A stretch of 64,000 nt of DNA, taken from Henricia sp. BOLD:AAB3569 (lineage: Eukaryota > Echinodermata > Asteroidea > Spinulosida > Echinasteridae). Under the pieces are notes generated by a model, which was given only the letters and a program-made list of their open reading frames with translations, was not told the DNA's origin and searched no databases. Of this stretch, positions 1-64,000 are shown piece after piece. A program made the position numbers and the translations under genes. The stretch spans positions 310,001 to 374,000 of the forward strand of contig JBBELK010000994.1 in assembly GCA_037783545.1 (NCBI GenBank), in the 5' to 3' direction. Every line of letters starts with the position of its first letter. Within the stretch, counting starts at the first letter, position 1.

Positions 1-1567
1 GCAATTTTGTTGTGGAGTGTCATTTGCATGCTATGTAGAATGCTTTAAAGCTGGCATGCTATCTTAGAATGCTATTTCATAGTGCATGCTATCAGGAATG
101 CTATAAAGACTGCCAAATTTAGCAGTCCTGAGCCCTCATTCTCTAGTGACTGCTATGTGAATGCCATAATAGCATGCACATGCTGTTGAACTGCTGCATG
201 CACAACAGCATGCACATGCTGTTGAACTGCTCTGGACATGCTATTATAACAGTCCAGTTTGGTAAGGGTTGTTTCAAATGACGTGAAAGAAATCTATGCC
301 ATACTCAGTTTCACAATTTTTTGGTAAATGACTGTGGTTGTGTAATAGAACAAAACTAAATTTGAAATACAAAAAATACACCTTGCCTACTGGCATCAGA
401 AGAAATAAATGTCCTGAATTTCCTGAAAAAAAATTATTGTAAAGCCATTCTCAATGCGGGTGTAATATAAAAAACCTTGATTTTTGTATTAACTCAATGA
501 GCCTGTCCAAAATCAAGATGTGACCGGTCGACCGAGGCCTGTTGCTCTTTCCTCGTCGACCAGGTTCCTGGACAACTAATTTGGATATAGTGCCCTCTAT
601 ATCTCCTCTGCTTGCTTTTACTCTTTACTTGGACGAATGTTTTGTAAATATTTTGTAAATGTGTGATTTTGCGTCAAATCGATAAGAAAAGTAAGACACA
701 TTAAGAGTCAATTATTCAATTATTTGCAAAGTTAATGGCAAATGCATTGATGTACGGGTCAATAATTGTATATAATTAATGCTGTAACCGCACAGACAAA
801 CCGAACAGGATTTTACCGAACTTGGCACTTCCGAACCGAACCCGACTAACCGAACATTTCACTCAGTTCGGCTGTTCGGGAGTGTTTCACTTTGGATTTC
901 ACATCTTACGTATTTTAACTGTAAATGTGAAAGTGAGCTGGCTTCCTGAATGTCAAAAACGCACTCAAAATGACTTATTATGCTTGCAAAAGCACTTCGT
1001 GTTTAACTATCGAATGTCATGCACTGTACAAAGCAATTCTTGTGCCAAATCAGATCCGACATTTTATGCCTGGCATTGGCGTCCTCCGTACCGACATGCG
1101 TGACTCCGTACTGACATGACTTCACGATCGATATCTACACGGACGTCGCTCGATCAGTGCCGATCAAATATTGTATTGGCTCTATCGCCGCAACGTGCCA
1201 AAGCCAGAGAGTTACCTTGGTTATCGCGCAGTAAGCATCAGCACGATGTGCTCGGAACGGTTTGATTGCCAACGCCCTCTAGCGGCGTGGCATATATTTG
1301 CATTGTGAAAATGGCGTATCGGGAAATAATTTTCTTGGACAGAATTTTGCTCTGCTTGCATGAAATCTTGCTCTGCCACGCCATATTGTGCAAGCTATTT
1401 TTAGACCTATCACACTTACTGAGCATGACATTACAATGAGTTTTTCAGGAATTACACTTCCATCAAGTTGTTTCAAACAACTTGACTACTTACAATAACA
1501 AGCCCCCTAAGACTTTCTGAATTTCTGGAATATATAGAATATTTACTGGATGTGTTTTCTATTTCAG
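1..1567. other. Reelin-like gene intron or upstream sequence, repetitive
   Basis: No coding signal was recognised. Positions 20-245 are rich in short repeats on the theme aatgctat / gcatgc, including a direct repeat of about 35 bp (around 180-230, agcatgcacatgctgttgaa twice). Around 800-870 the theme accgaac recurs. The short ORFs here have no family resemblance. Confidence 0.6.
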
Positions 1568-1757
1568 GAGCACCCGTTTCCGCTGGTTTCAGGAATCCAT
1601 CCCTAGTTCCCTGCCCCAGCGCTGGGCCATGGATGATGTGTCAATAGAACCAACTTGCCCCCTCATGTGTAGTGGTCATGGGGCGTGTGTCTACCCACAG
1701 TGCATTTGTGACCAAGGATTTTCAGGCTCGGCGTGCGAAGAGAGTATGCAGGCTCGG
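1568..1757 (+). CDS. Reelin-like gene, internal exon with EGF-like module (partial)
   Basis: This is an internal exon of a Reelin-type extracellular matrix glycoprotein. Reading after one split-codon base, it starts STRFRWFQES, the strand that precedes the EGF module in Reelin repeats. It continues with a Cys-rich EGF-like stretch (CPLMCSGHGACVYPQCICDQGFSGSAC) that has the family spacing, six Cys and a CSGHG motif. The acceptor is TTTCAG just before 1568. The donor chosen is CGG/GTATTG at 1757/1758 because it leaves phase 0, which joins in frame to the exon at 4290. The alternative GAGA/GTATGC donor would run into a stop. Family assignment rests on motif recognition. Whether the gene is functional cannot be judged from two exons. 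Confidence 0.85.
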
Positions 1758-2409
1758 GTATTGACTTCTTTTGTTTTCATTTTTTATTTCTAAAGCCGCC
1801 CTGAGGCTGACCTGTGAATCTCTTGCGCCGTGACGGAACACTTGGCATCAAGCAAAAAGTAACGCTCGGGTCACAAAACTGAACAAATTGTGTGAGTATC
1901 GCTGAACAAGCGGAAACTCGACACAAAATAATCGCAACCACGCTCATGTCACGCATGATAGCGTGATTTTTCCATACGCTGATTGGCTGTTAAAGAAAAC
2001 TGGATGCGTGTGCTATGAGCGAGACCTGCACGCGTCTTGTTTTCTTCCGTAGAACATGACTGTGGCAAAAGTTAAACTTTCGATTGTTAATTTTGTTTTT
2101 AGTGCAGCCTGATACCGATTGTCGTAATGCAGTCGGAGTTACACGACGGGCGTAGCTCAGGCGCAGCTCAGGCGCAGCTCAGGCACAGCTTGGTCCTAAA
2201 AAGCCAGCCGTTGACTGTTCTGTGTCGTCGCAAGGTTGACCTAAGGCCGGCTTTAAATGTCAGCTGAGGTTGGCAACCATCCGATCAGCCATTTACAAGT
2301 ATATGCCAGTAAAGTTATCAACATGCCAATGTAAATTTTTATTGCAACTTTTCTGGTATGAGACGATTTTTTGATTGTAAATTGTTTCTACCACTGCCTT
2401 GTTTATATA

Positions 2410-2972
2410 TACTGAAACGCAAAAGAAACTTACCACCTTTTAAACCTTTAAATAGCAACAATAACACTGCGTGTAGTAATGTGTGAACTTATTTGTGGAC
2501 AATAGTGTCCTCACTGTCAGACCAAACGGTGTCTGAAGGTCACTTGAACCTGTTGAACAGCTGTTTTTGACTGTCAGTGATTAGCCAAGGGGTATGGGAT
2601 GACTGTAATGAGCTGCACTTGATGTCTTGATATTGGCTTTAAAAAGGCTAGTGCAAAATTGAAGACTGAGTGGGACAGAATCCAACAGCAATCCATCCAA
2701 AGACTGGTAGGCAGTATGCGCCGACGATGCACTAGTTGCCTGTATCCAAATCAATAGTGGCCACACACGCTGTTGAAAGGGGACTGACATTGCACCCTCT
2801 TCTTTTCTTTACTGTAGAACAAACTGATGAGATGGTGTATCTTGGTCAAAAACTTGACATGTCATCAATAAAATGCCAATGTTTCAATTAGCAATTGTTG
2901 GTTTGTTTTATTTTGAACGGTTACAATTTCATTACATTTTAAACAAGTGGTATTTTTCTTTTGCGTTTCAGT
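2410..2972. mobile_element. Tc1/mariner-like MITE, TA target duplication
   Basis: The terminal inverted repeats begin CTGAAACGCAAAAGAAA and end TTTCTTTTGCGTTTCAG, each flanked by TA. That is the target duplication expected of the Tc1/mariner superfamily. The 563-bp interior has no transposase reading frame, so the element would be non-autonomous. It sits in the Reelin-like intron. Confidence 0.75.
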
Positions 2973-3338
2973 ATACCTTGGAAATACATGTAATTGTAAC
3001 ACCCAGAAAGCATTTGGTCAAGTGACACTGGCACAAAAGTCGGCGTAATTTTTATTTGATGATGTCATGATTTCTTTGCTCAGCAATTGCATTTTAGTCA
3101 TCGCAAAGAATTTCATTAATATCGAGTGTTTTGCGATAACCAACGCCAGCGCCAAAGTATTTGTGAAATCAGTTTTAAAAATTCGCAATGAGTACACCAA
3201 CACCAACATGAGTTTACCAACAAATACAGGACTTAAGCAATCATAGACCATATTCATGTATTATGGCAGTTTAATAGGGTCTCCTGAATCAGCTCCATAG
3301 AGTTCAAACTGCCAGACCACTTATGCGTTCTTATCCTT

Positions 3339-3574
3339 GGGCCTTTTCCAAATCTCGGCTTCGTCTCCGTCTCCGTCTCCGGCTCCATGTGGCCATACAC
3401 CTTTTCACAAATACTCCTGCACAAAAGACAGAACTGCAATGTGGAAAGTAAAGGGATCCAACAACCTTACCACATTGCAGCTCTGTCTTTTATCCAAGTT
3501 TCCTCAAGCAGTATTTGTGAAAGGTCTAAGTTGAAGCCGGAGACGGAGACGAAGTCGAGATTTGGAAAAGGGCC
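3339..3574. mobile_element. Fold-back (inverted repeat) element
   Basis: The left arm (gggccttttccaaatctcgg onward, with a gtctcc triplet run) is matched in inverted orientation by the right arm ending at about 3574 (gatttggaaaagggccc). The pairing extends through the agtatttgtgaaa and agacagagctgcaatgtgg segments almost to the centre. No coding content, superfamily unknown. Confidence 0.75.
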
Positions 3575-3847
3575 CATGTTTTTAGAACAAGATTTTGAAT
3601 GCATATGCAACAGGCCCCTAGACTGGAGGCCCATTTAAACTGTTTAAACACGTGAATAGGCCTAGGGTCTATTTATTTATTTATTCCATTTATTTACCCA
3701 GGGTGTGCCCAAACAGTTTACAAAAACTGGTTTCCATTGGGGCCCTGCAAACACATGTCCATATACTAAAATATACAAATATACTTAATTGAACAACTTC
3801 ACAATCGCAAACAAACTGGAATAAGATACATTTGTACAACAACTACA

Positions 3848-3886
3848 CACTATGAACATCTAACAATGGAAATTGGGCACACATTG
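3848..3886 (+). mobile_element. Half copy of the 92-bp CACTATGA MITE
   Basis: The sequence cactatgaacatctaacaa with the following aatggaaattgggcacaca matches the left half of the elements at 15453-15544 and, inverted, 63096-63187. The right half is missing. Confidence 0.65.
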
Positions 3887-4289
3887 GTATACAGAAGAAC
3901 AGCATCACAAGTAATTATTATACATGCACGTGACACTAAAATTTGCGCTAATTACGGGAAGGGCGAAAAACCCGCAAAAACCCTTTTTAAGAGAAAACAA
4001 CAACAAAAAGGGGAAAATTCCCCTCTGGCAAATCTCCTTAATGAAAATACAATTAGTGAAATTACAATTGTTTACCCTACATACAACACAACAGGACTAG
4101 AACATATCAATTTTTTTAAAAGTCATTCAAACTAGCCGTACCTTTTTAAAAAAATTAACCAATCACTGTAAAGTACCTTGCTTAGGGACAAAGATAATGC
4201 AAGACTATGTATGGCTCCAACTGCATTCCCTACCTGCTTCATCAGTTAATAAGAAAATGATGAAATTAATATTGATCCATTTTTGGCAG

Positions 4290-4477
4290 AATGACCTGAA
4301 GGAAACTTTCCTTGGCCCCGACCTCGACTCATCTGCTTGGCATTCAGTCCAAGGCGGGAGCATCACCATGTCCCGTGATGCCAGCTGTGGCACTGTCAGC
4401 GAGGGATGGTCTCTGTACTTCAATGGTAGTGGCTTGCGGATGGCTGAGACTGTGGACGTGGACCTAAGGGATGCTAG
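4290..4477 (+). CDS. Reelin-like gene, next exon (start of a Reelin sub-repeat)
   Basis: The acceptor is TTTTTGGCAG before 4290 and the donor is GATGCTAG/GTGAGA at 4477/4478. The 188-nt exon translates from NDLKETFLGPDLDSSAWHSV through a CGTVSEG segment and SLYFNGSGLRMAETVDVDLR. This matches the Reelin sub-repeat pattern (MFDxFEG..W..., CGTL..G.SLYFNG.G.R.A.T..LD.R). It starts in phase 0, as required by the previous exon, and ends with two bases of a split Arg codon, so at least one more exon must follow. None was recognised to position 64000. In vertebrates Reelin is a secreted neuronal guidance protein. The role here is inferred from family only. Confidence 0.85.
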
Positions 4478-4550
4478 GTGAGACATAGTTGCTAATTTCT
4501 TGTGTGGACTTTACGAAAACTCCTAGCTAGGAAAACTAGTTAGTCTCTTA

Positions 4551-5288
4551 GGCTGCGTTCGGGCGTGTACTCGTGTTAGCACGAGTATACTCCTGCGCGC
4601 GCGAACGGCAAGAATAACGACACTCGGGTCAGTTAGAGGTATGGTCTCGTCACTCCTTGACAAGTGGGGAGTGTGCTTCTACTCCTGACGAGTGTCATGT
4701 GATTTGTACGAAGATGACGGAATATGGGTGGGATTTTTGGTGAATTTGCTCAATGTGTCAATGTGTCAACTGGATAACTGAAACAACAACTCACTAAGGT
4801 TTGTTTTAGATGGCATCAAAGGTTCTCACGACTTACGGTCTGTATTTTCTTCAGTTTCTTGTGAGCAGTGAAACAGCATTTTTTGTGCGGTCATGGCAAG
4901 AGACGGCCATCTTGACTTACGGCCATTCGCGCGTGCGGACTGTGAACTTGCCGTTCGCGTAATGTGACCCGAGTGCAATGCCCACAGATTTCTATTAACA
5001 GCAAGATAAGAAACGACTGTGTTATTGAATGGCACATCACCGTAACTGGTTTCAGGCGGTTTGGAACGCGTGCGGGTGTAGTGCATTTTGTAACACGCAC
5101 GATAGTCACAAACATCGAGAAAGTGCGCATGCGGGAGGTTTTACGTGTAATTCAATGGGGAAGTGCCCAAAACCATGCAAATGAAGGTGCCCAAAACTAT
5201 GCTGATGAGAAGGTGCGGTTATGCGCGTCCCGGCTCTGTTTCCATTCTAATTTTTAATGGAGTTCTGTGTGTACGCCCAAACGCAGCC
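4551..5288. mobile_element. GGCTGCGTTCGGGCG MITE, long copy, TTA target duplication
   Basis: The termini GGCTGCGTTCGGGCGTGTAC and ...CGCAGCC form inverted repeats, with TTA directly flanking both ends. A 3-bp TTA duplication with such termini fits PIF/Harbinger-type elements. This copy is 738 bp and holds extra sequence near its right end, including a duplicated motif of about 26 bp (aagtgcccaaaaccatgc / aaggtgcccaaaactatgc, 5160-5215). Related copies are at 24815-25291, 25318-25786 and 57768-57932. Confidence 0.7.
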
Positions 5289-5399
5289 TTAATTCCTGAA
5301 TTATCTAGAAAATTAGCCTTTTGCATGTTTCACGTGAATAGCATCTTGTATACTGACGTACTTCCTTTCACATGCACTGTTAGTATTCACTTGACCAGA

Positions 5400-5605
5400 T
5401 TAAAGGAACACACCGGATTTGTTGGGCTATTTTGGGCTCGAAATAGACCCATACATTATTCTGAAGCGCCTTTGAGAGTAAATTAGATATATCCTGAAAA
5501 GACGCCCTCAAATTTGGCCATTTTTGAGCACTTTTGGGAAAATTCAAGGTCACGTGACTTTTCAGAACCAAATTCTGGTTCCGAAAAGTCACGTGGTCTT
5601 GTGAG
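5400..5605 (-). mobile_element. CACGTGAC hairpin MITE, diverged copy
   Basis: It contains a near-perfect hairpin (5548-5596; gtcacgtgacttttcagaacc and its complement) and an end reading ccggatttgttgggctattt. The same end with the same hairpin type recurs at about 20700-20890, 28195-28392 and 62610-62806, in the opposite orientation. Confidence 0.55.
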
Positions 5606-7070
5606 TTAGTTGTACATGTATTTCCAGCCGTATAAAAGTTTGTTACTGCAGAACTGCACCAAATTCAACTCTGATTTCCCTCCAATATTTATAAGTAATT
5701 GACAAAAAAAGACTATTTATACAGGTACATGTATGAAACAAAGTTAAACATAAGTATGAAAATTCGAACATAATTGTTTGTTTCGAGAGTCCGGAGAACG
5801 AGAGCGAGCGCGTGCTACGGCAGGCTACCGTGGAGTGTAGGATATTTGCCCCGCGCAGCACGACAAATAGCCTTAGTGCACACACACACACGGGCGTGTT
5901 GCTTCGGTGTGTAACGTTCGTGAAGAAAAAAACATGATTCCAACTCCTCAAAAGAAAACGGAAATTCCTATTCGGTCGTCCGGGCTGTCCAGTGAAATCG
6001 TGAGCAGAAAATTGGAGATATCCTGAGCAGGGGAAGAGCGAATCGTTTGTGGCAAAGTCGTGAGGCTCGCGCGTAGTTGCAACAGCTGGTAAAGCGTATA
6101 ACCCGTCTTTTGACCGTTTTTGTTAATTTTGCACTTCTTTAGTAGATTACAGGATATTTTGATGATCTTTTTTCACAACGACCATCAAAAAAGTATTGTC
6201 AATGCTGCTACATCACTAAATCATGTAAACAGTAGGCCGGTTTGTACCTTTAAATTGTTGAAGCACAGAATTAATAGCATGTTTACCGTGGGAGAGAATG
6301 TCATAAAGCATCCAAACTGTTGGTTGCTAATAGGCATAGGCTTGTACCACATAACAACAGCATGCATAGTATGTGGACTTCTAAAATGCCCCTCTATTTA
6401 GAGGCCCTGTAGATGATCTGTTTTTGAGCGATTCTGCGAATAAAACCATTATAAATCAAAAGAAAGACATCAACAAACTCATCCTAAGAAATTTCAGCTT
6501 TGTCAAATGTACCACGTACGTTTAAAAAAACCATGAAAATCCATATGCATTTTCCTGGTCTTGGCGGGGTGTTTCAAATATTCGTTCTCAGTTGATCGGG
6601 TACTATGTGGCTTGCGTCATGCACTCTGTGGCGCACATACTGCGTGTGCGCGCGATCCATAAAAATGCATCGCGTTGGAACACGCACACGGAGTACACAG
6701 CGCCCATGCATTTTGGACCGCGTAGTTGTGAACCAAAAATAAGTAAATCGTTTGCAAACGATCTAAATAATTTCATCTTTACGGATTATTTTCTGGTAAA
6801 ATTATATAATTTTGAGCGAAAACCTTTCATTGGATAGTTGCTATTAATTCAATCTTTACTTTCAGAACTTTTCCCATGTAAACTCGTTGATTACTTTTTT
6901 GGGTCATTGCAAATGATCCACTGGGCCTTTAAAAGGGAATAATTTGGGGCATCAGCCACAGTACAAAGGTTACACATAAAAAAAAGGCTAATAGACAATA
7001 TTAATAAATACCATTAGACATTTTACACAATCCTATTGGCGGAGAGCATGCTGTGTGACAATTGTGCACG
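5606..7070. other. Intergenic or intronic sequence, no gene recognised
   Basis: No conserved protein and no RNA gene was recognised. A locally GC- and CpG-richer stretch occurs at about 5785-5900 and again around 6590-6730, which could be regulatory. Nothing in the sequence proves this. Confidence 0.4.
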
Positions 7071-7216
7071 ATAGACCTTATGCACGGCGGCCATGATAGA
7101 GGGCAGTCACATTGTCACAGTGCGTCATGCACGAGTAGGCACTTTGTGGGTCTATTGTCACATCATTTGAATATGAAAACCTGCCCTCTGTCATGGCCGC
7201 CATGCATAAGGTCTAT
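7071..7216. mobile_element. ATAGACC fold-back MITE
   Basis: The left end atagaccttatgcacggcgg with ccatga pairs with the right end tcatggccgccatgcataag with gtctat. Internally, gagggcag pairs with ctgccctc. The 146-bp element has no coding content. Its tip ATAGACC resembles the elements at 33737, 41654 and 49056. Confidence 0.75.
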
Positions 7217-7879
7217 TAGTCAATCTGTTGAAGTGTTGAAGCAGTGCACTACCTTTAAAAGTGGGCGGTTGGGGGGCCCCTACTTTTAAAAGTGGGGGGT
7301 GCGCAAAGATGTCAATTTACCCCCTCCCCCCACACCCCCTAATATAACTAATATAACACCACTGATAAAACGCCACATTTCATATAATGCACAAGTAGAT
7401 CCTTGTGATCTGATTGGACAATAGCAGGTCATGTGTCGTTTAATATTTAATCCATTTAACACTACGTCACTACCGTGCAATTTTGTATAAATTTATGTGC
7501 GTGTCAAATGTATGACACGAGCGCGACCAGTTAACTCGACCCCTGATGCAAATTTTTTGTTTACAACTCACAAACGTCATGGCGGGGAGTGTCATTATTA
7601 GCTATCGCAACTACTTTTATGCTTGACTTATAGAGCATATGATTTTGCAGACGCACGTGTCTGTGTAAAGGTTGAAAACTAAAATGTATCAAAGAAACTT
7701 ATAATTTTACAATATGCGCATCACTATGCCATTTATTTTTTAGAAAATTGCAATTTTTATTTACTTTACCAATCCAGTAGGAGTATATTGTGGAACTCTT
7801 TACCAGGCAGTTTTGCCTTCTGTGTCAAACCTTGCTATGCTTGTGATATCCTGGAGAATTAAGCAACCTTCTACAGGTG

Positions 7880-7896
7880 TTTCCTCTCCCTTTAAT
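7880..7896. mobile_element. End of TTAA MITE next to lectin stop codon
   Basis: The sequence tttcctctccctttaa is the right terminus of the TTAA element (complete copies 15896-16319 and 32826-33567). It lies directly downstream of the lectin at 7909 in transcript sense. The other terminus was not found within 400 bp, so the element is truncated. Confidence 0.6.
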
Positions 7897-7908
7897 GAGA
7901 TTGGTTGT

Positions 7909-8430
7909 TCATTTGGCTGTGAAGCGACCGTTGGCATCAGCTTTAAGGCACAACTTCACTTGGGTAGGGTGGGAACTGGCAGGGAACTCGCAGATCACAT
8001 AGTCTTTAACAGAGCATACATTATCATTCATAAGTCCAGACTTCACATGCCATAACTCAACACAGTCTTCATCATCTCCATTGTTATCTGGCTGTCCTGG
8101 TGCCCAGTCGGTGTAGCTGCACTCTTGGCCTTCCCCACCAGCCTGCATCCACTTGCCTTCCACCTCTCTGTCAGTATAGCCGATCCAGACACTGCCACCT
8201 TGAACGCTTCTTGTGAACATCTCCCAGATGAACTGATGTTCTTCTTCTGTGTCAGGAACCACCAAGCCACCTCCCATGCCTGAGCAGGCTGTGTTGGCTT
8301 CATCCCAAGTCATTTTCCGATCCAGCAGTTGGTAATTAAAGCTGCCATATTTCTCTCGACCATTTTGACAGGAGTGAGCATAATTGTAGCAAATTACGAT
8401 GAGTGCAACGTTCATCCACACCAGCTTCAT
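7909..8430 (-). CDS. Secreted C-type lectin, type A, QPD motif
   Basis: A 173-residue protein predicted to be secreted and to bind carbohydrate through one calcium-dependent C-type lectin domain. Residues 1-20 form a hydrophobic signal peptide (MKLVWMNVALIVICYNYAHS). The CTLD spans about 33-149: WDEANTAC at 42-49, WIG at 82-84, QPD at 113-115 and LMND before Cys139. The core Cys are 49, 123, 139 and 147. QPD is the motif that in characterised CTLDs favours galactose-type ligands; specificity here is inference. The position of the usual second N-terminal Cys is occupied by Asn32 and WIGC is WIGY. The tail CLKADANGRFTAK adds Cys161. The start has a favourable CACCATG context shared by all type A copies. 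The protein is full length for the local family, in one exon. Confidence 0.88.
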   Translation of the reverse strand: MKLVWMNVALIVICYNYAHSCQNGREKYGSFNYQLLDRKMTWDEANTACSGMGGGLVVPDTEEEHQFIWEMFTRSVQGGSVWIGYTDREVEGKWMQAGGEGQECSYTDWAPGQPDNNGDDEDCVELWHVKSGLMNDNVCSVKDYVICEFPASSHPTQVKLCLKADANGRFTAK

Positions 8431-8599
8431 GGTGCAAAGGCTTCAGTAATCTAAAACACTTGTACTTTTGTGTTTTTGGAATTTTAAAAAATAGTTATGA
8501 AATTGTTTTTATCACCAAGTGTTGGTTGAAGTCTTGTCAACCAGTGTCACCATACACAGGAAATACATGTAGTCATCTCGATAAAATAAAATTAGTTAT

Positions 8600-8830
8600 A
8601 CCACAAGTACAGTCCTGTCAGATGCTGTGAAAATTTTGATGAAATGTCTTGCACCTTTTCCGAAAACCAAATGGCACTGAATGTTTCTCCATACAATCCA
8701 GTTTTACAACGGTATTAAAAGGGCGGTGTTTTTGATACTCCAGTTTCTCAAATACAGCCCCTGCAACAACCTCAAATCTCCCATTGGCTGTTTCCCTTCT
8801 GTGCTCCCTGCTCTTTACTTCCACTCGGTT
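8600..8830 (-). pseudogene. Decayed copy of the upstream membrane-protein module
   Basis: This stretch upstream of the lectin at 7909 aligns by eye with the conserved block seen at 60240-60730, 31440-31790 and, in open form, 11709-12161. Markers are gcaagacatttcatc, ccatttggttttcgg and the segment with gccaatgggagatttgag. The reading frame of the 11709 ORF is not preserved and its middle part is missing. A 68-codon frame (8618-8824) survives but is judged to be chance. Confidence 0.5.
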
Positions 8831-9797
8831 GAAAATTTAAAAAAAATCACAAAAATGCTTTTGATGTATTGATTCTTGCATCCACTTGCCAAAAGTGGGT
8901 GGGGAGGAGCTTGGGGGAGTGTTTTTCTCCTAGAATTTCATTATTGGCTCCCGCAACCACTTTGTGTTTGACTTATAGAGCATATGATTTTGCAGACGTA
9001 CGTTTCTGTGTGAAGGTTGAAAACTAAATTGTATCAAAGAAACTGATATTAAAATTTTACAATATGCACACCACTATGCTATTTATCAGGAAATTGCAAT
9101 TTTTGTTCGCTTCACCAATCCAGTAGAGAGATATTGTTAAACTCTTTACCAGGCAGTTTTGCCTTCTGTAAATGTCAAGGCTGTATGGGCAACTTGAGCT
9201 CAAAATATTTGTGCATAACTGGAGTCAAGCAAAGTGTTTGATAAAACCTACATTTGATAAAACAGTATTTGAAAAAAATTAATAAATAGGACTGGCAAAA
9301 TTGTGCAGGGTTTAAAGGTATCAGATCATCTAATTTTGCCAGATGTACATGTAGGTAGTATATTTTGGGTTCCAGGTGGAAAATGGCGGCAAATGCGAAA
9401 TATTTGTGTTACCTTTAAAATCAACTTCTTCTTATTGCTCATTGTATCACTTTATTTCTTTGACAATTCCTTATCTTTGTGAAGGATTTAGCAAGAAAAC
9501 AAGTGGCTGATAAAAACTGACTAAAAACCTTTGTCCCTGTTTGATGAACACCCACAGTCTAGCTGCACTTTACAACTGCTTACATCATCTGAATAATCTC
9601 TATTGATTTCTACATATTCATAAGCTGTATATATATATTTTTAAGCTCTTTAGACATGTAAATATTTTTTCCTTATTGATTCTAAACTAGGCACATGAAA
9701 ATTTCTCTAAAATTCTTTGCCCAACACTATATTAACAATTTAAATTTGTTTTTCAAGTCAACGATACACAGTACAGTCGGGTCATTCTATATGAAGA
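8831..9797. other. Lectin-cassette flanking sequence, no gene recognised
   Basis: It contains blocks that recur beside most lectin copies, such as catatgattttgcagacgta with cgtgtctgtgtgaaggttg, and ccaggcagttttgccttct. These mark the edges of old duplicated cassettes. No coding function was recognised. Confidence 0.5.
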
Positions 9798-10290
9798 TGG
9801 GATACGGTGTCTCCTGTTAGGCACCTTTCAATTGTTGCCCCCCGCACTGCCCCACCCCTTTAGGTGGGGATTTGGTCATGATTTTTATGCCCCAGGGTGG
9901 GGATATTGATGCATGCACACAAATCATATTTTTAGCTCACCAGAGCAAAACAAGCAAGTTTTGCCCCCATGGATGTAGACTTGGTTCCAAGTCCGAGATC
10001 CTGTTTTGTTTTCCGTTTCCGATTTTTGAAATGTATGGACAGGGAACTAGTCTATTTTGGTTCAGAATCTAGTCTATTTCTGAACCGAAATAGACTAGTT
10101 CCCTGTCCATACATTTCAAAAATCGAAAACGGAAAACAAAACAGGATCTCGGACTTGGAACCAAGTCTACCATGGATGGGGATTTTGTCTAGTGAAAAGT
10201 GACAATCCCCACCTCTAAGGTGGACAGCCCAGGGGGAGGGGTGTGGGAAACAATTGATAGGTGCATTACATCGGAGACCTTATTATCCCA
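9798..10290. mobile_element. Nested fold-back elements
   Basis: An outer pair of imperfect inverted repeats (left ggtgtctcctgttaggcacc near 9806; right ending ggtgcattacatcggagacc near 10279) encloses an almost perfect inner palindrome at 9967-10175. The inner arms start ccatggatgtagacttggtt and meet around 10070. The interior of the inner unit has no spacer of note, so it would form a very long hairpin. No transposase is present. Confidence 0.75.
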
Positions 10291-11036
10291 TTTTTGGCAA
10301 TTTCAATCAATTTATTGATGTGTACAAGTAGCTCAAAAATGCAAACCACAGTTAGCTGCCTTTTTGTAAGGACTTCATGCATTGAAATCTTGTTTCCATA
10401 ATAACCAGTCATTGAATGCTGCGTCTTAATAGTTTGCAGGCAATACAATTCGCTACAGAAACTAATCGTGTTACTCCTTGTCAATTGTAAGCGATATCGA
10501 TATTGCTTCGATGGTCATGTGTGGGGATAAGATTACGTTTGCTACCAGTAGTCTTCTTAACGAACCAAACGCATTCCCTTTCTTTAATTTTCATCCATTG
10601 AATTGGCAAGGTTATTTTCTGCCTATGATTAAATTCGTGTTGTTTCTAATCACGTTTTCTATCAGCAATACGTTTTGCAGTCAATCTATTCAGATTGTTA
10701 ATGCAACTCACAATGTGATACTGACACAACACTTCCTCCTCATTTTCATTCTCTACTATTAGGCATCGGTTTTAATTGTCAATTTTTGACGTGAGGCTTT
10801 TAAAAAAAATTAAGTACAAACAGTTTCAAGTAGTATCATTTAAAGGAGCGTGCATCTTTCTACTGAACACACTTTGAGCAATTTTATCCACTAGTCTGTT
10901 GTAGTGCAGAAATCCCCAACGCGAGTGTCCAGTGTTTGCCTTTTGCATTACTGCAGACATCCTTAAATGGTGATTGAGTTGAATAAGCATGCTTTCCAGT
11001 CAGTACCTTTTCAGTCATGTTAATGAGACTGGTCAT
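10291..11036. other. Lectin-cassette flanking sequence
   Basis: It holds recurring cassette blocks, for example the segment around gattacatttgct and aacgaaacgcaatccc that reappears near 17890, 23500 and, inverted, 12250-12330. No gene was recognised. Confidence 0.45.
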
Positions 11037-11543
11037 TCATTTGGTTGTGAAGCGACCATTGGCATCGGCCTTCAAGCAGAACATCTGTGAACTGGCAGGG
11101 AACTCACAGATCACATACAATTGAGCATCACATTCAGCATCATCCATGCGACCAGACCACTTAGGCCATAAATAAACACAGTCTTGACCACTTCCCCAGT
11201 TATTTGGCCGTTCCGGTGCCCAGTTGAGGTAGCTGCACTCTTGGCCTTCCCCACCAGCCTGCATCCACTTGCCTTCCTCCTCTCTGTCAGTACAGCCGAT
11301 CCAGACTCTGCCATCTTGAACACTTCTTGTAAACATCTCCCAGATGAACTGATGTTGTTGGTGAGATTCAGGAACCACCAAGCCACCTCCCATGTCAGAG
11401 CAGGTTGCGTTGGCTTCATCCCAAGTCATTTTCCGATCCAGCAGTTGGTGAGAGCTACCATATTTTTCTCGACCAGTTTGACAAGAGTTAGCATAATTGT
11501 AGGAAATTATGATGAGTGCAACGTTCATCCACACCAGCTTCAT
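11037..11543 (-). CDS. Secreted C-type lectin, type A, ERPN variant
   Basis: A 168-residue secreted CTLD protein. The signal peptide is residues 1-20. The CTLD has WDEANATC at 41-48, WIGC at 81-84, core Cys 48, 122, 138 and 146, and GRMDD at 131-135. The ligand motif position reads ERPNN (111-115) instead of PGEPNN, so the Glu that normally helps hold calcium is shifted one residue and Arg is inserted before PN. Calcium and sugar binding may be altered. The first N-terminal Cys (21) is kept but its usual partner is lost (SSHQLLD). The tail is the short form SSQMFCLKADANGRFTTK. The ORF at 11709-12161 lies 165 bp upstream on the same strand. Confidence 0.87.
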   Translation of the reverse strand: MKLVWMNVALIIISYNYANSCQTGREKYGSSHQLLDRKMTWDEANATCSDMGGGLVVPESHQQHQFIWEMFTRSVQDGRVWIGCTDREEEGKWMQAGGEGQECSYLNWAPERPNNWGSGQDCVYLWPKWSGRMDDAECDAQLYVICEFPASSQMFCLKADANGRFTTK

Positions 11544-11708
11544 GGTCCACAGGCTTCAGTAATCTGCAACTGCACTTGTCCGTTTGTTTACGGAACTTTT
11601 ATGAAATTGTTTTAGGAAATTGTTTTTATCACCAAGTGTTGGTTGAAGTCTTGTCGACCAGTGTCACCATACAAATGACATACATGTAGTCATCTTGATA
11701 AAATAACA

Positions 11709-12161
11709 TTAGTTATACCACAAGTACAGTCTTGTCACATGCTGAGTAAGCTTTGATGAAATGTCTTGCACCTTTTCTGAAAACCAAATGGCGCTGAAGG
11801 TTTCTCCACAATGGTTATAAATATCCTTGAAGTGGTGGCACACTTCTCTGTGAAAGTCTTTTGTTGAAATGACGTTTTGGTCTGCGACAGCGAGTTTTAT
11901 CCAGTTATACAACAGCAAATATGTACTTGCTTGGCCGACTACATACAGCACAACGTACAGCACAGCTGAAGCGATTCCGTTGTCTTTCGCGCTATAACAG
12001 ACGCACCAAATAACCCAAGATAGCCAATCAATTGCTGCCTTTGACCAATTGAATAATGCTGCCTCCACTGCTTGTGCATATTTAAAAAAATAACAGGCAA
12101 TAAAAACCAATGGTATAATGAAAAGCAGAGGAGGCAGGGTCGTGAGTTGCATTATAACCAT
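11709..12161 (-). CDS. Uncharacterised multi-spanning membrane-protein ORF (150 aa)
   Basis: No family is recognised. The N-terminal part is strongly hydrophobic: a likely membrane segment at about 9-28 (PPLLFIIPLVFIACYFF), a shorter one near 42-57, and a long one at about 63-90 (SAVLYVVLYVVGQASTYLLL). A charged C-terminal region of about 55 residues follows (STKDFHREVCHHFKDIYNHC...). It sits 165 bp upstream of a lectin and points the same way. Frameshifted or shortened relatives lie upstream of the lectins at 7909, 30802, 38381, 45783 and 59614, so the module was duplicated along with lectins. A conserved GTGGTATAAC at its 3' end could be a splice donor into the lectin, where an AG precedes the shared ATTACTGAAG leader. 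That link is speculative. It may be a real gene, a 5' exon, or a chance survivor. Confidence 0.45.
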   Translation of the reverse strand: MVIMQLTTLPPLLFIIPLVFIACYFFKYAQAVEAALFNWSKAAIDWLSWVIWCVCYSAKDNGIASAVLYVVLYVVGQASTYLLLYNWIKLAVADQNVISTKDFHREVCHHFKDIYNHCGETFSAIWFSEKVQDISSKLTQHVTRLYLWYN

Positions 12162-12476
12162 TTCAATAGATTGACTGCAAAGCGTATTGCTTGATTAACA
12201 ACACGAATTTAATCAGAGGCACAAAATAACCTTGCCAATTTAATAGACGAAAATTAAAGGAAGTGATTGCGTTTGGTTCATTAAGAAGACTACTGCACAT
12301 GACCATCGTAGTGCATATCGGTTGCTTACAATTGACAAGCAGTAACGGGATTCGTTTCTGTATAAGTTATTTAAAAGAAGCAGCATTTCATGACTGGTTA
12401 TTATATTGAAACAAGATTTCAATGCATGCAGTCTTCACAAAAAGCAGTGTCACTCCATTCAAGAATTCTTCCATTC

Positions 12477-13176
12477 AAGCTACAGTCACATTGGAGGTAC
12501 GGTAGAGCACGGTACAGCACGGTTGAAGATCGGCGTCTACCGTGCTCTACTGCAGAGGTAACCGTATCGGTACCGTGGGCTACCGCGCTCTACCGTGGGC
12601 TACCGCGCTGTGCCGGGAAACAGATTTCGAATTTTTTAAATGTTTAAAAATAAAAAATTCACCGCACGCTACCGTGTTGGCACCGGGGCTACCGGTAGAC
12701 ACCGCGTTCTACCGAGTTCTACCGGGAGGTACGTTTGAACACTGTAGCAAAACGGTAGATATACGGTAGACCACGGTAGACCACGGTATGTCGCGGTATG
12801 TGGCTACCGCGCTGTGCCGTGTTGCTACCGTGCTGTACCGTGTTGCTACCGTGCTGTACCGTGTTGGTACCGTGCTGTACCGTGTTCCTACCACACTGTA
12901 CCGTGTTCCTACCACACTGTACCGTGAGGCTACCATGCTCTACCGCGCTCTACCGCATTTGCATCGTGTTGGCGCCGTGTTGACACCGTGTTGACACCGT
13001 GTTCTGCTGTGTTGTACCGTGTGGGAACCGTGCCCTACCGGGGGGACAGTGACCGTCGACCCTCGACGCGATTTTCGGGCCGATAGAGCACGGTATAGCA
13101 CCGTGTTCTACCGTGTGCCACCGTGTACGTACCGTGCGCCACCGTGTACGTACCGTGTTGTATGTGACTGTAGCTT
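12477..13176. mobile_element. Terminal-inverted-repeat element built from TACCGTG repeats
   Basis: The ends are aagctacagtcacat (12477-12491) and its inverse atgtgactgtagctt (13162-13176). The interior is a degenerate array of TACCGTG / CACGGTA words. Between about 12800 and 12960 it has a regular period near 20 bp (gctaccgtgctgtaccgtgt). The left part carries the motif mostly on one strand and the right part on both. Several open frames (for example 12788-12994) are by-products of the repeat and are not called as genes. Confidence 0.7.
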
Positions 13177-13242
13177 TACCGTGCAATTTTGTTCCATACG
13201 TTTTTTTTGAATGCACGGTACGCCCACTGTAATAATTTAGCA

Positions 13243-13560
13243 TAAAGGGAAGTTCACACTATTGCGGAAAAATCACACTGTGCCATTGGTTTGTACACAA
13301 ACTGGTTTGCCGCTTGTGCGTGGCCTATCGCGACGCACAAAACGTTTTGAGCTGGGTTAAAGTTTAAATTTGTTGAACTTTCAAGTTGACCGCGGTGCGC
13401 TGACCTTTCAAACGCGCAGCCAATGAGGTATCAGAGAAGCCCCAAGTTACCAGAGTGAAATTTTCTATTTTGGAAAGATATCGACGATTAGGAGCTCATT
13501 CAATGCGGTGAGCGCAGCGCGGCAGTCAGATTTTTCCGCGATAGTGTGAACTCCCCTTTA
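13243..13560. mobile_element. TIR element TAAAGGGAAGTTCACAC
   Basis: The left end taaagggaagttcacactat with tgcggaaaaatc is matched in inverse by gatttttccgcgatagtgtg with aactccccttta at the right end. The roughly 318-bp interior is non-coding. It interrupts a repeat that is continuous in the related copy near 19700-19900. Confidence 0.75.
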
Positions 13561-15452
13561 GTGTATGATTGTGCGTGTCGAATGTATGATGCGAGCGCGA
13601 CCAGTAAATGCGACCCCTGACACAAAAACCTTTTTTTACAACTCACAAGCGACATGGCGGGTTTTGTACTAATGACGGACGATGAAATAACTCGAAGGGT
13701 ATGCCTGAATAATTTGTGAAAAGTAGGATGACAATATAAAACAAATAATGAATGTTTTAATTTGGGTACACTCATAAACAATTGACAGTTCCAATTCTTC
13801 CTTGACAAACACCACTCAGAGGGACTTCACAACCATTATTACCATTTAGAAAATCTCCTGATTCATTATAACAAAAGCATATCCAAACAATTAAAAAAAA
13901 AAATTTAAAACTATTTTTAGTAGACCAGTTTTTATTGTAAGGATACAGTTACAAAGCGTAGAATCCACAACTTGTGATAAAGTTAAATGATAGCACGCAT
14001 GTTTTTACATGCGTGCCATTCAGTTAGAATGCAAAGTTCCGAGATTGCCCCCTTGGATATTGTTGCTATGCCTCACACGCTATCTTCAAAATGTCCACAC
14101 ACACTGCACAAACCAACAGGACTTTCATCGGAAAGCACAGATTCATTGGAGAAAACTTAAAGGTATTCATGTTTCAGGGTCGACAGTTGCCGTAGCACGC
14201 ACTTAGTAAAAGGCCAGTGATACAGATATGTCATATATTCATAACAATTTGCTTTCTTAACTTTAAACAGCGAATTGCCCGGCCTTGAAACAAAACATTC
14301 ACCCCGAACACCACATACAACGTATGGGCAGAAAATTGTGTGATGTTGGTTTGTGAGGCAATGCACTTTGACCTATGTGGGCGCTGTCTGCTAGCCCTGT
14401 TGTGATTGGTCGGCGGGTTTGGTTGATTTACAGGTCGGAGCAATGCACTAGTCTGACTGAATCTTGCTCCAGTTATGATCAGTCATCAAATGCCGTGTCT
14501 TCAAAATGCACTGGCAAAATAAGCCGCTCTTACAGATTCAAATGGGTCAGTGTTGAAGTCTGATGGAAACAAAATCAATAAATTTCATTTGTTTTCAATC
14601 CTAACCCACTGGATTGGCAGGTTCATTCCGTATTTATTACCATGAGTGCCTTGGAATAATCTGATGCTGCCAATACATGGGCATGCATGCAGTTACATTT
14701 GGTTTTTTCTTCTTTCTCTAACAAAGCAGCTCAAAAGTGAAAAACAACAATTTTTGTTATCCACAAGTGAACATGTTTTTCGTAACAAAGATTGTCACAA
14801 AGCACAGATTCCACATATTGTTAATTCGAATTATAGACAGATACAGTTGCAGAGCCTAGACTCCACAACTTGTGATTAAATATGTTGAGTGGCAGTGAAT
14901 ATGCTTTCAATCAAAAACAACAATTTTTGTTATCCACAAGTAAACATGTTTGCCTTCTCTAAATGTCAAGGCTGTATGGGCAACTTGAGCTCAAAATACT
15001 TGTGCATAACTGGAGTCAAGCAAAGTGTTTGATAAAACCTACCTACATTTGATAAAACAAAATTGTGCATGGTTTAAAGGTATTTGATCATTTAATTTAC
15101 GTAGTATATTCAGGCCGGGGTTCCAGGTGGAAAATTATGGCAAATGTGAACTCTTTGTATTACATTTAAAATTAACTTCTTATTGCTTGATTTCTTGGAC
15201 AATTTTGTTTTTATCATGAAGGATTTATCATAAATACAACTAGCTAATGTCAACTGATTAAAAACCTTTGTTCCTGTTTGATGAACACCCACAATCTAGC
15301 TGAACTTTACAACTGCTGTATTGATTTCTACATATTCATCATAAGCTGTATATATACATATTCATAAGCTCTTTAGACATGTACAATTATTTCCTCGAAT
15401 TGATTCTAAACAAGGAACAATGAAATTTCTGTTAAATTCTTTGCCCAACACT
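13561..15452. other. Lectin-cassette flanking sequence, no gene recognised
   Basis: It contains an ATG-plus-donor exon-like motif at 13654 (see 19853), the block around gaaaatctcctgattcatta (13850), and the recurring motif with gattggcaggttcattccg (about 14610) found in every duplicated unit. No protein family or RNA gene was recognised. Confidence 0.5.
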
Positions 15453-15544
15453 CACTATGAGCATCTAACAATGGAAATTGGGCACACACCATTGTTACTA
15501 ACAATGGGGTTACAATGAACATGTACATGTTTTTGCTCATAGTG
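15453..15544 (+). mobile_element. 92-bp CACTATGA MITE
   Basis: The ends are cactatgagca and tgctcatagtg. The same element is present inverted at 63096-63187 and as a half copy at 3848-3886. A short inner palindrome (ccattgttactaacaatgg) lies in the middle. Confidence 0.75.
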
Positions 15545-15627
15545 ACTTCTGCTTCTAAAACTATATTAAAAATTGAAATAAATTTACAATTTATTTCAAG
15601 CTAGACAGTATATAACTACTACTTAGG

Positions 15628-15787
15628 AGGCCATCTATAAAGTCTGTGAGAGAGGAGGGGTGCGGGGGTCAGAGCCAATGCGCAGTCAGTGGATGACGTC
15701 ATATATTCTGCCAACAAATGCATACTGAGGAGGGGGCATTTTAAAAGTCGGCATTTCGTGCGTACTTACTTTATGGACAGCCCCTTA
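15628..15787. mobile_element. Probable short TIR element
   Basis: The left end aggaggccatctataaagt pairs imperfectly with the right end actttatggacagcccctt. The interior is non-coding. Confidence 0.5.
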
Positions 15788-15895
15788 CATGTATGGTAAC
15801 TACCATGAATTTGCTTTGAGTGAACAGGTTTTCATTGCACTGATACAGCACAAAGCATGCAATTCAGTTTAGAATATGCATCTCCTGGTATCATG

Positions 15896-16319
15896 TTAAA
15901 GGGAGAGGCAACACTTGTCAGAATTTATTGACAAATTTGATCCATAATTCTTGTTAGAATTCTGAGGAACTTGTTTTCAAAGTTGGGCAGCACCATTTGA
16001 CCTTTCTCTGGCGTCTCTTTCACGTAAACCACAAGTTGCAACATGCAGTGACCTGTTGTTGTCCTTCCTCCTTGATCAAACTCTGCTGTAACCTGACTCC
16101 TCATGCTCTCTTGAATGCGAGGGCCAAACTGAAAAATGTGGCAGCTTTTATAAAGCATGAATGCAAATCGAAACTGTACTGATTTTTCCAAATAGTTATA
16201 TCTGGTTTTTAAAAAAAAACATCCACATGTGTCATTAATTTAACAAACTTTGCTATGCTTGCTTGTGATATCCTGCAGAATTAAGCAACCTTCTAGAAAA
16301 TTGTTTCCTCTTCCTTTAA
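15896..16319. mobile_element. TTAA MITE, complete copy
   Basis: It begins ttaaagggagaggcaacac and ends gtttcctcttcctttaa. Comparison with lectin 3' flanks lacking the element (tcatgttaatgagac at 36346-36360) shows that insertion occurred at TTAA, and TTAA is present at both ends. This is the target-site behaviour of the piggyBac superfamily. There is no transposase. An 88-codon frame on the minus strand (15925-16191) is not considered a gene, because the homologous stretches at 32826 and 40372 do not conserve it. Confidence 0.75.
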
Positions 16320-16335
16320 ATTATGAGATTTGTTG

Positions 16336-16440
16336 TTCTATTGGCTGTGAAGCGATTATTGGCATCAGCTTTAAGGCAGAACTTTACTGGGGTAGGATGG
16401 GAACTGGTAGGGAACTCACATATCACAAACTGTGTAGGAA
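16336..16440 (-). pseudogene. C-type lectin 3'-end fragment
   Basis: The minus strand encodes a damaged version of the lectin tail (ICEFP..SHPTPVKFCLKADANN-like) just beyond the end of the TTAA MITE. Everything 5' of this tail is missing. It is followed by another partial TTAA-MITE end and then the pseudogene at 16621. Confidence 0.65.
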
Positions 16441-16620
16441 CTCACAGGAGCCAAACTGAAAAATGTATCAAGCATATCTGAAAGCAAATCAAATCTGTAG
16501 TGATTTTTTTAAATGGTCAAAAGTTATCCGGTTAATTATTTTAGCAGATTTTGCTGTGATATCCTACAGAATAAAGAAACCTGCAAAATTGTTTCCTCTC
16601 CCTTTAATGAGATTGATTGT

Positions 16621-17115
16621 TCATTTGGTTGTGAAGCGACCGTTGGCATCAGCTTTCAAGCAGAACTTTACTGGGGTAGGATAGGAACTGGCAGGGAACT
16701 CGTAGATCACATAGTTTTTATGGGAACATTGGTCATCATTCACATTTCCATATCTTATGCCATATCTCAGCACACCCTTGATCCCCTTTCTCGTTATTTG
16801 GCTGTCCTGGTGCCCTTGGCCTTTCCCACCAGCCTGCATCCACTTGCCTTCCTCCTCTGTCAATAAAACCGATCCAGACACTGCCATATTGAATAATTGC
16901 TGTGACATCTCCCAAATGAATTGATGTTCTTCCTCTGTGTCAGGAACCACCAAGCCACCTCTCATGCCTGAGCAGGCTGTGTTGGCTTTATCCCAAGACA
17001 TGGTCAGATCCATCAGTTGGTAGCAAGAACCATTAAATGCTTCTTGACCAGGCTTACAGGGTTGGGCTTGGACCCATGAAGCCACAGTCGGCACACTGAA
17101 CCAAAGCAGCATCAT
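16621..17115 (-). pseudogene. C-type lectin, type B, pseudogene with compensating frameshifts
   Basis: The frame is open for 164 codons, so it looks intact, but alignment with other copies shows decay. A 1-nt loss after WEM and a 2-nt loss before EEGK put about 17 residues in the wrong frame, destroying WIGCTD. A 19-nt deletion after GKGQ removes ECSYLNW and shifts the ligand loop out of frame until NDDQC. The last core Cys is Tyr (VIYEF). The signal peptide MMLLWFSVPTVASWVQAQ and the QPCKPGQEAFNGSCYQL start are preserved. The product would lack a foldable CTLD core. The alternative, a new protein, is unlikely. Confidence 0.8.
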
Positions 17116-18240
17116 GTTGATGGAGAAATCTATAAAATAAATCTCATGTCAAATCATCTTCCTACAAGTCTTTTGATCTCTAAATTTGTGTGCACATTGC
17201 CCTGTCTGCGTCTTTCTAAGCAATATAGTTAATTGTTTATTAACACATAAGTTTGTTCCAACTGTCTAAAAATCCTCTTCAAACTATCTGTTTCATGACA
17301 GTGTTTCTTACATTCTTTCAGTTTCTTTGTAATGACTGAAAAAAATGAACCGTTTGTTTTCTGTGGTTTTCTTTCCTTTGTATGGTTGTGGCTAGTTTCC
17401 CCAGAAAACTTCCATTGCCAAGTTGGTACAATGATGATGGGGTAGTCCAAGTCATTAGAAGTTGTGAGCTACAGGATCCATCAAATTCTTCTTGACCAAG
17501 TTAACAGAGTGAGTTAAGACCAGAAATAGAAATCCACAATGTTTTGGCAGTTTGGCTCATCAAACCGTACGTGGCATTAACAAACAGTCTTTGTGGAGCT
17601 GCAAACCATCCAAAACAGTGAGTTTTATCCAGTTTTACAACGGTAAAGGGTGGTGTTTTTGATACTATTTTAGTTTCTCAAATACAGCCCCTGCAACATA
17701 GCTTCAAATCTCCCATTGGCGGTTTTCCTTCTGTGCGCCCTGCTCTTGCTTTCGATTTTCTAGTTTTCTTCTGTTGAGTCGTTAGGTGGTTGCAGAGTAA
17801 ATAACTTGTTACAAAAACTAATCCTGTGACTGCTTGTCAATTGTACGCGATCGATATTTCTACGATGGTGCGCAGGGATAAGATTACATTTGCTTCTTAG
17901 CGAACGAAATGCAATCCCTTTCTTTAATCTTCGTCCATTGAATTAGCAAGGCCGTTCCATGCCTTTTGATTACTTTCGTGTTATCAATCATGTTCTTGCT
18001 CTATCAGCAATACGCTCAACAGTCAATTTGTTTAAACTGTTAAAGCATTTCACAATTTGATATTGGCAAACAACTTTAATTGCCTCCTCTGATTTTTATT
18101 CTACTATTAAGCATTGGTTTTTGTTGTGTGGCTTTTTTTTTTTTATATAAGCACAAACGGTGCCAAGGGGCATTATTTAATGATCCATGCATGGACTGAA
18201 TGGCGAGGACATTGCAAAAGCGGAAAGTGATTGGCTATAA
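17116..18240. other. Type B lectin upstream cassette sequence
   Basis: It contains the recurring upstream blocks of type B copies (ttagtttctcaaatacagcc; tctcccattggcggttt), related to the decayed module near 8600-8830. It also contains the aacgaaatgcaatccc block. No gene was recognised. Confidence 0.45.
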
Positions 18241-18412
18241 GGGTTGTAGTCCAGTCCACCACAAGTCCCTGGTTCCTAATTCAAGTCACAAGCTATTCAA
18301 ATAAACTCCAACTAAGGCATTCTTTTGTGCATGTTCATCCTTTGCTTCTTGTTACTGGAATTGTGATTGTATGGACTTGTGGTAGACTAGTGGTGGACTC
18401 GACTACAACCCT
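18241..18412. mobile_element. GGGTTGTAGTC fold-back MITE
   Basis: Left gggttgtagtccagtccacc pairs with right ggtggactcgactacaaccc. A second copy at 23867-24029 lies in the same sequence context (preceded by gattggctata), so the insertion predates that duplication. Confidence 0.75.
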
Positions 18413-19852
18413 GCCGGTTACTTTGCTGTGTCTGTTATAAGACGAAAGACATAATACATCGCTTCGTAGTTTGGCACTGTTGCAGCAGCCGTCAGCAGTG
18501 CTGCGTACTGTTATTCTGGCAGCAGTGACCAATCAAACCTTTCTTACACAAAAGCCAAGTAAAACAATTGACACTCACCTACATGGGGAACTCATACAGG
18601 GTACAAACTTGACAGAATACATCAAATAAACCAGTTCAACTTGAGACATATTTCCAATGTTCAAGATTATTTTCGGCAGTAAAAATACTTTTAAGCGACA
18701 AAAACTATTTCAAGCGTGCGAAATAAATTATTTTGATTCACAGAAATTACTTCAATTACATTAAAGAAAAAAATTATGAAACACTTGAAATGAATTATTT
18801 CAAGCCGCCATAATTTAAATCACCTTGTGCATCATACATCACCTTAATTAAGCTAAGTTCCTCTTAATTTTAGTCTTATTTTGTTGCTTAGCACTGTACT
18901 TGGTTTAGTTTTCTCACAGCAAACCTATAAATATATTGACATCAACTGCAATATAACTGCAACAATTAAATACATGTAGCTCTGAGTTCCAGTGCTATCC
19001 CAACGTCAGTGCTCTATTCCTAGATTTTTGCACTTTTGGCTTGACTAGAGAATTGTATCTACATGACAGACACACCTTGTCACATGAATAGGTGAAAACA
19101 GTCATTTGGGAAACAAAACATTCAAAATGTAACCACTCCAATATCCCTGACTTATTGGGAGTACATGTATAGTATATATAAATATATTGACATATCAGTA
19201 TGACATTTTTAGATTATATATTGCAACAATCAGATACGTGTAGCTGTTAGTTTCAGTGCTATCTCAACATCAGTGCTCTATTCCCAGGTCTTTACAATCA
19301 GTAAACTAACCCGTTTTGCTTGACCAGGCTCTCAACTACTTTTTGAGTCCTTGTAATTTGTTCCTGACACTTCAACACCTCTACGAAGGATTTTAAAAGA
19401 TAAATACAAGTGGAAAACGACAATTGACTAAAAACCTTAATCCACGCTTGACTAACACCACTTATCCGCACTTAACAATTTACATGTATATTCATTGAAT
19501 AATAATTTATAAACATTTATGAACTATATGTACAAGTAAATATTCTCTATTTTGACTGTGACAAAGGTACAATGGGTTTTCCCATCAAACCTATTTGACA
19601 TTACATGTATATAACCGAATGCCCCTGTAGATCCTTGTGATCTGATTGGACAATAGCGGGTCACGTGTCCTTCAATATTTAATCCATTTAATGCTACGTC
19701 ACTAACTATGCAATTTTGTAACATACGTTTTTTTTCCCATTGCACGGCGGTCCGCGTCAGCGCATGCAGATGTATGATGACTATGTGCGCGACCAGTGAA
19801 CGCGACCCCTGAAACAAAAACCTTTGTTTTTTTACTACTCACAAGCGACATA

Positions 19853-19912
19853 ATGGCAGGTTTTGTACTTATGACGGAGGATGAAATAAACTCGAAGGGT
19901 AAGCCTGAATAA
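19853..19912 (+). other. Exon-like ATG motif within a dispersed repeat
   Basis: The sequence encodes MAGFVLMTEDEINSKG and is followed by GGTAAGCC, a good splice donor. The copy at 13654 encodes MAGFVLMTDDEITRR with GGTATGCC. A third copy at 7579 keeps only ATGGCGGG. All three follow a similar upstream block with agcgcgaccag and gcgacccctga. It may be the first exon of a transposon-borne or host gene carried by a repeat. The protein is not recognised. Confidence 0.35.
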
Positions 19913-19972
19913 TTTGTAAGTAGAACGACAAGTAAGTAGAACGACAAGGATCTACTTGGGCGTTATATAAAA

Positions 19973-20121
19973 CAAATAATTAATGTTTTAATTCATGCAA
20001 TGGAAGGAATATTTTTATTCGGTGAAAGATGGAATGTGTTCCATTCAACAAGGCGAAGCCGGGTTGAATGGAACACATTCCATCTTTCCTTCCATTACAC
20101 GAATTAAAACATTCATTATTT
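19973..20121. mobile_element. AATGTTTTAATTC fold-back MITE, copy 1
   Basis: It is a long inverted repeat: ataattaatgttttaattc pairs with gaattaaaacattcattat, and agatggaatgtgttccattc pairs with gaatggaacacattccatct. The paralogous copy is 27256-27419. Confidence 0.75.
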
Positions 20122-20699
20122 GTATACTAGTAGATTAAACAATGAAATTTACATTATTCACCTCAAAGGATTTGGGATAAATGCGAGTGACATTTGATTA
20201 ATTCTCACTTGACGAACACCGACAGGTTGTACTTCACAATCACTATTTCTATTTAGAAAATCCCCTAATCAACTATAACCAAAGCACATGTTTTTAAATC
20301 TTGTTTCCAACACTTCTATTTAAAAAATGGTTTACTTTCAAAACATTTTACTAATAATTCACTGGCCTACATGTATACAATGGACCTGGTGAGCCACTCA
20401 CCGATTGAAGCAGCTATATTTGCCATCTTACTATGCAGGACAATGGGGGAGGTCACAATTCTGTGTGTGTTACGTGTTAGTGTTAGTTTAACACTGTTAA
20501 CAGATCTGTTAACATGACATTAATCTCGACCTCTAACTGAATACCAGGTTAACACCATGTTAACAGATCCGCTAACAAATTGGAAAATACGATATGTACA
20601 TACTTGTTCGTAGGACATTATTTTCCAACAAAAAGAGAAACCAACCGTGAATAACAAAACCAACTCGCATTTCGCATTGGTTTCTACGCCTGGAAATAA

Positions 20700-20890
20700 A
20701 ACTAACTCCAAGACCACGTAATTTATCCGAACCAGAAATCTGGTTCAGATAAATCACGTGACCTTGATTTTTGAAAAATGCTAAAAAACAACAATTTTGT
20801 GGATTCTTTTAAGGTTCTCTATTTCAGAAAGACTTTCAGAATCATGAATGGGTCTAGTTCGAGCCCAACAAAGTCGGTATTCCCTTTAAT
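20700..20890. mobile_element. CACGTGAC hairpin MITE
   Basis: The central hairpin is aatttatccgaaccagaaat and its inverse (about 20719-20759). It is followed by a segment running to aacaaagtcggtattcccttt, which matches the reversed end near 5400-5450. Copies are at 28195-28392 and 62610-62806. Confidence 0.6.
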
Positions 20891-21272
20891 TTTGATTAAC
20901 TTTACAACAAATCTGTCTTTGTGCCGCGCCATATTTGACCTTTCTCGGGCGCTTTCACGTAAACTACAAGTTGCATTTATAATTGATGTCAAAGGTGATC
21001 ACATGTATCACGACTGCGACATACAGTGATATCTCTTTTATACAGTGATATATAACTCTTTTATACCCGACTCTTGCTCTCTCAAATGTGAGGAGCCAAA
21101 CTAACAAAATGTATGAAGCATATCGGAATGCAAATCAAAACTGTACTCATTTTTCAAATGGTCAAAAGGGATTCGGTCCACATGTGTCATTGTTTTAACA
21201 GATTTTGCTGTGATATCCTACAGAATTAAGAAACCTGAAATTGTTTCCTCTCCCTGTAATGAGATTTGTTGT

Positions 21273-21454
21273 TCATTTGGTTGTGAAGCGACCATTGGCA
21301 TCGGCTTTCAAGCAGAAATTTACTGGGGTAGGATGGGAACCAGCAGGGAACTCACAGATCACATAGTTTTTCTGAGAACATCCGTCATCATTCACAGTTC
21401 CAGACCAATTCCACAACTCGACACAGGCTTGATCCCCTTCCTGGTTATTTGGCT
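21273..21454 (-). pseudogene. Orphan 3' half of a type B C-type lectin
   Basis: The minus strand encodes the lectin end from NQEGDQACVELWNWSG, TVNDDGCSQ and VICEFPAG to the stop codon, closely matching the 3' end of the lectin at 28776. The match stops abruptly at 21454, inside the ligand loop, where unrelated T-rich DNA begins. The missing 5' half is explained if the upstream part now belongs to the chimeric lectin at 21642. Confidence 0.75.
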
Positions 21455-21641
21455 ATATGTATTTTTTTGCCAAAACACCAGGTAACATCTATTTTTAGTG
21501 TTTTTTATGTGTTTTTATTGTGTTTTTATACAGCTGCAAAGTATAATCCACAATTTGTGAAGTTGAATGATAGTGCATGATTCCAGTCAGAATCAATCTC
21601 CAATCAGTACCTCCTTGTATCATGTTGAGGAGACTGGTCAT

Positions 21642-22148
21642 TTATTTGGTTGTGAAGCGACCATTGGCATCGGCCTTCAAGCAGAACATCTGTGAACTGG
21701 CAGGAAACTCGCAGATCACATACAATTGAGCATCACATTTAGTATCATCCATGCGTCCAGACCACTTATGCCATAACGTAGCACAGTCTTGACCACTTCC
21801 AAAGTCATTTAGCCGTCCTAGTCCCCAGTTGAGGTAGCTGCACTCTTGGCCTTCCCCACCAGCTTGCATCCACTTGCCTTCCTCCTCTCTGTCAGTACAG
21901 CCGATCCAGACACTACCATATTGAACACTAATTGTGAACATCTCCCAGATAAACTGATGTTCTTGGGGAGATTCAGGAACCGCCAAGCCACCTCCCATGT
22001 CTGAGCAGGCTCTGTTGGCTTTATCCCAATTCATGGTCAGATCCAGCAGTTGGTAGCAAGAACCATCAAATGCTTCTTGACCAGGCTTACAGGGTTGGGC
22101 TTGGACCCATGAAGCCATAGTCAGCACACTGAGCCAAATCAGCATCAT
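21642..22148 (-). CDS. Secreted C-type lectin, chimeric B/A, GRLN variant
   Basis: A 168-residue secreted CTLD protein. The start is placed at MMLIWLSVLTMASWVQAQ, the shared type B signal peptide, although the frame is open 14 codons further upstream. The N-terminal Cys pair 20/31 is kept, with core Cys 48, 122, 138 and 146 plus 84, 103 and 155. The ligand motif reads GRLND (111-115), lacking the Glu/Gln and Pro of EPN/QPD, so classical calcium-dependent sugar binding is doubtful. The N-terminal half is type B, while the end (DDTKCDAQLYVICEF, SSQMFCLKADANGRFTTK) and the 3' flank are type A. A type B 3' half lies orphaned at 21273-21454. A possible poly(A) signal (AATAAA, minus strand) is at 21514-21519. 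Confidence 0.85.
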   Translation of the reverse strand: MMLIWLSVLTMASWVQAQPCKPGQEAFDGSCYQLLDLTMNWDKANRACSDMGGGLAVPESPQEHQFIWEMFTISVQYGSVWIGCTDREEEGKWMQAGGEGQECSYLNWGLGRLNDFGSGQDCATLWHKWSGRMDDTKCDAQLYVICEFPASSQMFCLKADANGRFTTK

Positions 22149-23866
22149 GTTGACTGATAAATCTATAAAGTAAATCCCATGTGAAATCAAATCAATCTTC
22201 CTAAAAAGTCTCTTGATCTCTAAATTGTATTTGTGTGTATGTTTCCCTGTCTGTGTTGTCCTATCAACACATCAGTCTGTTCCAATTGTCCGAGTACTGT
22301 AAGAATCCCACATTAACACTTTAGACAGTTGCAGCACATTATCTGTTGCATTGACAGTGTTGAATATATATCGTGTTGGTTTTGATTGAAAGAAAAAGGT
22401 TTTTGTGGTTTTCTTTCCTTTGTATGGTTGTTGCTAGTCTCCTATGAGAACATTCATTGTCAAACTGGTGTTATGCAGAGAGTTGGTACAATGCTGGAGT
22501 AATCAAAGTCATTAGAGTTTTAGCTGCAGGATCTATCAAATTCTTGACCAAGTTACCAGAGTGAATTCTGACCACAATTCTGGCAGTTTATCGGCTCATC
22601 AAACTGTAGGTTGCATTAACAAGTAGTCCTTGTGGAGCTGCAAACCATTCCCTGTTGCCTTTCCAGAAGTCTTCTTGTACACTGTTCCATGTGCCTGCAT
22701 TGAGATCTTGTTCCAGCTATGATAAGTCCTCAAATGCCGTGTCTTCAAAATGCACTGGCAAAATAGGCCGCTCTTACAGACTCAAACGGGTCAGTGTTGA
22801 AGTCTGATGGAAACAAAATCAATGAATTTCATTTGTTTTCAATCTTCATCCAGTGGATTGGCAGGTTCATTCCGGATTTATTACCATGACTGCCTTGGAC
22901 TAATTTAGTGTTGTCAATCAGTGCATTCAGTTTGGCTTCAGTTTGGCTTATCAAACCGTACGTGGCATTAACAAACAATCTTTGTAGAGCTGCAACCATT
23001 CCAAACGGCGAGTTTTATCCAGTTTTACAACGGTAAAGGGTGGTGTTTTTGATACTATTTCAGTTTCTCAAATACAGCCCCATGCAACAGCTTCAAATCT
23101 CCCATTGGCGGTTTCCCTTCTCTGCGCCCTGCTCTTTACTTCAACTCGATAGAAAATTTAAAACGTCACAAAGATGCTTTTGATTTTCTAGTTTTCGTCT
23201 ATTGAGTGGTTAGGTGGTTGCAGAGTCCTACTTGCTATTGTTTGTACAGGGCTGAGTTTGTAACCACATCAAACTATACATGTAGGTGATATTAACTTGC
23301 AGCCAGAATGGAGATGCAAACCACACAGTGATGCTGCCTTTTTGTGAAGACTTCATGCATTGAAATCTTGTTTCAATATAATAACCAGTCATGGAATGCT
23401 CCTTCTTTTAAATAACTTGCTGCAAAAACTAATCCTGTTACTGCTTGTCAATTGTACGTGATCGATATTGCTACAATGGTGCTCGGAAATAAGATTACAT
23501 TTGCTACAAGTAGCCATCTTAACGAATGAAACGCAATCCCTTTCTTTAATCTTCGTCCATTGAATTGGCAAGGCCGTTTCCTTGCCTTTAATTAATTTCG
23601 TGTTGTTAAATCACGTTCTTGCTCTATCAGCAATACGCTCAACAGTAAATCTGTTTAAATTGTTAAAGCATCTCACAATTTGATATTGGCAAACAACTTT
23701 AATTGCCTCCTCTGCTTTTCGTCCTACCATTAAGCATCGGTTTTTGTCGTGTGGTTTGCACAAACGGTGCCAAGCAGCATCATTTAATGATCCATGGGCT
23801 GAATGACGAAGACATTGCAAAAGCGAAAAGTGATTGGCTATACGGGTTTATATACCAGGGTTGTAG
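22149..23866. other. Type B lectin upstream cassette sequence
   Basis: It contains the blocks that recur at 29298-30170, 35430-36060 and 37080-37800 (the segment with gcagcacattatctgttgca; the segment with gcattaacaagcagtctttg), the gattggcaggttcattccg motif near 22857, and a ttctcaaatacagcc block near 23068. No gene was recognised. Confidence 0.5.
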
Positions 23867-24029
23867 TCGAGTCCACCACCAGTCCCTGGGTCTTAATTCA
23901 AGTCACAAGCTATTCAAATAAACTCCAACTAAGGCATTCTTTTGTGCGTGTTCATCCTTTGCTTCTTGTTACTGAAATTGTGATTGCTATGGACTTGTGG
24001 TAGACTATGATGGACTTGACTATAACCCT
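23867..24029. mobile_element. GGGTTGTAGTC fold-back MITE, copy 2
   Basis: Left agggttgtagtcgagtccac pairs with right gtggtagactatgatggact and tgactataaccct. It is the paralogue of 18241-18412. Confidence 0.7.
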
Positions 24030-24814
24030 GTGGGTTACTTTGCTCATAATGAAAAGTTTTGGACATTGCGCGTACACGTTCAGTATACATGCGCATGCCT
24101 TCTTCAAGACTAAAACAGACATATCTTTAAAACCCAACATCGTACAGATCTGGGGTGATCAGAATAATAAAGAAGACATACTCAGCTTTCTATAGGAATA
24201 CAAATTGTACCTGCCAGTGCTCGGGAAAATAACGACCATTTTGGTTTTAAAAAACCACAATCGCACTAAGTGCCCCATTCATTAGTGTACATTCACAAAG
24301 CACAAACTAGTTTTTTTTAAAGTTCAGCAACCTTGGGGTGACGTGATTCGCAAAGTTGATAAAATTCTCCAAACGTTGATATAAAAAGCATGCCTATTGG
24401 ACAATAAATTATAACGACCATTTTTGCTAGAAAAAATATATCCAATCAGTGTTTGATTATTTAGCCAATGGTTTGCCTGCCTGTAGGCCGTAGGGTTGGC
24501 ACGCGCGCGCCAACTACAGCGGATCTTGGCAACTTTTCGAGGGTAGGTCTGCCTGTGTTGCTTTGAATATGTGCATTTTAAAACATTGTTAAATGTATAT
24601 TTATATAGACACTAAAGACACTAATAAAAATACGTTTTAAGAAAACAAAACATTTTTCAGGGGATTTTGAAGCAGGTTTGGGGACACTTTATATGCATTC
24701 GTCCAACTTGGCCGGTCCGTCCCTCAATCCTCCCCTCCCCTTCCGTGAAATGAAACTTTCCAAACTAGCGCGCGCGCTCCACATATACGCGGAACTCTGT
24801 AGTGAACACACTTG
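24030..24814. other. Sequence without recognised features
   Basis: Nothing coding or structural was recognised. A CpG-rich short stretch lies at 24490-24540. Confidence 0.4.
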
Positions 24815-25291
24815 GGCTGCGTTCGGGCGTGTACTCGTGTTAACACGAGTTATACTCCTGCGCGCGCGAACGGCAAGAATAACGACACTCGGGTCAGTGA
24901 GAGTATGCTCTCACTACTCCCCAACAAATGGGGAGTGTGCTCTTACTCCCAACGAGAGTCATGTGATTTGTACGAAGACGGCGAAATATGGGTGGGATTT
25001 TAGGTGAATTTGCTCAACGTGTCAACTCAATAACTGAAACAACAACTCACTAAGGTTTGTTTTGGACGGCATCAAAGGTTCTCGCGACTTACGGCCTGTA
25101 TTTCCTCAGTTTCTTGTGAGCATTTAAACGGCGTTTCTTGTGCAGTGATGGCATTTAAGATAGAGACGGCCATCTTCACTGATTGATATTCGCGCACGCG
25201 GACTGCGGACTTGCCGTTCGCGTGATGTGACCCGAGTGCAATGCGCACGCATTACTCCCAAGTAACGAGAACTGCACGCCCGAACGCAGCC
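24815..25291. mobile_element. GGCTGCGTTCGGGCG MITE, copy 2
   Basis: Ends GGCTGCGTTCGGGCGTGTAC and CACGCCCGAACGCAGCC. The 477-bp element is followed after 26 bp by another copy in the same orientation. It lacks the extra right-end sequence of the copy at 4551. Confidence 0.8.
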
Positions 25292-25317
25292 TTACTGTAC
25301 TTGTACACGTACTATTA

Positions 25318-25786
25318 GGCTGCGTTCGGGCGTGTACTCGTGTTAACACGAGTTATACTCCTGCGCGCGTGAACGGCAAGAATAACGACACTCGGGTCAG
25401 TGAGATTATGCTCTCACTACTCCCCAACAAATGGGGAGTGTGCTCGTACTCCTGTCAAGTGTCATGTGATTTGTACGAAGATGGTGGAATATGGGTGGGA
25501 TTTTTGGTGAATTTGCTCAACGTGTCAACTCAATAACTGAAACAATAACTCACTAAGGTTTGTTTTAGACGGCATCAAAGGTTCTCACGACTTACGGCCT
25601 GTATTTCCTCAGTTTCTTGTGAGCAATGAAACGGCATTTTTTGTGCAGTGATGGCAAGAGACGTCCATCTTCACTGATTGCCATTCGCGCACGCGGACTG
25701 CGGACTTGCCGTTCGCGTGATGTGACCCGAGTGCAATGCGCACGCATTACTCCCGAGTAACGAGAACTGCACGCCCGAACGCAGCC
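25318..25786. mobile_element. GGCTGCGTTCGGGCG MITE, copy 3
   Basis: It has the same ends as copy 2 and very similar interior sequence. The head-to-tail arrangement with copy 2 suggests either tandem duplication of the element with its flank or two insertions. TTA precedes the left end, but the right flank (ATA) does not match exactly. Confidence 0.8.
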
Positions 25787-25902
25787 ATATAGTACAGTAT
25801 CTGCCTACTACGTACGTGTGTTGTGTATCTAGCTACATGCAAGTACACAAAAATATGTATGCAGAGCTTTTGTCCGTTTTCCTATACAAACTTTTCAATA
25901 TG

Positions 25903-28765
25903 GTGTCTGTTATAAGACGAAAGACATACATGTACAGGAATCGCTTCGTAGTTTGGCACTGTGCAGCGGCCGTCAGCAGTGCTGCGTACTGTTATTCTGT
26001 CAGCAGTGGCCAATCAAACCTTTCTTACACAAAAGCCAAGTGAAACAATTGACACTCGCCTACATGGGAAATCCATACAGCGCCCAATCTTAAAGAATGC
26101 AAAAAAATTACCAATTCTAATTAGGACATTATTTCCAACGTGCAAGATTATTTTCAGCAGTAAAATTACTTGGAGCGCCCAAAAATATTGAAAGCGTGCA
26201 AAATAATTTATTTTTAAAATAACTTAAATCACGTTAAATAAACAATTTCAAACACATGAAATGAATTATTTGAAGCAGCCATAATTTAAATCACCTTGTG
26301 CATCATACATCACCTTAAAGCTAATAGTTCCTCCTAATTGTATTCCTATTTTGTTGCTTAGCACTGTACTCGGTTTAGTTTTCTCACAGCAAACCTATAA
26401 ATATATTGACATCAACTGCAATATAATTGCAACAATCAAATACATGTAGCTCTGAGTTCCAGTGCTATCCCAACATCAGTGCTCTATTCCTAGATTTCTG
26501 CACTTTTGGCGTGACTAGAGAATTGTATCTACATGACAGACACACCTTGTCACAGGAATAGGTGAAAACAGTCATTTGGGAAACAAAACATTCAAAATGT
26601 AACCACTCCAATATCCCTAACTTATTGCGAGTACATGTATAGTATATATTGACATATCAGTGTGAACATTTTAGATTATAATTGCAACAATTAGATACGT
26701 GTAGCTGTTAGTTTCAGTGCTATCTCAACAGCAGTGCTCTATTCCTTGGTCATTGCAACCAGTAAACTAACCCCTTTGGCTTGACCAGGCTAAGGCTCCC
26801 AACTACTTTTTGAGTCCATGTAATTTGTTCCCGACACTTAATAAACACCTCCTACAAAAGATTTTAAAAGATAAATACAAGTGGAAAACGACAATTGACT
26901 GAAAAACCTTAATCCACGCTTGACTAACACCACTTATTCACACCACTTGTTACCAAGATTTACATTAATTGATTACCGATAATAATTTATAAACATTTAT
27001 GAACTATATGTACAAGTAAATATTCTCTATTTTGACTATGACCAAGGTACACTAGGTTTTCTGTCGAACCTCTTATTTGACATTACATGTATATAACTCC
27101 CAGTAGATCCTTGTGATCTGATTGGACATTAGCAGGTCACTTGTCGTTCAATATTTAATCTATTTAATGCTACGTCACTAACCGTGCAATTAAAGACCTA
27201 ATAATTGGTAAAAAAGAGTAGGATGACAAGAATCTACTTGGGCGTTATATAAAACAAATAATGAATGTTTTAATTCGTGCAATGGGAGGAATATTTTCAT
27301 TCAGTGAAAGATGGAATGTGTTCCATTCAACTCGGCTTAGCCTAGTTAAATGGAACATTCCATCTTTCACCACATAAAAATATTCCTTCCATTGCACGAA
27401 TTAAAACATTAATTATTTGTATACTAGTAGAATAAACAATGAAATTTACATTATTCACCTCAAAGGATTTGGGATGAATACAAGTAACATTTGATTAATT
27501 CTCACTTGACCAACACCGACAAGTTGTACTTCACAATCACTATTTCCATTTATAAAATCCCCTAATCAACTATAACCAAAGCACATGTTTTTAAATCTTG
27601 TTTCCAACACTTCTATTTAAAAAAGGGTTTACTTTCAAAACATTTTACTAATAATTCACTGGCCTACATGTATACAATGGACCTGGTGAGCCACTCTCCG
27701 ATTGAAGCAGCTATATTTGCCATCTTACTATGCAAGACAATGGGTGAGGTCACAATTCTGCGCTTGTTCTCCCAAACAATCGTGGACGTTTTAGGGAGGT
27801 CTAACAAAGAGAACAATATCGTCCGCGATTGGAAAGCAAACGTCCGCGATTCGCTCCTGTACAAAACCAACGAGAGTAAGGAAAAATAGACTATGTCCAA
27901 ACAAAAGAGGAACAAAGGGACGTCCGCGATTGTCAGTGAGTTCACACCTGCGTGATTGTGTTACGTGTTAGTTTAACACTTAACAGATCTGTTAAACATG
28001 ACAATAATCTCGACCTCTAACTGAATACCAGATTAACACCATGTTAACAGATCCGCTAACAAATTGGAAAATACGATATGTACATAGTGTTCGTAGGTCA
28101 TTATTTTCCAACAAAAAGAGAAACCAACCGTGAATAACAAAACCAACTCGCATTTCGCATTGGTTTCTACGCCTGGAAATAAAACTAACTCCAAGACCAC
28201 GTAATTTATCCGAACCAGAAATCTGGTTCGGATAAATCACGTGACCTCGATTTTTGAAAAATGCTAAAAAACGACAAAATTTTGTGGATTCTTTTAAGGT
28301 TATCATCAGTCTATTTCAGAAAGACTTTCAGAATCTTGAATGGGTCTATTTCGAGCCCAAAATAGCCCAACAAAGCCGGTATGTCCCCTTAATTTTGATT
28401 AACTTTACAACAAATCTGTCTTTGTGCCGCGCCATATTTGACCTTTCTCGGGCGCTTTCACGTAAACTACAAGTTGCATTTATAATTTATGTCAAAGGTG
28501 ATCACATGTATCCCCACTGCGACATACAGTGATATCTCTTTTATACAGTGATCTATAACTCTTTTATACCCGACTCTTGCTCTCTCAAATGTGAGGAGCC
28601 AAACTAACAAAATGTATGAAGCATATCGGAATGCAAATCAAAACTGTACTCATTTTTCAAATGGTCAAAAGGGATTCGGTCCACATGTGTTATTGTTTTA
28701 ACAGATTTTGCTGTGATATCCTACAGAATTAAGAAACCTGAAATTGTTTCCTCTCCCTGTAATGA
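25903..28765. repeat. Older duplicated segment, copy 2
   Basis: This is the counterpart of 18430-21265. It ends at the partial TTAA-MITE terminus next to the lectin at 28776. It contains no gene. A pair of opposed short ORFs at 27664-27945 is not conserved in copy 1 and is not called. Confidence 0.8.
27256..27419. mobile_element. AATGTTTTAATTC fold-back MITE, copy 2
   Basis: Left aaataatgaatgttttaatt pairs with right aattaaaacattaattattt. Internally, agatggaatgtgttccattc pairs with aaatggaacattccatct. It is the paralogue of 19973-20121. Confidence 0.75.
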
Positions 28766-28775
28766 GATTTGTTGT

Positions 28776-29297
28776 TCATTTGGTTGTGAAGCGAACATTG
28801 GCATCGACTTTCAAGCAGAACTTTACTGGGGTAGGATGGGAACCGGCAGGGAGCTCACAGATCACATAGTTTTTCTGAGAACATCGGGCATCATTCAAAG
28901 TTCCAGACCAATACCAAAACTCAGCACAGCCTTGATCTCCTCCGGATGCCCCATTATCTGGCAGTTTTGGTGTCCAGTTAAGGTAGCTGCACTCTTGGCC
29001 TTCCCCACCAGCCTGCATCCACTTGCCTTCCTCCTCTATGTCAGTACAGCCGATCCAGAGACTGCGATCTTCAACACTTCTTGTGAACATCTTCCAGATG
29101 AACCAATGTTCTTCTTCTGTGTCAGGAACCACCAAGCCACCTCCCATGTCAGAGCAGGTTGTGTTGGCTTCATCCCAAGTCATTTTTCGATCCAGCAGTT
29201 GGTAGCAAGAACCATCAAATGCTTCTTGACCAGGCTTACAGGGTTGGGCTTGGACCCATGAAGCCACAGTCAGCACACTGAGCCAAATCAGCATCAT
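28776..29297 (-). CDS. Secreted C-type lectin, type B, LPD variant
   Basis: A 173-residue secreted CTLD protein. The start is placed at MMLIWLSVLTVASWVQAQ; the frame is open 45 codons further upstream, but that part is basic, is not shared as protein by other copies and would hide the signal peptide. Cys 20/31 form the likely N-terminal pair. Core Cys are 48, 124, 139 and 147, with TLND before Cys139. The ligand motif is KLPDN (111-115), a QPD-like loop with Leu in place of Gln. The tail is the long form SHPTPVKFCLKVDANVRFTTK. This is the best-preserved type B gene, with both halves of type B origin. Confidence 0.87.
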   Translation of the reverse strand: MMLIWLSVLTVASWVQAQPCKPGQEAFDGSCYQLLDRKMTWDEANTTCSDMGGGLVVPDTEEEHWFIWKMFTRSVEDRSLWIGCTDIEEEGKWMQAGGEGQECSYLNWTPKLPDNGASGGDQGCAEFWYWSGTLNDARCSQKNYVICELPAGSHPTPVKFCLKVDANVRFTTK

Positions 29298-30801
29298 GTT
29301 GACTGATAAATCTATAAAGTAAATCTCATGTGAAATCAAATCAATCTTCCTAAAAAATCTCTTGATCTCTAAATTGTATTTGTGTGCACGTTTCCCCCGT
29401 CTGTGTTCTATCAACACATCAGTCTGTTCCACTTGTCTGAGTACTGTAAGAATTCCACATTAACCCTTCAGACAGTTGCAGCACATTATCTGTTGCATTG
29501 ACAGTGTTGATTATATTCTGTCGGTTTTTATTGAAAGAAAAAGGGTTTTAGGTTTTCTGTGGTTTTCTTTCCTTTGTATGGATGTTGCTAGTCTCCCATG
29601 AAAACATTCATTGTCAAACTGGTGTTCATGCAGAGAGTTGGTACAATGCTAGAGTAATCAAAGTCATTCGAATTTTAGCTGCAGGATCTATCAAATTCTT
29701 GACCAAGTTACCAGAGTGAATTTTGACCACAATATTTCTGGCAGTTTATCGGCTCATCAAACTGTAGGTGGCATTAACAAAGTCTTTGTGGAGCTGCAAA
29801 CCATTCCCTGTTGCCTTTCCAGAAGTCTTCTTGTACACTGTTCTATGTGCCTGCATTGAGATCTTGTTCCAGTTATGATCAGTCCTCAAGTGCCGTGTCT
29901 TCATAACGTACTGGCAAAATAAGCCGCTCTTACAGATTCAAATGGGTCAGCGTTGAAGTCTGATGGAAACAAAATCAATGAATTTCATTTGTTTTCAATC
30001 TTCATCCAGTGGATTGGCAGGTTCATTCCGGATTTATTACCATGACTGCCTTGGACTAATTTAGTGTTGTCAATCAGTGCATTCAGTTTGGTTTCTCTAT
30101 CAACAAACTGGCTTGGCAATACTTGCTAATTGAAATATCAACGTCGATCAATCTATTGAATTGTTGAAGCAGTGCACCAAAGTGAAAAACAACCACAAAG
30201 TCATGTCCTGCATCAGTGTTTTTATTTAATCTTCATCCAGCGGATTGGCAGGTTTTCACCTTGGAATAATTTTGTGCTGCCAATCCATAGGCATACATGC
30301 CGTTTGGATTCTCTTTCTTTCTTTCAGTGTCAATCAATCTATTGAAGTGTACAACTCAAAAAAGTGACAAATAGCCACAGGGTTTTTATCTTCATCCAGT
30401 AGATTGGCAGGTTCAATCCGTAATTATTACCATGACTGTGTAGGAATAATTTGGTGGTGTCAATCTGCATGTATGCATGCAGTTTGGTTCTCCATGAACA
30501 ATCTAATGAAGTATTAAAACAGCTCAAAAGTCAAACAATGAAACATTCCCACATGTCTTGCATCAATGTGGATCCATAAAGAAAATACTGAAATTTTAAG
30601 AGCAGTTCATCTTAGCTCTTGTGAGCTGTTAGCAGATAACCTTTCTGATATTGTCGCCTAGAATGATGCTGTTACTTGTTACACGGAATTTGAGGGTTTA
30701 GTTTATGTGACACACAAGTGGACAGGGTTTTTTTTGCGAACAGAGCGTAGAATCAATCTCCAATCAGTACCTCCTTGTATCGTGTTAATGAGACTGGTTC
30801 T
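29298..30801. other. Cassette spacer with tandem gattggcaggtt modules
   Basis: It holds the gcagcacattatctgttgca block and then three loosely tandem copies (about 30005, 30235, 30395; spacing roughly 160-230 bp) of a module containing catccagtggattggcaggt and a following accatgactg / ggaataattt segment. The same tandem set appears at 37630-38190, 45040-45600 and, shorter, at 52450-52830. Short minus-strand frames around the module (GNKYGMNLPI-like) vary in length and are not called as genes. Confidence 0.55.
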
Positions 30802-31308
30802 TTAGTTGGTTGTGAAGCGACCATTGGCATCAGCTTTCAAGCAGAACTTTACTGGGGTAGGATGGGAACTGGTAGGGAACTCGCAGATGACATACTTTGC
30901 AAGAGAGCATCTAATATCATTCATAAGACCAGAACTGGTATATCCGAACGCAAGACAATCTTCATTGTTAAGATCACTTGGTTCTCCGTCTGCCCAGTTG
31001 AAGTAGCTGCACTCTTGGCCTTCCCCACCAGCCTGCATCCACTTACCTTCCTCCTCTCTGTCAGTACAGCCGATCCAGAGGCTGCGATCTTGAAAGCTTC
31101 TTGTGAACATCCCCCAGATTAACCAATGTTCTTCTTCTGTATCAGGAACCACCAAGCCACCTCCCATGTCTGAGCAGGCTGTGTTGGCTTCATCCCAAGT
31201 CATTGTCTGATCCAACAGTTGGTAACGAGAGCTGCCATTTTTTTGACAGGAGTGAGCGTAATTGTAGGAAATTATGATGAGTGCAACGTTCATCCACACC
31301 AGATTCAT
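30802..31308 (-). CDS. Secreted C-type lectin, type A, EPS variant
   Basis: A 168-residue secreted CTLD protein starting MNLVWMNVALIIISYNYAHS. Four residues are missing between the signal peptide and QLLD compared with other type A copies (SCQKNGSSRYQLLD), and the second N-terminal Cys is Arg. Core Cys are 45, 118, 134 and 142, with LMND before Cys134. The ligand motif is GEPSD (108-112): Glu and Pro are kept but Ser replaces the calcium-binding Asn. The long tail SHPTPVKFC is present. Its copies in units 2 and 3 share a frameshift, so this is the only intact member of its branch. Confidence 0.87.
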   Translation of the reverse strand: MNLVWMNVALIIISYNYAHSCQKNGSSRYQLLDQTMTWDEANTACSDMGGGLVVPDTEEEHWLIWGMFTRSFQDRSLWIGCTDREEEGKWMQAGGEGQECSYFNWADGEPSDLNNEDCLAFGYTSSGLMNDIRCSLAKYVICEFPTSSHPTPVKFCLKADANGRFTTN

Positions 31309-31439
31309 GGTGCAAGAGCTTCAGTAATCTACAACACTTGTGGTTTTGTTTCCGGATTCCTGCAAGTTTCAAGAAATTATTTTGGTTGAAATCTTATCGG
31401 CCAGTGTCAACAAGAAATAGTTATTTCGATGAGATATAC

Positions 31440-31800
31440 CACCAAGTGCAGTCCTGTCGGATGCTGTGAAAACTTTGATAAAAATTAATGTCTGGCACCT
31501 TTTCCAAAAACCAAACGGCACATAATTGGTCTCCACAATGTATTTAAATATCCTTGAATTGCTACAACAAACAGAGTGGTGGGAAACTTGTCCGTGAAAG
31601 TCTTTCGTTGAAATGATTTGTGGTCTGCGAACAGCAAGTTTTATCCAGCTTTTACAACAACAAAGGGCAGTGTTTTTGATACTATTCCAGTTTCTCTGAT
31701 GCAACCCCTTGCAACAACCTCAAATCTCCCATTGGCTGTTTCCCTTCTGTTCACCCTGCTCTTTACTTCCACTCGGTTGAAAATAAAAAAAGTCATGGGT
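31440..31800 (-). pseudogene. Decayed membrane-protein module upstream of lectin (unit 1)
   Basis: It is related to the C-terminal half of the ORF at 11709-12161: WIKLAV, then IISTKDFHGQVSHH in place of VISTKDFHREVCHH, followed by divergent sequence. The hydrophobic N-terminal half is absent. A 111-codon frame (31369-31704) is identical in all three units, which reflects recent duplication and is not evidence of selection. A CCAAT-like ccaatgggag stands in the segment at about 31727-31745. Confidence 0.5.
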
Positions 31801-32825
31801 GGTTAGGTGGTTGCAGAGTCCTTCCTTGTACATGTATTGATTCTTGCATCCACTTGCCAAAAGTGGGTGGGGAGGAGCTTGGGGGGAGTGTTTTTCTCCT
31901 AGAATTTCATTATTGACTACTGCAACAACTTTGTGTTTGACTTATGAGCATATGATTTTGCAGACGTACGTGTCTGTGTGAAGGTTGAAAACTCATTGTG
32001 TTGAAAAAAATTGAAAATAAAATTTTACAATATGCGCACCAATGTGCCAATTTTTTCGCTTCACCAATCCAGTAGAGATATATTTTTGAACTCTTTACCA
32101 GGCAGTTTTGCCTTCTCTAAATGTCAAGGCTGTATATGGGCAACTTGAGCTCAAAATACTTGTGTATGACTGGTGTCAAGCAAAATGTTTGAAACCTACC
32201 TACGTACAAATTTATAAAACAGTATTTGAAAAAAAAAAAAAAAAATAGGACCGGCACAACTGCACAAGGTTTAAAAGGTATCAGATCATTTAATTTTGCA
32301 TGTGCGTAGTATATTCAGGATTCCAGGTGGAAAATGACGGCAAATGCAAAATCTTTGTGTTACCTTTAAAATCAACTTCTTCTTTTTGCTCATTGTATCA
32401 GTTTATTTCTTTGACAATTTCTTATCTTATATGTGAAGGATTTAGCAAGTATATAGCTATTGAAAACTTATTAAAAACCTTTGTTTCTGTTTGATGAACA
32501 CCCACAGTCTAGCTGCACTTTACAACTGCTTACAACATCTGAATAATCTGTATTGATTTACAGAAGCTATTTAGACATGTATATTTATATAATTTCTCAT
32601 TGATTCTAAACGAGACACAATAAAATGTGTGTACTTCTGCTTCTAAAACTATATTAAAAATTTAAATAAATTTACATTTTATTTCCTGCCAAACAATAAC
32701 TACTACTTTTGGTAACTACCATGAATTTGCTTTGAGTGAACAGGTTTTTATTGCACAGATACAGCACCGACAAAGCATGTATACAATTCAGTTTAGAATG
32801 TATTTTTATCTCCTCTTGTATCATG
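31801..32825. other. Cassette spacer, unit 1
   Basis: This is recurring spacer (the segment with catatgattttgcagacgta; the ccaggcagttttgccttct block) without a recognised gene. An A-run lies near 32230 and is interrupted in units 2 and 3. Confidence 0.5.
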
Positions 32826-33567
32826 TTAAAGGGAGAGGTAACACTTGTCAGAATATCGGACAAATTTGATCCAAAATTATTTTATAATTCTGAGGCACTT
32901 GTTTTCAAAGTCGGGCAGCACAATTTATTTTGATGATTGACTTTGCAACAAATCTGGCTTTGTGCTGCAGCATATTTATTATTATTATTATTTATTTCTG
33001 TTACTGAAACCAAGGATTCCTCAATAGTGCCCATTGCACTGTCGCTCGCGCAACAAGCGTGAGGAAACTCATGATATATTAGATACGGCCAGAGACACCG
33101 GGGAATCCCTCCCTTTCTCTTCACGAAGAAATGCTCTGGGATCTTTAAAGTGCGTTACTATAACACACCGGACCAACGGCTTTACATCCCTTCCGAAGGA
33201 TGGCGAAAGTGTGATTAAGTGCCTTTCTCAAGAGCACAAGTGTCACAACCTTTTTCCTGCTCTTTCATGTAAACCACAAGTTGCTACCACTGCAACATGC
33301 AGTGACATAATCAAACTCTTTTGTAACCTGACTCGTCATGCTCTCTTGAATGCGAGGGCCTAACTGAAAAATGTGGCAGTTTATATAAAGCATATTTAAA
33401 AGCAAATAAAACTTGTACTGATTTTTTTCTTCAAATGGTCAAAATGGATCTGGGTTGAAAATATAAACATCCACATGTGTCATTAATTTAACAAACTTTG
33501 CTCTGCTTGCTTGTGATATCCTGGAGAATTAAGCAATCTTCTAGAAAAATGTTTCCTCTCCCTGTAA
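32826..33567. mobile_element. TTAA MITE with nested SINE, unit 1
   Basis: The left end is ttaaagggagaggtaacac and the right end gtttcctctccctgtaa. It is longer than the copy at 15896 because a SINE fragment is inserted at about 32973-33243. The right end lies about 14 bp from the stop codon of the lectin fragment at 33581. Confidence 0.75.
32973..33243 (-). mobile_element. 5'-truncated tRNA-derived SINE, unit 1
   Basis: The (ATT)n tail comes first, followed by the SINE body in inverted orientation (ccttcggaag, tctttaaagtgcgtta). The tRNA-like promoter part is missing. It is present in all three units, so it predates the triplication. Confidence 0.75.
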
Positions 33568-33580
33568 TGAGATTTGTTGT

Positions 33581-33709
33581 TCATTTGGTTGTGAAGCGAC
33601 CATTGGCATCAGCTTTCAAGCAGAACTTCACTGGGGTAGGATGGGAACTGGCAGGGAACTCGCAGATAACATAGTTTTTGCATAAACATGACACATCATG
33701 GACAGTTCC
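33581..33709 (-). pseudogene. Type B lectin pseudogene, 3' fragment (unit 1)
   Basis: It encodes the lectin end from TVHDVSCLCKN and VICEFPASSHPT to the stop codon. The domain middle is absent: sequence changes at 33710 to a repeat-rich stretch, and the 5' part of the same gene resumes at 35216. Confidence 0.75.
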
Positions 33710-33736
33710 AAAGTTTCAACAAAATGTGAAAGGTGT

Positions 33737-33887
33737 TATAGACCGTATCGAATAGCCGCTATTTCGTGGGGCTGTTTCTTTGTTCCTTGAGGACATGCAT
33801 GGTTGCAACATAATGTGCTTTCATTGTTGAACGGTTGAGGTAACAAAAGGTGCGCCACGAAATGGCAGCTATTCGATATGGTCTATA
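33737..33887. mobile_element. TATAGACCGTATCG fold-back MITE, unit 1
   Basis: Left tatagaccgtatcgaatagc pairs with right gctattcgatatggtctata. The position aligned to the flanks in the 55.8-kb region (aaaggtgttctacatgatgg) is uninterrupted and serves as an empty site. Confidence 0.8.
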
Positions 33888-34714
33888 CATGATGGCCTTG
33901 TTGACATGTAATGACCGAACTACTTTTTACATAAATTATTCATGACACATTATAACCTCTGTGAAGGATTCAAGATGAATACAAGTGACAATTGACCAAA
34001 AACCTCAATCCACGCTTGAAAAACACCACCAATAGCTGTATTTATCAATTAACAGTTAATAAACATTGATAATCTCTATTTTGACTACGACCAAGGCACA
34101 ATAGTTTGTCTGTCAAACCTTTTTGTTCGAAACTAATAGATTAAACATTGAGGTTCACATTATTTACATTAGTAATGAATTTGGGTTAAATACAATTGAC
34201 AGTTAACCAATTCTTCCTTGACAAACGCCACTCAGATGCACTTCACAACCATTATTACCATTTAGAAAATCTCATGATTCATTATAACAAAAGCATATGG
34301 TTTCTGTTAAATATTTTATCCAACACCCCGTTTCAGAAATAATATATATTAATTAAAAGAAATTTTCGTGGACAGCTATTTTTAGTGGACATGTTTTTAT
34401 TGTAAGGATACAGTTACAAAGCATAGAATCCACAACTTGTGATAAAGTTGAATGATAGCACGCATGTTATTACAATTCAGTTAGAATTACTCTGACTGAA
34501 TCTTGTTCCAGTTATGATCAGTCCTCAAGTGCCGTGTCTTCATAACGCACTGTCAAGCCACTCCCACAGATTCAAATGGGTCAGCGTTGAAGCCTGATGG
34601 AAACAAAATCAATACATTTCATTTGTTTTCAATCTTCATCCACCAGTGGATTGGCAGGTTCATTCCGTATTTATTACCATGACTGCCTTGGACTATACTA
34701 ATATATATGGACTA

Positions 34715-35204
34715 TTATACACATATGGACTGGCAATGAGGTCACTAGTGCACGTCTATGGGCCCCGAGGGACTGTGAGTGACCACAAGAGGGTCCTATT
34801 TCCCGAGGCCGAAGGCCGAGGGAAATAGGACCCTCTTGTGGTCACTCACAGTCACGAGGGGCCCATAGACGTGCACTAGAGACCGAATTATGCCAGTCCG
34901 TATGTGTTTTATAACACGCCTCAGGCAAAAATACACACGTACAGATAAAATCAATTTAATACATTAACAAGCGACCTCCAGAGGGCGCAGTAACCGGTCA
35001 CTAGTTTTTGAGACTAGTGACCGGTCAGGAACACTAGCAGGGAAACACGCGCGCGTGAAGTCTTAACGCTCGCGTCCGAAACTTCATACGCGCGTCTAGT
35101 TCACGCTGGCGCAAATTTCATGCACTATAGCCTAGATTAGTGAACCTCACGTGACTGCGTTTCAGCCAGTCAGGATTGACAATCAGAAAGAGGCGTGTTA
35201 TAAA
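34715..35204. mobile_element. 490-bp composite fold-back insertion, private to unit 1
   Basis: It is absent from the matching positions in units 2 and 3 (about 42605 and 50023). It consists of two adjacent palindromes: 34715-34914, with arms containing ggactggca, gtgcacgtctatgggcccc and ggtcctatttcc; and 34909-35204, with ttataacacgcctc pairing with gaggcgtgttataa. CpG-rich segments at 34975-35110 contrast with the AT-rich surroundings. No transposase is present. Confidence 0.8.
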
Positions 35205-35215
35205 CTAATATATAT

Positions 35216-35426
35216 ACTTGTGAACATCTCCCAGATGAACTGATGTTCTTTGAGAGATGCAGGAACCACCAAGCCACCTCCCATGTCTGAGCAGGTTGTG
35301 TTGACTTCATCCCAAGTCGTGGTCAGATCCAGCAGTTGGTAGCAAGAACCATCAAATGCTTCTTGACCAGGGTTGGGCTTGGACCCATGAAGCCACACTC
35401 GGCACACTGAGCCAAATCAGCATCAT
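35216..35426 (-). pseudogene. Type B lectin pseudogene, 5' fragment (unit 1)
   Basis: It begins with the type B signal peptide (MMLIWLSVPSVASW) and continues to EHQFIWEMFTS. An 8-nt deletion after QAQP breaks the frame, and the exon ends at ttgtgaacatctccc, next to TA-rich DNA. The same deletion is present in all three units, so the gene was dead before triplication. Confidence 0.8.
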
Positions 35427-36365
35427 GTTGACTGATAAATCTATAAAGTAAATCTTAAATCAAATCAATCTTCCTAAAAAGTCTCTTGATCTCTAAATTG
35501 TATTTGTGTGCACGTTTTCCTGTCTGTGTTGTCCTAAACAATTTGTAGTTATTGTTATTAACACATCAGTCTGTTCCACTTGTCCGAGTACTATAAGAAT
35601 CCCACATTAACACTTCAGACAGTTGCAGCACATTATCTGTTGCATTGACAGTGTTGAGTATATCGTGTCGGTTTTGATTGAAAGAAAAAGGGTTTTAGGT
35701 TTTTCTGTGGTTTTCTTTCCTTTGTATGGTGGTTGCTGGTCTCCCATTAACATATTCATTGCCAAACTGGTGTTCATGCGTAGAGTTAGTACAATGTTGG
35801 AGTAATCCAAGTCATTAGAATTTTAGCTACAGGATCTATCAAATTCTTGACCATGTTACCCGAGTGAATTCAACCCACAATATTTCTGGCAGTTTATCGG
35901 CTCATCAAACTGTAGGTTGCATTAACAAGCAGTCTTTGTGGAGCTGCAAACCATTCCATGTTGCCTTTCCAGAAGTCTTCTTTTACATGTTCCATGTGTC
36001 TGCATTGAGATCTTGTTCCAGTTATAATCAGTCTTTAAATACTGCGTCTTCATAATGCACCTATCAAATGCACGCATTGACGAGCCTCTGCCTTTAATAT
36101 GTTAAGTGGCAGTAAGTATGAAAAACAATCACATAGCCACAGTCTTTTATCAATGTGGATGTCTTGTTTTTGTGACTCACAAATGGACAGGTTTTATTTT
36201 ACAAAGATTGTCACAAAGCACAGATTCCACACATCGTTGAGTCGAATTATAGACGGATACAGTTGCAGAGCGTAGACTCCACAACTTTAATATGTTGAGA
36301 GGCAGTGAATATGCTTTCAATCTCCAATCAGTTCCTCTTTGTATCATGTTAATGAGACTGGTCAT
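35427..36365. other. Cassette spacer, unit 1
   Basis: It contains the gcagcacattatctgttgca block, a remnant of the element seen whole at 59309-59423 (gcacgcattgacgagcctct near 36069), and a minus-strand AATAAA at 36193-36198 that could be the poly(A) signal of the 36366 copy. No gene was recognised. Confidence 0.5.
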
Positions 36366-36872
36366 TCATTTGGTTGTGAAGCGACCATTGGCATCGGCCT
36401 TCAAGCAGAACATCTGTGAACTGGCAGGGAACTCGCAGATCACATACAATTGAGCATCACATTTAGCATCATCCATGCGTCCAGACCACTTAGGCCATAA
36501 ATAAACACAGTCTTGACCACTTCGCCCGTTATTCGGCTCTCCTGGTGCCCAGTTGATGTAGCTGCACTGTTGGCCTTCTCCACCAGCCTGCATCCACTTA
36601 CCTTCCTCCTCTCTGTCAGTACAGCCGATCCAGACGCTGCCATCTTAAACACTACTTGTGAACATCTCCCAGATGAACTGATGTTCTTGGAGAGATTCAG
36701 GAACCACTAAGCCACCTCCCTTGTCTGAGCAGGTTGTGTTGGCTTCATCCCAAGTCATGGTCCGATCCAGCAGCTGGTACCAAGAGCTGCCATATTTTTC
36801 TCCACCATTTTGACAGGAGTGAGCGTAATTGTAGGAAATTATGAGTGCAACGTTCATCCACACCAGCTTCAT
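36366..36872 (-). pseudogene. Type A lectin with nonsense mutation (unit 1)
   Basis: It is the full-length counterpart of the intact genes at 43778 and 51192, but a single base change turns the Gln codon of SSVQDG into TAA, ending the product after 75 residues, before the ligand loop. Downstream sequence remains in frame and otherwise normal (GEPNN, RMDD, complete tail), so inactivation is recent. The frame also has the family change SSWYQLLD. Confidence 0.85.
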
Positions 36873-38380
36873 GGTGCACAGGCTTCAGTAATCTACAACA
36901 CTTGTCCTTTTGTTTACGGAATTTTGCAAGTTTCATGAAATTATTTTTATTTTTTTTCACCAAGTGTTGGTTGCAGTCTTGTCGACCAGTGTTACCATAC
37001 ACATGACATACATGTACTAGTACATGAAGTCATCTCGATAAGATAAAATTAGTTATACCAGGAGTACAGTCCTGTCACACATTGACACTTCAGACGGTTG
37101 CAGAACATTATCTGTTGCATTGATAGTGTTGATTATATTCTGTCGGTTTTTATTGGAAAAAAAAGGGTTTTAGGTTTTCTGTGGGTTTTTTTCCTTTGTA
37201 TGGATGTTGCTAGTCTTCCATGAAAACATTCATTGTCAAACTGGTGTTTAATGCAGAGAGTCAGTACAATGCTGGTGAAATCCAAGTCATTAGAATTTTA
37301 TCTGCAGGATTTATACAATTATTGACCAAGTTACCAGAGTAAATTCAGACCACAGATAGAAACCCACACTTCTGGCTGTTTATCGGCTCATCAAACTGTA
37401 GGTTGCATTAACAAGCAGTCTTTGTCGAGCTGCAAACCATTCCGTGTTGCCTTTCCAGAAGTCTTCTTGTACACTGTTCCATGTGCCTGCATTGAGATCT
37501 TGTTTTAGTTATGATCAGTCCTCAAATGCTGTCTTCAAAATGCACTGGCAAAATAAGCTGCTCTTACAGATTTAAATGGGTCAGCGTTGAAATCTGATGG
37601 AAACAAAATCAATAAATTTGATTTGTTTTCAATCTTCTTCCAGTGGATTGGCAAGTTTATTCCGGATTTATTACCAAGACTGCCTTGGACTAATTTAGTG
37701 CTGTCAATCAGTGCATTCAGTTTGGTTTCTCTATCAACAAACTGGCTTGGCAATACTTGCTAATTGAAATATCAACGTCAATCAATCTATTGAATTGTTG
37801 AAGCAGCGCACAAAGTGAAAACAACCACAAAGTCACTGTCCTGCATCAGTGATTTTATTTCATCTTCATCCAGTGGATTGGCAGGTTTTCACCTTGGAAT
37901 AATTTTGTGCTGCCAATCCATAAGCACACATGCCGTTTGGATTCTCTTTCTTTCTTTCAGTGTCAATCAATCTATTGAAGTGTACAACTCAAAAAAGTGA
38001 CAATTAGCCACAGGGTTTTTATTTAATCTTCATCCAGTAGATTGGCAGGTTCAATCCGTAATTATTACCATGACTGTGTAGGAATAACTTGGTGGTGTCA
38101 ATATACATGTGTGCATGCAGTTTGGTTCTCGATGAACAATCTAATGAAGTATTAAAGCAGCTCAAAAGTGAACAAATGAAACATTCCCACATGTCTTGCA
38201 TCAGTGTGGATCCATAACAAAATACTGAAATTTTAAGAGCAGTTCACTTTAGCTTTTGTGAGCTGTGAGCAGATAACCTTTCTGATATTGTCACCTAAAA
38301 TGATGCTGTTACTTGTTACACGGAATTTGAATCAATCTCCAATCAGTACCTCCTTGTATCATGTTAAAGAGACTGGTTCT

Positions 38381-38880
38381 TTATTTGGTTGTGAAGCGAC
38401 CATTGGCATCAGCTTTCAAGCAGAACTTCACTGGGGTAGGATGGGAACTGGCAGGGAACTCGCAGATGACATACATGTACTTTGCAAGAGAGCAGCTAAT
38501 ATCATTCATAAGACCAGAACTGGTATATCCGAACGCAAGACAATCTTCACTGTTAAGATCATTTGGTTCTCCGTCTGCCCAGTTGAAGTAGCTGCACTTT
38601 TGGCCTTCCCCACCAGCCTGCATCCAATTGTCTTCCTCCTCTCTGTCAGTACAGCCGATCCAGAGGCTGCGATTCTTGTGAACATCCCCCAGATGAACCA
38701 ATGTTCTTCTTCTGTGTCAGGAACCACCAAGCCACCTCCCATGTCTGAGCAGGCTGTGTTGGCTTCATCCCAAGTCATTGTCTGATCCAACAGTTGGTAA
38801 CGAGAGCTGCCATTTTTTTGACAGGAGTGAGCGTAATTGTAGGAAATTATGAGTGCAACGTTCATCCACACCAGCTTCAT
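38381..38880 (-). pseudogene. Type A lectin with 10-nt deletion (unit 2)
   Basis: It is the counterpart of the gene at 30802. A 10-nt deletion in the segment between MFTR and RSLWIGC shifts the frame, so the domain is split between two frames (N-terminal part 38506-38880, C-terminal part 38381-38701). The ligand motif in the second part is GEPND. Relative to unit 1 a small insertion adds MY near the last Cys. The same lesion occurs at 45783. Confidence 0.85.
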
Positions 38881-39011
38881 GGTGCAAGAGCTTCAGTAAT
38901 CTACAACACTTGTGGTTTTGTTTCCGGATTCCTGCAAGTTTCAAGAAATTATTTTGGTTGAAATCTTATCGGCCAGTGTCAACAAGAAATAGTTATTTCG
39001 ATGAGATATAC

Positions 39012-39372
39012 CACCAAGTGCAGTCCTGTCGGATGCTGTGAAAACTTTGATAAAAATTAATGTCTGGCACCTTTTCCAAAAACCAAACGGCACATAATTG
39101 GTCTCCACAATGTATTTAAATATCCTTGAATTGCTACAACAAACAGAGTGGTGGGAAACTTGTCCGTGAAAGTCTTTCGTTGAAATGATTTGTGGTCTGC
39201 GAACAGCAAGTTTTATCCAGCTTTTACAACAACAAAGGGCAGTGTTTTTGATACTATTCCAGTTTCTCTGATGCAACCCCTTGCAACAACCTCAAATCTC
39301 CCATTGGCTGTTTCCCTTCTGTTCACCCTGCTCTTTACTTCCACTCGGTTGAAAATAAAAAAAGTCATGGGT
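39012..39372 (-). pseudogene. Decayed membrane-protein module (unit 2)
   Basis: Same content as 31440-31800, with an identical 111-codon frame at 38941-39276. Confidence 0.5.
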
Positions 39373-40371
39373 GGTTAGGTGGTTGCAGAGTCCTTCCTTG
39401 TACATGTATTGATTCTTGCATCCACTTGCCAAAAGTGGGTGGGGAGGAGCTTGGGGGGAGTGTTTTTCTCCTAGAATTTCATTATTGACTACTGCAACCA
39501 CTTTGTGTTTGACTTATGAGCATATGATTTTGCAGACGTACGTGTCTGTGTGAAGGTTGAAAACTCATTGTGTTGAAAAAAATTGAAAATAAAATTTTAC
39601 AATATGCGCACCAATGTGCCAATTTTTTCGCTTCACCAATCCAGTAGAGATATATTTTTGAACTCTTTACCAGGCAGTTTTGCCTTCTCTAAATGTCAAG
39701 GCTGTATATGGGCAACTTGAGCTCAAAATACTTGTGTATGACTGGTGTCAAGCAAAATGTTTGAAACCTACCTACATAAAAATTGATAAAACAGTATTTG
39801 AAAAAAGAAAAGAAATAGGACCGGCACAACTGCACAAGGTTTAAAAGGTATCAGATCATTTAATTTTGCATGTGCATAGTATATTCAGGATTCCAGGTGG
39901 AAAATGACAGCAAATGCAAAATTTGTGTTACCTTTAAAATCAACTTCTTCTTTTTGCTCATTGTATCAGTTTATTTCTTTGACAATTTCTTTTCTTATAT
40001 GTGAAGGATTTAGCAAGTAGCTATTGAAAACTGATTAAAAACATTTGTTTCTGTTTGATGAACTGCACTTTACAACTGCTTACAACATATGAATAATCTG
40101 TATTGATTTACAGAAGCTATTTAGACATGTACATTTATATAATTTCTCATTGATTCTAAACGCGACACAATAAAATGTGTGTACTTCTGCTTCTAAAACT
40201 ATATTAAAAATTTAAATAAATTTACATTTTATTTCCTGCCAAACAGTAACTACTACTTTTGGTAACTACCGTGAATTTGCTTTGAGTAAACGGGTTTTCA
40301 TTGCACAGATACAGCACAAAGCATGTATACAATTCAGTTTAGAATGTATTTTTATCTCCTCTTGTATCATG

Positions 40372-41115
40372 TTAAAGGGAGAGGTAACACTTGTCGGAAT
40401 ATATGGACAAATTTGATCCAAAATTATTTTAGAATTCTGAGGCACTTGTTTTCAAAGTCGGGCAGCACAATTTATTTTGATGATTGACTTTGCAACAAAT
40501 CTGGCTTTGTGCTGCAGCATATTTATTATTATTATTATTTATTTCTGTTACTGAAACCAAGGATTCCTCAATAGTGCCCATTGCACTGTCGCTCGCGCGA
40601 CAAGCGTGAGGAAACCCATGATGAATTAGATACGGCCAGAGACACCGGGGAATCCCTCCCCTTCTCTTCACGAAGAAATGCTCTGGGATCTTTAAAGTGC
40701 GTTACTTTACCTAACACACTGGACCAACGGCTTTACATCCCTTCCGAAGGATGGCGAAAGTGTGATTAAGTGCCTTTCTCAAGAGCACAAGTGTCACAAC
40801 CTTTTTCCTGCTCTTTCATGTAAACCACAAGTTGCTACCACTGCAACACGTGACATAATCAAACTCTGTTGTAACCTGACTCGTCATGCTCTCTTGAATA
40901 GGAGGGCCAAACTGAAAAATGTGGCAGTTTATATAAAGCATATTTAAAAGCAAATAAAAATTGTACTGATTTTTTTCTTCAAATGGTCAAAATGGATCTT
41001 GGTTGAAAATATAAACATCCACATGTGTCATTAATTTAACAAACTTTGCTATGCTTGCTTGTGATATCCTGGAGAATTAAGCAATCTTCTAGAAAAATGT
41101 TTCCTCTCCCTGTAA
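40372..41115. mobile_element. TTAA MITE with nested SINE, unit 2
   Basis: Paralogue of 32826-33567 with the same ends. The nested inverted SINE fragment lies at about 40520-40790. Confidence 0.75.
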
Positions 41116-41129
41116 TGAGATTTGTTGTT

Positions 41130-41238
41130 CATTGGCATCAGCTTTCAAGCAGAACTTCACTGGGGTAGGATGGGAACTGGCAGGGAACTCGCAGATAACA
41201 TAGTTTTTGCATAAACATGACACATCATGGACAGTTCC
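41130..41238 (-). pseudogene. Type B lectin pseudogene, 3' fragment (unit 2)
   Basis: Same as 33581-33709, but 18 bp covering the last codons and the stop codon are deleted. Confidence 0.7.
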
Positions 41239-41251
41239 AAAGATGTGTCAT

Positions 41252-41624
41252 GGGGGATACCGTGGCCGAGCGGTTTAGGTCATTGACTCGCAATCATAGG
41301 TGAAAACTTGGGGTTGCAGGTTCGAACCTCCCCACGGCTACGGTACCTGTGCCCTTGGGCAAGGCACTCAACCACACCTGCTCCATCCTTCGGAAGGGAT
41401 GTAAAGCCGTTGGTCCAGTGTGTTAGGTAATGGTAACGCACTCTAAAGATCCCAGAGCATTCTTTCGTGAAGAGCAAGGGGATCATCCCCGGTCTCTCTG
41501 GCCATTTCTAATTCTAATTCTTCATGGGTTTCCTCACGCTTGCGAGTGACAGTGCAATGAGCACTATTGAGGAATCCTTGGTATGAATACCAGAAAGAAA
41601 TAATAATAATAATAATAATAAAAG
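41252..41624 (+). mobile_element. Full-length tRNA-derived SINE, unit 2
   Basis: It starts gggggataccgtggccgagc. An internal RNA polymerase III promoter is visible: box A tggccgagcgg and box B ggttcgaacct about 55 bp later, as in class II (Leu/Ser-like) tRNA genes with a long variable arm. A body (cttgggcaaggcactcaacc, ccttcggaagg, taaagatcccagagc) and a (TAA)n tail follow. It is absent in unit 1, where ccaaagtttcaac is continuous, so it inserted after unit 1 separated. It is not a functional tRNA gene. Confidence 0.88.
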
Positions 41625-41653
41625 TTTCAACAAAATGTGAAAGGTGTTATAGA

Positions 41654-41803
41654 CCGTATCGAATAGCCGCTATTTCATGGGACAGTTTCTTTGTTCCTTG
41701 AGGACATGCATGGTTGCAACATAATGTGCTTTCATTGTTGAACGGTTGAGGTAACAAAAGGTGCCCCACGAAATGGCAGCTATTCGATATAGTCTATACA
41801 TGA
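41654..41803. mobile_element. TATAGACCGTATCG fold-back MITE, unit 2
   Basis: Paralogue of 33737-33887 with the same ends. Confidence 0.75.
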
Positions 41804-42625
41804 TGGCCTTGTTGACATGTAATGACCGAACTACTTTTTACATAAATTATTCATGACACATTATAACCTCTGTGAAGGATTCAAGATGAATACAAGTGAC
41901 AATTGACCAAAAACCTCAATCCATGCTTGAAAAACACCACCAATAGCTGTATTTATCAATTAACAGTTAATAAACATTGATAATCTCTATTTTGACTACG
42001 ACCAAGGCACAATAGTTTTTCTATCAAACCTTTTTGTTCGAAACTAATAGATTAAACATTGAGTAATGAATTTGGGTTGAATACAATTGACAGTTAACCA
42101 ATTCTTCCTTGACAAACACCACTCAGATGCACTTCACAACCAATATTACCATTTAGAAAATCTCCTGATTTATTATAACAAAAGCATATGGTTTCTGTTA
42201 AATATTTTATCCAACACCCTGTTTCAGAAATAATATATATTAATTAAAAGAAATTTTTGTGGACAACTATTTTTAGTGGACATGTTTTTATTCTAAGGAT
42301 ACAGTTACAAAGCATAGAATCCACAACTTGTGATAAAGTTGAATGATAGCACGCATGTTATTACAATTTAGTTAGAATTACTCTGACTGAATCTTGTTCC
42401 AGTTATGATCAGTCCTCAAGTGCCGTGTCTTCATAACGCACTGTCAAACTAAGCCACTCCCACAGATTCAAATGGGTCAGCGTTGAAGCCTGATGGAAAC
42501 AAAATCAATACATTTCATTTGTTTTCAATCTTCATCCACCAGTGGATTGGCAGGTTCATTCCGTATTTATTACCATGACTGCCATGGACTATACTAATAT
42601 ATATGGACTATACTAATATATATAC

Positions 42626-42834
42626 TTGTGAACATCTCCCAGATGAACTGATGTTCTTTGAGAGATGCAGGAACCACCAAGCCACCTTTCATGTCTGAGC
42701 AGGCTCTGTTGGCTTCATCATAAGTCATGGTCAGATCCAGCAGTTGGTAGCAAGAACCATAAAATGCTTCTTGACCAGGGTTGGGCTTGGACCCATGAAG
42801 CCACACTCGGCACACTGATTCAAATCAGCATCAT
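42626..42834 (-). pseudogene. Type B lectin pseudogene, 5' fragment (unit 2)
   Basis: Same structure and same 8-nt deletion as 35216-35426. The TA-rich edge is uninterrupted here, which shows the empty site of the 490-bp insertion of unit 1. Confidence 0.8.
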
Positions 42835-43777
42835 GTTGACTGATAAATCTCTAAAGTAAATCTCAAATCAAATCAATCTTCCTAAAAAGTCTCTTGATCT
42901 CTAAATTGTATTTGTGTGCACGTTTTCCTGTCTGTGTTGTCCTAAACAATTTGTAGTTATTGTTATTAACACATCAGTCTGTTCCACTTGTCCGAGTACT
43001 ATAAGAATCCCACATTAACACTTCAGACATGCAGTTGCAGCACATTATCTGTTGCATTGACAGTGTTGAGTATATCGTGTCGGTTTTTATTGAAAGAAAA
43101 AAGGTTTTAGGTTTTTCTGTGGTTTTCTTTCCTTTGTATGGTGGTTGCTGGTCTTCCGTTAACATATTCATTGCCAAACTAGTGTTCATGCATAGAGTTA
43201 GTACAATGTTGGAGTAATCCAAGTCATTAGAATTTTAGCTACAGGATCTATCAAATTCTTGACCATGTTACCCGAGTGAATTCAACCCACAATATTTCTG
43301 GCAGTTTATCGGCTCATCAAACTGTAGGTTGCATTAACAAGCAGTCTTTGTGGAGCTGCAAACCATTCCATGTTGCCTTTCCAGAAGTCTTCTTTTACAT
43401 GTTCCATGTGTCTGCATTGAGATCTTGTTCCAGTTATAATCAGTCTTTAAATACTGCGTCTTCATAATGCACCTATCAAATGCACGCATTGACGAGCCTC
43501 TGCCTTTAATATGTTAAGTGGCAGTAAGTATGAAAAACAATCACATAGCCACAGTCTTGTATCAATGTGGATGTCTTGTTTTTGTGACTCACAAATGGAC
43601 AGGTTTTATTTTACAAAGATTGTCACAAAGCACAGATTCCACACATGGTTGAGTCGAATTATAGACGGATACAGTTGCAGAGCGTAGACTCCACAACTTT
43701 AATATGTTGAGAGGCAGTGAATATGCTTTCAATCTCCAATCAGTTCCTCTTTGTATCATGTTAATGAGACTGGTCAT

Positions 43778-44287
43778 TCATTTGGTTGTGAAGCGACCAT
43801 TGGCATCGGCCTTCAAGCAGAACATCTGTGAACTGGCAGGGAACTCGCAGATCACATACAATTGAGCATCACATGTATCATCATCCATGCGTCCAGACCA
43901 CTCATGCCATAACATAGCACAGTCTTGACCACTTCGCCCGTTATTCGGCTCTCCTGGTGCCCAGTTGATGTAGCTGCACTTTTGGCCTTCTCCACCAGCC
44001 TGCATCCACTTACCTTCCTCCTCTCTGTCAGTACAGCCGATCCAGACGCTGCCATCTTGAACACTACTTGTGAACATCTCCCAGATGAACTGATGTTCTT
44101 GGAGAGATTCAGGAACCACCAAGCCACCTCCCATGTCTGAGCAGGTTGTGTTGGCTTCATCCCAAGTCATTTTCCGATCCAGCAGCTGGTACCAAGAGCT
44201 GCCATATTTTTCTCCACCATTTTGACAGGAGTGAGCGTAATTGTAGGAAATTATGATGAGTACAACGTTCATCCACACCAGCTTCAT
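43778..44287 (-). CDS. Secreted C-type lectin, type A, EPN motif (unit 2)
   Basis: A 169-residue secreted CTLD protein with signal peptide 1-20. Core Cys are 49, 123, 139 and 147, with additional Cys at 85, 104 and 156, and a lone N-terminal Cys21 whose usual partner is Trp (SSWYQLLD). The ligand loop is GEPNN (112-116) with RMDD before Cys139. EPN is the motif associated with mannose/GlcNAc-type binding in characterised CTLDs; binding here is inferred. A possible poly(A) signal (AATAAA, minus strand) is at 43605-43610. It is nearly identical to the gene at 51192. Confidence 0.9.
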   Translation of the reverse strand: MKLVWMNVVLIIISYNYAHSCQNGGEKYGSSWYQLLDRKMTWDEANTTCSDMGGGLVVPESLQEHQFIWEMFTSSVQDGSVWIGCTDREEEGKWMQAGGEGQKCSYINWAPGEPNNGRSGQDCAMLWHEWSGRMDDDTCDAQLYVICEFPASSQMFCLKADANGRFTTK

Positions 44288-45782
44288 GGTGCACAGGCTT
44301 CAGTAATCTACAACACTTGTCCTTTTGTTTACGGAATTTTGCAAGTTTCATGAAATTATTTTTATTTTTTTTCACCAAGTGTTGGTTGCAGTCTTGTCGA
44401 CCAGTGTTACCATACACATGACATACTAGTACATGAAGTCATCTCGATAAGATAAAATTAGTTATACCAGGAGTACAGTCCTGTCACACATTGACACTTC
44501 AGACGGTTGCAGAACATTATCTGTTGCATTGATAGTGTTGATTATATTCTGTCGGTTTTTATTGAAAGAAAAAGGGTTTTAGGTTTTCTGTGGTTTTTTT
44601 TCCTTTGTATGGATGTCTTCCATGAAAACATTCATTGTCAAACTGGTGTTTAATGCAGAGAGTCAGTACAATGCTGGTGAAATCCAAGTCATTAGAATTT
44701 TATCTGCAGGATTTATACAATTATTGACCAAGTTACCCGAGTGAATTCAGACCACAGATAGAAACCCACAATTCTGGCTGTTTATCGGCTCATCAAACTG
44801 TAGGTTGCATTAACAAGCAGTCTTTGTCGAGCTGCAAACCATTCCGTGTTGCCTTTCCAGAAGTCTTCTTGTACACTGTTCCATGTGCCTGCATTGAGAT
44901 CTTGTTTTAGTTATGATCAGTCCTCAAATGCTGTCTTCAAAATGCACTGGCAAAATAAGCTGCTCTTACAGATTTAAATGGGTCAGCGTTGAAATCTGAT
45001 GGAAACAAAATCAATAAATTTGATTTGTTTTCAATCTTCATCCAGTGGATTGGCAGGTTCATTCCGTATTTATTACCAAGACTGCCTTGGACTAATTTAG
45101 TGCTGTCAATCAGTGCATTCAGTTTGGTTTTTCAATCAACAAACTAGTTTGGCATTACTTGCTAATTGAAATATCAACGTCAATCAATCTATTGAATTGT
45201 TGAAGCAGCACACAAAGTGAAAACAACCACAAAGTCACTGTCCTGCATCAGTGATTTTATTTCATCTTCATCCAGTGGATTGGCAGGTTTTCACCTTGGA
45301 ATAATTTTGTGCTGCCAATCCATAAGCACACATGCCGTTTGGATTCTCTTTCTTTCTTTCAGTGTCAATCAATCTATTGAAGTGTACAACTCAAAAAAGT
45401 GACAAATAGCCACGGGTTTTTTATTCAATCTTCATCCAGTAGATTGGCAGGTTCAATCCGTAATTATTACCATGACTGTGTAGGAATAACTTGGTGGTGT
45501 CAATATACATGTGTGCATGCAGTTTGGTTCTCGATGAACAATCTAATGAAGTATTAAAGCAGCTCAAAAGTGAACAAATGAAACATTCCCACATGTCTTG
45601 CATCAGTGTGGATCCATAACAAAATACTGAAATTTTAAGAGCAGTTCACTTTAGCTTTTGTGAGCTGTGAGCAGATAACCTTTCTGATATTGTCACCTAA
45701 AATGATGCTGTTACTTGTTACACGGAATTTGAATCAATCTCCAATCAGTACCTCCTTGTATCATGTTAAAGAGACTGGTTCT

Positions 45783-46282
45783 TTATTTGGTTGTGAAGCG
45801 ACCATTGGCATCAGCTTTCAAGCAGAACTTCACTGGGGTAGGATGGGAACTGGCAGGGAACTCGCAGATGACATACATGTACTTTGCAAGAGAGCAGCTA
45901 ATATCATTCATAAGACCAGAACTGGTATATCCGAACGCAAGACAATCTTCACTGTTAAGATCATTTGGTTCTCCGTCTGCCCAGTTGAAGTAGCTGCACT
46001 TTTGGCCTTCCCCACCAGCCTGCATCCAATTGTCTTCCTCCTCTCTGTCAGTACAGCCGATCCAGAGGCTGCGATTCTTGTGAACATCCCCCAGATGAAC
46101 CAATGTTCTTCTTCTGTGTCAGGAACCACCAAGCCACCTCCCATGTCTGAGCAGGCTGTGTTGGCTTCATCCCAAGTCATTGTCTGATCCAACAGTTGGT
46201 AACGAGAGCTGCCATTTTTTTGACAGGAGTGAGCGTAATTGTAGGAAATTATGAGTGCAACGTTCATCCACACCAGCTTCAT
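45783..46282 (-). pseudogene. Type A lectin with 10-nt deletion (unit 3)
   Basis: It carries the same deletion and the same two-frame structure as 38381-38880, and its translated parts are identical to that copy. The lesion therefore arose before the unit 2/3 duplication. Confidence 0.85.
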
Positions 46283-46413
46283 GGTGCAAGAGCTTCAGTA
46301 ATCTACAACACTTGTGGTTTTGTTTCCGGATTCCTGCAAGTTTCAAGAAATTATTTTGGTTGAAATCTTATCGGCCAGTGTCAACAAGAAATAGTTATTT
46401 CGATGAGATATAC

Positions 46414-46774
46414 CACCAAGTGCAGTCCTGTCGGATGCTGTGAAAACTTTGATAAAAATTAATGTCTGGCACCTTTTCCAAAAACCAAACGGCACATAAT
46501 TGGTCTCCACAATGTATTTAAATATCCTTGAATTGCTACAACAAACAGAGTGGTGGGAAACTTGTCCGTGAAAGTCTTTCGTTGAAATGATTTGTGGTCT
46601 GCGAACAGCAAGTTTTATCCAGCTTTTACAACAACAAAGGGCAGTGTTTTTGATACTATTCCAGTTTCTCTGATGCAACCCCTTGCAACAACCTCAAATC
46701 TCCCATTGGCTGTTTCCCTTCTGTTCACCCTGCTCTTTACTTCCACTCGGTTGAAAATAAAAAAAGTCATGGGT
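46414..46774 (-). pseudogene. Decayed membrane-protein module (unit 3)
   Basis: Same content as 31440-31800. The 111-codon frame at 46343-46678 is identical to the other units. Confidence 0.5.
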
Positions 46775-47775
46775 GGTGAGGTGGTTGCAGAGTCCTTCCT
46801 TGTACATGTATTGATTCTTGCATCCACTTGCCAAAAGTGGGTGGGGAGGAGCTTGGGGGGAGTGTTTTTCTCCTAGAATTTCATTATTGACTACTGCAAC
46901 CACTTTGTGTTTGACTTATGAGCATATGATTTTGCAGACGTACGTGTCTGTGTGAAGGTTGAAAACTCATTGTGTTGAAAAAAATTGAAAATAAAATTTT
47001 ACAATATGCGCACCAATGTGCCAATTTTTTCGCTTCACCAATCCAGTAGAGATATATTTTTGAACTCTTTACCAGGCAGTTTTGCCTTCTCTAAATGTCA
47101 AGGCTGTATATGGGCAACTTGAGCTCAAAATACTTGTGTATGACTGGTGTCAAGCAAAATGTTTGAAACCTACCTACATAAAAATTGATAAAACAGTATT
47201 TGAAAAAAGAAAAGAAATAGGACCGGCACAACTGCACAAGGTTTAAAAGGTATCAGATCATTTAATTTTGCATGTGCATAGTATATTCAGGATTCCAGGT
47301 GGAAAATGACAGCAAATGCAAAATGTTTGTGTTACCTTTAAAATCAACTTCTTCTTTTTGCTCATTGTATCAGTTTATTTCTTTGACAATTTCTTATCTT
47401 ATATGTAAAGGATTTAGCAAGTAGCTATTGAAAACTGATTAAAAACATTTGTTTCTGTTTGATGAACTGCACTTTACAACTGCTTACAACATATGAATAA
47501 TCTGTATTGATTTACAGAAGCTATTTAGACATGTACATTTATATAATTTCTCATTGATTCTAAACGCGACACAATAAAATGTGTGTACTTCTGCTTCTAA
47601 AACTATATTAAAAATTTAAATAAATTTACATTTTATTTCCTGCCAAACAGTAACTACTACTTTTGGTAACTACCGTGAATTTGCTTTGAGTAAACGGGTT
47701 TTCATTGCACAGATACAGCACAAAGCATGTATACAATTCAGTTTAGAATGTATTTTTATCTCCTCTTGTATCATG

Positions 47776-48519
47776 TTAAAGGGAGAGGTAACACTTGTCA
47801 GAATATATGGACAAATTTGATCCAAAATTATTTTAGAATTCTGAGGCACTTGTTTTCAAAGTCGGGCAGCACAATTTATTTTGATGATTGACTTTGCAAC
47901 AAATCTGGCTTTGTGCTGCAGCATATTTATTATTATTATTATTTATTTCTGTTACTGAAACCAAGGATTCCTCAATAGTGCCCATTGCACTGTCGCTCGC
48001 GCGACACGCGTGAGGAAACCCATGATGAATTAGATACGGACAGAGACACCGGGGAATCCCTCCCCTTCTCTTCACGAAGAAATGCTCTGGGATCTTTAAA
48101 GTGCGTTACTTTACCTAACACACTGGACCAACGGCTTTACATCCCTTCCGAAGGATGGCGAAAGTGTGATTAAGTGCCTTTCTCAAGAGCACAAGTGTCA
48201 CAACCTTTTTCCTGCTCTTTCATGTAAACCACAAGTTGCTACCACTGCAACACGTGACATAATCAAACTCTGTTGTAACCTGACTCGTCATGCTCTCTTG
48301 AATAGGAGGGCCAAACTGAAAAATGTGGCAGTTTATATAAAGCATATTTAAAAGAAAATAAAAATTGTACTGATTTTTTTCTTCAAATGGTCAAAATGGA
48401 TCTGGGTTGAAAATATAAACATCCACATGTGTCATTAATTTAACAAACTTTGCTATGCTTGCTTGTGATATCCTGGAGAATTAAGCAATCTTCTAGAAAA
48501 ATGTTTCCTCTCCCTGTAA
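47776..48519. mobile_element. TTAA MITE with nested SINE, unit 3
   Basis: Paralogue of 32826-33567. The nested inverted SINE lies at about 47924-48195. Confidence 0.75.
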
Positions 48520-48533
48520 TGAGATTTGTTGTT

Positions 48534-48642
48534 CATTGGCATCAGCTTTCAAGCAGAACTTCACTGGGGTAGGATGGGAACTGGCAGGGAACTCGCAGAT
48601 AACATAGTTTTTGCATAAACATGACACATCATGGACAGTTCC
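48534..48642 (-). pseudogene. Type B lectin pseudogene, 3' fragment (unit 3)
   Basis: Same 18-bp loss of the terminal codons as in unit 2. Confidence 0.7.
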
Positions 48643-48655
48643 AAAGATGTGTCAT

Positions 48656-49026
48656 GGGGGATACCGTGGCCGAGCGGTTTAGGTCATTGACTCGCAATCA
48701 TAGGTGAAAACTTGGGGTTGCAGGTTCGAACCTCCCCACGGCTACGGTACCTGTGCCCTTGGGCAAGGCACTCAACCACACCTGCTCCATCCTTCGGAAG
48801 GGATGTAAAGCCGTTGGTCCAGTGTGTTAGGTAATGGTAATGCACTCTAAAGATCCCAGAGCATTCTTTCGTGAAGAGCAAGGGGATCATCCCCGGTCTC
48901 TCTGGCCATTTCTAATTCTAATTCTTCATGGGTTTCCTCACGCTTGCGAGTGACAGTGCAATAAGCACTATTGAGGAATCCTTGGTATGAATACCAGAAA
49001 GAAATAATAATAATAATAATAATAAA
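48656..49026 (+). mobile_element. Full-length tRNA-derived SINE, unit 3
   Basis: Paralogue of 41252-41624 at the identical position, differing by a few substitutions. Confidence 0.88.
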
Positions 49027-49055
49027 AGTTTCAACAAAATGTGAAAGGTGTTATA

Positions 49056-49205
49056 GACCGTATCGAATAGCAGCTATTTCATGGGACAGTTTCTTTGTTC
49101 CTTGAGGACATGCATGGTTGCAACATAATGTGCTTTCATTGTTGAACGGTTGAGGTAACAAAAGGTGCCCCACGAAATGGCAGCTATTCGATATAGTCTA
49201 TACAT
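49056..49205. mobile_element. TATAGACCGTATCG fold-back MITE, unit 3
   Basis: Paralogue of 33737-33887. Confidence 0.75.
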
Positions 49206-50043
49206 GATGGCCTTGTTGACATGTAATGACCGAACTACTTTTTACATAAATTATTCATGACACATTATAACCTCTGTGAAGGATTCAAGATGAATACAAG
49301 TGACAATTGACCAAAAACCTCAATCCACGCTTGAAAAACACCACCAATAGCTGTATTTATCAATTAACAGTTAATAAACATTGATAATCTCTATTTTGAC
49401 TACGACCAAGGCACAATAGTTTTTCTATCAAACCTTTTTGTTCGAAACTAATAGATTAAACATTGAGGTTCACATTATTTACATTAGTAATGAATTTGGG
49501 TTGAATACAATTGACAGTTAACCAATTCTTCGTTGACAAACACCACTCAGATGCACTTCACAACCAATATTACCATTTAGAAAATCTCCTGATTTATTAT
49601 AACAAAAGCTTTCTGTTAAATATTTTATCCAACACCCTGTTTCAGAAATAATATATATTAATTAAAAGAAATGTTTGTGGACAACTATTTTTAGTGGACA
49701 TGTTTTTATTGTAAGGATACAGTTACAAAGCATAGAATCCACAACTTGTGATAAAGTTGAATGATAGCAAGCATGTTATTACAATTTAGTTAGAATTACT
49801 CTGACTGAATCTTGTTCCAGTTATGATCAGTCCTCAAGTGCCGTGTCTTCATAACGCACTGTCAAACTAAGCCACTCCCACAGATTCAAATGGGTCAGCG
49901 TTGAAGCCTGATGGAAACAAAATCAATACATTTCATTTGTTTTCAATCTTCATCCACCAGTGGATTGGCAGGTTCATTCCGTATTTATTACCATGACTGC
50001 CATGGACTATACTAATATATATGGACTATACTAATATATATAC

Positions 50044-50252
50044 TTGTGAACATCTCCCAGATGAACTGATGTTCTTTGAGAGATGCAGGAACCACCAAGC
50101 CACCTCCCATGTCTGAGCAGGTTGTGTTGGCTTCATCCCAAGTCATGGTCAGCTCCAACAGTTGGTAGCAAGAACCATCAAATGCTTCTTGACCAGGGTT
50201 GGGCTTGGACCCATGAAGCCACACTCGGCACACTGATTCAAATCAGCATCAT
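50044..50252 (-). pseudogene. Type B lectin pseudogene, 5' fragment (unit 3)
   Basis: Same structure and 8-nt deletion as 35216-35426 and 42626-42834. Confidence 0.8.
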
Positions 50253-51191
50253 GTTGACTGATAAATCTATAAAGTAAATCTCAAATCAAATCAATCTTCC
50301 TAAAAAGTCTCTTGATCTCTAAATTATATTTGTGTGCACGTTTTCCTGTCTGTGTTGTCCTAAACAATTTGTAGTTATTGTTATTAACACATCAGTCTCT
50401 TCTACTTGTCCGAGTACTATAAGAATCCCACATTAACACTTCAGACAGTTGCAGCACATTATCTGTTGCATTGACAGTGTTGAGTATATCGTGTCGGTTT
50501 TTATTGAAAGAAAAAAGGTTTTAGGTTTTTCTGTGGTTTTCTTTCCTTTGTATGGTGGTTGCTGGTCTTCCGTTAACATATTCATTGCCAAACTGGTGTT
50601 CATGCGTAGAGTTAGTACAATGTTGGAGTAATCCAAGTCATTAGAATTTTAGCTACAGGATCTATCAAATTCTTGACCATGTTACCCGAGTGAATTCAAC
50701 CCACAATATTTCTGGCAGTTTATCGGCTCATCAAACTGTAGGTTGCATTAACAAGCAGTCTTTGTGGAGCTGCAAACCATTCCATGTTGCCTTTCCAGAA
50801 GTCTTCTTTTACATGTTCCATGTGTCTGCATTGAGATCTTGTTCCAGTTATAATCAGTCTTTAAATACTGCGTCTTCATAATGCACCTATCAAATGCGCG
50901 CATTGACGAGCCTCTGCCTTTAATATGTTAAGTGGCAGTAAGTATGAAAAACAATCACATAGCCACAGTCTTGTATCAATGTGGATGTCTTGTTTTTGTG
51001 ACTCACAAATGGACAGGTTTTATTTTACAAAGATTGTCACAAAGCACAGATTCCACACATCGTTGAGTCGAATTATAGACGGATACAGTTGCAGAGCGTA
51101 GACTCCACAACTTTAATATGTTGAGAGGCAGTGAATATGCTTTCAATCTCCAATCAGTTCCTCTTTGTATCATGTTAATGAGACTGGTCAT

Positions 51192-51701
51192 TCATTTGGT
51201 TGTGAAGCGACCATTGGCATCGGCCTTCAAGCAGAACATCTGTGAACTGGCAGGGAACTCGCAGATCACATACAATTGAGCATCACATGTATCATCATCC
51301 ACGCGTCCAGACCTCTCATGCCATAACATAGCACAGTCTTGACCACTTCGCCCGTTATTCGGCTCTCCTGGTGCCCAGTTGATGTAGCTGCACTCTTGGC
51401 CTTCTCCACCAGCCTGCATCCACTTGCCTTCCTCCTCTCCGTCAGTACAGCCGATCCAGACGCTGCCATCTTGAACACTACTTGTGAACATCTCCCAGAT
51501 GAACTGATGTTCTTGGAGAGATTCAGGAACCACCAAGCCACCTCCCATGTCTGAGCAGGTTGTGTTGGCTTCATCCCAAGTCATTTTCCGATCCAGCAGC
51601 TGGTACCAAGAGCTGCCATATTTTTCTCCACCATTTTGACAGGAGTGAGCGTAATTGTAGGAAATTATGATGAGTACAACGTTCATCCACACCAGCTTCA
51701 T
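51192..51701 (-). CDS. Secreted C-type lectin, type A, EPN motif (unit 3)
   Basis: A 169-residue secreted CTLD protein and near twin of 43778. The differences are confined to the surface around the ligand loop: TDG for TDR at 87-89, GQE for GQK near 103, HER for HEW near 129, and RVDD for RMDD. GEPNN at 112-116 and all Cys are kept. A possible poly(A) signal is at 51019-51024 (minus strand). With 43778 it forms the youngest pair of intact genes in the array. Confidence 0.9.
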   Translation of the reverse strand: MKLVWMNVVLIIISYNYAHSCQNGGEKYGSSWYQLLDRKMTWDEANTTCSDMGGGLVVPESLQEHQFIWEMFTSSVQDGSVWIGCTDGEEEGKWMQAGGEGQECSYINWAPGEPNNGRSGQDCAMLWHERSGRVDDDTCDAQLYVICEFPASSQMFCLKADANGRFTTK

Positions 51702-52530
51702 GGTGCACAGGCTTCAGTAATCTACAACACTTGTCCTTTTGTTTACGGAATTTTGCAAGTTTCATGAAATTATTTTTATTTTTTTTCACCAAGTGTTGGT
51801 TGCAGTCTTGTCGACCAGTGTTACCATACACATGACATACTAGTACATGAAGTCATCTCGATAAGATAAAATTAGTTATACCAGGAGTACAGTCCTGTCA
51901 CACATTGACACTTCAGACAGTTGTAGAACATTATCTGTTGCATTAGTGTTGATTATATTCTGTCGGTTTTTATTGAAAGAAAAAGGGTTTTAGGTTTTCT
52001 TTGGTTTTGTTTCCTTTGTATGGATGTTGCTAGTCTTCCATGAAAACATTCATTGCCAAACTGGTGTTTAATGCAGAGAGTCAGTACAATGCTGGTGAAA
52101 TCCAAGTCATTAGAATTTTATCTGCAGGATTTATACAATTATTGACCAAGTTACCAGAGTGAATTCAGACCACAGATAGAAACCCACACTTCTGGCTGTT
52201 TATCGGCTCATCAAACTGTAGGTTGCATTAACAAGCAGTCTTTGTCGAGCTGCAAACCATTCTGTGTTGCCTTTCCAGAAGTCTTCTTGTACACTGTTCC
52301 ATGTGCCTGCATTGAGATCTTGTTTTAGTTATGATCAGTCCTCAAATGCTGTGTCTTCAAAATGCACTGGCAAAATAAGCTGCTCTTACAGATTCAAATG
52401 GGTCAGTGTTGAAGTCTGATGAAAACAAAATCAATAAATTTCAATTGTTTTCAATCTTCATCAAGTGGATTCATTCCGTATTTATTACCATGACTGCCTT
52501 GGACTAATTTAGTGCTGTCAATCAGTGCAT

Positions 52531-53290
52531 TCAGTTTGGCTTCTCTATCAACAGACTGGCTTGACAATACTTGCAATATTGAAATAACATCAGTGTCAAT
52601 CAATCTATTGAAGTGTGCAACTCAAAAAAGTGAAAAACAACCATATAGCCACAGGGTTTTTATTTAATCTTCATCCATTGGATTGGCAGATTCATTCTGT
52701 ATTTATTACCATGACAGTCTAGGAATAATTTGGTGCTGTCAATCTATGCATGCAGTTTGGTTCTCTGTGAACAATCTATTGAAGTATATTAAAGCAGCTC
52801 AAAAGTGAAACAAAATTGAAACGTTCCCACATGTCTTGCATCAGTGTGGATCCATAAAAAAATGCTGAAATTTTAAGAGCAGCTCATCTTAGCTTTTGTG
52901 AGCTGTTAGCAGATAGCCTTTCTGATAATTGTCACTAGCTATATGTAGATCAAATGTAGATTGATGCTGGTTGTGACATATAAGTGGACATGTTTTTGTT
53001 TCCAAGATTGTTGCAAAGCGCAGAATCAATCTCCAACCAGTACCTCAATTGTATCATGTTAATGAGACTGGTCGTTCATTTTTTAAAATAAACCGTGTCA
53101 AAAAGTTGATATTAAAATTTTACAATATGCGCACCACTATCCTTGTTATTCTTTTTAAAAGACTGCCGTTTTTCAGGAAATTGCAATTTTTATTTGCTTC
53201 ACCGATCTACACTGGTGTTTATGGCCCGAAGAGATAACGGGCATAGAACTAATTTGGTTTCCAGACCAAAAGGGTCTGACTATTTGCACA
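52531..53290. other. Spacer with lectin 3'-flank remnant
   Basis: It contains two further gattggcag modules and, at about 53030-53080, the 3'-flank block that elsewhere precedes a lectin stop codon. Here it runs into unrelated AT-rich DNA, so the lectin of this cassette has been deleted. Confidence 0.55.
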
Positions 53291-53291
53291 C

Positions 53292-53482
53292 GGCAGTCGT
53301 TTGTCGCTAGCAGACGACGCTAGCGGTTTGAAAAATAAAACTGGACCAGGACTTCAAATTAAATTTTGTATGACTGGTTTTAAGAAAAATGTTCAAGCAA
53401 AACCAGTCGTTTGGCAGTCGTTTGTCGCTAGCAGACGACGCTAGCGGTTTGAAAAATAAAACTGGACCAGGACTTCAAATGA
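53292..53482. repeat. Direct repeat, period about 121 bp
   Basis: A unit beginning ggcagtcgtttgtcgctagc, with an internal hairpin cgctagcagacgacgctagc, occurs at 53292 and again at 53413, each followed by ggaccaggacttcaaat. The function is unknown. Confidence 0.8.
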
Positions 53483-53699
53483 AATTTTGGGTCCTACATG
53501 TAGATAAGGCTTTTTTGGGTGCAAATCCCGTTTGGGGAACATGTATAAGACATGGTTAGACATTTCAGGGCCTTTTTGGCGAAAATTATTTACACATTTT
53601 GGACTAAACTGCAATTTTAGGTCATCTTGTAGATTTGCAAAACGCATCATTTTCCCTGACAAAGCAATATGTCGAATAAAGCCAGATTCTTAAACAAAA

Positions 53700-55164
53700 T
53701 AGTCATTACAAACTTATTGGGGCAATAAACATATTTTGACTATAATTTGAATTTAAAAAACACTTTGCAACGTAAGTCAACACAAGCGAACAGAGCGAAT
53801 GTGGCGGCGCGTGGTTTGCATTCTAGTATCGATTACTGACGCTGAAAAATGGTTACGAGTAGTCGATACCACACGTACATTGTACGCGAATGCCTAGCAT
53901 GTCCACTGTACCGCACGCTGTATACAAAGCACAGGTACTATACACTTTTTACGCTAAATTTGCGCCAAATTTAAAAATTGTTTAAACACATATTTAAAAA
54001 ATCCGCCTTTATTGCCACGTTCAAATCAAATTCAGACACTAAAATAGTTCAACTGTACCAGCAAATATGTCTCAATGTTGGGAAAATGATATTTTGCGAG
54101 CAATAAGGAAAATTGTAAAGTATGTTTTCAAAAAATTATTTAAAAAAATTCAAATTAAGCTTTTTTTCGATCCGTAATTCCATGTCATATCTGCCTTTTT
54201 AAAGACTTGTTTGCTTTGGAATTATTTAAAGTAGGTCTTCAAAAGTCATTGGCATATTTGTACTGGTTGTTTATTTATTGCTTATTTTTCAGGCTGGCAG
54301 TTTTGCCTTCTGTAAATGTCAAGGCTAGTTTCAAGCAACTTGAGCTCATAAAAATTGTGTATGACTGGTTTCAAGAACAATTTTCAAGCAAAACCTATGT
54401 CTACATTTATTAAAGCAACAAGCACTCCAGTTTAAAACATTTTCCCAATGGACATTCTGTTGATCAGTCTGAAAAATATTAAGACAACAAATGCAACAAA
54501 CTCAGATCCATCCCTATATCAACTATTGCTGCTACATACATCAGTCATCATCACACATAATATCCATCTACTTTTTTGCAGCCAGTAAATTCAACGTTTT
54601 GTCTGTCATTACTTTGACAGGCTCCCAACAAGGTTTTTGACAATTTCTTACTTCTGTGAAGGATGTTCCATGAACACAAGTTGCTAACGGACTAAAAATA
54701 TATTTTCCTGTATGATGAACTCCCACAGACTAGCTGCACTTTACAACAACTTACAATAATTGAATAATTCCCATTGATTTCTACATATTCATATTAAAGC
54801 TACATGTATATACATATACACACATATTCATAAGCTCTGTAGACATGTACATTAATTCAATTGTTTTCCTCATTGATTCTAAACAAAGCACAATAGACTT
54901 TCTGTTCAAATATTCTTTGTCCAACACTCCTGTTTTTAAAGTATATTAAAAATTGAAATAAATTTACATTTTATTTCAAGCCAGACAGTATATTTACTAC
55001 CTACCGGTATGGTGTGACTAACGTGACTTTGCTTTTAGTGAACGGGTTTTCATTGCAAAGATACACAATTATAAAGCACACAAAGTGAATTCTACAAAAC
55101 ACGGCAAAACGACAAGCTAATTTTGGTGAGTTTTACTGATTTACACAAAAAGGTATTTATGAAT
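53700..55164. other. Spacer without recognised genes
   Basis: It includes the ttttgccttctgtaaatgtc cassette block near 54300 and AT-rich DNA. No protein family was recognised. Confidence 0.45.
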
Positions 55165-55319
55165 GGGATTAAAAGTATGTTTGGCCAGTCTTAAACAATC
55201 CGTTTAAAACCGGCTAGGGTCATGGGCGCTCGCCTGGCGTCTTGGGCCATTATCAGAGCCCAGGACCCTAGCGGGTTTTAATCGTATGTTTAAGACTGGC
55301 CAAACCTACTTTTAATCCC
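55165..55319. mobile_element. GGGATTAAAAGTATG fold-back MITE
   Basis: Left gggattaaaagtatgtttgg pairs with right ccaaacctacttttaatccc. The inner arms gccagtcttaaac and ggctagggtc also pair. It is 155 bp and non-coding. Confidence 0.8.
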
Positions 55320-56040
55320 TAAATAAATAAAAAATGATTATCAACCTCCTTTAGTATAAGCATGACTTTTTTGAGGGGTAGGCACTAGGGGAAATGCAAC
55401 CACGGTGATGAAGTTCCAAAATATCGAGAAAAACCACATTTCAACCAGGAAATCTAATTGAACTGAAACTTAAGGTCCCCAAAATAAAAAATAGTTGTTG
55501 CTCCTGCAGAAATTAGGATTTTTGGGGGTCCACTCCTCCCTCAAGTAATGCATGTAATATGATTTTGACTGCTAAATCTTGAAATCTGGGCAGAAGTCAA
55601 CAGGAAAACCAAATTGTAGATCCCTATCTCTGTTAAAAGAAGTTATGGTGCATCAAAAATGCTAGCGATTGCATTGAGCAATTTACGTTTGTCAAAAAGG
55701 GGCATGACACCCAAATTTCAAGAGGGTGTCCTGCAAAAACCATTTGAGATATTGATGCTTTAAAACTCGGTACAATGAGGTATTTTTGAACAAAGTTTCA
55801 GCAAAATGAGAAAGGTGTTCTACATGATGGCCTAGTTAACATGTAATGACCGAACTACTTTTTACATAAATTATTCATGACACATTATAACCTCTGTAAA
55901 GGATTTAAGACGAATACAAGTGACAATTAACCAAAAACCCCAATCCACGCTTGAAAAACACCACCAATAGCTGGATTTATCAATTATTTAAATTTATTGA
56001 TTAACAGTTAAAAAACATTGCTAATCTCTATTTTGACTAT

Positions 56041-56335
56041 GACCCCGTTCTCACTACAGAAATTGCTTCATTCGACGAAGAGATTTACTGATGTGAACGC
56101 ACGCCTTTTTATCCGACGATGATTAGAATAGCTTCATTGGACGAACAGATCGCTTCATTAGACGAAGCAAAGTTGTAATGTGAACTTTCCCTTCGTTCAT
56201 TCGATCTTCAATAGTGGTTCTCTAATGTGAACAGTACCGCTCTTCGTTCGATCTTCGTTAAGTGAGATGTAAACACACGTTTCACTAACTAACGATGATT
56301 AACTAATCTTCGTCGAACAAAGTGAGAACGGGGTC
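56041..56335. mobile_element. GACCCCGTTCTCAC TIR element
   Basis: The ends are gaccccgttctcac and gtgagaacggggtc. The interior holds repeated words such as cttcgttcgatcttcg. The uninterrupted flank in sister cassettes (tgactatgaccaaggcac near 27036) marks the insertion point. The superfamily is not assigned. Confidence 0.8.
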
Positions 56336-56348
56336 AGAGACCAAGGCA

Positions 56349-56527
56349 CAAAGTTGTAATGTGAACTTTCCCTTCGTTCATTCGATCTTCAATAGTGGTT
56401 CTCTAATGTAAACAGTACCGCTCTTCGTTCGATCTTCGTTAAGTGAGATGTAAACGCGTGCTTCATTAACTAACGATGATTAATCTTCCTCGAACAAAGT
56501 GAGAACGGGGTCAAAGACCAAGGCACA
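56349..56527. repeat. Tandem duplicate of the right half of the GACCCCGTTCTCAC element
   Basis: It repeats 56168-56346 at an offset near 181 bp, including the flanking gaccaaggcaca. The duplication therefore happened after insertion and copied host flank along with the element end. Confidence 0.8.
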
Positions 56528-56559
56528 ATAGTTTTCTATCAAACCTTTTTGTTCGAAAC

Positions 56560-57440
56560 TAATAGATTAAACATTGAAGTTTATATTATTTACATTAGTA
56601 ATGAATTTGGATTGAATACAATTGACAGTTCCAATTCTTCCTTGACAAACACCACTCAGATGCACTTCACAACCAATATTACCATTTACAAAATCTCCTG
56701 ATTCATTATAACAAAAGCATATGGTTTCTGTTAAATATTTTATCCAACACCCTGTTTCAGAAATAATATATAATTAAAATAAATTTTCAATTTGTTTTTT
56801 CAACTATTTTTAGTGGACATGTTTTTATTGTAAGGATACTTTACAAAGCGTAGAATCCACAACTTGTGATAAAGTCGAATGATAGCATGCATGTTTTTAC
56901 AATTCAGTTGGAATTAGTCTGACTGAATCTTGTTCCATTATGATCAGTCCTCAAGTGCCGTGTCTTCATAACGCACTGGCAAACTAAGCCACTCCCACAG
57001 ATTCAAATGGGTCAGCAATGAAGTCTGGTGGAAACAAAATCAATAAATTTCATTTGTTTTCAATCTTCATCCAGTGGATTGGCAGGTTCATTCCGTATTT
57101 ATTACCAAGACTGCCTTGGACTAATTTAGTGCTGTCAATCAGTGCATTCAGTTTGGTTTCTCTATCAACAAACTGGCTTGGCAATGACTTATTGAAATGT
57201 AAGTGCCAATCAATCTATTGAAGTGTGCAACTCAAAAAGTGAAAAACAACCACATAGCAAGTATTTTTGATTTAATCTTCATCCGGTGGATTGGCAGGTT
57301 CAGTCCGTACCTATGACGTACTATACCAAGTTTCAAGTTCATACCTTGTTTTGTTTTTGAGTTGGGATGCTTTTTTCCCCAAACATCCACTTTTTAAAGG
57401 TATTATAATTATGTCACCGATTACGTCATCATGACATCAC
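56560..57440. repeat. Duplicated spacer block, copy 1
   Basis: It matches about 62960-64000 at an offset near 6.54 kb, so another cassette duplication continues beyond the right edge of the window. A 67-codon frame (57018 and 63557) is identical in both because of the duplication; no function was recognised. Confidence 0.7.
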
Positions 57441-57767
57441 ACAACCGTCAGAGTTCCTAATCCTTAGGAGTTCCTGAGGTCTAAGACTGTACAATGTCTC
57501 AAGTTCATACCTCAAGTTGCATTCTTCAGTTAGGCTGCATTTTGTTGGAAAAAAAATGAAGATTTTGTGATTTAAAAATTAAATGACACAAATATAATTA
57601 GCTACTCTGTGACATATCATTATGTCACGACAGGATGTCTAACCTAAGAAAGAACTCGCATAAGAACGCTTTGTCTAAGGTCTAAGACTGTACCAAGTTT
57701 CAAGTTTATACTTTGTTCCGTTTTCAAATTAGACTGCTTTTTTGTCCAAAAATTCCCATATTTTGCC

Positions 57768-57932
57768 ATCCTTGTACAAATCACATGACTCTCGTTGGGA
57801 GTAGGAGCACACTCCCTATTTGTTGGGAGTAGCGAGAGCATACTCTCACTGACCCGAGTGTCGTTATTCTTGCTGTTCGCGCGCGCGCAGGAGAATACTC
57901 ATGTTAACACGAGTACACGCCCGAACGCAGCC
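57768..57932. mobile_element. GGCTGCGTTCGGGCG MITE, truncated copy 4
   Basis: One terminus (gtacacgcccgaacgcagcc) and about 165 bp of the end region, inverted relative to copies 2 and 3. The rest is missing. Confidence 0.75.
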
Positions 57933-58077
57933 AGTATGTGCCAAGTTTGAAGAACATCGGGTGTAAAGAAAGGTCCAAACTGGGGAGCAGAACGAAAACT
58001 CGTGTTATCATAAGGGATTTGAAGGGGAAGAAGAATAAAAAATAATAAAAGAAGAGAACAAAATCTGAGCAAAAACA

Positions 58078-58250
58078 AAAGCTGTTTGGGCTACGGTGTC
58101 CCCGAACAGCCTGTAAAAGAAGAAAACAATTCGAAACAAAAACAAAGGCTGTTTGGGGTACGGTGTCCCAAAACAGCCAAATAAAAGAGGAAAAAATTCG
58201 GAACGAAAACAAATGCTGTTTGGGGTATGGTGTCCCAAAACAGCCCATTT
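58078..58250. repeat. Tandem repeat of about 66 bp with hairpin units
   Basis: Three units contain gctgtttggggtacggtgtc and a ccaaaacagcc complement, so each unit can form a stem (ggctgttt.../...aaacagcc). Minus-strand frames here (57904-58269) are low-complexity, Phe-rich products of the repeat. Confidence 0.75.
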
Positions 58251-58379
58251 TGTTATGGAGTTTCAACAATTTGTTGTTTTTTTTTTCATTAACAGCACAA
58301 CAATTTGGTAATCTTTGGCGGACGTGTTTTATATATCGAATCCTAGACTGAATCCTAGGCCTACTTTACTATTACTAAA

Positions 58380-58865
58380 TGCATTTAGAGATATCTCTAA
58401 TGCATTTAGAGAGATCTCTAAATGATTTGGAGAAATATTACAATCATTTAGAGATATCTTACAAACATTTGGAGATATCTTACAAACATTTGGAGATATC
58501 TTACAAACATTTGGAGATATCTTAAAAACATTTGGAGATATCTTAAAAATATTTGGAGATATCTTACAAACATTTGGAGATATCTTACAAACATTTGGAG
58601 ATATCTTACAAACATTTGGAGATATCTTACAAACATTTGGAGATATCTTACAAACATTTGGAGATATCTTACAAACATTTGGAGATATCTTACAAACATT
58701 TGGAGATATCTTACAAACATTTGGAGATATCTTACAAACATTTGGAGATATCTTACAAACATTTGGAGATATCCTACAAACATTTGGAGATATCTCTAAA
58801 TGATTTAGAGATATCTCTGTTTTTAAGATATCTCTAATTCGATTTAGAGATACATGCATCTCTAA
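58380..58865. repeat. 21-bp satellite array flanked by GAGATATCTC palindromes
   Basis: The core unit catttggagatatcttacaa(a) is repeated about 16 times between 58450 and 58790. Both edges change to palindromic variants (tttagagatatctctaaat). Because 21 is a multiple of three, several frames stay open on both strands and encode 7-residue repeats (for example KISPNVC). These are not considered genes. Confidence 0.9.
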
Positions 58866-59308
58866 ACACTTTTAACGATGCCGTTGATGTGATTAAATGT
58901 CATTTATGTGCGCCATAGCTCATCAAACTGTAGGTTGCATTAACAAGCAGTCTTTATCGAGCTGCAAACCATTCCCTGTTGCCTTTCCAGAAGTCTTCTT
59001 GTACACTGTTCCATGTGCCTGCATTGAGATCTTGTTCCAGTTATGGTCAGTCCTCAAATGCTGCATCTTCATAACGCACTGGCAAACTAAGCCACTCCCA
59101 CAGATTCAAATGGGTCAGCGTTGAAGTCTGATGGTAACAAAGTCAATACATTTCATTTGTTCAATCTTCATCCAGTTGATTGGCAGGTTCATTCCGTATT
59201 TATTACCAAGACTGCCTTGGACTAATTTAGTGCTGTCAAATTCCACACATTGTTGAGTAGAAATATAGACGGGTACAGTTACATAGCGTAGACTCCACAA
59301 CTTGTGAT
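58866..59308. other. Cassette spacer
   Basis: It contains gcattaacaagcagtcttt and gattggcaggttcattccg blocks. No gene was recognised. Confidence 0.5.
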
Positions 59309-59423
59309 TTAAAGGCAGAGGCTCGCAATGCGCGCGTGAGGCCAAATTTGTGCCACGAAATACGCTGTGTATTTCTGTCATGAATTTGGCCTCGTGCGCG
59401 CATTGACGAGCCTCTGTCTTTAA
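59309..59423. mobile_element. TTAAAGGCAGAGGCTCG fold-back MITE
   Basis: Left ttaaaggcagaggctcgcaa pairs with right gacgagcctctgtctttaa. An inner pair is gaggccaaatt / aatttggcctc. One-ended remnants occur at about 36069, 43488 and 50897. Confidence 0.8.
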
Positions 59424-59445
59424 TATGTTGAGTGGCAGTGAATAT

Positions 59446-59545
59446 AGGGGATGTGATGTTCCGGTTTTTCCCGGAACTTTCTTTTGTCTCATTGGTTTGT
59501 GACAAAGATTACTCCGGGAAAAACCGGAACAAAATCACATCCCTG
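59446..59545. mobile_element. AGGGATGTGAT fold-back MITE with empty sites in paralogues
   Basis: Left aggggatgtgatgttccggt pairs with right accggaacaaaatcacatcc. Sister cassettes have an uninterrupted gtgaatatgctttcaatc at the same place (36308, 43720, 51133), so this insertion is private to the 59-kb cassette. Confidence 0.8.
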
Positions 59546-59613
59546 GAATGTGCTTTCAATCACAATCTCCAATCAGTTCCTCTTTGTATCATCATGTTAA
59601 TGAGACTGGTCAT

Positions 59614-60114
59614 TCATTTGGTTGTGAAGCGACCATTGGCATCGGCCTTCAAGCAGAACATCTGCGAATTGGCAGGGAACTCGCAGATCACATACAATTG
59701 AGCATCACATTTAGCATCGTCCAAACGTCCAAACCACACATGAGCACAGTCTTGACCACCTCCCCCGTTATTCGGCTCTCCTGGTGCCCAGTTGAGGTAG
59801 CTGCACTCTTGGCCTTCCCCACCAGCCTGCATCCACTTGCCTTCCACCTCTCTGTCAGTACAGCCGATCCAGACACTGCCATCTTGAACACTTCTTGTAA
59901 ACATCTCCCAGATGAACTGATGTTCTTCTTCTGTGTCACGAACCGCCAAGTCACCTCCCATGTCTGAGCAGGCTGTGTTAGCTTCATCCCAAGTCATCGT
60001 CCGATCCAGCAGTTGGTAACAAGAGCTGCCATATTTTTCTTGACCATTTTGACAGGAGTGAGCGTAATTGTAGGAAATTATGATGAGTGCAACATTCATC
60101 CACATCAGCTTCAT
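59614..60114 (-). CDS. Secreted C-type lectin, type A, EPN motif, with N-terminal Cys pair
   Basis: A 166-residue secreted CTLD protein starting MKLMWMNVALIIISYNYAHS. Unlike the other type A genes it keeps both N-terminal Cys (21 and 32, SSCYQLLD), as in long-form CTLDs. The ligand loop is GEPNN (112-116). Three residues are missing between CAHVW and GRLDD compared with paralogues, so the loop before the last core Cys is shorter. The tail is the short SQMFCLKADANGRFTTK. With its Cys pattern and standard motif it may be closest to the ancestral type A state. Confidence 0.9.
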   Translation of the reverse strand: MKLMWMNVALIIISYNYAHSCQNGQEKYGSSCYQLLDRTMTWDEANTACSDMGGDLAVRDTEEEHQFIWEMFTRSVQDGSVWIGCTDREVEGKWMQAGGEGQECSYLNWAPGEPNNGGGGQDCAHVWFGRLDDAKCDAQLYVICEFPANSQMFCLKADANGRFTTK

Positions 60115-60239
60115 GGTACAAAAGCTTCATTAATGCACAACACTTGTGGTTTTGTTTCCGGATTCCTGCGTGTTTCAAGAAATTGTTTTGGTTGAAGTCT
60201 TTTTGGCCAGTGTCAACATGAAATATACCACAAGTGCAG

Positions 60240-60735
60240 TCCTGTCGGATGCTGTGAAAACTTTGATAAAATTAATGTCCGGCACCTTTTCCAAAAATCA
60301 AACGGCACATAATTGGTCTCCACAATGTATTTAAATATCCTTGAATTGCTACAACAAACAGAGTGGTGGCAAACTTGTCCGTGAAAGTCTTTGGTTGAAA
60401 TGACTTGAGGGAGTGCGTTAAATAGGCACTGTTTTAAGAGGATGTCCTGTCACATGCTGAGAACATTTTGATGAAATGTCTTACATCTTTTCCGAAAACC
60501 AAAATGACACTAAAGTTTTCTCCACAATGGTTATAAATATCCTTGAAGTGGTGGCAAACTTCTCTGTGAAAACCTTTTGTTAAAATGACGTTTTGGTCTG
60601 CAAACAGCGAGTTTTATCCAGCTTTTACATCAGTTTCTCTGATGCAGCCCCTGCAACAGCTTCAAATCTCCCATTGGCTGCTTCCCTTCTGTGCGCCCTG
60701 CTCTTTACTTCCACTTGGTTGAAAATGCTTTCGAT
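60240..60735 (-). pseudogene. Decayed membrane-protein module upstream of lectin
   Basis: Two overlapping relatives are visible. At about 60430-60600 a stretch encodes VLTKGFHREVCHHFKDIYNH, then shifts frame by one inserted base; it matches the C-terminal part of the 11709 ORF very well. At 60240-60410 there is a second, less similar copy like that at 31440. No complete frame remains. Confidence 0.6.
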
Positions 60736-61219
60736 TTCCTAGTTTTCTTCTGTTAAGTGGTTAGGTGGTTGCAGGGTCCTACTTGCTTTAGCTTGTACAT
60801 GTATTGATTCTTGCATCCACTTGCCAAAAGTGGGCGGGGATGGGCTTGGGGGAGTGTTTTTTCTCCTAGTGTCATTATATATTGGCTATACTGCAACCAC
60901 TTTGTGTTTGATTTATAGAGCATATGATTTTGCAGACGTACGTGTCTGTGTGAAGGTTGAAAACTCAATTGTATCAAAGTAATTGCAATTAAAATTTTAC
61001 AATATGTGCACCACTGTGCTATTTTCAGGAAATTGCGATTTTTTTTTCGCTTCACCAATCTACAGTAGTAGTGATATATTGTTGAACTCTTTACCAGGCA
61101 GTTTTGCCTTCTGTAAATGTCAAAGCTGTATGGGCAACTTGAGCTCAAAATACTTGTGTATGACTGGAGTCAAGCAAAACGTTTGAAACCTACCTGTATT
61201 TGATAAATGGACAATGAAA
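60736..61219. other. Cassette spacer
   Basis: It contains the catatgattttgcagacgta and ttttgccttctgtaaatgtc blocks. No gene was recognised. Confidence 0.45.
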
Positions 61220-61377
61220 GACCTGGCTCAGTCGTCGATTTAGAGCATATTTTAATACACGCACTAGTGCATGTAAAACTTCATCTGTGCATGCCAAATT
61301 CAGCAAATTTTTAAGAAGAAAAAATCACATTTGTGCATGCAGATTATTTTGTCTAAATCGACCCCTGACCCGGCTGA
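61220..61377. mobile_element. GACCTGGCTCAGTCG TIR element
   Basis: The left end gacctggctcagtcgtcgat with ttag pairs imperfectly with the right end ctaaatcgacccctgacccg with gctg. The interior is non-coding. Confidence 0.55.
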
Positions 61378-61619
61378 TTTAAAATACCTTCTAATCTGCA
61401 CATGCATGCAAAAACCGCACATTCTCAAAAACAAATTGGATGCAGTGTGACGAAAAAAAATCACTTAGGTTTATACCCATGTGCACATGCGTAGAACCAG
61501 CATGCAATGTGTTGTAATGCGTGCGAACGAACAAAAACAACCCAATCTGCAGCACTTTGACTGGTGAGACTGAAGTTTTACTTATTTACAAACAAAAAAA
61601 GGTATTTATAAAATATTAT

Positions 61620-61868
61620 TTCTCTATTTTATCCAATGGGGCGACACTTTGTGTGTAGAGAGCCCTATTAGGGTGACCCGCTCTATTAGGGCTACAATTT
61701 GGTGTAGCCCCAATATTTTGGAAGTCAAAATCAATTATTTTTAGGTCAAAATCCATCTTTTTTAAATCGAGAACCATTTTTATTAGGTCTAAAAGCATTT
61801 TTATTAGTTATTAAACGTTTGTTACGTGGATTTCCGTGTCCGTGTTTTCTTCCATTTTACTACATAAC
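61620..61868 (+). mobile_element. Possible LTR end and primer-binding-site junction
   Basis: On the plus strand the sequence ending ctacataaca is followed by TTGGCGACGAGCG, which resembles the LTR-to-primer-binding-site boundary of Ty3/gypsy-type elements. The left border of the putative LTR is not defined. A short hairpin (agccctattaggg / ctctattagggct) lies at 61657-61694. The orientation is opposite to the adjoining pol fragment. Confidence 0.4.
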
Positions 61869-61872
61869 ATTG

Positions 61873-62610
61873 GCGACGAGCGTAGTAATTCTGTTGTAAC
61901 CATGTCACGTACCGCAAAGGGCAGGCGGCGTAATCGCTGCTGAACCGGAGTAGCATCGGGTTTAACCTTTATGCGGTGAGCGAAGCCATGAGCCGTTCCG
62001 ATTTGAGGCTGAAACAGCTTAGGAAAATCGGCCCGCACCGATGCTGCGTAATCGGTGGTGGAAGCATTGCATGGCTTTTGAGGGGAGCTTGGAGCAGGAG
62101 CAGACTGGGGCGTGGCCACGTGATGCACTACAGTGACCTTGTCGCCAGAGACAGTAAGGTCCAGTGACCGGATGAAGTCCATACCCAGTTTTGGGTCTCC
62201 CTTCTCAACGATGTAGAAGTCAGCTGACACGCTACGTGACTGTGAGTCCGCGAGACGAACCATGGTAGACATACAGCCTAACACCTTAATAGGGTCATGC
62301 AAGTAGGTCGTAAGCCTGACCGAAGTATATAGGGCGTATAGCCTCGCGCACAAAATTAGCGTCGAACACGGTAACAGGCATGATGGAAACCGGTGAGCCT
62401 GTGAAAGACATGCGTGAGTCATGGCCAAGTATTAAGTCACATGTCAACTTGCGATTCTGTGGCGATCCAATCGTGAGGATTTGCAATTCCTCACCTGAAG
62501 CAATTCTATCATCAACCCCCACAGTACGGCACGCAACGCGATATGAAGCTTTGCAGACGCGAGCGTAATGTCCCTTCAGGAATAAACTGTGTATCACACG
62601 GTCATACGGC
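61873..62610 (-). pseudogene. Ty3/gypsy-type retrotransposon pol fragment
   Basis: A minus-strand remnant of a retrotransposon polyprotein. A first frame (to about 62295) resembles the protease region, with GHYARVC (possible end of a zinc knuckle) and LILGHDSRMSF. A second frame (62428 down) has KLGMDFIRSLDL, then FPKLFQPQIGTAHGFAHRI and PFAVRDMVTTELLR, the entry into the reverse transcriptase domain. The two frames overlap and are offset, so a frameshift separates them. The catalytic reverse transcriptase core, RNase H and integrase are absent. The element is dead and is cut off at the putative LTR junction. Confidence 0.8.
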
Positions 62611-62806
62611 TGGAAATAAAACTAACTCCAAGGACACGTAATTTATCGGAACCAGAATCTGGTTCGGATAAATCACGTGACCATGATTTTTTTTTAAATG
62701 TTTAAAAATGACAAAATTGTGGTTTCTTTTTAGGTTCGCTTCAGGTTCTCTTCAGTCTATTTCTGAAAGACTTTCAGAATCATGTCTATATTTCGAGCCC
62801 AAAATA
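62610..62806. mobile_element. CACGTGAC hairpin MITE, copy 4
   Basis: The hairpin aatttatcggaaccagaat and its inverse are followed by the same right-hand segment as at 28195-28392, abutting the retrotransposon fragment. Confidence 0.6.
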
Positions 62807-62959
62807 TACAAGTGACAGTTGACCAAAAACTTCAGTCCACGCTTAAAAAACACTACTTAGCCGCATTTACCGATGATTAAAATAATTAAATAACAGTTTA
62901 TAAACATTGATAATCTCTATTTTGACTATGACCAAGGCACAATAGTTTTTTTTCTATTA

Positions 62960-64000
62960 AACCTTTTTGTTTGAAACAGATTAAAAATTTAGGTTTACAT
63001 TATTTACATTAGTAATGAATTTGGGTTGAATACAATTGACAGTTAACCAATTCTTACTTGACAAACACCACTCAGATGCACTTCACAACCATTATCACTA
63101 TGAGCAAAAACATGTACATGTTCATTGTGACCCCATTGTTAGTAACAATGGTGTGTGCCCAATTTCCATTGTTAAATGTTCATAGTGTATTACCATTTAG
63201 AAAATTTCCTGATTCATTATAACAAAAGCATATGGTTTTTGTTAAATATTTTATCCAACACCCTGTTTCAGAAATAATATATAATAATTAAAATAAATTT
63301 TAATAATAATTAAAATAAACATTTTTTTGTCAACTATTTTTAGTGGACATATGTTTTTGTTGTAAGGATACAGTTACAAAGCGTAGAATCCACAACTTGT
63401 GATAAAGTTGAATGATAGCACGCATGTTATTACAATTCAGTTAGAATTACTATGACTGAATCTTGTTCTAGTTATGCATAAATCAGTCCTCAAGTGCCGT
63501 GTCTTTATAACGCACTGGCAAACTAAGCCACTCCCACAGATTCAAATGGGTCAGCAATGAAGTCTGGTGGAAACAAAATCAATAAATTTCATTTGTTTTC
63601 AATCTTCATCCAGTGGATTGGCAGGTTCATTCCGTATTTATTACCAAGACTGCCTTGGACTAATTTAGTGCTGTCAATCAGTGCATTCAGTTTGGTTTCT
63701 CTATCAACAAACTGGCTTGGCAATGACTTATTGAAATGTAAGTGCCAATCAATCTATTGAAGTGTGCAACTCAAAAAGTGAAAAACAACCACATAGCCAC
63801 TATGTCTTACATCAGTATTTTTGATTTAATCTTCATCCAGTAGATTGGCAGGTTCAGTCCGTACCTATGACTATACCAAGTTTCAAGTTCATACCTTGTT
63901 TTGTTTTTGAGTTAGAATGCTTTTTTTCCCCAAACATCCACTTTTTAAAGGTATTATAATTAGGTCACCGATTACGTCATCATGACGTCACACAACCGTC
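62960..64000. repeat. Duplicated spacer block, copy 2 (runs off the window)
   Basis: It matches 56560-57440 but carries the private 92-bp CACTATGA MITE. No gene was recognised. Confidence 0.7.
63096..63187 (-). mobile_element. 92-bp CACTATGA MITE, inverted, with 3-bp target duplication
   Basis: The same element as 15453-15544 in opposite orientation. Sister cassettes read accattattaccatttag without interruption, so the insertion duplicated TAT. Confidence 0.8.

What the first reader, a model, noticed from the sequence alone, without database searches (positions are those of the whole stretch)
7909..60114. Lectin array with a near-constant scaffold but a variable ligand motif
Across eight intact copies the CTLD frame (WDEAN.xC, WIG, GKWMQAGGEGQ, ND/DD-x-x-C, VICEF) is almost fixed, while the calcium/sugar motif reads QPD (7909), ERPN (11037), GRLN (21642), KLPD (28776), EPS (30802) and EPN (43778, 51192, 59614). 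In known CTLDs this loop sets ligand class, so changes concentrated here suggest diversification of recognition, or loss of calcium-dependent binding in some members. This is the strongest candidate for an undescribed recognition system in the window.
Basis: partly seen in the sequence, partly recalled or inferred. Interest (0 to 1): 0.8.

Follow-up and report, generated by a model that had tools for sequence, protein, structure and literature searches.

The report
Sea-star-like lectin gene family, varied loop
The window holds part of a large family of probably secreted sugar-binding proteins (C-type lectins) in what looks like a sea star, in which the calcium/sugar-binding loop is diversified by selection and by exchange between copies while the rest stays alike; it is a clear new example of a known kind of germline repertoire.

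Summary
Observation confirmed. Eight intact single-exon lectin genes lie where stated with the stated motifs; the array also holds 4 broken full-length copies and 8 fragments. They belong to a genome-wide family: 76 of 82 long matches have no stop (counted by eye). The mitochondrial code points to an echinoderm.

Interpretation partly supported. On 73 copies with a tree per segment, allowing beta>alpha improves the loop by 2dL 62.0 (14 null simulations of the loop: at most 11.8; other segments 0 to 9.7). But synonymous divergence is high there too, loop distances are bimodal and loop and upstream trees conflict, so blocks are exchanged between copies; pooled pairwise loop pN/pS is 0.74-1.03. 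Most variation keeps calcium chemistry: exactly one acid at 113/115 in 66 of 73, at 121/135 in 68 of 73. Three window copies (RPN, RLN, LPD) probably lost the site.

New: part of the 'constant scaffold' (codons about 81-110) is constant at synonymous sites too (between-clade pS 0.05-0.09 against 0.24-0.67 in other segments), cause unresolved. Binding, expression and immune role are inferred.

The parts
7909..8430 (-). intact CTLD gene, QPD; WIGY instead of WIGC; E121/N135
11037..11543 (-). intact CTLD gene, RPN at 113-115 (reader: ERPN); Q121/D135
16346..16429 (-). C-terminal CTLD fragment
16624..17115 (-). frameshifted CTLD copy, loop scrambled (no stop in the long frame)
21276..21452 (-). 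CTLD fragment, loop onward
21642..22148 (-). intact chimeric CTLD gene: 5' part like C1351 copies, 3' part like 43778/11037; RLN, Q121/D135
28776..29297 (-). intact CTLD gene, LPD, Q121/N135 (probably no calcium site 2)
30802..31308 (-). intact CTLD gene, EPS; E121/N135
33584..33709 (-). 3' piece of a CTLD copy probably interrupted by about 1.5 kb
35216..35426 (-). 5' piece, probably of the same interrupted copy
36366..36872 (-). CTLD copy with one TAA, EPN; short loop stretch (VYLWPK) like 11037
38384..38880 (-). frameshifted copy of the 30802 type
41131..41238 (-). 3' fragment, second unit
42624..42834 (-). 5' fragment, second unit
43778..44287 (-). intact CTLD gene, EPN; Q121/D135; reference for residue numbers
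43961..44044 (-). anchor: codons 82-109 of copy 43778, little variation across the family at synonymous sites too
43856..43960 (-). long loop, codons 110-144 of copy 43778: the diversified segment
45786..46282 (-). frameshifted copy of the 30802 type, same translated pieces as 38384
48535..48642 (-). 3' fragment, third unit
50042..50252 (-). 5' fragment, third unit
51192..51701 (-). intact CTLD gene, EPN; 4 nonsynonymous and 1 synonymous differences from 43778
59614..60114 (-). intact CTLD gene, EPN; Q121/D135
31274..52332 (.). three tandem units of about 7.4 kb (repeat starts 31274, 38846, 46248)

Best explanation
This is part of a lineage-expanded family of small, probably secreted C-type lectins in an echinoderm (probably a sea star). 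Each window gene is one exon: a hydrophobic leader, one long-form CTLD, and a tail of about 20 residues that looks like the stump of a second, cysteine-rich part kept by distant relatives. Shown: the array has grown by tandem duplication and loses copies by stops, frameshifts and interruption; 5' and 3' parts have been recombined between copies; in site models the long loop that carries calcium site 2 has an excess of nonsynonymous change at many codons; the presumed calcium ligands change mostly in charge-balanced ways (E-N, E-S or Q-D at 113/115; E-N or Q-D at 121/135). Inferred: the copies are expressed, secreted, calcium- and sugar-binding, and together give a germline repertoire of different glycan specificities (immune or mucosal recognition), with a few members that have lost calcium binding.
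For: Family size and intactness. Stop without a GT donor beside it, and longer relatives L092-L096 that read on at that point. Loop on its own tree: 2dL 62.0 against a null maximum of 11.8 in 14 simulations; 30.3 without codons 116-120; halves 33.4 and 17.3; 14 of 35 loop codons have P(beta>alpha)>0.95. Loop omega 1.33, 2dL 8.1 against omega 1. Cys123, Cys139, Pro114 and Asp136 strongly conserved. Charge balance 66 of 73 and 68 of 73, Fisher 2e-11 and 2e-8, still 8e-6 and 3e-4 on 37 loop clusters. Mosaicism: upstream and loop+tail alignments reject each other's tree (delta lnL 792 and 539; AU 1e-87 and 9e-44); bimodal loop distances in 32 pairs; chimera 21642.
Against: No expression, binding or population data. 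Pooled pairwise loop pN/pS is 0.74, 0.77 and 0.97 (12, 20 and 32 pairs chosen on whole-gene distance) and 0.91 and 1.03 (15 and 32 pairs chosen on upstream distance), so the selection claim rests on site models, which recombination inside the loop can inflate; my simulations had none. dS is high in the loop as well. Some codons outside the loop also pass 0.95: 3 in 37-81, 4 in 82-109, 2 in the tail. Leader called by eye; no usable structure model. The link of charge balance to calcium rests on recalled ligand positions for residue 121.
Confidence: 0.65

Rival explanations
1. Relaxed or neutral decay: the array is mostly on its way to becoming pseudogenes and the loop is simply unconstrained.
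For: 12 of 20 CTLD pieces in the window are broken copies or fragments; overall omega 0.876; pN/pS by segment 0.25 to 1.44 in the 12 closest pairs.
Against: 76 of 82 long matches have no stop (broken copies in pieces are not in that count); tail omega 0.45 and leader/N-terminus 0.72; eight Cys positions kept in 68-73 of 73; charge-balanced ligand changes; loop omega 1.33 rather than 1 (2dL 8.1).
Confidence: 0.12
2. Gene conversion alone: old differences between loops are shuffled as blocks, and the codon-model signal is a recombination artefact without diversifying selection.
For: Bimodal loop distances, high dS in the loop, tree conflict; pooled loop pN/pS not above 1.03; conversion-like stretch in 36366.
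Against: The signal persists on the segment tree and on the two loop halves with a tree each, and is weak or absent in the other segments. Simulations had no recombination inside the loop, so this is not excluded.
Confidence: 0.18
3. Targeted hypermutation of the loop, for example by a mechanism like diversity-generating retroelements, which act on C-type-lectin folds in bacteria (recalled).
For: Variable CTLD loop beside a block that is constant at DNA level.
Against: In 12 of 15 pairs that are at most 0.05 apart upstream the loop is no more than 0.04 apart; 37 of 89 loop differences in 11 pairs do not involve A.
Confidence: 0.02
4. The loop variation reflects loss of sugar binding and a switch to protein ligands, as in snaclecs.
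For: 11037, 21642 and 28776 have R or L at 113; over the five presumed ligand positions 11 of 73 keep only two acids and 1 of 73 keeps one.
Against: 60 of 73 keep exactly three acids; P114 and D136 in 71 of 73 each.
Confidence: 0.08

Closest known systems
C-type lectin domain proteins, canonical long-loop CTLD (Pfam PF00059; surfactant protein D, mannose-binding protein, mannose-receptor CTLDs in the PDB)
   Same: Whole-domain match, conserved Cys, EPN/QPD and a WND-like motif in the expected places
   Different: Cys in place of Leu in WIGL, with a second family-specific Cys (C85 in 72, C104 in 73 of 73); M, V, L or A in place of W before ND
Snake-venom C-type lectins and snaclecs (PMC6468738, passages read)
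   Same: Single CTLD without other domains; the long loop is where subgroups differ; a paper on their accelerated evolution is in its reference list (title only seen)
   Different: Most members here keep E/Q at 113 and P114; echinoderm-like host; no snaclec-type swap loop looked for
Expanded bivalve C-type lectin repertoires (PMC10140915, passages read)
   Same: Lineage-specific expansion; a passage also reports expanded repertoires in some echinoderms
   Different: EPN, QPD and 'gene conversion' do not occur in its main text, so loop exchange and ligand motifs are not its subject
Sp185/333 (SpTransformer) of sea urchins (PMC5103432, PMC5491942; search listing and start of abstract only)
   Same: Echinoderm, clustered small genes, segmental duplication, rapid diversification
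   Different: Two exons by the abstract's start; not a C-type lectin (recalled); not compared by sequence
Conotoxin families with site-specific codon conservation of cysteines (PMC3823881, abstract read)
   Same: Hypervariable stretches beside codon-conserved positions
   Different: Here a block of about 30 codons, while the loop cysteines C123 (42 TGT, 31 TGC) and C139 (25, 47) are not codon-conserved

Membership tests
C-type lectin domain (PF00059) | profile match above curated cut-off | tested here: met
   3 of 3 scanned; all eight window genes found
C-type lectin domain (PF00059) | four core cysteines (49, 123, 139, 147) | tested here: met
   73, 73, 72 and 73 of 73
Calcium-dependent sugar-binding CTLD | E/Q-P-D/N in the long loop and ND before the next Cys (motifs from PMC6468738 passages) | tested here: inconclusive
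   E or Q at 113 in 67, P114 in 71, N or D at 115 in 48, S at 115 in 21, N135 in 60, D135 in 9, D136 in 71 of 73
Calcium-dependent sugar-binding CTLD | measured calcium and sugar binding | not testable with these tools
   needs protein
Snaclec | E/Q-P-D/N missing | tested here: not met
   motif kept in most members
Snaclec | loop-swapped heterodimer | not tested
   no usable structure model
Diversity-generating retroelement target | adenine-specific variation | tested here: not met
   37 of 89 loop differences in 11 pairs lack A
Germline-diversified immune lectin repertoire | expression in immune cells or on challenge | not testable with these tools
   no transcript data
Echinoderm host | mitochondrial AAA=Asn, ATA=Ile, AGR=Ser, TGA=Trp | tested here: met
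   the code is shared with flatworms, and that the AAA sites are Asn and the ATA sites Ile in other animals is recalled; sea star is a recalled resemblance

The most novel reading that the evidence does not exclude
The roughly 90-bp block (codons about 81-110) just upstream of the loop is held constant at DNA level across clades as a homology anchor, so that copies can swap loop-bearing 3' parts by recombination or conversion without breaking the fold: a germline cassette-exchange system for lectin specificity, filtered by selection for intact, charge-balanced calcium sites.
Probability: 0.15. Interest if true: 0.75.

Novelty: new member of a known kind. Interest (0 to 1): 0.45.

Why it matters
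If the lectins are expressed and bind, this is a germline repertoire of about 70 genes in which the calcium/sugar loop is varied on a similar frame: a ready panel for learning how loop sequence sets glycan specificity, and whether E-N/Q-D swaps at both presumed ligand pairs keep calcium. The block beside the loop that is constant at synonymous sites makes a testable case of how a gene family keeps a frame while exchanging a variable part.

Tried and rejected
Structure prediction from the 8 window proteins gave pLDDT 36 and was not used; no fold search was run. Open alternative reading frames over codons 76-112: one other forward frame is open in 89% and one reverse frame in 86% of copies; in three other segments these two frames are open in 4, 11 and 15% and in 33, 3 and 42%, so no overlapping gene is claimed. 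RNA fold of the anchor: z 0.34 to 0.60, nothing. Rfam at gathering scores: 0 matches. Splicing into a second domain: no GT at the stop, and no stretch of the window matches the second part of L092-L096 beyond the CTLD end better than chance.

Conversion against DNA-level constraint for the anchor: 16 sequences were tried as broken copies (three are not clean cases: L016 with a late stop, L106 perhaps a diverged open frame, L103 listed without a stop). Mean anchor distance to the intact copies is 0.065-0.094 in 11 of 16, as among intact copies (mean 0.084, sd 0.027), and 0.108-0.173 in 5 (L105, L106, L104, L091, L103); most broken copies are young, so this does not decide. Shuffling the conserved codons gave as low a 30-codon window in 22 of 1000, so the within-family statistic is modest. 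Some six-codon windows upstream are as low in single comparisons (51-56: 0.06 in one of three; 45-50: 0.09 in one of three), so the block is the longest low stretch, not the only one.

Rows dropped before counts: of 103 frames I set aside 5 distant relatives (L092-L096), 15 frames that failed my start/motif/length filter, among them L038 by the VIC pattern although it looks intact, and 9 duplicates, leaving 74 distinct; frameshifted 16621 was then left out, leaving 73. The 73 still hold copies with altered tails or leaders (such as L016, L031, L067, L069, L073, L079, L080). Searches used 5, 21 and 38 of the 73 as the three groups. Pairs were chosen on whole-gene distance, which favours similar loops; one search chose on the upstream part. 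The AU test used 5000 resamplings and the program warned that this is too few. Library listings were capped (25 of 264, 15 of 106, 20 of 25, 15 of 29, 15 of 18, 15 of 21 shown).
Full report
What is there. The window is C994:310001-374000 of a 740.7-Mb genome. From Met to stop they are 166-173 residues in one frame: a hydrophobic leader (called by eye), a CTLD, and a tail ending DANGRFTTK or close to it. No GT donor stands at the stop. Distant relatives L092-L096 read on at this point into a further cysteine-rich stretch, so the tail looks like a stump. Besides the eight, the array holds 4 broken full-length copies and 8 fragments. Six of these fragments are probably one copy interrupted by about 1.4-1.5 kb and carried along in three 7.4-kb tandem units (the pairing is inferred).

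Host. COX1 was read on C955 (L099; C2104 holds a match of the same score). It has AAA at positions where I recall Asn in other animals, TGA=Trp, AGR=Ser and ATA=Ile: the echinoderm/flatworm code. The protein reminds me of sea stars (recalled). No closer name is claimed.

Family. Searching the genome with one copy scored 150 of 491 candidates. By my count by eye, 82 matches span at least 150 residues at 50% identity or more, on 15 contigs; 76 have no stop. One of the 76 is the scrambled window copy 16624; frameshifted copies that appear as shorter pieces are not in the count. 73 distinct copies went into the codon analysis.

Selection. With one tree, 15 of 173 codons have P(beta>alpha)>0.95, 10 of them among the 35 loop codons. 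Because upstream and loop+tail alignments reject each other's tree, I refitted each segment on its own tree. Omega: codons 3-36 0.72, 37-81 1.00, 82-109 1.10, loop 1.33, tail 0.45. Allowing beta>alpha improves the loop by 2dL 62.0 and the others, in the same order, by 0.0, 9.7, 4.8 and 1.6. Fourteen loop data sets simulated without beta>alpha gave 0.0 to 11.8. Leaving out the gappy codons 116-120 gives 30.3; the two loop halves on their own trees give 33.4 and 17.3. Codons above 0.95 on local trees: 14 of 35 in the loop, 3, 4 and 2 in segments 37-81, 82-109 and tail. Against this: total synonymous divergence is high in the loop too (tree dS 7.9, against 4.8, 4.0, 1.5 and 7.6), and pooled pairwise loop pN/pS is 0.74, 0.77 and 0.97 (12, 20 and 32 pairs chosen on the whole gene) and 0.91 and 1.03 (15 and 32 pairs chosen on the upstream part).

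Exchange. In the 32 pairs at most 0.10 apart upstream, loop distance is 0.00-0.11 in 20 and 0.22-0.43 in 12. In 3 of the 12 the tail is at most 0.05 apart; the clearest, L056/L077, differs 0.26 in the loop but 0.02-0.05 in the upstream coding part, the tail and both flanks. In the other 9 the tail also differs (0.10-0.22). Copy 21642 matches C1351 copy L036 in its 5' part and 43778 in its 3' part (43:2 against 10:44 informative sites; breakpoint, at codons 39/40, chosen afterwards; with other parents at 64/65). Broken copy 36366 follows 43778 at 25 of 26 informative sites up to the loop, then follows 11037 at six in a row. In 28 of 73 copies the nearest upstream relative is not the nearest loop relative and the loop distance to it is more than twice as large.

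Calcium ligands. Motifs 113-115 and 135-136 are those of PMC6468738 (passages); residue 121 as a further ligand is recalled from mannose-binding protein. Exactly one of 113/115 is acidic in 66 of 73 and exactly one of 121/135 in 68 of 73. Both associations hold on 37 loops clustered at 70% identity. D at 135 goes with Q at 121 in 9 of 9; Q at 121 without D is W_28776, and the disrupted copy L026, which is not in the 73, also reads Q with ND. R or L at 113 occurs in 3 of 73, all in this window (11037, 21642, 28776). So most variation looks like a change of sugar class or fine specificity with calcium kept, and three window members probably lost site 2 (inference).

Cysteines. C85 (72 of 73) and C104 (73 of 73) are a candidate family-specific pair; C85 stands where WIGL has Leu. 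Cys at 32 is present in 60 of 73 and absent in five of the eight window copies, leaving C21 perhaps free for dimers (inference).

The constant block. Codons about 81-110 vary little at synonymous sites. Between the C439/C515 copies (5) and window-type copies (21) pS is 0.046, against 0.61, 0.33, 0.57 and 0.37 in the other segments; between C439/C515 and C346/C84/C60 copies (38) 0.052 against 0.35-0.67; between the two large groups 0.094 against 0.24-0.61. Its edges are fairly sharp: codons 75-80 0.25-0.31, 111-116 0.58-0.83, though single six-codon windows upstream are also low in one comparison. Of 106 candidate places in the genome 40 were scored, all 93-100% identical to the block of 43778, and all 40 lie in places that one search lists (compared by eye). 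pN is as low (0.069-0.075), so amino-acid constraint alone does not explain it. Codons are fixed site by site and not by one preferred codon (Gly mostly GGC at 84, GGT at 98, GGG at 99). Conversion, an exchange anchor, or a DNA/RNA-level element remain open; broken copies do not decide.

Known or new. Expanded C-type lectin repertoires are known, in some echinoderms too (PMC10140915, passages). Large germline-encoded immune families in echinoderms are known (PMC13428168, passages; PMC5103432 and PMC5491942, listings). Nine searches of the open library showed me no title on this family or on loop selection in sea star C-type lectins; several listings were capped and most subscription papers are not held, so this is weak. 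I file it as a new member of a known kind, with one unexplained feature.

Noticed in passing
58382-58816: Minisatellite of 20.7 copies of a 21-bp unit; a minus-strand ORF over it reads ISPNVCK repeats.
   Followed up: no
14478, 22722, 29878, 37512, 44914, 56943, 63482: Dispersed direct repeat of at least 300 nt, 65-80% like the 56943 copy, the last copy 100% as printed.
   Followed up: no
35426-33584, 42834-41131, 50252-48535: A lectin pseudogene whose middle seems replaced by about 1.4-1.5 kb, triplicated with the 7.4-kb units; the insert was not identified.
   Followed up: partly
44003-44017: In copy 43778 the anchor reads GAAGGTAAGT, a splice-donor-like string; its twin 51192 has GGC there, and of 64 copies with Gly at 92, 60 have GGC, 2 GGT and 2 GGA.
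   Followed up: partly
11709-12194: Minus-strand ORF of 161 aa with only a sub-threshold Pfam match (Ephrin_lbd, 18.4 bits against 27).
   Followed up: no
61811-62431: Minus-strand ORF of 206 aa without a Pfam match at 0.01; its wording reminds of a retroelement polyprotein (recalled).
   Followed up: no
G000:C955 (L099-L101): Contig with at least three mitochondrial COX1 copies 16221 bp apart, probably an assembly artefact or circular read-through.
   Followed up: no
L092-L096: Distant relatives with a CTLD followed in the same frame by a cysteine-rich second part; the identity of that part was not tested.
   Followed up: partly
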